Shown piece by piece: positions 1 to 25,142 of a DNA stretch of 25,142 bases; the first letter of the stretch is position 1; each line of letters opens with the position of its first letter. Origin of the DNA: a virus; the IMG/VR virus record IMGVR_UViG_3300043449_000129, positions 1 to 25,142 of that record, one strand, 5' to 3'. The notes beneath the pieces are model-generated. The model had not been told where the DNA came from. It saw nothing but the letters and a program-made list of their open reading frames with translations, and made no database searches. Made by a program: the position numbers and the translations under genes.

Positions 1-2
1 AC

Positions 3-104
3 AAAGCTATCGAAGCAATTAAGAACGGCGAATATCAAATAGAAAAGCTAATCGAAACTTTTGATTTAGATGCGTCACAACTTAAACAAATTACTGAGTT
101 ATGA
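3..104 (+). CDS. C-terminal end of an unidentified phage gene (5' truncated by window)
   Basis: An open frame enters from the left edge and ends in TGA at 102-104, overlapping the next start codon as ATGA. The visible 33 residues (ending FDLDASQLKQITEL) look like a short helical tail, rich in charged and leucine positions. It lies directly before an exonuclease, where single-strand annealing or other recombination proteins often sit, but the visible part does not identify it. Function is unknown. Reality as a gene is likely because of the tight coupling to the nuclease. Confidence 0.6.
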   Translation, partial: KAIEAIKNGEYQIEKLIETFDLDASQLKQITEL

Positions 105-772
105 AAATACGCTGCTCACAAATATCAAAACTTATGGCTACTCCCCGAACCAAAGGGGAGAGCCTATCGCAAACGGCTAAAACTTATATTCAGGAATTAG
201 TATTAGAACATAAGTACGGAATTAAAAAAGAGTTTTGGTCACGTTACACGGACAAAGGAAACCAAGTAGAAGACGAGGCTATTAGTTTTGTCAACGATGT
301 TTTAGATTTAGGATTCATTTACAAGAATGAAGAACGATTCGAGAATGACTTTATAAGCGGTGTACCTGACGTAAACACGAATGAAATACTTTTAGACGTT
401 AAATCTTCTTGGGATGCTACTACTTTTCCGTTCTTTGATACTGAAATACCTAACAAAGACTACTACTACCAGCTTCAAGGTTATATGTGGTTAACAGGAA
501 AGAATGAATCGTTACTTTGTTATTGCTTAATGAATACTCCTTTCGAGATAGTAGAAGACGAAGTAAGAAGAGAACATTGGAAGCAGCATAAGATAGACGA
601 AGATTTAGACATCCGTGATTTTGTACAAAAGAAGCATAACTTCGACCACATTCCTAACGAAAGACGAATCAAAGTATTTAAAGTAGAGCGTGACGAAACA
701 GTAATATGGCAAATACAAGAAAAGATAGAGTTAGCACGAGATTACTATAACAACTTATTTAATACGATATGA
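101..772 (+). CDS. YqaJ/lambda-exonuclease-like PD-(D/E)XK nuclease
   Basis: Predicted phage recombination exonuclease of 223 residues. The PD-(D/E)XK core can be read directly: an early acidic helix around E57/E59 (GNQVEDEAI), then GVPD with D90, then LLDVKSS with D99 and K101, followed by YYYQLQGYMWLTG near residue 121, which matches the glutamine-containing helix of YqaJ/RecB-type nucleases. Family members usually degrade double-stranded DNA ends to leave single strands for an annealing protein, supporting recombination, repair or concatemer formation. The start ATG overlaps the upstream stop, and the next gene starts inside this stop (ATGA at both ends), so it is part of a coupled operon. 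A Cas4-like or other RecB-type nuclease is possible, but size and neighbours favour the phage exonuclease. Confidence 0.82.
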   Translation: MKIRCSQISKLMATPRTKGESLSQTAKTYIQELVLEHKYGIKKEFWSRYTDKGNQVEDEAISFVNDVLDLGFIYKNEERFENDFISGVPDVNTNEILLDVKSSWDATTFPFFDTEIPNKDYYYQLQGYMWLTGKNESLLCYCLMNTPFEIVEDEVRREHWKQHKIDEDLDIRDFVQKKHNFDHIPNERRIKVFKVERDETVIWQIQEKIELARDYYNNLFNTI

Positions 773-1005
773 AACAGACAGCAGTAGAATGGTTGGTACA
801 ACAACTAAGAAATGGTAAGGAATTTAATGATGAATTAATCCAACAAGCCAAAGAAATGGAGAAAGAGCAGATAATTGAATCCGTAGTTAATACGGTGAAA
901 ATAGGAACTATGAAAGAGGGTGTTTTGTATTTTACATATGAAGATGAAATACTTGTAAGAAATGAAGCAGAACAATACTACAACGTAACCTTTAAATCAG
1001 AATAG
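769..1005 (+). CDS. small accessory phage protein, unknown function
   Basis: A 78-residue protein starting in an ATGA overlap with the nuclease stop. The N-terminal half (TAVEWLVQQL, then LIQQAKEMEKEQI) is an amphipathic, probably helical stretch of a type I recall as common in small proteins of Bacteroidota phages. The C-terminal half is beta-like and ends TFKSE. That ending is encoded inside a DNA repeat also present at the ends of the next two genes. CpG is much rarer than in the nuclease gene upstream. No catalytic motif is visible and no function can be assigned. Confidence 0.75.
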   Translation: MKQTAVEWLVQQLRNGKEFNDELIQQAKEMEKEQIIESVVNTVKIGTMKEGVLYFTYEDEILVRNEAEQYYNVTFKSE

Positions 1006-1009
1006 AATG
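987..1009 (+). repeat. Junction repeat copy 1
   Basis: The bases AACCTTTAAATCAGAATAG then AATG span the end of one gene (ACC TTT AAA TCA GAA TAG, giving TFKSE-stop) and the ATG of the next at 1007. Identical 23-base copies lie at 1306-1328 and 1538-1560, and a near copy at 1768-1790. Confidence 0.95.
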
Positions 1010-1324
1010 AAAGCAAATGAATTAAGAATAGGAAATTATGTTTATGATACTTTAGGTAAAGTAAATACCTATATTGTAAAAGAACCACATAATCAAGTTA
1101 AACCAATACCACTAACTGAAGAATGGTTGTTGAAGTTTGGATTTGAAAGGAGTGGTTTATATAATGTCAAGGATGAAGTTTATGTTTATGATGAATATGG
1201 ATTAACAGATACTGGTTTTGAGTATAGGTTTAATTACACTCAAATAAAATTAAAATATGTTAACCAACTACAAAACCTATACTTTGCACTAACAGGTAAA
1301 GAATTAACCTTTAAATCAGAATAG
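1007..1324 (+). CDS. Conserved small Bacteroidota phage protein, unknown function
   Basis: A 105-residue protein beginning MKANELRIGNYV, with PLTEEWLLKFGFE near the middle and VNQLQNLYFALTGKEL near the end. I recognise this layout as a recurrent small protein of Bacteroidota phages and prophages, but no function is known to me. It starts one base after the previous stop, inside the junction repeat, and ends in the next copy (TFKSE). Its whole length shows no CpG by eye, unlike the genes on either side of the cassette, which suggests a separate origin. Probably an early accessory gene, not a virion component. Confidence 0.78.
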   Translation: MKANELRIGNYVYDTLGKVNTYIVKEPHNQVKPIPLTEEWLLKFGFERSGLYNVKDEVYVYDEYGLTDTGFEYRFNYTQIKLKYVNQLQNLYFALTGKELTFKSE

Positions 1325-1328
1325 AATG
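1306..1328 (+). repeat. Junction repeat copy 2
   Basis: Identical in all 23 bases to the copy at 987-1009. It again encodes a TFKSE-stop ending and the following ATG at 1326, leaving a single base between stop and start. Confidence 0.95.
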
Positions 1329-1556
1329 GAAACAGATATAAAATTACACAAAGGTAAAAAGTACATAATTTCAAATGATGATATTGAAGTTGGAGATTTT
1401 ATTTACAATAAACCAAGTAATTCAATAGATAAATGTATTGGTGTTTTTACAGATGATTTAGTTGCTGAATTTAATAATGGAATGAGAGCAGTTTTCAGTA
1501 AAAAAACATACTTTAAATTGGTGGAGTTAAACCTAAAAACCTTTAAATCAGAATAG
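1326..1556 (+). CDS. Small accessory phage protein, unknown function
   Basis: A 76-residue protein (METDIKLHKGKKYIIS start) with several predicted beta strands: KKYII, GDFIYNK, CIGVF, LVAEF and MRAVF. This could be a small SH3-like or OB-like barrel, but that is only an impression. It lies between two copies of the junction repeat and shares the TFKSE ending. CpG is absent. No recognised family or active site. Confidence 0.7.
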   Translation: METDIKLHKGKKYIISNDDIEVGDFIYNKPSNSIDKCIGVFTDDLVAEFNNGMRAVFSKKTYFKLVELNLKTFKSE

Positions 1557-1560
1557 AATG
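1538..1560 (+). repeat. Junction repeat copy 3
   Basis: Third identical 23-base copy, covering the end of the 1326 gene (TFKSE-stop) and the ATG at 1558. Confidence 0.95.
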
Positions 1561-1776
1561 ACACCAAAAGAGAAAGCAATAGAGTTAGTTGATAAAATGT
1601 TTATTGAAATGTCAAATTTTTCAATTACAGATGAAGTATTGGAAGAAGTAGCTAAACAATGTGCGTTAATTGCAGTTAATGAAATAATGAAGCAATGTTG
1701 GGATTATAGAGATATTGACTTACAAGCGTCTTATGATAACTGGCAAGAAGTAAAACAAGAAATTATTAACCTTTAA
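1558..1776 (+). CDS. Small helical phage protein, paralogue of the gene at 24481
   Basis: A 72-residue protein starting MTPKEKAIELVDKMF, with AKQCALIAVNEIM in the middle and WQEVKQEIINL at the end. The same three blocks in the same order (MTPQEKAQELVNKYY, AKQSALVAVEEVM, WEEVKHEIEKL) occur in the protein at 24481-24750, so the two are paralogues. Both look all-alpha. It ends differently from its three upstream neighbours: the repeat here is read in another frame, giving INL-stop. I recognise the type as common in Bacteroidota phages; function unknown. Confidence 0.78.
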   Translation: MTPKEKAIELVDKMFIEMSNFSITDEVLEEVAKQCALIAVNEIMKQCWDYRDIDLQASYDNWQEVKQEIINL

Positions 1777-1790
1777 ATCAGAATAAGATG
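1768..1790 (+). repeat. Junction repeat copy 4 (slightly diverged, other frame)
   Basis: AACCTTTAAATCAGAATA followed by AGATG: same as the other copies except for the AG order just before the start codon. The upstream gene stops earlier within it (TAA in CTTTAA), so the repeat is conserved here without coding for TFKSE. The ATG of the next gene is at 1788. Confidence 0.9.
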
Positions 1791-1976
1791 CAAAAAGACG
1801 AAATAGTAGAGTCAGTAATAAACGAATTTAGACTACGTTCACAGCGCGGGATAAAGAAATACGGAACTACGCTACAAGAAAACGAATTAAGTCAATTAGA
1901 ATGGCTTAAACACCTACAGGAAGAACTTATGGACGCAGTTCTATATTTAGAAAAAGTAAAACAAATAAATAAATAA
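1788..1976 (+). CDS. Short MazG-like/hypothetical helical protein
   Basis: A 62-residue protein. RGIKKYGTTL is followed by WLKHLQEELMDAVLYLEKV. The EELMDAVLYLE helix resembles the metal-binding E-E-x-x-D helix of MazG-type all-alpha NTP pyrophosphohydrolases, and the K-Y-G-x-x-L turn before it is often seen in phage versions. It is shorter than full MazG domains, so it may be a minimal or non-catalytic relative. CpG returns to the level of the main phage genes here, so the CpG-poor cassette ends at the repeat before it. Function is inferred only from the motif. Confidence 0.6.
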   Translation: MQKDEIVESVINEFRLRSQRGIKKYGTTLQENELSQLEWLKHLQEELMDAVLYLEKVKQINK

Positions 1977-1979
1977 AAA

Positions 1980-2228
1980 ATGGAAACAAAACAAAATGGA
2001 GGAGCAATCTTCAAGAACGAGAAAAAAGCGGACACACACCCTGATTACAAAGGAACTATAAACGTAGATGGCGTAGACAAAGAGATAGCGTTATGGGTTA
2101 AGCAAAGCGCAAAAGGAACTACTTACTTTTCGGTAAAGATTTCAGAGCCTTACAAAAAGGCGGAAGAACCTACGCAAGGCAAATGGATTAAACCCGAGCA
2201 AGTAATAAACAAAGACCTTCCCTTTTAG
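1980..2228 (+). CDS. Small DUF736-like protein, possible ssDNA-associated
   Basis: An 82-residue protein: KQNGGAIFKNEKK, HPDYKGTINVDG, then IALWVKQSAKGTTYFSVKIS. This order (Gly-rich start, D-Y-K-G-x-I, W-x-K-x-S-x-K-G-x-x-Y-x-S) resembles small DUF736-type proteins, thought to be compact beta-barrels and common in mobile elements and phages. The acidic and proline-containing tail ending DLPF resembles the tip of single-stranded-DNA-binding proteins, which often end in D-x-P-F. This makes a small SSB-like role plausible next to the exonuclease. It starts three bases after the previous stop. Confidence 0.62.
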   Translation: METKQNGGAIFKNEKKADTHPDYKGTINVDGVDKEIALWVKQSAKGTTYFSVKISEPYKKAEEPTQGKWIKPEQVINKDLPF

Positions 2229-2230
2229 TT

Positions 2231-2455
2231 ATGTACATTGACGATTACACTCTACGAAGGTTACTTCAGGAGTTACTACGTAGAAAAACACGAAACCAAA
2301 TAGTACAAGAAATAAAGTTAAAAGGTGAAAAGTTCCACCAATACAACTTAGACAAATTCTTAGAAGGAAAAGACGTAAGTTTATCCACCTTACAAAAGAT
2401 AGATAAGTACGTTTGTAGACAGTACTATCAAGAAGGAAGAAGCCCACTTTTATAG
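2231..2455 (+). CDS. Small helix-turn-helix-like protein
   Basis: A 74-residue basic protein. The segment KFHQYNLDKFLEGKDVSLST followed by LQKIDKYV has the pattern of the second half of a Cro/XRE-type helix-turn-helix, where a recognition helix is followed by S-x-x-T-L-x-K-I. It could be a small DNA-binding regulator, but no full domain is evident. It is the last gene before an intrinsic terminator, and its stop codon (TAG, 2453-2455) lies inside the terminator hairpin. Confidence 0.6.
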   Translation: MYIDDYTLRRLLQELLRRKTRNQIVQEIKLKGEKFHQYNLDKFLEGKDVSLSTLQKIDKYVCRQYYQEGRSPLL

Positions 2456-2467
2456 TGGGTTTTTTTT
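2441..2467 (+). terminator. Intrinsic terminator ending the early block
   Basis: CCCACT at 2443-2448 pairs with AGTGGG at 2454-2459 around a five-base loop, followed by eight T at 2460-2467. The stem overlaps the last codons and stop of the upstream gene. Confidence 0.88.
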
Positions 2468-2493
2468 GTATTTAAAAAATATGATTATATTTA
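2465..2493 (+). promoter_or_regulatory. Bacteroidota-type promoter for the second block
   Basis: TTTG at 2465-2468 (inside the terminator T-run), 17 bases, then TATATTTA at 2486-2493, one mismatch from TANNTTTG. Transcription would start near 2498-2501, almost exactly at the GTG of the next gene, implying a leaderless or near-leaderless mRNA. Confidence 0.55.
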
Positions 2494-2497
2494 CGTC

Positions 2498-2752
2498 GTG
2501 GAATTGATTAGTTTATTAGCATTGAGTTGGTGGTTTACGGCATTTGAGCCTATCCAAGTCCTTATTGACAAGTCTTTTGAGCGTTTACCCATTACTCCTT
2601 TAACGATGTATTTGCATAGTGCATTCGGGTGCTGGAAGTGTGTATCGTTTTGGACTACGTTATTAGCTACGCATAATCTATTCTACGCTTGTATAGTTTC
2701 ATTAACAGCTTATATAATATCGGAATGTTTACAGACTCTGACACGGCATTAA
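2498..2752 (+). CDS. Small membrane protein with C-x-x-C motif, unknown
   Basis: An 84-residue hydrophobic protein. The N-terminus (LISLLALSWWFTAF) and the later segments around SFWTTLLATHNLFYACIVSL look like membrane helices. Between them lies GCWKCVSFW, a C-x-x-C pair that could bind metal or be redox active. No upstream in-frame ATG exists, so GTG at 2498 is the best start; the next in-frame ATG (2606) would remove the first hydrophobic segment. The promoter just upstream leaves no room for a leader. I recall similar proteins in Flavobacterium phages, without known function. Confidence 0.65.
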   Translation: MELISLLALSWWFTAFEPIQVLIDKSFERLPITPLTMYLHSAFGCWKCVSFWTTLLATHNLFYACIVSLTAYIISECLQTLTRH

Positions 2753-2928
2753 TAAACGAGATTCACGCACTCGACGAAACCAAAAGATACGCAAAGACGA
2801 ATCTAATTAAGCTACGCACAATAAAAGAAAGAATAACCGGAATAAAAGACAAGGAATGTTTTTGTCAATCGGTAAGGCGTAGAGTATGGTATACTGATTT
2901 TAGAACTTGGTATGAAAGCCGTTCTTGA
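2725..2928 (+). CDS. Small basic protein preceding the sigma-like gene
   Basis: A 67-residue protein using ATG at 2725; a longer frame from TTG at 2689 would overlap the membrane gene far more, so I prefer the ATG. It reads MFTDSDTALINEIHALDETK, a basic middle, then CFCQSVRRRVWYTDFRTWYE near the C-terminus. The C-F-C followed by RRR suggests a compact basic, possibly nucleic-acid-binding tail. It overlaps both neighbours (2752 and 2912), indicating translational coupling. Function unknown. Confidence 0.68.
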   Translation: MFTDSDTALINEIHALDETKRYAKTNLIKLRTIKERITGIKDKECFCQSVRRRVWYTDFRTWYESRS

Positions 2929-3445
2929 CAAGTACATACAATGTAATTACGACGAGGTAAGAAGATACACAAACTACTTCCTCGTAAGAATGAACAGCCA
3001 TATAGACGCGGACACAGTTATCAACAACTCTTATTTACACGTTCTAAGCATAAACGACGATACTGCTTGTGAGGAAAAAGTAAAATCTTACCTTCTAAAC
3101 ACAATCAAATGCCAGGTTTTATGGTCTACAAGTCAGTCAAACAATGACGATAGAGTAACGGCAATCGAAGAAGGAAAACAACAGGACTGCGAAAACACGG
3201 ATTTAGAATGGAAAATTCAGTTAGAAGAGCAGTACATATTAAAAAAATCTATCATAGAGATATATCGAAATAGTATAAACGATAGAATTAAGCAAATTAT
3301 CTTCGAAGCATATTACGACAAAGGCTTAACTACTCAGAAGGAACTAAGTCAGTACTTCAATATCTCAATGACTGCTGCTCATTTCTTAATCAAAGAGATA
3401 AAACAAGGCATAAAAGAAATTCAATATAGTTATGACACACGCTAA
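2912..3445 (+). CDS. Phage sigma-70-like (ECF-type) factor
   Basis: A 177-residue protein with the length and layout of a small sigma factor. Residues 10-75 are helical, with DEVRRYTNYFLVRM and DADTVINNSYLHVLS resembling sigma region 2. An acidic linker follows, then residues 124-170 (RIKQIIFEAYYDKGLTTQ, ELSQYFNISMTAAHFLIKEI) look like a region-4 helix-turn-helix, where T-x-x-E-L-S-x-x-F-x-I-S-x-x-A is the expected turn. It would direct host RNA polymerase to phage promoters. The gene stands just before the terminase and late genes, several of which carry AATATAGTT at their starts. Alternatively it is a DNA-binding protein with a sigma-like fold only, since region 2 is weak. Confidence 0.6.
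   Translation: MKAVLDKYIQCNYDEVRRYTNYFLVRMNSHIDADTVINNSYLHVLSINDDTACEEKVKSYLLNTIKCQVLWSTSQSNNDDRVTAIEEGKQQDCENTDLEWKIQLEEQYILKKSIIEIYRNSINDRIKQIIFEAYYDKGLTTQKELSQYFNISMTAAHFLIKEIKQGIKEIQYSYDTR
3423..3431 (+). promoter_or_regulatory. AATATAGTT start-codon motif, copy 1
   Basis: AATATAGTT directly abuts the ATG at 3432, inside the last codons of the sigma-like gene. The same nine bases precede starts at 6333, 10595, 12942 and 19360, with a one-mismatch copy at 16754. Confidence 0.7.
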
Positions 3446-3602
3446 TTTACTTGCAACACTTGCTTTTTTTACTGCCGTCTTTGGTGGTTTTGCTTTAATG
3501 CTTAATCATATGGAGTTATTCCGTGTTTTTGGAGGGTTATTTATAGTGTTGTGGTGTTTATTTAAATTAGCATTAGAATTAGAGAATTATGAAAAGGATT
3601 AA
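3432..3602 (+). CDS. Small membrane protein (56 residues), unknown
   Basis: A short open frame in what would otherwise be a gap between 3445 and 3589. It encodes MTHANLLATLAFFTAVFGGF, a short turn, then FRVFGGLFIVLWCLFKLALE and a charged tail ENYEKD. Two membrane helices of about 20 residues are clear. It overlaps the sigma-like gene by 14 bases and the next gene by 14 bases, the same spacing style as its neighbours, and has the AATATAGTT motif before its start. It may act at the membrane, for example as a superinfection or host-takeover protein, but nothing in the sequence decides this. Confidence 0.72.
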   Translation: MTHANLLATLAFFTAVFGGFALMLNHMELFRVFGGLFIVLWCLFKLALELENYEKD

Positions 3603-3831
3603 ATTAGAATACATAGATAAAACTATCGTACAAAAAGACGGAATCTTAGGAAACCGCAAAATAGTAGTAGCTACTATAGACCCTACTAAATATTCTTATT
3701 ACGTTTCTATTGGACTTGGTTATCTTTTCGAAGATGCTACGATAAAATATGTAGGCATAGAACAAGAAACGCCTGTAGAAGAAGTTAAACCTATAAAAAC
3801 ACGAAGAAGAAATGCCAAGACCAAAAAGTGA
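3589..3831 (+). CDS. Small basic-tailed protein, unknown
   Basis: An 80-residue protein with a beta-rich body (IKLEYIDKTIVQKDGILGNR, then VVATIDPTKYSYYVSIGLGY) and a C-terminal proline/lysine/arginine tail ending RRRNAKTKK. I recall similar small proteins near terminase and head genes of Flavobacterium phages. The basic tail could bind DNA or be a processing region. It overlaps the next start by 20 bases. No enzyme motif seen. Confidence 0.7.
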   Translation: MKRIKLEYIDKTIVQKDGILGNRKIVVATIDPTKYSYYVSIGLGYLFEDATIKYVGIEQETPVEEVKPIKTRRRNAKTKK

Positions 3832-4294
3832 CGAATCACGTAAAGAGTTTATGGAAAGATGTATGGCAGACCCTGAGTCTGTAAATACTTTCCCGGATGC
3901 AAGTCAAAGATATGCCGTATGTAATTCAGTTTGGACTACCGATAGAATGACATCAATGAGTAAATTCTTAGACGCATACGCAGAAACTTATAACGACTAT
4001 CCTAAACAAGCTACTGAAAATGCAAAAATAGCGTTAAGATGGGCAGAAGAAAATGGATGGGGTGACTGCGGTACTCCTGTAGGTAAAATGAGAGCTAACC
4101 AATTAGCAAACGGAGAAGCTATTTCTGAGGACACTATTGCGAGAATGGCAGCCTTTGAAAGACATAGACAAAACTCCGACAAAGAATTAGGCTATGGATG
4201 CGGTCGTTTAATGTGGTTAGCTTGGGGAGGTGACGAAGGAATAGAATGGGCGCAACGTAAACTTGAACAGATAAGAAATGAAAAAGCAAACTAA
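3812..4294 (+). CDS. Phage protein with head-maturation-associated domains
   Basis: A 160-residue protein in two parts. Residues 1-41 (MPRPKSDESRKEFMERCMAD, then DASQRYAVCNSVW) match a short motif often found at the start of phage protease or portal-associated proteins (P-x-P-x-x-E-x-x-x-E-F-x-x-R-C, then Q-R-x-A-V-C). Residues about 50-155 form a second domain with ENGWGDCGTPVGKMRANQLA, FERHRQN and LMWLAWGGDEGIEWAQRKL. In other phages as I recall, this domain occurs within or next to head-maturation proteins. Here it stands alone, about 13 kb from the protease. It contains several conserved-looking Cys and Trp residues. Biochemical role unknown. Confidence 0.68.
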   Translation: MPRPKSDESRKEFMERCMADPESVNTFPDASQRYAVCNSVWTTDRMTSMSKFLDAYAETYNDYPKQATENAKIALRWAEENGWGDCGTPVGKMRANQLANGEAISEDTIARMAAFERHRQNSDKELGYGCGRLMWLAWGGDEGIEWAQRKLEQIRNEKAN

Positions 4295-4406
4295 CGTAAC
4301 GGCACATCTTAGGAAAACACGAAAAAAAAGACCTAAGCAACACTCAAAAAGCTCAAAGCTAAAAACAAGTAAAAGATATATAAAACTAAATAGAGGTCAA
4401 GGATGA
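4278..4406 (+). CDS. Very basic 42-residue protein
   Basis: A short frame fills the interval between the 3812 gene and the 4403 gene. It reads MKKQTNVTAHLRKTRKKRPK and ends RYIKLNRGQG. About 40 percent of residues are Lys, Arg or His, with few hydrophobic ones, as in nucleic-acid-binding or packaging-associated peptides. It overlaps the gene before by 17 bases and ends in ATGA with the next start, as expected for a real coupled gene. I recall similar basic peptides (VTAHLRK near the start, G-Q-G at the end) in Flavobacterium phages. Confidence 0.72.
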   Translation: MKKQTNVTAHLRKTRKKRPKQHSKSSKLKTSKRYIKLNRGQG

Positions 4407-4594
4407 GAAACGAAGATTTAAGGTTCTTTTTAATAGACACCGGTGTTGACGTGCAGAACTATTGTCAATACGTATGCGACAAGCTACAAAAAGACGGACA
4501 CCACTATCTATTATATCTAAGTGACCAACCTAACTTATTCTGCATAGAAGAAATATCAGAAGACGAATTTTTTAAACACGTAAAAAATGGCTAA
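4403..4594 (+). CDS. Small acidic protein, unknown
   Basis: A 63-residue protein, MRNEDLRFFLIDTGVDVQNY, later HHYLLYLSDQPNLFCIEEIS and a charged end. It has an alternating helix/strand pattern and no motif I recognise. Its ATG overlaps the TGA of the basic peptide, and its end overlaps the small terminase start by 8 bases, so it is translated with the packaging genes. Confidence 0.68.
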   Translation: MRNEDLRFFLIDTGVDVQNYCQYVCDKLQKDGHHYLLYLSDQPNLFCIEEISEDEFFKHVKNG

Positions 4595-5021
4595 TAAAGG
4601 AAAACCCCGAAACATAGATAGTCCCGAAGAACTATATAACCTTTTTGAACACTATTCAATAGACTGCAAAAGTAGAATAAGACGGATCCCAAAAGCAACA
4701 GTAAAAGGAGTAGTATACGAAGACCATATACCACCATTAACAATAGACGGCTTTAAAACCTACTGCAACAAAAATAACAAAGACATAAACCGATATTGGT
4801 ATAACATTGAAAATAACTTTCAAAATTTCGTAACCATCGTTACGCGCATTAAGGAAGAAATACGAAACGACCAAATAGAAGGAGCGATAGTAGGTCAGTA
4901 TAACAACAATATCGTTGCAAGGTTAAACGGCTTAAAAGAAAACTCTGACGTCACTACAAACGGCAAAGAGATAAACGAAATTAAGATAAACATAATCAAA
5001 GGTGACAATAAGGGAAGTTGA
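4587..5021 (+). CDS. terS: Terminase small subunit (gp3-like DNA-packaging protein)
   Basis: A 144-residue protein. The N-terminal NIDSPEELYNLFEHYSIDCK and IPPLTIDGFKTYCNKNNKDI fit the gp3/TerS-type DNA-packaging proteins of Bacteroidota phages, where S-P-E-E-L-x-x-L-F precedes P-L-T-x-x-G-F helix-turn-helix-like DNA recognition. A helical middle (FQNFVTIVTRIKEEIRNDQI) and the RLNGLKENSD segment match the oligomerisation region of these subunits. It recognises the packaging site and loads the large subunit. The large terminase follows after one very small gene, which supports the assignment. Confidence 0.82.
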   Translation: MANKGKPRNIDSPEELYNLFEHYSIDCKSRIRRIPKATVKGVVYEDHIPPLTIDGFKTYCNKNNKDINRYWYNIENNFQNFVTIVTRIKEEIRNDQIEGAIVGQYNNNIVARLNGLKENSDVTTNGKEINEIKINIIKGDNKGS

Positions 5022-5025
5022 CCAG

Positions 5026-5163
5026 ATGTGTCAAGTAGTAGAAGCGTTCATTCTAAAGAAGAAAGGTGAGCGCGTCACTATAAACCGAACTTCCGTAATT
5101 ATGGATGTGCGACAGCTTCAGATGTTACTACACGCTTTTAACGTAGCAAATGGAAATAAATAG
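5026..5163 (+). CDS. 45-residue basic protein between terminase subunits
   Basis: A short frame that fills the gap between the terminase genes: MCQVVEAFILKKKGERVTIN, then SVIMDVRQLQMLLHAFNVAN. It starts four bases after the small terminase stop and overlaps the large terminase start by 14 bases in another frame. A strand followed by an amphipathic helix is likely. No function known; position suggests a packaging-related or regulatory peptide. The overlap and absence of other coding content make it probable. Confidence 0.6.
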   Translation: MCQVVEAFILKKKGERVTINRTSVIMDVRQLQMLLHAFNVANGNK

Positions 5164-6301
5164 TACAATCATATTCGAGAAAAATTGGAGCGCACTACAA
5201 GAAAATAGAGTGCGTTTTGTTATTAATGAAGGGGGTTCTCGTTCAAGTAAGACTTATTCGCTTTGTCAAATGATAATCGTTTATTGTTTGCAAAATCCTA
5301 ACAAAGTAGTCAGTATAATTCGTAAGACCTTCCCCGCTTTGAGAGCAACGGTAATGCGTGACTTCTTAGAAATACTAAAAGACTTAGACATCTACGAAAA
5401 GACGAACCACAATATGAGCGAAAACATCTATAGGTTTCCTAACGGAAGTATAGTAGAGTTCTTCTCAGTAGATGACGAACAAAAGATAAGGGGACGTAAA
5501 AGAGACATCGCTTGGTGTAACGAAGCAAACGAACTATACTACGATGACTTTACTCAGTTAAATATGAGAACGGAGACAAAGTTAATTTTTGATTACAACC
5601 CTTCAGATAGTTCAAGTTGGTTATACGAGTTACCAAAAGACGAATCAATACTAATCAAGTCCACTTATAAAGATAACCCATTTCTACCTGAAACTATAAA
5701 ACGTCAGATAGAGGACTTAAAACGAACTGACGAAGCCTTATATCAAATTTACGCACTCGGAGAAAAAGCCATTAGCAAATCTAACATCTATTCTAATTGG
5801 ACATTCATAACGCATAGACCCGCTAAATTTACTTCTTATGTCTATGGCTTAGACTTTGGATATAATCACCCTACTGCCTTAATGCGTGTCTATTGGCGTG
5901 ATAACGATATTTTCATTGAGCCTGTTATTTACGAGTCTTATTTGACTACTACGAACCTAATCGAGAAAATGAAGATTCTAAACATAGAAGAGAACGTGGA
6001 GATACTTGCCGACTACTCAAGACCTGAAATAATACAGGAAATGAACAACAGCGGTTTTAATGTTCTAAATGCTAACAAGGTAGTTAAAAAGGGTATTGAC
6101 AATGTAAAGACCTTCGGAGTGTTTTGTCAAGATATACCCTACTTAAAAAAGGAATACGAGAACTACAAGTGGAAAAAGATAGGCGACAACATAACTGACG
6201 AACCTATCAAGTTATATGACGATGCTATGGATGCTGTGAGATATGCGACTACGTACATAAAAGAAAACTATTACACAGACGATAGCTACATAGCCTTCTA
6301 A
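5150..6301 (+). CDS. terL: Terminase large subunit
   Basis: The 383-residue packaging motor. Walker A is GGSRSSKT at 28-35, with adjacent RKTFPALRATVMRDF typical of the arginine-containing motif in phage terminases. The Walker B region is DIAWCNEANE, giving the catalytic Glu. The C-terminal RNase H-like nuclease shows GLDFGYNHPTA (first Asp), LADYSRPE (second Asp) and DDAMDAVRYA (last Asp). This is the PBSX/phage_term_2-type arrangement, complete in both ATPase and nuclease halves. It cuts concatemers and pumps DNA through the portal. The portal, normally next in order, is 13.4 kb downstream here. Confidence 0.95.
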   Translation: MEINSTIIFEKNWSALQENRVRFVINEGGSRSSKTYSLCQMIIVYCLQNPNKVVSIIRKTFPALRATVMRDFLEILKDLDIYEKTNHNMSENIYRFPNGSIVEFFSVDDEQKIRGRKRDIAWCNEANELYYDDFTQLNMRTETKLIFDYNPSDSSSWLYELPKDESILIKSTYKDNPFLPETIKRQIEDLKRTDEALYQIYALGEKAISKSNIYSNWTFITHRPAKFTSYVYGLDFGYNHPTALMRVYWRDNDIFIEPVIYESYLTTTNLIEKMKILNIEENVEILADYSRPEIIQEMNNSGFNVLNANKVVKKGIDNVKTFGVFCQDIPYLKKEYENYKWKKIGDNITDEPIKLYDDAMDAVRYATTYIKENYYTDDSYIAF

Positions 6302-6323
6302 AAACACGAATAAAAACGCTTTT

Positions 6324-6332
6324 AATATAGTT
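6324..6332 (+). promoter_or_regulatory. AATATAGTT start-codon motif, copy 2
   Basis: The nine bases directly abut the ATG at 6333 in the 31-base gap after the large terminase. Upstream bases are TTT. Possible phage late promoter or initiation signal. Confidence 0.7.
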
Positions 6333-7820
6333 ATGGCAATATCAATAATCGCAGAACCACAAGATTTCACTCCAGCTTATAACGAGTGTAAATTCATAAT
6401 AGATAGCACTAACGTAAACAATCAAGGCTTCAGGTATATCTTCGACATATACGAAAGCGGAACGTCTAACAAAATAGCTGAATATAGAATCCTTCCGGAT
6501 ACAAATGGCTATGGAGAACAAGACCTATCTAAACTTTTAAGTAGCCAAGTAAGCTATAACTTTAATCCGTCTATTACTACGTTCTACGATGCGGATAACT
6601 GCTACTACAAATACGACGTTAAGTTTGGTGAGGAGTATCTAACTAAGACTTCTTACACGTCTTCTTTAACGAATAGTTCCGGGAACGTAAGAATAAACGT
6701 ATCGAACACTTTTGTAGTAGGTGACCAAGTAGTTATCTATCAAACAGACGGAGGATTAGCGAATCCAACATTAGAGGGTTTACATACTGTTATCGCTCAA
6801 GGTGTAGGTTATTTAGTAGTAGACGCGCTTTGGTCAGATGTAACGGATGCAACTATTGACGGAGATGTTTTGTATGCTGACAATCGAAAGACTATTACAA
6901 GGGACATAACTACTACTTTAGATAAATATGTTTTCAATGGAGCGGTTAAATGGGTAGACTTTCCGTTTTACGATAACACGGATTATGTACTCGATAACAC
7001 TAACGCTTTATTCCTAACCAACCAACCTTTAAGCTTTCATTGTACATTAGGCCAAGACCTTTGGTTAAACCTACGCGACAACGGAGTAAAAGTAAACGAA
7101 AGAGTTTACTTCGAAAATAGCAACGGAGATGTTTTCTACAAGTCTATAAGTGGTGACGAATATATAAAAGGTGTAGCAGTAGGCTGTAACAACTTCGGCA
7201 CGTTAACTTTGGTTTCAGGAACTGCTGGACTAATAAAAGGCGATACTGAATATTACGATGTTTACTATGCGGATTCTTTAGTTATAACGCAACGTAGCGC
7301 GAAATATAGAATTTATGTAGATAGACGAATACTAATATCTGAAACACACATTTTGTTTTTAGATAGAATGGGTAGTCTAAGTAGTTTTGCTTTTCAGCTT
7401 AAAAACTATGAACGCGGAAACATCACGCGAGAAACTTACAACAAGGATGTTCAAGGTTTTGTTAGTGGTGGCGAGTGGTCTTATAAGACTTATGAACAAG
7501 GCTTCGTTAATTACAATACTCAAGTCACTAAAGACTACGACTTGAACACGAATTGGATGACTGAGAACGAGGGTATTTATTTCCAAGAATTACTTACGTC
7601 ACCACAAACGTGGGTAAAGAACGTAACTTACCGAATCACGGAAGACTTACTAAATAGATACGACGAAACTGGTTGTATTATACGCATACCTGAATCTACC
7701 GAGTATTTAAGTTGTAATGTATTAACAAACAACTTCGAAGTATTTAAGCAACGAAATAAGAACTTGATTAAACAAAGCATTTCAGTAAGGTTATCAAATA
7801 ACGACATAATCAATGGTTAA
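6333..7820 (+). CDS. Virion protein, probable distal-tail/baseplate component
   Basis: A 495-residue beta-rich protein with no signal peptide or membrane helix. The N-terminus (QDFTPAYNECKFIIDSTNVN followed by IFDIYESGT) is of a type recurrent in Bacteroidota phage tail modules. A later segment, FLDRMGSLSSFAFQLKNYER, and the ending NLIKQSISVRLSNND also fit that type. It lies before the hub-like protein and tape measure and overlaps the former by 8 bases, so a Dit-like ring or hub adaptor is the best guess. No enzymatic motif was seen. Confidence 0.62.
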   Translation: MAISIIAEPQDFTPAYNECKFIIDSTNVNNQGFRYIFDIYESGTSNKIAEYRILPDTNGYGEQDLSKLLSSQVSYNFNPSITTFYDADNCYYKYDVKFGEEYLTKTSYTSSLTNSSGNVRINVSNTFVVGDQVVIYQTDGGLANPTLEGLHTVIAQGVGYLVVDALWSDVTDATIDGDVLYADNRKTITRDITTTLDKYVFNGAVKWVDFPFYDNTDYVLDNTNALFLTNQPLSFHCTLGQDLWLNLRDNGVKVNERVYFENSNGDVFYKSISGDEYIKGVAVGCNNFGTLTLVSGTAGLIKGDTEYYDVYYADSLVITQRSAKYRIYVDRRILISETHILFLDRMGSLSSFAFQLKNYERGNITRETYNKDVQGFVSGGEWSYKTYEQGFVNYNTQVTKDYDLNTNWMTENEGIYFQELLTSPQTWVKNVTYRITEDLLNRYDETGCIIRIPESTEYLSCNVLTNNFEVFKQRNKNLIKQSISVRLSNNDIING

Positions 7821-10581
7821 AATCGTATTAGAAAACGGAACGCTTGACATTAGAGAAGATGTTAAGTTTCCTTTGAATTTTAGTATAGGAGATATTAGGG
7901 ACATATCCAAAAGAACGGGAACATTCTCAAAGACTATTATCGCTCCCGGTACTAAGAACAATCACGAGTTATTAGGGCATTACTACGATGTAAATATTCA
8001 GTCGGGGACATTTAACATAAACACTATTACAAAGTGTCAAGTAATTCAAAACGGAGTTCCTGTATTAGAAGATGCGTTGATTCAATTAACAGGTGTTATA
8101 AAGAAGCAAAACACGAACGCCTACGAAGACGAAGTTAACTACGAATTGTTAATAAAAGATTCTAAAGTTGAGTTCTTCACTCAGATAGCAAACAAGGAAT
8201 TAACGGATTTAGATTTCTCAGATTTAAACCACACTTTAGATAGTGCCTTTGTAGTTAGTTCTTTTAGCAACTCAGTAGCTGACGGATATAAATACATCCT
8301 TCCCTATTCAGATGACAACACGTATAGACTAAACGAGTTTAAACCGGCTATTTACGCTAAGACGTATTTCGATAGGATATTCTCAAATGCTGGTTTCTCT
8401 TATACGTGGAATGGACTTCAAGACGCTAAGTTTGATAAATTACTAATTCCTTACAATGGCGATGTTGAACAAGCGAATGTAGATTCTTACAAGGTAATTG
8501 CTAATAATACGTGGACTACTTCGTATGTAAGTCCTATAGGGCAAAATCCTACGTTCTACGAGGTTATAGATTCGTGGACTGAGGTGTTAGATTCAGCGGG
8601 TTCTTTCGACCCTATTACCGGTGTTTATACTGCGCCATTATACACGGACACTACGCAAGGTCAATACTATAATTTTAAGCTATCTTACACGGCTGACATT
8701 AACTTAGATAATACAAGTGGTGGTAATGCTTATTCAATACTTTCTTTTTCTAATCAAGGTCAATCAGTAGATAGATACTATTATTTGAGATTTAGGCTAA
8801 TAAAAAACGGAACAACAGTAGTAGGACAATACATACATTCAGGTGTATTATTTGATGCTACGAATCCACTACCAAACGGACTAAATACAATCGGTACTAT
8901 TTCGCAAGTTGTTAACATTCCTACAAGCCAAAATATTTTACCTACTGACACAATAGAAGTTCAAGTTGGATTAGGTTTCTTAGCTGCGGGTGTTTCATTT
9001 TGGCGCGATGCTGCTGCTCCTTCGATAGGGAATTTAGTTCAAGTAAACCACGAGGTAGATGTTACGAGTTTACAACTTGACATATTACCTAATAACGCTC
9101 CGAACTTATACAATGGAGTTGTAGCTGTAGGAGGGTATGTTCCTTCAAAGATTAAGCAAAGTGACTTCGTTAAGTCTATATTTCAGATGTATAATTTGTA
9201 CGTAGAAATAGACGAAGACCAACCTAACAACCTAATCTTAGAACATAGAGATAACTACTACGATAATGGAGCGGTAAAAGATTGGACTTATAAGTTAGCA
9301 AAAGACCGAGAACAAAACCTACAATTTTTACCTGAAGTTACTTCTAAGAAATTAAGACTTACTTACAAAGCTGACAAGGATAGTCCTAACACGATATTTA
9401 CTGACATTACTAACGAGATTTACGGACAAATAGAATACACTTTCGATAATGAGTATGTTCGAGATACTGACGTTAAAGAATTGGTGTTTAGTCCTACGCC
9501 TATAGTAAGAACTATTTTCGATGCGTATGTCCCTAATATTGCGGGTGCTGCTCCAAAGATTAACATTCGTGTTTTGTTAGACGGAGGAAACTTGACTTGT
9601 CTGCCTTACGATATTTACGATGTTGAGTTTCCTAACACGCCTTCTTTAAACATAGGCACTACAGGACTAACTACCTATCCAGCTGTAGGGCATTTCGACA
9701 ACCCATTACTACCGACTTTCGATATTAACTTTGGAACGTGTGACTATTACTATTACGCACCTTCTACGCTTACGAATAACAATCTTTATAACTTATATTG
9801 GCGAAGAACTATAAATCAAATAAACGTCGGTAAAATGCTTACTGCGTATTTCGATTTAAATGAGTTAGACATTCAGTCATTAAGGTTAAACGACAAAATA
9901 CGGATTGATAATTCTTGGTGGAATATCAACAAAGTGATTGACTACGATGCTAACGGGACATCGTTAACCAAAGTAGAGTTGATAAGTGTAGATAGTGAGA
10001 TTGAGTTAGTTCCATTTCAGACGGGTAACGGAACGCCATTAGAAGACACGATAGTTGCGGTGAGTAGTGATAGCGTTGTAAAAACACGAACACAACAAAG
10101 TAACGTAATCTTAGGTAACGCAGACGTAAAAGGAAGAGGTAACGTAATAGGACAAAACGTAAAAGCTGTAGTAGAAGGTAACGGACAAGCCTTAGCAGAA
10201 GACGGAATAACAACAAAGAATCTGCAAGTAGAAACCATAAACGGACAAAGCGTATCTAATGCTTTACCTACCTATAAAAAATACATAGCTAACATTAGTC
10301 AAACTGGAACTAATGACCCTACGTTAAGCATACTTGAAAATGATTTAGGCGATTTAGTTTTTACTCGTGCTGCCATAGGTAGATATGAAGCTACGTTAAC
10401 GGGTGCTTTCCCTACTCAGGGACAAGTTTACTTAATGGTTTCAAATAGTCAAGTAGATACTTATTTAAGAATCTTTTGGACTTCTACGGACACTATCGAA
10501 ATACGGACACTTGATTTCACCAATACGTTAACCGATGGTTTATTAGATTATAATACTTTAGAAATACGTGTCTACCCTTAA
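7813..10581 (+). CDS. Tail hub/tip protein with C-terminal fibre-like domain
   Basis: A 922-residue protein. Residues 1-130 (DIREDVKFPLNFSIGDIRDI, RTGTFSKTIIAPGTKNNHEL) match a start I associate with Bacteroidota phage tail hub proteins. The middle is a long beta-rich body. Around residues 770-820 comes a repeat-like stretch (ILGNADVKGRGNVIGQNVKA, VEGNGQALAEDG), possibly a short beta-helix or collar. A separate final domain of about 100 residues begins YKKYIANISQTGTNDPTLSI and may bind a receptor. The role would be the Tal-like tip joining the tail tube to fibres. It is followed by the tape measure gene after 13 bases. Confidence 0.68.
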   Translation: MVKIVLENGTLDIREDVKFPLNFSIGDIRDISKRTGTFSKTIIAPGTKNNHELLGHYYDVNIQSGTFNINTITKCQVIQNGVPVLEDALIQLTGVIKKQNTNAYEDEVNYELLIKDSKVEFFTQIANKELTDLDFSDLNHTLDSAFVVSSFSNSVADGYKYILPYSDDNTYRLNEFKPAIYAKTYFDRIFSNAGFSYTWNGLQDAKFDKLLIPYNGDVEQANVDSYKVIANNTWTTSYVSPIGQNPTFYEVIDSWTEVLDSAGSFDPITGVYTAPLYTDTTQGQYYNFKLSYTADINLDNTSGGNAYSILSFSNQGQSVDRYYYLRFRLIKNGTTVVGQYIHSGVLFDATNPLPNGLNTIGTISQVVNIPTSQNILPTDTIEVQVGLGFLAAGVSFWRDAAAPSIGNLVQVNHEVDVTSLQLDILPNNAPNLYNGVVAVGGYVPSKIKQSDFVKSIFQMYNLYVEIDEDQPNNLILEHRDNYYDNGAVKDWTYKLAKDREQNLQFLPEVTSKKLRLTYKADKDSPNTIFTDITNEIYGQIEYTFDNEYVRDTDVKELVFSPTPIVRTIFDAYVPNIAGAAPKINIRVLLDGGNLTCLPYDIYDVEFPNTPSLNIGTTGLTTYPAVGHFDNPLLPTFDINFGTCDYYYYAPSTLTNNNLYNLYWRRTINQINVGKMLTAYFDLNELDIQSLRLNDKIRIDNSWWNINKVIDYDANGTSLTKVELISVDSEIELVPFQTGNGTPLEDTIVAVSSDSVVKTRTQQSNVILGNADVKGRGNVIGQNVKAVVEGNGQALAEDGITTKNLQVETINGQSVSNALPTYKKYIANISQTGTNDPTLSILENDLGDLVFTRAAIGRYEATLTGAFPTQGQVYLMVSNSQVDTYLRIFWTSTDTIEIRTLDFTNTLTDGLLDYNTLEIRVYP

Positions 10582-10584
10582 TTT

Positions 10585-10593
10585 AATATAGTT
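10585..10593 (+). promoter_or_regulatory. AATATAGTT start-codon motif, copy 3
   Basis: The motif begins 3 bases after the hub gene stop and ends one base before the ATG of the tape measure gene at 10595. Confidence 0.7.
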
Positions 10594-10594
10594 T

Positions 10595-12472
10595 ATGAAT
10601 CAAGTTGAAATTCCTTTAAAACTCACGGGTATAGGCGCAATCAAAAAAGAATTGCGTGATTTAAAAGGTCAGATAGCAAATGCTACTGACCCTGAACAAA
10701 TGACTAAACTCGCGCAAAGAGCGGGTGAATTAGCAGACCAATTAAAAGACGCAAACGAACAAGTAGCAATCTTTAACAGCGGTTCAAGGTTTGAAGCTGC
10801 GTCTAATGCTTTCGGAATGATTAAACAAGACTTAATGTCTTTAGATTTCGAAGGTGCTGCGCAAAAGGCTAAGGTATTTCAAACTGCTATGGCTGGAATA
10901 AGCGGTAAGGATATAACAGGAGCGTTTAAAGGATTGATAAGCACTGTTACTACCTTAGGGCAAACGTTTGTAAGATTCGGAGTTATGTTATTGACTAATC
11001 CTATTTTCTTACTTGTGGCTGTTATAGGTGCTATCGTTGCGGGTGTTGTTATATTCTTAAATAAGATAGGGGTTTTAAGTAAAGCATTTGATTTATTAAT
11101 GATTCCTGTAAACGCAGCTATTCAAGGTTTTAAAGATATGACTGATTGGTTAGGATTAACTGACCACGCTGGAGAAGAAGCTGCGAAGAATGAAGAGGCG
11201 CGTCAAGAAAAACTTGCTAAATTACAGCAAGAAAAAATGGACAATATGATGTTAGAGTTTGAACGTCAAAAACAATTAGAAGAAGCTATTGAAAATAGGC
11301 AAAAAGCAGAGATTGCTTTATTAGAATCACAAGGTAAGTCAGCTCAAGAGTTAAAACGTATAATGGCGCAACAGCAATTAGACGAAGCCAAAATGAGTAA
11401 GGAAAGATTAGATAATATAACTAAAGGCGCAAAAACTTGGTTTAAATCATCTGAATCTGCAATAGTAGAATATGATACTAAAATAATTGAGGCTCAAACT
11501 AACTTAAATAACGTAATAAAAGAAGGAGCAGAAAAGTACAAAGAATATCAAAAAGCGCGTATAGACGCATCGAGATTAATTAGAGATTTAGAATTAAGCT
11601 TAATAAAAGACGCTACTGAAAGAGAACTACAAGAAAATCAAGTTAAGTATCAACGCTTAATTAATGACACTAAGACAAACGAGAAATTAAAAGCTGAAGA
11701 AAAGAAAAAGATAACTCAATTATATGCTCAGATTCAAGCAGAAGAAGAAAAAAAGATTCAACAGAAAGCAAAAGACGAGCAATTAAAACAAGCTACTGAG
11801 TTGGCTGATGCATTAAATGCTGTTACTGAACAAAACAAAAATAAAAAATTAGCAGCTAATTTAGCAGAAATACAATCTCAAAAAGAAAAAGCTGAAAAGC
11901 TAAAAGAGTATAACGATGCGTTAATAGAATCTGAGAAAGGTTTATTCGATGCAAGGTTAGGATTTGCAAAAGGTTTGATTTCAGGGTTAACTGAATTAGC
12001 TGGAGAAAACAAGAAAATCGCAAACGCATTGTTTTTAGTAGATAAGGCTTTAGCTATTGGAGAAATAATCGTAAATACACAACGAGAAATATCCGGTTAT
12101 TGGTCTAATCCTACGTGGAAACTTCTCCCGGATGGCGGTACGGCATTGGCTACAAGTGCTTCAACTGCTGCTAAAATACGTGCAGCTACTTCTATAGCTT
12201 CTATCGCTGCATCAACTATATCTAAGTTCATAGGTGGTGGAGGTGGTTCTATACCTTCGGGTGGTGGTGGCTCTGCTCCAACTGCAACAGCTACGGCACA
12301 AGCTACACCGGCAGTAAATCTATTCGGTCAAGGTAATCAACTTAATCAAGTTGGTGCGCCTACAAGCGTAGAAACGAACCAAAATATAACAGTACAAGCG
12401 GTAGTAAGTGAAACCGATGTGACTACTACACAAACGAAAATTGATAAAATAAAAAAGAACGCTGAGTTATGA
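10595..12472 (+). CDS. Tail tape measure protein
   Basis: A 625-residue protein: helical start (GAIKKELRDLKGQIANATDP), a membrane-like segment at about 137-160 (IFLLVAVIGAIVAGVVIFLN), long charged coiled coil from about 195 to 440 (many E/K/Q heptads), then LFLVDKALAIGEIIVNTQRE with Ala-rich helices, and a Gly/Ser tail (GGGGGSIPSGGGG). This layout is characteristic of tape measures, which set tail length and help DNA entry. At roughly 1.5 angstrom per residue, a tail near 90-95 nm is implied. Being short, it suggests a modest siphovirus tail. The ending overlaps the next gene as ATGA. Confidence 0.88.
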   Translation: MNQVEIPLKLTGIGAIKKELRDLKGQIANATDPEQMTKLAQRAGELADQLKDANEQVAIFNSGSRFEAASNAFGMIKQDLMSLDFEGAAQKAKVFQTAMAGISGKDITGAFKGLISTVTTLGQTFVRFGVMLLTNPIFLLVAVIGAIVAGVVIFLNKIGVLSKAFDLLMIPVNAAIQGFKDMTDWLGLTDHAGEEAAKNEEARQEKLAKLQQEKMDNMMLEFERQKQLEEAIENRQKAEIALLESQGKSAQELKRIMAQQQLDEAKMSKERLDNITKGAKTWFKSSESAIVEYDTKIIEAQTNLNNVIKEGAEKYKEYQKARIDASRLIRDLELSLIKDATERELQENQVKYQRLINDTKTNEKLKAEEKKKITQLYAQIQAEEEKKIQQKAKDEQLKQATELADALNAVTEQNKNKKLAANLAEIQSQKEKAEKLKEYNDALIESEKGLFDARLGFAKGLISGLTELAGENKKIANALFLVDKALAIGEIIVNTQREISGYWSNPTWKLLPDGGTALATSASTAAKIRAATSIASIAASTISKFIGGGGGSIPSGGGGSAPTATATAQATPAVNLFGQGNQLNQVGAPTSVETNQNITVQAVVSETDVTTTQTKIDKIKKNAEL

Positions 12473-12912
12473 CAAGTTACCAAGCCTTAATAAATAAGAT
12501 TGAAGCATTTTACAACGCACACCTACAGGTTAAAAAAGTAGGTAGTGACTTCAAAGAGCAGTTGTTTAATTTTGCTACGAAAGACGAAAAATATCCGATT
12601 ATCTATATCGTTCCTGTAGGAAGTACACCAACCGAAAACACGAATATATTTTCTTTAGAGATATATTGCTTTGATATAATACAAAAAGATAGAGCAAACA
12701 TAAACGTAATTCTAAGCGATTGCAATCAAATCTTAGTAGACTTAGTTAACTATTTTAGATTCTCAAATGATTATGATTTCGACATTGTTACCGACCCGGT
12801 ATTTACTCCATTAAATAACGACTTATTAGATTATGCTGCGGGGTGGTTAATGACTTTAGACGTAGATGTTTCTAATTGGACTGATTGTCAAGTTCCATTA
12901 GAAGGTGAGTAA
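12469..12912 (+). CDS. Probable tail terminator/completion protein
   Basis: A 147-residue protein coupled by ATGA to the tape measure. The pattern NIFSLEIYCFDIIQKDRANI, then LSDCNQILVDLVNYF, then PLNNDLLDYAAGWLMTLDVD fits the alpha/beta tail-terminator fold (lambda gpU-like). In this fold a strand carrying phase information is followed by a long helix and a final strand with W-x-x-x-L-x-V-x. Terminators cap the tail tube and join it to the head. It is a family-level guess from layout and context. Confidence 0.6.
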   Translation: MTSYQALINKIEAFYNAHLQVKKVGSDFKEQLFNFATKDEKYPIIYIVPVGSTPTENTNIFSLEIYCFDIIQKDRANINVILSDCNQILVDLVNYFRFSNDYDFDIVTDPVFTPLNNDLLDYAAGWLMTLDVDVSNWTDCQVPLEGE

Positions 12913-12931
12913 CAAAACACGAAATTAAAAT

Positions 12932-12940
12932 AATATAGTT
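12932..12940 (+). promoter_or_regulatory. AATATAGTT start-codon motif, copy 4
   Basis: The motif lies one base before the ATG at 12942 in a 29-base gap. The gap also contains AAAACACGAA, as does the gap before the gene at 6333. Confidence 0.7.
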
Positions 12941-12941
12941 A

Positions 12942-13682
12942 ATGGCAAGAGCAAAGATATCACAACTTGACCCTAAAGGTGCAGACTTATCTTCTACTGA
13001 TTTATTCGAGGTTAGTGTTAATACCGGTAGTGGTTATGATACTTATTCTATTACAGGACAAGAAATAATAAACGGAGGTAGTGGTGTGTATGTTCCTTAT
13101 ACGGGTGCAACTCAAGATGTTGACTTAGGCGCTAACAAACTTAGTGCTGAATCTGTTTACATTGAAGGAACTAACGGAGCGGGACACTTGCATCTTAAAC
13201 ACCAAAACGCAGACGCTACCGCTTCGGGACAATCTACGGCTTTATTTGCTGACGTTAACGGAGATATCAAGTATAAGAACGATAACGACTATTACACGAC
13301 ATTAAAAACATCGTTAAACACAGCGGATAGAGTTTATACGTTCCCTGATGTTTCGGGTGTTGTGGCATTACAAGAAATTATTTTTGATAAGAAAGCGACA
13401 TCTTACACTTTGGTTTTAGGTGACGCGTATAAATTAATAGAAATGGAAGTTACAAGTGCTAATACTTTGACTATACCTACAAATGCGAGTGTGCCTTTTC
13501 CTTTAGGTACTCAAATTTTAGTGAGTCAATTAGGCACGGGACAAACAACAATAACTCCATCGGGTGGTGTAACACTACGTTCAAGCGGTGGTAAAACAAA
13601 AACGTCTGCTCAGTATTCAATGTGTACATTGATAAAAAGAGGGACTAATGAATGGTATTTAAGCGGAGATATAACAACGTAA
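12942..13682 (+). CDS. Tail fibre-type structural protein
   Basis: A 246-residue protein. The N-terminal ARAKISQLDPKGADLSSTDL and the YVPYTGATQDVDLGANKLSA segment are typical of tail fibre proteins of Bacteroidota phages. The C-terminal part (LTIPTNASVPFPLGTQILVS, then TPSGGVTLRSSGG, then LIKRGTNEWYLSGDI) is a beta-sandwich-like domain also found at fibre tips. The repetitive beta pattern suggests a trimeric fibre. It begins a run of adhesin-like genes up to 15016. Confidence 0.72.
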   Translation: MARAKISQLDPKGADLSSTDLFEVSVNTGSGYDTYSITGQEIINGGSGVYVPYTGATQDVDLGANKLSAESVYIEGTNGAGHLHLKHQNADATASGQSTALFADVNGDIKYKNDNDYYTTLKTSLNTADRVYTFPDVSGVVALQEIIFDKKATSYTLVLGDAYKLIEMEVTSANTLTIPTNASVPFPLGTQILVSQLGTGQTTITPSGGVTLRSSGGKTKTSAQYSMCTLIKRGTNEWYLSGDITT

Positions 13683-13692
13683 TAAAAGACGA

Positions 13693-13965
13693 ATGGCAAC
13701 AAATTTAATGGGCGAATTAGTAGCGAATAACGGAACATTCATACTAAACAACACAACTGAATACACAGCGTCAATAGACGCTATCGTAGTACTCGAAGAT
13801 ACTGTTTTCAATGCGGTTAAAATTGCGGGTGTAGACGTAAAGTCAAGCTACATAGCAACACCGGCAACAGCGGTAAAAGCGGGTGCTATCTTAACACCTA
13901 CGGCAGACCAAAAGTTTAGCGGTGTAGATTTAACTTCAGGAAGTGTCGCACTTGTATTAGGTTAA
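13693..13965 (+). CDS. Small virion-like protein, unknown
   Basis: A 90-residue beta-rich, low-charge protein (ATNLMGELVANNGTFILNNT, then AIVVLEDTVFNAVKIAGVDV). Low charge, many Val, Thr and Ala, and a C-terminal FSGVDLTSGSVALVLG suggest a small exposed virion or fibre-associated domain. It sits between two adhesin-like genes, ten bases after one and two bases before the other. No motif tells its exact role. Confidence 0.62.
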   Translation: MATNLMGELVANNGTFILNNTTEYTASIDAIVVLEDTVFNAVKIAGVDVKSSYIATPATAVKAGAILTPTADQKFSGVDLTSGSVALVLG

Positions 13966-13967
13966 TT

Positions 13968-14786
13968 ATGTATGGTTACGGCAATAGTATGTTTTTAGCA
14001 ACGCACGGAATTTTAGCAAGGTCAGGAGGAGGAGGAGCTTCCTTACTCCTTGACACATATACAGGAGCAGCAGTTGCTTATTCATTAAGGCAATTAAGAA
14101 CAGCATACACAGGAGCAGCAATAAGAGTAAGAAGGTCAAGTGATAACGCAGAGCAAGATATTAACTTTGTAGGGGGTGATTTGGATACTTCGTCTTTGCT
14201 TTCATTTGTAGGTGCTGGTAATGGATTCATAACAACTTGGTACGACCAAAGTGGGAATGCTAATAATGCAATAAAAACAACAGCAGCCTTACAACCAAGA
14301 ATAGTTAATTCAGGTTCTTTAGTAACTGAAAATGGAAAAGTTGCAATTAATGATTTTGTTGGTACTACAAATTATCATTTAACATTAACAACTGCGGTAG
14401 CAGGAACTGATGTGTATTCATTTAATGTTATAAAATACAATGGAACACTGAATTCTTTATTTAATGCTCAAGTAAATGGAACATATGTCTTAGTTGGTCA
14501 AGCTGGTGGGGGTATTCCTGTTACATCTGCAGTAACAGCAACTTATAGGCAAAATGGCTCATCAATAACTTATGCAACAAGAAATGGCGTTGCAACTAAT
14601 TTAGCAAATCAAACACTTGTTACTATTGATATGAATAACTCAAGTTGGACTCAATTCAACATAGGTTATCGTAGCACAGGGATATCAATGTATAAAGTAC
14701 AAGAAATTGTTATTTTTAACTCAGACCAAAGTGCTAATGAAGTTGGTATAGAAACAAACATTAATGACTATTATTCAATCTACTAA
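13968..14786 (+). CDS. Adhesin with arabinofuranosidase-B-like lectin domain
   Basis: A 272-residue protein. Residues about 25-115 (YTGAAVAYSLRQLRTAYTGA, IRVRRSSDNAEQDINFVGGD, TTWYDQSGNANN, QPRIVNSG) follow the concanavalin-like fold of the alpha-L-arabinofuranosidase B catalytic family (A-Y-S-L-R-x-L-x-x-A-Y-x-G, R-x-S-x-D, W-Y-D-Q-S-G). In phages it is found in tail or receptor-binding proteins, probably as a glycan-binding or glycan-cleaving domain. The rest resembles LamG-type beta-sandwich. Catalytic activity is not assured. CpG is about an order of magnitude rarer than in the fibre gene upstream (6 by eye in 14041-14760), suggesting a recent horizontal exchange of the receptor-binding gene. 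Confidence 0.75.
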   Translation: MYGYGNSMFLATHGILARSGGGGASLLLDTYTGAAVAYSLRQLRTAYTGAAIRVRRSSDNAEQDINFVGGDLDTSSLLSFVGAGNGFITTWYDQSGNANNAIKTTAALQPRIVNSGSLVTENGKVAINDFVGTTNYHLTLTTAVAGTDVYSFNVIKYNGTLNSLFNAQVNGTYVLVGQAGGGIPVTSAVTATYRQNGSSITYATRNGVATNLANQTLVTIDMNNSSWTQFNIGYRSTGISMYKVQEIVIFNSDQSANEVGIETNINDYYSIY

Positions 14787-15016
14787 TGGAAATAACAGGC
14801 TACAAATATACGAACGAACAGGACGCAATAAACGCAAGAAAGGCTTGCGCTGATTATTATGGTTTACCAGTTTCACCTGAAGATGTTACTCAATATTGGG
14901 TAGACTATGAAATAGCAGAACTTGATAATCCTATATTTTGGTACATTGTCTTTGATGAAAGCATTAGAGTAATATTAGGAGAACCTACACAATTTGAAGT
15001 AACAACGGAGGAATAA
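14786..15016 (+). CDS. Small tail-module protein, unknown
   Basis: A 76-residue acidic protein (EITGYKYTNEQDAINARKAC, then YYGLPVSPEDVTQYWVDYEI). It starts within a TAATG overlap after the adhesin and ends in another TAATG with the next gene. I recall similar proteins next to fibre genes in Bacteroidota phages, perhaps as chaperones or adaptors for the adhesin. Function not known. Confidence 0.68.
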   Translation: MEITGYKYTNEQDAINARKACADYYGLPVSPEDVTQYWVDYEIAELDNPIFWYIVFDESIRVILGEPTQFEVTTEE

Positions 15017-15462
15017 TGGCAAGGTACGCAAATAACGGAATATTTTACGTCAAGTATAAGACGCGATTAAAGATTCAAAAATTACTACAATCTTTGATTC
15101 GTGAATACGATGCTATTGACACGGGTGCTTTGTACGAGTCAGTTCGTATAAACGCAGAAATACCCGCTTTAGGAGAGTTGAATATTCAGATTAACGCGAT
15201 GTATTACTTTGGATTCTTAAACAACGGAGCGAACTTATGGAATGGCGGAGTAATAGCGTCTTATGATTTCTGCGCTAAGTTAACCGACTTAATGAATAGT
15301 AGCGGTGTAAGTGCTGAGATATTCGACCAATACACCGAGTGGATGACGCAACGTTATCCTTTACTACAAGTAGCTACTATCTTAGGAGAAAAGCGAAGTA
15401 TAATCTACTCATTTAATCCTATCGGTGGGGAGTTCTTAGGAGCGTTGTCTTTTAAAGGTTAA
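15016..15462 (+). CDS. HK97-gp10-like tail completion protein
   Basis: A 148-residue protein. DAIDTGALYESVRIN matches the D-T-G-x-L-x-x-S motif of HK97 gp10-like proteins, followed by INAMYYFGFLNNGANLW, corresponding to the A-x-Y-x-x-x-x-N-x-G segment. These proteins help join tail and head or complete the tail. The final residues overlap the end of the convergent minus-strand gene by 11 bases, so two transcription units collide here. Confidence 0.68.
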   Translation: MARYANNGIFYVKYKTRLKIQKLLQSLIREYDAIDTGALYESVRINAEIPALGELNIQINAMYYFGFLNNGANLWNGGVIASYDFCAKLTDLMNSSGVSAEIFDQYTEWMTQRYPLLQVATILGEKRSIIYSFNPIGGEFLGALSFKG

Positions 15463-16189
15463 GTTCCTTTTTCATAGATAACATATTAAACACAAATATT
15501 AACGACAAATCGAAGGCTTGACTTATCTTAGTCAGGTCTTCGTTGCATATAGTATAGAGTAATCTTTCCCAAGACCATTTTTTAATCTTTTGTTCTTCTT
15601 GGATTTCTTTCTTTTCTTCTGGTGTTAGGTCTTTAGTATCTTCTTCGGTTTCTTCTTCTTCAAATTCGGGTTCAAAAAGGTTAGCGTAAGTCTTCATAAA
15701 GTTATCTCTAAAAGACAAATACTCTGGAATGATTCCGTAAATGTGTGGTATTGGTATTTCGTCAAATAGATACGCCCTATCAAAAGGCGAATAAGTATAA
15801 GGTTCGTAAATGGTTTCTTTCCATTCGTTTTTTTTCGTCTTTTTGTAACATATAGCAGCTATCTCAGAAATATTTTCTATGTAGTCTTTGCTAAAGAAAT
15901 ACTCTATATCTATAAACTCCCCTAAAGTTAGCTTATTAAACTCCTTAAAATGCATCTTAGCTACTTCTAATTTATACTTCTTAGGTGGTTCTGAGTTTAT
16001 CCACTTGACTTTGTTCATAAACTCTTGAATCTCGTCAACGTCGTAGTCTTCTAAGTCTTCAGATGGTAGACCCGTGAGCGTAGCTAAGGCTTCTATTTCA
16101 CGAGAAAATAGTTCCGGTATATCTTTTAGTGTACGAAGTTCTTTAAATTGTAGAACGTCTATATCATTCCACGACTTCGGCAGTAGCAT
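15452..16189 (-). CDS. Probable tail assembly chaperone, second gene
   Basis: A 245-residue protein from ATG at 16189; a TTG two codons earlier is less likely. MLLPKSWNDIDVLQFKELRT, then REIEALATLTGLPSEDLEDY, LTLGEFIDIEYF, an acidic coil (EEEETEEDTKDLTPEEKKE), and LLYTICNEDLTKISQAFDLS near the end. This order, including the final aromatic/Leu helix after D-L-T-K, resembles proteins I associate with the tail chaperone slot of Bacteroidota phages. It overlaps the first chaperone-like gene by 26 bases in another frame. Being on the minus strand, apart from the tape measure, is odd. Classification is by layout only. Confidence 0.52.
   Translation of the reverse strand: MLLPKSWNDIDVLQFKELRTLKDIPELFSREIEALATLTGLPSEDLEDYDVDEIQEFMNKVKWINSEPPKKYKLEVAKMHFKEFNKLTLGEFIDIEYFFSKDYIENISEIAAICYKKTKKNEWKETIYEPYTYSPFDRAYLFDEIPIPHIYGIIPEYLSFRDNFMKTYANLFEPEFEEEETEEDTKDLTPEEKKEIQEEQKIKKWSWERLLYTICNEDLTKISQAFDLSLIFVFNMLSMKKELNL
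15454..15472. terminator. Weak hairpin at the convergent gene ends
   Basis: AAAGG at 15454-15458 can pair with CCTTT at 15466-15470 around a seven-base loop, followed by T to 15472. It lies over the two overlapping stop codons. The stem is only five pairs, so activity is uncertain. Confidence 0.28.
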
Positions 16190-16709
16190 TTTCAATTTGT
16201 TTAGAGAATTTTTGTCCTATGTAAACTAAATAAGGAACTGCAACGGCAGCTTTTTGTTCTCTAAATAATTTAGCCTTGTGTTTGATGTGTGCTTTGTCGT
16301 AGTGTTCTACTTTAGATAAGTCAGTTCTTTTAAATAGAACGGCAATAAGTTCGCTTAAATAACCTTTGTGTTTAGAGTTAATTATTTTCTCTATTACTTT
16401 CATATCTTTTACCGATAGCTTAAACTCTTCCTCGTGTGACTTGTATGTATATCCGTCTATTTCTATTTCTTTGATTATATCCGCGTCAGTTTTTTGGTTA
16501 AATTCCTGTACATATTTCTTGAATGTTTCAAAGTCTATGTCAGCTTCTACCATTTCGTCTTCACTTACTCCTAAAAGTTCAAATACTTTGATATGCTTTT
16601 CGATTATATCTAAAGACGAATCGTTGTGTATCTCTGTAATATCCTCAAATTGCTGAATAGTTAACTCGTCTAACTGATTCGGGATTTGTTTTCCTAAAAT
16701 TTCTATCAT
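16164..16709 (-). CDS. Probable tail assembly chaperone, first gene
   Basis: A 181-residue protein using ATG at 16709; a GTG 24 bases upstream lies across the promoter -7 region, so I reject it. It begins MIEILGKQIPNQLDELTIQQ with FEDITEIHNDSSLDIIEKHI and LLGVSEDEM next, similar in arrangement to the start of the second gene (L-T-x-x-x-F, then L-x-G-x-x-x-D). The two may be diverged relatives, as expected for gpG/gpT-like chaperones that shield the tape measure. A promoter stands directly upstream. The frames of the two genes differ by +1, so a classical -1 frameshift fusion is not supported. Confidence 0.5.
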   Translation of the reverse strand: MIEILGKQIPNQLDELTIQQFEDITEIHNDSSLDIIEKHIKVFELLGVSEDEMVEADIDFETFKKYVQEFNQKTDADIIKEIEIDGYTYKSHEEEFKLSVKDMKVIEKIINSKHKGYLSELIAVLFKRTDLSKVEHYDKAHIKHKAKLFREQKAAVAVPYLVYIGQKFSKQIENATAEVVE

Positions 16710-16721
16710 AATTTTTTTTAA

Positions 16722-16754
16722 CAAATATAACACACTTTTTAATATAGTACAAAA
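16722..16754 (-). promoter_or_regulatory. Host-type promoter for the minus-strand pair
   Basis: On the minus strand TATATTTG at 16729-16722 matches TANNTTTG exactly, with TTTG at 16753-16750 and a 20-base spacer. The expected transcript start is near 16714-16718, five to nine bases before the ATG. The -33 element abuts the ATG (16754) of the divergent protease gene. Confidence 0.72.
16741..16749 (+). promoter_or_regulatory. AATATAGTT-like motif, copy 5 (one mismatch)
   Basis: AATATAGTA ends four bases before the ATG at 16754. It occupies the spacer of the minus-strand promoter, so one stretch of DNA serves both divergent units. Confidence 0.55.
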
Positions 16755-17743
16755 TGAGTAAAGATTTACCTATCTATAAAATCACAATCGACCCTGAATA
16801 CTCCGATGGAGAAGATTTAGGAATCGAGCAAATCGCATTCACTTCAACACCGGCTATTAAAGTTAAAGGTATGGCGTTTAATCAAGCGCAGTCTTTCTTT
16901 TTTGCTGACGCTACTAAATACCGAATCGTTGCACCCGCTATGATTCCAATGGAGATTTATAGACGCGATGACGAAAGCGGTGAGTATTATGTTCAATTTA
17001 CCGAAGAGGTAATAGAGCAAATCTACACGAAGTTTATGCGTGACTTAAACAATAGAGATTTATTTAACTTAGAACACGAAACCGAGAAAACTGTTCCCGC
17101 TTATATCCTTGAATCTTGGATAGTTGAAAAACCACGAGAAGACAAGTCTTATACAAGCTACGGAATAGAAGTCCCAAAAGGTACTTTGATGTTGACTGCT
17201 CAAGTTACCGACGTTGACTACTACGAGAAATTAGTAAAAGACGAACAAATAGGTTTCTCTATTGAAGGTTTTTTAGGTCTGAAACTAAGTAATCAAATTA
17301 AATTAAATACAATGAAGTTACCAGACGGAGAACATTTAATCGAAGGTAAAATCTACGTAGTAAAAGACGGAGAAATTATCGAGGTTAAAGAACAAGAAAT
17401 GGCTGAAACTCAAGTTGAGGAGGAAGTCAAAGAAGAGGTTGCTATGGCAGAAGACGTAGTAGAAGAAGAAGTAAAAGAAGAAACAACCGAAGAGCCTACT
17501 GAAGAAGTTGTAGAAGAGGCTATGGCTGTTGACCCTACAACTGACGCTGAAGCTATCTTAGCTATCGTTAAACCTATGATTGAAGAACAAGTTAATTCTT
17601 TACTTGCTATTATCGCAGACTTGAAGAACCAAGTTGAAGAGCGTATAATGGAAAAAGAAGAAGAAGAAGAAGTTATCGAAGAGGTTAAAATGTCTGCATT
17701 CGATAAATTCAAAGCATTTCGTAATACTTTTAAAAACCAATAA
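16754..17743 (+). CDS. XkdF-like prohead protease with scaffold-like tail
   Basis: A 329-residue protein. Residues 1-183 resemble XkdF-type phage serine protease domains: IEQIAFTSTPAIKVKGMAF, FNLEHETEKTVPAYILESW (candidate catalytic His108) and IGFSIEGFLGLKL (candidate Ser169). Residues 219-260 are almost all Glu and Val (VEEEVKEE occurs twice), followed by a helical coil to about 312 and a basic end SAFDKFKAFRNTFKNQ. The acidic coiled tail plus basic end is the usual shape of a capsid scaffold, so protease and scaffold are probably joined in one polypeptide that removes itself after assembly. The major capsid gene follows after two bases. Confidence 0.8.
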   Translation: MSKDLPIYKITIDPEYSDGEDLGIEQIAFTSTPAIKVKGMAFNQAQSFFFADATKYRIVAPAMIPMEIYRRDDESGEYYVQFTEEVIEQIYTKFMRDLNNRDLFNLEHETEKTVPAYILESWIVEKPREDKSYTSYGIEVPKGTLMLTAQVTDVDYYEKLVKDEQIGFSIEGFLGLKLSNQIKLNTMKLPDGEHLIEGKIYVVKDGEIIEVKEQEMAETQVEEEVKEEVAMAEDVVEEEVKEETTEEPTEEVVEEAMAVDPTTDAEAILAIVKPMIEEQVNSLLAIIADLKNQVEERIMEKEEEEEVIEEVKMSAFDKFKAFRNTFKNQ

Positions 17744-17745
17744 AA

Positions 17746-18675
17746 ATGAATCGTAAATTAAAATTCGACTTAGACGTTGAAACTAACGCACTTTTGTGTG
17801 CGAATCCTGAAGAGTTTTACTCTCGCGCTTATTTAACTGATACTACTGCGGACAACTTCCGTACACTTCCAGGTATCAAGTCAGCTACTAAATTAGCTAA
17901 CGTAACTTTCGGTAACATCTTACAAGCATCTACTTGTAACTTCTCTGCTCCGACTGATACATTGAACGCTATCGACATCGATGTATGTCCTTTGTCAGCT
18001 ATGGCACAAATTTGTCAGTTTGACCTTGAGCAATCTTTCTTAGCTTTACAAATGGCTAAAGGTTCTAACGGAGATTTTACTGTTGCTTCTTTTATGTCTT
18101 ACTATTGGGACACTATGTCTAAGCAAATTGGTGAAGACGTTGAGTTATTGAGATGGCAAGGTGACACTACATCTGAAAGTGCTATCCTTTCTTTGTGTGA
18201 TGGTCATTTGAAGAAACTTTGTGCTGACGCTGACGTAGTAGGTCAATACGGAGGTGCTGTTACTTCTTCTAACGTACTTTCTACGCTTGAAGGTGTTTGG
18301 GCTGCTGCTCCATCTACAATCAAATTCAAAAAAGGAGATTTAAGATTTTATGTTTCTGCTAACGTTGCTCAAGCTTACGAATTGGCTGCTGCTTCAGGAA
18401 ACACTCAAACTTATGTAACTCTTCCTTTAGGATTGACTTTCTTAGGTATTCAAATGGTAGTTGCTGAAGGTATGCCGGATAACACTATCGTGTTGACTTT
18501 GAAAAACAACCTTATCTACGCATTTGATGCTGAAGGTGATGCTAAAGCATTGAAAGCTGTTAACCTTTCTGACACAGTTGCTGAGCCGTACATCCGTACA
18601 AGAGCGAACTTGAAAGTAGGTTTTTACCATACAAATCCATCTGAAATCGTAGTTTATAACGTTTGTTTCGATTAA
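17746..18675 (+). CDS. Major capsid protein (HK97-fold)
   Basis: A 309-residue protein placed directly after the protease-scaffold. There is a helical/loop N-terminus (FYSRAYLTDTTADNFRTLPG), then SATKLANVTFGNILQASTCN, a long helix-rich body (GEDVELLRWQGDTTSESAIL), and a final beta region (GLTFLGIQMVVAEGMPDNTI, LIYAFDAEGDAKALK, YIRTRANLKVGFYHT) as in HK97-fold capsid proteins. Codons favour GCT, ACT, TCT and GGT more than neighbours, consistent with high expression, and a strong terminator follows. Seven Cys residues are noticeable for a capsid protein and could matter for stability. Confidence 0.85.
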   Translation: MNRKLKFDLDVETNALLCANPEEFYSRAYLTDTTADNFRTLPGIKSATKLANVTFGNILQASTCNFSAPTDTLNAIDIDVCPLSAMAQICQFDLEQSFLALQMAKGSNGDFTVASFMSYYWDTMSKQIGEDVELLRWQGDTTSESAILSLCDGHLKKLCADADVVGQYGGAVTSSNVLSTLEGVWAAAPSTIKFKKGDLRFYVSANVAQAYELAAASGNTQTYVTLPLGLTFLGIQMVVAEGMPDNTIVLTLKNNLIYAFDAEGDAKALKAVNLSDTVAEPYIRTRANLKVGFYHTNPSEIVVYNVCFD

Positions 18676-18695
18676 TAAACATTATTTCATAGGTA

Positions 18696-18727
18696 AGGGG
18701 TGGTGACTAATCGCCACCCTTTTTTTT
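18696..18727 (+). terminator. Intrinsic terminator after the capsid gene
   Basis: GGGTGG at 18698-18703 pairs with CCACCC at 18714-18719 around a ten-base loop, followed by eight T to 18727. Confidence 0.9.
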
Positions 18728-18749
18728 GAAACTTTAAAAAATAAAATAT

Positions 18750-19271
18750 ATGTCTTGCGCAACATTACAAACAATCACAAAATCGTGCGACAATAATTCC
18801 GGAGGAATTTACACGTTGTACGTAAACCAACAAGATAATATCGCATCTATTACAACTGACGAAACAGGGACTAATTGGATTGTTGATGGAATCACTTTAA
18901 CTGACCCTTTAGATGTATTCGTTCCTATCGAATTTAGAAGAAACGTAGGTTCTTATACTGAAGAAGCAAACATCGACTTGATAAATGGTTCTTCTTACGT
19001 TACTCAGACTATTAACTTGATGTTACATAGAAGAGACCAAGAGAAATCAAAAGCTATTAAAGTTATGGGTGCGGGTCAACAATACTTAGCTGTTATCGTA
19101 GGAGACGCTAATGGCAAGTTTTGGTACTTCCCTTATATGCAAGTAACTGCTGTAGGTGAAGGTTCGGGAACAACTCGTGCAGATGGTTCTAAATATTCTT
19201 TGACTCTTACTGCTGAGAATGAATTTTTAGCTTACGAGGTTGACTCTACTATCATAGCGGGTCTATTGTAA
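18750..19271 (+). CDS. Major tail tube protein
   Basis: A 173-residue beta-rich protein. Its length and fold pattern fit tail tube proteins: GIYTLYVNQQDNIASITTDE, VFVPIEFRRNVGSYTEEANI, LMLHRRDQEKSKAIKVMGAG (helix), then YLAVIVGDANGKFWYFPYMQ, with a closing beta segment GSKYSLTLTAENEFLAYEVD. It starts 22 bases after the T-run of the capsid terminator and is followed by its own terminator, the layout of a gene whose product is needed in many copies. A T-rich -33-like and TATATG sequence upstream is a weak promoter candidate. A capsid decoration protein is a less likely alternative. Confidence 0.7.
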   Translation: MSCATLQTITKSCDNNSGGIYTLYVNQQDNIASITTDETGTNWIVDGITLTDPLDVFVPIEFRRNVGSYTEEANIDLINGSSYVTQTINLMLHRRDQEKSKAIKVMGAGQQYLAVIVGDANGKFWYFPYMQVTAVGEGSGTTRADGSKYSLTLTAENEFLAYEVDSTIIAGLL

Positions 19272-19291
19272 TCTGTTTTCTCTCCATAATT

Positions 19292-19319
19292 AGCCACTCT
19301 TTTCGGGGTGGCTTTTTTT
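19292..19319 (+). terminator. Intrinsic terminator after the tail tube gene
   Basis: AGCCAC at 19292-19297 pairs with GTGGCT at 19308-19313 around a ten-base loop, followed by seven T. Confidence 0.88.
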
Positions 19320-19348
19320 GTTTTAAACAAATACAAGAATATACTTAT

Positions 19349-19357
19349 AATATAGTT
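19349..19357 (+). promoter_or_regulatory. AATATAGTT start-codon motif, copy 6
   Basis: The motif ends two bases before the ATG at 19360, downstream of a terminator, so some promoter must lie between 19314 and 19360. A weak host-like pair (TTTG near 19317-19320, TATACTTA near 19340) is also present. Confidence 0.65.
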
Positions 19358-19359
19358 AT

Positions 19360-19710
19360 ATGATTTACTTAGAAAAAGGGCAAATAAACACATTTGTGTT
19401 GACTTTAACTGAAGTAACTACGTATAGTAGTCCCTTTTATTTATTTGTGTTTGAGAACGAATTTAACACGGCTGTAGAGCCTATCTTATGGGCGGGTGTA
19501 GACTCTTCACCTTATCCGGAAAGATACAATTTATTTACTTTAGAAGAAGGAGTAGACGTAGACTTTGTTAAAGGTCAATATACATATAGCGTTTACGAAA
19601 GTGACGAAGCTATAATAGTAGACGAAAACACGAATGTAAACGATTACAATTTAATAGAAGAAGGTAGAATGGTAGTAGCGGGAGTAGTAACTAATTCAAT
19701 ATACGACTAA
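19360..19710 (+). CDS. Virion-associated protein, unknown (beta-rich)
   Basis: A 116-residue acidic protein. MIYLEKGQINTFVLTLTEVT, then FYLFVFENEF, PYPERYNLFTLEEG, GQYTYSVYESDE and EEGRMVVAGV suggest a small immunoglobulin-like beta sandwich. I recall similar proteins in the structural modules of Bacteroidota phages, without known function. It ends in a TAATG overlap with the portal gene, so it is probably made with the portal and may be a head or tail decoration or connector. Confidence 0.66.
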   Translation: MIYLEKGQINTFVLTLTEVTTYSSPFYLFVFENEFNTAVEPILWAGVDSSPYPERYNLFTLEEGVDVDFVKGQYTYSVYESDEAIIVDENTNVNDYNLIEEGRMVVAGVVTNSIYD

Positions 19711-20873
19711 TGGCGTGGTATAACATATTTAAAAAAGAAGAAAGTAAACCCGAAGTAGTAGAGGGTTATCAATCATTTAGCACACCTTTTGGTAAGGTAG
19801 GCGGTGCGAACTTGTCGTTACCTTATGTAAACGGAAGATATCAAATATCTGGATACATTCCTTTTGGTCACGATAACTTATACCCTCAACTTTTAACTCA
19901 GTTGTATTTTACAAGTCCATTACACGGGGCGATAGTAGACTTTAAAACTAATGCTGCTACGGGTGGGGGTTATGTCTTAAAAACTGACAAGCTAACAAAT
20001 GAGGAAAAATTAAATGTTTATACTTTCGAAAAAAAGGCAAAGTTAAATAAGTTAGTTCCTTCCGTAACAAAGCAGTTAATTGTACATAATAGAGTTTACT
20101 TTAAATTGTTCTTTAATGACAAAGGAGAAGTAAAGAAAATAGAAAATGTTTTCCCTGACAAAGTAAGAGTAAACAAAGAAAAAAGTTGTTATTACATTTG
20201 TGAAGATTGGGCTTCTCGTATTGACGTAGAACCTATAAAACCTTATTCACCTTCTTGTGGTGATAAAGTTCAATTATACGTTTATGAATATCATTCTTTA
20301 GGACAAGATTATTATTCATTACCTACTTATTCAAGTTGTACTAATTGGATATTTTTAGATGGCGAAATGAGTTATCTACATAAGTCAAATATTCAAAACT
20401 CTATCTTTCCGTCTTTTGCTATGATGTTTCCTAAGAAGCCACAAAGCGAAGAAGAAAAGCATATAATTAAAGACACTATTGATAAAATGAAAGGCGCAGC
20501 GAATGCCGGGAAAGCTGTTGCGTTTTTCGCCAATTCTGCTGAGAACCTTCCTAAGATAGAAACTATTTCTACAAACAATAACGACCAGCTATTTATACAA
20601 ACTGACGGAAGGATTGACGAAAAGATATGTCAAGCGCATACAATCGACCCTATTTTAATGGGTATTCGTGTAAGTGGTAAATTAGGTTCGGGAAGCGATA
20701 TAAAGCAATCTTATGTGATATTTGAAAAGAATGCTATTATGCCGTTAAGAAATGAAGTAGAAGAAATCTTTAACGACCTTTTATTTATCTCTCGTCTTAA
20801 CGTAGAATTTGAACTTAATAACTATCAAATAATCGGAGATATAATTGAAGAAGAAACAAAAATAAAAGAATAA
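19710..20873 (+). CDS. Portal protein
   Basis: A 387-residue protein. GHDNLYPQLLTQLYFTSPLH is the beginning of the portal core in HK97-type phages of Bacteroidota, followed by IVDFKTNAATGGGYVL, VTKQLIVHNRVYFKLFFNDK and IENVFPDKVRVNKEK. Later come EEEKHIIKDTIDKMKGAANA, GKAVAFFANS, ETISTNNNDQLFIQ, and HTIDPILMGIRVSGKLGSGS, where helix and tunnel-loop regions are expected. The portal forms the dodecameric channel for DNA. Usually it stands just after the terminase; here it is near the end of the structural block, directly before the adaptor. Confidence 0.85.
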   Translation: MAWYNIFKKEESKPEVVEGYQSFSTPFGKVGGANLSLPYVNGRYQISGYIPFGHDNLYPQLLTQLYFTSPLHGAIVDFKTNAATGGGYVLKTDKLTNEEKLNVYTFEKKAKLNKLVPSVTKQLIVHNRVYFKLFFNDKGEVKKIENVFPDKVRVNKEKSCYYICEDWASRIDVEPIKPYSPSCGDKVQLYVYEYHSLGQDYYSLPTYSSCTNWIFLDGEMSYLHKSNIQNSIFPSFAMMFPKKPQSEEEKHIIKDTIDKMKGAANAGKAVAFFANSAENLPKIETISTNNNDQLFIQTDGRIDEKICQAHTIDPILMGIRVSGKLGSGSDIKQSYVIFEKNAIMPLRNEVEEIFNDLLFISRLNVEFELNNYQIIGDIIEEETKIKE

Positions 20874-21397
20874 TGATTTACTTCATAACTGAAACCTACT
20901 TAAAGACGAACACTCCTATAACTGCAAACGTAGATGTAACAGACGTTACTCCATACGTAAAGACACAGAGTGATTTAAGAATACAACCTATCTTAGGGAC
21001 TTATTTTTACAACTATTTATTAGCACAGTATAACGCTCAAACGCTTAATCCTGACGAAGAGTTATTGGTAGAAAAGATAAAGCCTTGTATCGCGTGGTAT
21101 AGCGCAGTAGATGCGGTGTTTGGTTTGTCTTACCAGCTAAAAAATAAAGGTTTACAGCAACAAAACGGAGATTATTCTACGAGTGTAAGTAGAGCAGAAG
21201 TAGCTTTTGGGATGGAACACTACGAAGAGAAGGCTGCATTCTACGAAAGACGTTTAAGAGAATGGCTTAAGGAACAAGTTAAAGCTAATCACGATATATT
21301 CCCGGAGTTTGTAAGTTCATTAAATACGGACTCGGATATGAAGCCATTAAAAGACGAAGACCAAAACGGGTATAACATAGGAATTTTGATAATATGA
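20873..21397 (+). CDS. Head-tail adaptor (gp6-like, DUF6712-like)
   Basis: A 174-residue helical protein. ITETYLKTNTPITANVDVTD, then RIQPILGTYFYNYLLAQYNA, EELLVEKIKPCIAWYSAVDA and EKAAFYERRLREWLKEQV. This pattern, a short N-terminal helix followed by several helices with an aromatic core and a long final helix, fits the head-tail connector adaptors (gp6/DUF6712-like) of Bacteroidota phages. It begins in a TAATG overlap with the portal, as partners often do, and ends overlapping the holin. Confidence 0.72.
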   Translation: MIYFITETYLKTNTPITANVDVTDVTPYVKTQSDLRIQPILGTYFYNYLLAQYNAQTLNPDEELLVEKIKPCIAWYSAVDAVFGLSYQLKNKGLQQQNGDYSTSVSRAEVAFGMEHYEEKAAFYERRLREWLKEQVKANHDIFPEFVSSLNTDSDMKPLKDEDQNGYNIGILII

Positions 21398-21822
21398 AGA
21401 CTAAGCTACTTTTAATTTGTTCGTCTTTTCTTGCGGTGTTATCGCCTATTAAACCACTTATTTACGTGGCTATTTTAGCAATACTTTTAGACACGGGGTT
21501 TGGTATTTGGAGAAGCGTAAAAAAAGGCGGATGGAAAGCATTTAAGTCACGTAGATTATCGCATACTATTAGTAAGTCTTTTCTTTACTCGTTAGCGATT
21601 ATGTTCGTGTTTTTGGTAGAGAAATACATCGCTTCTGATTTAGTTGCTCATTTCATAGCTATTGATTTACTAATGACAAAAGTAACAGCGTTTTTCTGCG
21701 TGTTTGTGGAAGTTGTTTCTATCAATGAGAACTACGAATCAGTAACAGGAAAAAACATTCTTAAATCGCTTAAAAACTTTGTTCTAAGAGCAAAAGAAGA
21801 AGCGGATAAATTCAAGAACTAA
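21394..21822 (+). CDS. Holin
   Basis: A 142-residue membrane protein with about three membrane helices: IKPLIYVAILAILLDTGFGI, SKSFLYSLAIMFVFLVEKYI and LLMTKVTAFFCVFVEVVSIN. The D-x-G-F-G-I-W-R-S-x-K-K-G-G-W-K segment resembles the toxin-secretion/phage lysis holin (Holin_4 type) of Bacteroidota. It would form holes in the inner membrane to release or activate the amidase encoded next. It starts in an ATGA overlap with the adaptor, and the amidase starts in TAATG at its end. Confidence 0.85.
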   Translation: MKTKLLLICSSFLAVLSPIKPLIYVAILAILLDTGFGIWRSVKKGGWKAFKSRRLSHTISKSFLYSLAIMFVFLVEKYIASDLVAHFIAIDLLMTKVTAFFCVFVEVVSINENYESVTGKNILKSLKNFVLRAKEEADKFKN

Positions 21823-22463
21823 TGGACACTACTAAAATAGTACAACAAAGGTTACCTGAATCGCAGTTTATTAGCGAAAACACGGACAAAAAACAAATCT
21901 ATTTACACCATACAGCCGGTAATAAAAACCCTATCGCTACTATTAAAGGATGGGAAGCAAATAAAGAGCGTGTAGCTACTGCTTTTGTTATAGGATATGA
22001 AGGCACGATAGCACAAGCGTTTAGTTCGAGAGATTGGGCTTGGCATTTAGGTGTAAAAGATAGCGTGTTTAAAGGTCAAGGATTGCCGTATAAGAACTTA
22101 GATAAGTATTCCGTAGGTATAGAGTTAACTAACTGGGCGTACTTAGTAGAAAAAGGCGGAAAATACTACAATTATGTAGGTGGTGTAGTAGATAAATCTG
22201 AGGTTACTTGGTTAGAGAAACCATTTAAGAACCATAAAACGTGGCACAAGTATAGCGATAAGCAAATTGAATCATTAAGAGAACTTCTTATTTACTTAGG
22301 TGAAACTTACGGAGTGAACTTAAAATATAATGAAGATATTTGGTCGTTAAATAAAAGAGCATTAAAAGGGGAAAACGGATTGTATACACACAATTCAGTT
22401 AGAGTAGATAAGTCGGATGTTTACCCTTGTCCGAGATTAATTCAAATGTTAAAAGGCTTATGA
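21822..22463 (+). CDS. N-acetylmuramoyl-L-alanine amidase (endolysin)
   Basis: A 213-residue Amidase_2-type enzyme. The zinc site is visible: YLHHTAG with His29/30, THNSVRVDKSD with His190 and Asp199, and the usual Lys two residues before it (K197). GIELTN (Glu101) is a conserved second-shell position. It cleaves the bond between muramic acid and L-alanine in peptidoglycan. No signal peptide is seen, so it depends on the holin for release. The holin, this amidase and the lipoprotein after it make a complete lysis cassette. The next ATG overlaps its stop as ATGA. Confidence 0.9.
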   Translation: MDTTKIVQQRLPESQFISENTDKKQIYLHHTAGNKNPIATIKGWEANKERVATAFVIGYEGTIAQAFSSRDWAWHLGVKDSVFKGQGLPYKNLDKYSVGIELTNWAYLVEKGGKYYNYVGGVVDKSEVTWLEKPFKNHKTWHKYSDKQIESLRELLIYLGETYGVNLKYNEDIWSLNKRALKGENGLYTHNSVRVDKSDVYPCPRLIQMLKGL

Positions 22464-22879
22464 GGTATTTAATTTTATTCGTGTTTTTGTATTCCTGTAG
22501 TGCGGAATATCACTTAAACAAAGCAATTAAAAAAGGCTACAAATGTGAAGAAACAGGGGACACGATTAGAATTACTACCATAGATTCTATTCCGTATATT
22601 GTAAACGACACAATAAGATGGGAAAAGATAATAACGACAAAAGATACTATCATTAAATACAACAAGGTTTACGTTCCTAAAACAAAATGGCAAGTAAAAA
22701 CCGAGTTGAAGTTTCAACGTGACACGATTAGAATAAAAGAAAAGACAAAACAAGCTGAAGCAAAAGCAGAAGCTAAGTCTAAAAAAAGACCTAACCTAAA
22801 TTTTCTATTTATCGGAATTTTTGTAGGTTTCGCTTTATCTTACTTACTTCGTAGAGTAGACTCAAAAATTAACTTATGA
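22460..22879 (+). CDS. Probable unimolecular spanin (u-spanin)
   Basis: A 139-residue protein from ATG at 22460 (an upstream TTG frame would extend into the amidase). The N-terminus MRYLILFVFLYSCSAEYHLN is a lipoprotein signal with a lipobox ending in Cys13. The middle is charged and probably beta/coil (DTIRITTIDSIPYIVNDTIR, later KEKTKQAEAKAEAKSKKRPN). The C-terminus NFLFIGIFVGFALSYLLRRV is a single membrane helix. An outer-membrane lipoprotein end plus an inner-membrane helix in one chain, right after holin and endolysin, is the signature of unimolecular spanins (as in phage T1 gp11), which fuse the two membranes in the last step of lysis. Confidence 0.78.
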   Translation: MRYLILFVFLYSCSAEYHLNKAIKKGYKCEETGDTIRITTIDSIPYIVNDTIRWEKIITTKDTIIKYNKVYVPKTKWQVKTELKFQRDTIRIKEKTKQAEAKAEAKSKKRPNLNFLFIGIFVGFALSYLLRRVDSKINL

Positions 22880-23751
22880 ATTTAATAAAACACGCTAAGA
22901 ACATACACGAGTTACGTGTAGATGGTACGTCTTTCCGTATGGGTATGTTTTCCGATATACATTGGGACAATCCAAAATGCGATTTGAACTTACTAAAACA
23001 CGATTTAGACTATTGTTTAAAGAATGAAATCCCTATAATGTTCAATGGCGATACTTTTTGTTTAATGCAAGGTGCTTATGACTTCCGTAAAGTAAAGAAC
23101 GATATAAGACCCGAACACAATAACGCGAGATACTTTGATAGTATAGTCGAAACTGCTGTAGATTTCTTTTTGCCGTATGCTAATTTAATGACAGTAATCG
23201 GATATGGTAACCACGAAACATCTATTATAAAAAGACACGAAACGGATATTTTACAAAGGTTTGTTACCTTAATAAACTACAAAGCTGGTAGTAATGTAAT
23301 GACAGGTGGTTACGGTGGGTGGTTTATTGTAAACCAAGTATGCCGCGCAAATACACGTATGACTTCAAAAATAAAATACTTTCACGGAAGTGGTGGTGGT
23401 GGATTAGTTACTAAGGGAGCATTGAATTTAACTCGTGCTATGGAATCCTACGAAGGTTATGACGTGTTTACTATGGGTCATATACACGAAAATTCAGCGC
23501 GTAACGATGTCCGTGATTCGATAAGTTTTCACGCTACAAAAGGTTATTACTTTAATCATAAGCAAATACATTCAATGATTACCGGAACGTACAAAGAAGA
23601 GTATATGGATGGCGCATACGGATGGCACGTAGAACGTGGCGCTCCTATGAAACCTGTTGGCGGTAGAATATTAACTATTGATTACGCACGAACACAAGAA
23701 AATGGAGATACTTATATTAGAAATATTGATAGTATGAAATTTCCTTTGTAG
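22876..23751 (+). CDS. Calcineurin-like metallophosphoesterase
   Basis: A 291-residue phosphoesterase. Metal-binding motifs are in standard order: FSDIHWD (Asp27, His29), FNGDTF (Asp59), YGNHET (Asn112, His113), KYFHGSG (His170) and TMGHIHE (His202, His204). This makes a full two-metal site. Substrate is unknown; relatives cleave phosphodiesters or nucleotides, and phage members may act on host DNA, cyclic nucleotides or protein phosphates. It is coupled to the spanin by ATGA and closes the late operon, with a terminator 28 bases later. A virion or lysis role is possible, but a DNA metabolism enzyme in the tail of the late unit is just as likely. Confidence 0.85.
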   Translation: MNLIKHAKNIHELRVDGTSFRMGMFSDIHWDNPKCDLNLLKHDLDYCLKNEIPIMFNGDTFCLMQGAYDFRKVKNDIRPEHNNARYFDSIVETAVDFFLPYANLMTVIGYGNHETSIIKRHETDILQRFVTLINYKAGSNVMTGGYGGWFIVNQVCRANTRMTSKIKYFHGSGGGGLVTKGALNLTRAMESYEGYDVFTMGHIHENSARNDVRDSISFHATKGYYFNHKQIHSMITGTYKEEYMDGAYGWHVERGAPMKPVGGRILTIDYARTQENGDTYIRNIDSMKFPL

Positions 23752-23778
23752 ATTTGTACTTTCATAATGTGTTAATTA

Positions 23779-23801
23779 GGGGGTCATTGACCCCTTTTTT
23801 T
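23779..23801 (+). terminator. Intrinsic terminator at the end of the late unit
   Basis: GGGGT at 23780-23784 pairs with ACCCC at 23790-23794 around a five-base loop, followed by seven T to 23801. Confidence 0.88.
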
Positions 23802-23842
23802 ATGCGCTAAAAAAAATAATTTAAAATTTTTTGCTAAAAATG

Positions 23843-23872
23843 TTTGTAGTTTGTGAATAAGTATTATATTTG
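23843..23872 (+). promoter_or_regulatory. Strong Bacteroidota-type promoter of the next operon
   Basis: TTTG at 23843-23846, 18 bases, then TATATTTG at 23865-23872, a perfect TANNTTTG. The surrounding AT-rich tract and a short leader with TAAAAA before the ATG at 23898 are typical of Flavobacterium. The interval 23752-23897 contains only this and the terminator. Confidence 0.82.
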
Positions 23873-23897
23873 CATATAACTAATTAATAAAAACATT

Positions 23898-24035
23898 ATG
23901 AAAACAACAAAAACACGAAGAAAAGACTTAGCCTACCAACAGACTGCTGTAGGTCAAGCATTGCAACCAATGGAAAAGCCTGAAGCGTTACTTGATTGGT
24001 CTATTGAACAACTATTAAAACTTATAAATAAATGA
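23898..24035 (+). CDS. 45-residue protein, first gene of the early operon
   Basis: A short frame from ATG at 23898, 26 bases after the promoter -7 element: MKTTKTRRKDLAYQQTAVGQ, then MEKPEALLDWSIEQLLKLIN. The start is basic, the rest amphipathic helix. It ends as ATGA with the next gene. Position right behind a strong host promoter suggests an immediate early role, but no function is known. Confidence 0.68.
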   Translation: MKTTKTRRKDLAYQQTAVGQALQPMEKPEALLDWSIEQLLKLINK

Positions 24036-24151
24036 GATTAGAAAACTTTTTACCGAGAACAAGTGAGCATAAATCGTTTTTAAGCCACTTTTTAGCCCCT
24101 TTAACAGCTTTTATCGTAGTGTTTAGTGTAATCATATCACTACTTAATTAA
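24032..24151 (+). CDS. 39-residue membrane protein
   Basis: MRLENFLPRTSEHKSFLSHF followed by one clear hydrophobic helix (LAPLTAFIVVFSVIISLLN). It is coupled by ATGA to the gene before it. Its start M-R-L-E-N-F resembles M-K-L-E-N-F of the next protein. A small inner-membrane protein, perhaps acting in host takeover or exclusion; this is inference only. Confidence 0.62.
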   Translation: MRLENFLPRTSEHKSFLSHFLAPLTAFIVVFSVIISLLN

Positions 24152-24158
24152 TAACGTC

Positions 24159-24175
24159 TTAAATCAAAGAAAATG
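24159..24175 (+). repeat. Possible degenerate copy of the junction repeat
   Basis: CTTAAATCAAAGAAAATG before the gene at 24173 resembles CTTTAAATCAGAATAGAATG of the cassette junctions (shared TTAAATCA, then A-rich run to ATG). Similarity is partial and may be chance. Confidence 0.4.
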
Positions 24176-24484
24176 AAGTTAGAGAATTTTTATATTGAAC
24201 ACAGCTTTGTAAGTGAAGAAAGAGTAGTTACGTTTAATTGGGAAGACGATGGGTTGACTTTTTACGTAGTAGCTAATTACGGATTAGATGCGTATAGCAA
24301 CGAAGTAGAGTTAGGTAGTATTATTCAGTCGGAGTGTTGGAGTGACGTAGAACCTATTACTAAATTCGTGTTATCGGATTCTATGTTAGACTATTTAGAA
24401 GAGGAGTTAGTAAGCTACCAAAAGACGAATCCATCCGTGTTTTTAGAGGATTATGATAACGACTATTTAAACTATTGGATATGA
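24173..24484 (+). CDS. Small acidic protein, unknown
   Basis: A 103-residue protein starting MKLENFYIEHSFVSEERVVT, with FNWEDDGLTFYVVANYG and YDNDYLNYWI at the end. Strongly acidic (many D and E), with beta strands in the first half. Acidic small early phage proteins are sometimes DNA mimics or host-enzyme inhibitors, but nothing specific is visible. Its stop overlaps the following ATG as ATGA. Confidence 0.7.
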   Translation: MKLENFYIEHSFVSEERVVTFNWEDDGLTFYVVANYGLDAYSNEVELGSIIQSECWSDVEPITKFVLSDSMLDYLEEELVSYQKTNPSVFLEDYDNDYLNYWI

Positions 24485-24750
24485 CACCACAAGAGAAAGC
24501 ACAAGAGTTAGTTAATAAGTACTATCAATTAGCAGAATCAATCGAATGGACAGATAAAGAAACATCTGTAAAAGCCGAAAAATTTAATGATGAATTAGGT
24601 ACTGATGTACTAAGGTATTGGAATGAGTTAGCTAAGCAATCCGCTTTAGTTGCAGTTGAAGAAGTAATGGTATATTTAGACCAAATTATGTTACCTAACC
24701 CATTTAAGCAATATTGGGAAGAAGTAAAACACGAAATAGAAAAGCTATGA
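24481..24750 (+). CDS. Small helical protein, paralogue of the gene at 1558
   Basis: An 89-residue protein from ATG at 24481 in an ATGA overlap; a TTG six bases earlier is unlikely. MTPQEKAQELVNKYYQLAES, AKQSALVAVEEVMVYL and YWEEVKHEIEKL align with the three blocks of the 72-residue gene at 1558, with a longer loop after the first block. Two copies, one in each early block, imply duplication or independent acquisition. All-alpha; function unknown. Confidence 0.75.
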   Translation: MTPQEKAQELVNKYYQLAESIEWTDKETSVKAEKFNDELGTDVLRYWNELAKQSALVAVEEVMVYLDQIMLPNPFKQYWEEVKHEIEKL

Positions 24751-24905
24751 TGACACTACTTAAACAAATTGAATACTGGAAAAGAAACGGGAATTTCAAC
24801 TTTGAATTGTATTTAGCAGTATGTAAGGCTAAAGAATACACGATAAATATAGACACTAAACAAAAAGTTTTTAGATATGAGAAAAAGAAAATATCCAACA
24901 AATGA
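24747..24905 (+). CDS. Small basic protein, unknown
   Basis: A 52-residue protein from the double ATG at 24747/24750, starting inside the previous stop. MMTLLKQIEYWKRNGNFNFE, then LAVCKAKEYTINIDTK and a basic end RYEKKKISNK. Probably one helix and a beta hairpin. A longer frame beginning at 24714 uses a weak start and would overlap the gene before it, so I reject it. Function unknown. Confidence 0.66.
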   Translation: MMTLLKQIEYWKRNGNFNFELYLAVCKAKEYTINIDTKQKVFRYEKKKISNK

Positions 24906-25142
24906 CGCCTTCGTTTTGGCTGCTATTAAAAAGCAGTTACAAATGGCTAACCTACCAACCGACCTGTACGAAAAAGAGGAAAATTGGTACACAAATGAAA
25001 TAAGCTACGAAAAGCACGTAGAGTTCAAAGAGTGGTGGTTAAAAGAAGCACAAGAGCAATTTAGATACACGAAAGCGCATACGATAAAAGCGTGGGGGTG
25101 GTTTGATTTATCTTATGGTTTAAAAGTTCCTATTCAACAAGG
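24877..25142 (+). CDS. Unknown protein, 3' truncated by the window
   Basis: An open frame from ATG at 24877, overlapping the gene before by 29 bases, runs off the right edge after 88 codons. It begins MRKRKYPTNDAFVLAAIKKQ, then a Trp-rich part (EFKEWWLKEAQEQFRYT, IKAWGWFDLSYG). Charged and aromatic, with no signal peptide. The visible part is not enough to recognise a family. Confidence 0.65.
   Translation, partial: MRKRKYPTNDAFVLAAIKKQLQMANLPTDLYEKEENWYTNEISYEKHVEFKEWWLKEAQEQFRYTKAHTIKAWGWFDLSYGLKVPIQQ

Follow-up and report, generated by a model that had tools for sequence, protein, structure and literature searches.

Phage-encoded sigma factors such as gp55 of T4 and gp28 and gp34 of SPO1 switch transcription to late genes, and the late mRNAs of T4 and SPO1 have leaders with ribosome-binding sites. 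The promoter consensus of ECF sigma factors comprises an AAC-containing -35 element about 16-17 bp ahead of a -10 element of the CGT type. Late promoters of other phages are AACA-6N-TA/G in AR9 and TATG in phiKZ, where the start is at G (excerpts of PMC5312081). Housekeeping promoters of Bacteroidota have TTTG at -33 and TAnnTTTG at -7. In F. johnsoniae 4-5 nt separate the -7 element from the start site, leaders average 33 nt, and 87% of the predicted transcripts have leaders of more than 10 nt (all from excerpts of PMC6847099, as is the -7 consensus). For B. thetaiotaomicron, about 3.7% of the 5' UTRs are given as shorter than 10 nt (excerpt of PMC7366714).

We analysed a stretch of viral DNA of 25,142 nt (the window), in which an initial annotation had described AATATAGTT at the start codons of late genes.

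A core motif at start codons and its upstream partner

When both strands were searched over the whole window, five exact copies of AATATAGTT were found on the plus strand (3423, 6324, 10585, 12932 and 19349) and none on the minus strand. The distance to the ATG was 0, 0, 1, 1 and 2 nt, respectively. A variant, AATATAGTA, was present at 16741, and the ATG at 16754 begins 4 nt downstream of it. The initial annotation had listed copies 0-2 bases before the ATGs at 3432, 6333, 10595, 12942 and 19360 and a one-mismatch copy 4 bases before 16754. All of these were recovered, and its remark that none had been noticed elsewhere in the window was borne out, as all five exact copies in the window were located at starts. 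Its estimate of about one chance copy in AT-rich DNA of this size agreed with the mean of 1.02 (maximum 4) in 100 dinucleotide shuffles. The features of the window are:

2912-3445, plus: phage sigma-like protein of 177 aa; predicted helical N-terminal part (2-72), low-confidence linker (74-95), helical C-terminal part (97-176)
3402-3405, plus: putative -35 element AACA, 17 bp before core
3423-3431, plus: putative -10 core AATATAGTT, ATG 3432; within the 3' end of the sigma-like ORF
6303-6306, plus: putative -35 element AACA, 17 bp before core
6324-6332, plus: putative -10 core AATATAGTT, ATG 6333; variants at orthologous starts of several other clades
10585-10593, plus: putative -10 core AATATAGTT, ATG 10595; no AAC at -20 to -23, the exception in the window
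12911-12914, plus: putative -35 element AACA, 17 bp before core
12932-12940, plus: putative -10 core AATATAGTT, ATG 12942
16720-16723, plus: putative -35 element AACA, 17 bp before core
16741-16749, plus: putative -10 core AATATAGTA, ATG 16754
16722-16729, minus: host-type TATATTTG, fits TAnnTTTG; 12 nt before the called minus-strand start 16709, divergent from the candidate late promoter
18695-18722, plus: intrinsic terminator 3' of the capsid gene
19292-19313, plus: intrinsic terminator hairpin, then T tract, just upstream of the candidate promoter 19326-19357
19326-19329, plus: putative -35 element AACA, 19 bp before core
19349-19357, plus: putative -10 core AATATAGTT, ATG 19360
23778-23796, plus: intrinsic terminator behind the final gene in the plus-strand run ending at 23751
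23865-23872, plus: host-type TATATTTG, after the terminator 23778-23796 and 25 nt before the called start 23898

With one mismatch permitted, 21 matches were found in the window and 22.5 were expected, so that the excess is limited to the exact form. We also scanned all 8-mers located 0-6 nt before an ATG without reference to the motif. The best 8-mer of the window was AATATAGT (6 of 6 copies, p = 5e-7), while the best 8-mer from 30 shuffles of the window never reached a p better than 6.5e-5. AATATAGT also ranked top in five near relatives. In one of them, G001 (30,460 bases with an end repeat of 127 bases), all six copies preceded an ATG, and in the other four members of the clade this applied to 6/7, 6/7, 6/8 and 6/7 copies. 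Many copies away from start codons elsewhere in the genome, which the initial annotation had named as an argument against its proposal, were thus not seen in the near relatives.

No GGAGG-like, purine-rich stretch complementary to the 16S 3' end (Shine-Dalgarno) is contained in AATATAGTT. The host-type -7 element TAnnTTTG had 13 plus-strand matches in the window, none of them at the six motif sites.

Three features had not been part of the initial annotation: a -35 half 21 nt upstream, variants by clade and a sigma-like gene. We compared 45 non-redundant sites taken from 30 related genomes. AACA preceded the core by exactly 21 nt in 25 of them and by 20-22 nt in 32, which corresponds to the AAC-containing -35 element of ECF promoters about 16-17 bp before the -10 element. 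At every other position from -32 to -3 it occurred 0-2 times. Sites were called non-redundant by a cut at 70% identity over 30 nt, and some homologous sites remain among them. Of the 140 motif starts, 101 had AACA 29-34 nt ahead of the ATG (33 of the 45 non-redundant ones), compared with 60 of 1149 other starts. The 140 sites were gathered with clade patterns written after the variants had been seen, so the conservation of the core is partly built in, as is the difference at -3, with the core filling -9 to -1; the AAC was not selected for. At least one of the collected sites, from genome G004, is doubtful due to a loose pattern. An AAC was present at 36 of the 45 sites, and its distance to the ATG was 29 nt (3 sites), 30 nt (18), 31 nt (10), 32 nt (3) or 34 nt (2). 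Several sites of clades B and C also lack it.

In the window, four of the six sites had AACA-N17-core, one had N19, and the site at 10585 had no AAC. Taking the window alone, one 4-mer was shared at a common offset by four of the six sites. When six gene starts were drawn 2000 times, such sharing was seen 11 times, and it was never seen in 2000 draws of random positions. Judged from this alignment, the spacing of AACA and core is that of a -35/-10 promoter, and the nine-letter motif is one half of a two-part signal.

Gene context and relatives

A gap of 13-88 nt precedes five of the six motif genes, and the neighbour of 16754 is divergent. The sixth, 3432, has its start within the 3' end of the preceding ORF 2912-3445; apart from this exception, the earlier remark that genes with the motif mostly follow a gap and not an overlapping stop was correct. 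The called genes of the window that overlap a preceding stop had no motif, again except for 3432. The motif genes are mostly collinear and mostly located in the virion region. A terminator hairpin equivalent to that at 19292-19313, with a T tract beginning 35-46 nt before the orthologue of the ATG at 19360, was present in 28 of 28 genomes with this start mapped (30 genomes were tallied, two of them without a mapped start; this is a raw count without shuffled control), which gives a leader little space. Gene 18750 also lies behind a terminator, but had no motif in 26 rows inspected by eye.

A scan for generic sigma-70 promoters in two overlapping segments of the window resulted in 44 and 32 sites, with about 43 expected in each, and was therefore uninformative. 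The bare TAnnTTTG element was hardly enriched compared with single-base shuffles (38 versus 31.7 in the window, 50 versus 40.1 in G001), so that only the location of a few copies at starts is suggestive. TATATTTG may serve the phages at a small number of early or divergent units.

Related stretches were found in 595 cases for the capsid and in 542 for the terminase. Every clade of these phages has its own -10 version, which is common to unrelated late genes within one genome, and orthologous starts in divergent relatives retain the clade versions. From these alignments, one trans-acting factor probably reads the -10 signal. In clade C the core is TAATATTG, one position off the host-type TAnnTTTG. 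The orthologous starts of 6333 and 10595 had no motif in three clades. A looser core had 5-16 copies per genome, 0-7 of them before an ATG, and misses sites where the clade letters differ. In two other Bacteroidota phages, chosen by terminase similarity, no start-adjacent 8-mer exceeded the null (best p 8e-4 for Flavobacterium filifjonk9-1 and 6e-4 for Parabacteroides PM682P6), indicating that a start-adjacent motif is not a general feature of phages of this kind. A scan of genome contigs matched one MAG contig and revealed no host; based on the nearest phages the host is probably a member of the Bacteroidota.

The sigma-like protein and the cultured phage P12024S

The ORF 2912-3445 was present in 36 of 36 records searched, which were hand-picked from the longer contigs of capsid and terminase relatives. 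The AF2 model of the protein had a pLDDT of 80.2 and a pTM of 0.41. The leading rows from Foldseek and VIA-align were mostly sigma factors. Foldseek matched SigL (E 2.6e-3) and SigE (E 2.1e-2), with a best E of 1.4e-3 and nothing under 1e-3. VIA-align matched region 4 of SigE in complex with -35 DNA (Z 8.4; 69 residues with an rmsd of 2.5), a Z of a size that helical models can reach by chance. With moderate confidence, the model has the architecture of an ECF sigma factor, with a linker between two helical domains that resemble sigma2 and sigma4. Searches of Pfam, PHROGs and PDB sequences with 11 family members revealed no match to sigma-70 region 2 or 4 or any sigma family. We therefore call the protein sigma-like and do not file it as an ECF member. 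By tblastn against 50,697 phage records no relative was found. Considering the predicted fold, ORF 2912-3445 is the likely reader of the late promoters.

We also compared motif distance with protein distance for 17 proteins in up to 20 genomes. Co-evolution with the motif did not single out the sigma-like protein: its rho of 0.61 was fourth, tied with the fifth, after 12469 (0.72), 16754 (0.67) and 19710 (0.62). In 12 shared genomes rho was 0.39 for the sigma-like protein versus 0.59 for 16754.

Of the cultured phages P12024S and P12024L of Persicivirga (Nonlabens) sp. IMCC12024, the former encodes a protein, gp33, that matches Pfam Sigma70_r2 (E 1.4e-5, 25.2 bits, cutoff 24). Its gene is located between recombination genes and the terminase, three genes before the latter, and P12024L has a copy of 98.7% identity. 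GTTA[AC]TA occurs 26 times in P12024S on both strands. Six copies have AAC at -20/-21, all six with the ATG at +11 and the AAC 31-32 nt before it; the remaining 20 have neither AAC nor ATG so placed. The genes starting at these sites are those at 179, 3031, 5412, 23961, 25201 and 26802 of P12024S. The P12024S record has no annotated promoters. P12024S resembles the window phages in having a sigma gene in a similar context together with six AAC..GTTAATA or GTTACTA..ATG sites. It differs in the -10 letters (CGTTAATA compared with AATATAG, ATTATAA and similar in the window family) and in its capsid and portal, which are only about 24-25% identical to those of the window. Profile comparison of the sigma-like protein with gp33 revealed no relation.

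Candidate late promoters compared with known systems

We consider it probable that these sites are sigma-dependent phage late promoters, used by a phage ECF-like sigma factor, and that virion genes are expressed from leaderless or near-leaderless mRNAs. AATATAGTT would be the -10 part of a promoter AAC(A)-N17-AATATAGTT. The sigma-like protein, encoded by a gene that ends where the first such start lies, would bring the host RNA polymerase to these sites, and RNA synthesis would begin at the A of the ATG or a couple of bases from it. Sequence comparison supports a bipartite signal, its phasing with the ATG, a concerted change by clade, a terminator at one unit and a sigma-like gene in all records searched. 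Recognition of these sites by the sigma-like protein, its late action and a 5' end at the AUG are inferred; the label "late" is taken from gene content. The initial annotation had offered two readings, a late promoter giving leaderless mRNAs or a ribosome-recruiting signal. The promoter part of the former gained support from the phased AAC, the near-constant distance from AAC to ATG, the terminator before 19360, the clade-wise change and the sigma-like gene, while its leaderless part is a prediction from the AAC-to-ATG distance and the terminator. The latter leaves a second element at a fixed DNA spacing unexplained. The start site of F. johnsoniae promoters follows the -7 element after 4-5 nt, while there are mostly 2 nt between AATATAG and the ATG; either the start must be nearer or the working -10 element must end earlier.

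Reading of the sites by a host sigma factor with a phage activator, with the 2912 ORF as this activator or as something else, appears unlikely. There is a partial resemblance between the core and the host -7 element (in clade C one position differs), the ORF lacks a sigma sequence profile, and motif divergence does not single it out. However, this reading has to face the clade-specific versions, the AAC element in place of the host TTTG, the predicted two-domain ECF-like fold and the Pfam sigma region 2 protein of P12024S in a similar place. It is very unlikely that the motif acts in the mRNA as a translation-initiation signal, substituting for Shine-Dalgarno and recognized by a phage or host factor. 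Its position 0-2 nt before the ATG would suit such a role, and a role in translation was suggested by the authors for similarly placed sequences of cluster K mycobacteriophages (excerpts of PMC3203893). The element phased 21 nt upstream, the difference of the motif between clades and the lack of the motif at overlapping genes other than 3432 argue against it, as does the T tract, because of which there are few other positions where a promoter of the 19360 unit could lie. Cutting of long late transcripts just before each ATG would likewise give mRNAs with 5' ends close to the AUG, and most of the genes in question are collinear, but the fixed spacing of AAC and the terminator just upstream of one unit leave RNA processing with a very small probability.

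A compact AT-rich core beside the start resembles promoters of single-subunit polymerases, and proteins of 495, 922 and 625 aa in the window had no Pfam match. A phage-encoded RNA polymerase is nevertheless extremely improbable: these large proteins sit in the packaging and tail block, no called protein of G001 is larger than 313 aa once its packaging and virion block is set aside, and on the early side the proteins tested had matches in replication, recombination, methylation and reductase families. Repeats arising by chance in AT-rich DNA would fit the one-mismatch count, which equals expectation. We rejected this explanation as having practically no probability, considering that all exact copies are at starts, that relatives keep clade versions at orthologous starts and that the signal lies beyond 30 shuffles.

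Returning to sigma-dependent late promoters, we put forward more tentatively, and as somewhat doubtful, that promoter and start codon have become fused throughout a phage family. For most late units, the family's own ECF-like sigma factor would place the transcription start at the A of AUG, and virion proteins would be made from leaderless mRNAs in a host whose mRNAs mostly have leaders, giving late genes a route of translation initiation separate from that of the host and of the early phage genes. Our literature search retrieved no paper on a phage-encoded ECF sigma factor with late genes or on leaderless mRNA in Flavobacterium phages. If true, late control in a large group of uncultured phages (sigma factor, promoters and regulon) could be read from sequence alone. 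It would also constitute a natural example of a whole regulon translated without leaders, probably in Bacteroidota, a group in which leaderless mRNAs are uncommon and Shine-Dalgarno-free initiation is still being worked out. The idea is testable in P12024S, a cultured phage of the same layout.

The start-associated sequences of cluster K mycobacteriophages are, like the sites described here, short repeats a few nt from starts and mostly in one orientation; in contrast, they precede non-structural genes and contain AGGAG, while our sites precede mostly virion-region genes and have no AGGAG (excerpts of PMC3203893 for cluster K). The late promoters of AR9 and phiKZ are also short and AT-rich, but are attributed to multisubunit polymerases of the phages, and AR9 leaders have 26-491 nt (excerpts of PMC5312081). 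While Bacteroidota housekeeping promoters have TTTG and TAnnTTTG, the candidate late sites have AAC and AATATAG. Like gp55 of T4 or gp28 and gp34 of SPO1, the proposed factor would be a small phage sigma that redirects the host polymerase to late genes, but unlike in T4 and SPO1 late mRNAs, the sites leave little or no room for a leader. ECF (group 4) sigma factors resemble the window protein in that two domains like sigma regions 2 and 4 are predicted for it (moderate confidence), and ECF promoters share with the candidate sites the AAC-type -35 element and the spacing of about 17 bp. The CGTTAATA of P12024S is close to the CGT-type -10 element. The window system differs from ECF sigma factors in being phage-encoded, in being missed by sequence profiles and in having its putative promoter fused to the start codon.

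Start-Adjacent Motif in the Window and Its Relatives

The initial annotation described a repeat placed at start codons, and this repeat proved to be real. The nine-letter core AATATAGTT was present in five exact copies 0–2 nt before ATG, versus a mean of 1.02 copies (maximum 4) across 100 dinucleotide shuffles. The near-copy reported before 16754 was also borne out. When one mismatch was allowed, the number of matches in the window was at chance level (21 versus 22.5 expected).

3423 (+): AATATAGTT, 0 nt before the ATG at 3432
6324 (+): AATATAGTT, 0 nt before the ATG at 6333
10585 (+): AATATAGTT, 1 nt before the ATG at 10595
12932 (+): AATATAGTT, 1 nt before the ATG at 12942
19349 (+): AATATAGTT, 2 nt before the ATG at 19360
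16754 (+): ATG with AATATAGTA 4 nt upstream

We scanned every 8-mer 0–6 nt upstream of ATG with no prior motif given. The top 8-mer of the window was AATATAGT, with 6/6 copies before ATG (p 5e-7), which surpassed the best 8-mer across 30 shuffles (6.5e-5). The near relative G001 had no copies away from starts, as all six of its AATATAGT copies precede an ATG.

The 25,142-base virus record belongs to an uncultured tailed phage with the gene order exonuclease, small ORFs, ORF 2912-3445, packaging genes, large proteins without family match, protease-like gene, capsid, portal and amidase. Relatives were found at 80 or more loci by capsid search and at 80 or more by terminase search. End repeats of 91–127 bases and lengths of 28.7–30.9 kb in 12 of 29 fetched relatives suggested a genome size of about 30 kb; G001 is probably complete, since it has a 127-base end repeat. 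The sole matches of capsid and portal in the phage collection were the cultured Nonlabens phages P12024S and P12024L (~24–25% identity). The terminase had 1003 matching records, with Parabacteroides and Flavobacterium phages at the top (32–34%). These nearest matches make a Bacteroidota host likely.

In the fetched loci (overlapping loci counted), 131 of 155 plus-strand motif copies had an ATG 0–2 nt downstream, and each of nine control 9-mers had at most four such copies. Orthologous starts in the relatives, many at 40–65% protein identity, carried related yet different letters. Grouping by clade revealed that mostly one version was used per genome, ahead of unrelated genes. This concerted change within genomes suggests that each phage has a single reader acting in trans.

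Table. Motif versions by clade.
TAATATAGTT: window's clade, 6 genomes
TACAATATAGGT: seven genomes; ends GTT, GGC or GGG at some sites
TTAATATTGTT or close: five genomes
TATAATATAGTT or close: three genomes
TTAATATA-type: two genomes
TTAATAT[AT]-type: three genomes
CATTAT[AT]G: one genome
CTATTNT-type: one genome
CCATTATAA: two genomes

The motif was absent from the 10595 orthologue in the clade of seven genomes. In three clades (the G018, G019 and G016 groups), both this orthologue and that of 6333 were without it, and copies stood ahead of other genes. In three genomes (G008, G010, G029), ATA takes the place of ATG after the motif copy in the 3' end of the sigma-like gene, and the next ATG is slightly further downstream. 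The motif was retained there without the small ORF, and the same letters also encode the C-terminus of the sigma-like protein.

Upstream Element and Leader Length

For 45 non-redundant sites, drawn from 140 in 30 genomes and anchored on the core, AACA stood exactly at -21 in 25 sites and within -20 to -22 in 32; elsewhere between -32 and -3 it occurred 0–2 times per position. AAC lay 29–34 nt from the A of ATG in 36/45 sites, and 30 or 31 nt in 28. AACA at 29–34 nt was present at 101 of the 140 motif starts but at only 60 of the 1149 remaining starts in these genomes. Four sites of the window read AACA-N17-AATATAG and one had N19; no AAC was found at site 10585. Judged by sequence, AACA and the core have -35/-10 geometry. 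The AAC element resembles that of ECF-sigma promoters.

19292-19313: hairpin and T tract, upstream of gene 19360

In 28/28 genomes with the start mapped, the 19360 orthologue likewise has a hairpin followed by a T tract, which begins 35–46 nt before its ATG. The promoter of this unit must fit there, which leaves little or no leader. AAC 29–34 nt before ATG also predicts that transcription begins on the A of ATG or right beside it. The AACA phasing, this terminator and the clade-wise concerted change give good support to the promoter reading of the initial annotation.

The fraction of A at -12 was 0.18 at motif starts versus 0.60 at other gapped starts of these phages; at -3 it was 0.20 versus 0.53, a difference arising partly by construction. 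PMC6847099 describes A at -3 as favouring initiation in F. johnsoniae and places host -7 elements 4–5 nt upstream of the start site. AATATAG is mostly 2 nt from ATG. This is in tension with the host spacing; TAATAT (4 nt) may serve as the working -10, or a shorter spacing may apply.

Candidate Reader and Neighbouring Features

2912-3445 (+): sigma-like ORF, 177 aa

This ORF was found in 36/36 records searched. It was not recognized by sequence profiles, and tblastn against the phage collection gave no match. The AlphaFold2 model (11 sequences; pLDDT 80.2, pTM 0.41) comprised two helical domains with a low-confidence linker. Sigma factors, with many ECF members among them, filled most of its top Foldseek rows; no row was below 1e-3. 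The top three VIA-align rows included the sigma-H C-terminal domain (Z 9.1, rmsd 2.0, 73 residues) and SigE region 4 on its -35 DNA (Z 8.4, rmsd 2.5, 69 residues), Z values reachable by chance for helical models. Motif divergence correlated with divergence of the sigma-like protein (rho 0.61), which does not establish co-evolution because three other proteins correlate more.

Most likely, a phage ECF-like sigma factor would read AAC-N17-AATATAGTT, and late mRNAs would most likely start at the AUG from these sites. The promoter nature is the firmest part, followed by the leaderless end and then the identity of the reader.

In G001, TATATTTG, a match to the host -7 element TAnnTTTG, preceded two starts on the early side by 23–25 nt and one minus-strand start, divergent from the 16754 orthologue, by 12 nt. 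The bare TAnnTTTG pattern was hardly in excess. These positions suggest host sigma and leadered mRNAs for the early and divergent genes; we infer the temporal classes from gene content.

15452-16733 (-): two minus-strand genes within an otherwise plus-strand region, divergent from 16754
18675-18750: strong terminator between the capsid gene and 18750
995-1003, 1314-1322, 1546-1554, 1776-1784: second repeat, ACCTTTAAATCAGAATAGA or ..AATAAG, directly preceding the ATGs at 1007, 1326, 1558 and 1788

The host-type TATATTTG of the divergent pair overlaps AACAAATATA of the late promoter. Gene 18750 showed the late motif in none of the 26 rows read. It may be expressed by read-through, in which case the capsid level would exceed its own. 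Because of the second repeat, the upstream ORFs end in FKSE in three of the four cases. Its letters, in contrast to those of the late motif, are almost identical before ATGs in genomes of 5/9 clades; possible roles are a translation signal or a linker for recombination that lets small genes be swapped.

Comparison with Nonlabens Phage P12024S

P12024S gp33 is annotated as Sigma70_r2, as confirmed by Pfam (E 1.4e-5). It lies downstream of recombination and replication genes, and three genes separate it from the terminase. No relation of gp33 to the window's sigma-like family was detected by hhalign, so the pair may be unrelated or only very distantly related.

The top start-adjacent 8-mer of P12024S was CGTTAATA, with ATG at most 6 nt away for 6/7 copies (7.2e-6 versus the best of 30 shuffles, 8.2e-5). 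Of these six, five are gene starts, and the other is a copy on the minus strand that arose by chance; CGTTACTA stands at a further gene start, the sixth, at 179. GTTA[AC]TA occurred in 26 copies on both strands. Six had AAC at -20 or -21, and in 6/6 of these ATG was exactly at +11; the remaining 20 had neither AAC nor ATG so placed. The six genes are mostly annotated as hypothetical. TATATTTG was found at three annotated minus-strand ORFs of P12024S, opposite late sites.

Table. P12024S genes with sites.
179: adjoins the capsid homologue
3031: adjoins the portal gene
5412, 23961, 25201, 26802: further site genes

No family-wide phage sigma regulon joined to start codons came up among the literature entries retrieved, which were mostly listings. 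Taken singly, the elements are all of known types. In the cultured, distantly related P12024S, the layout is as in the window family, and the -10 letters differ.
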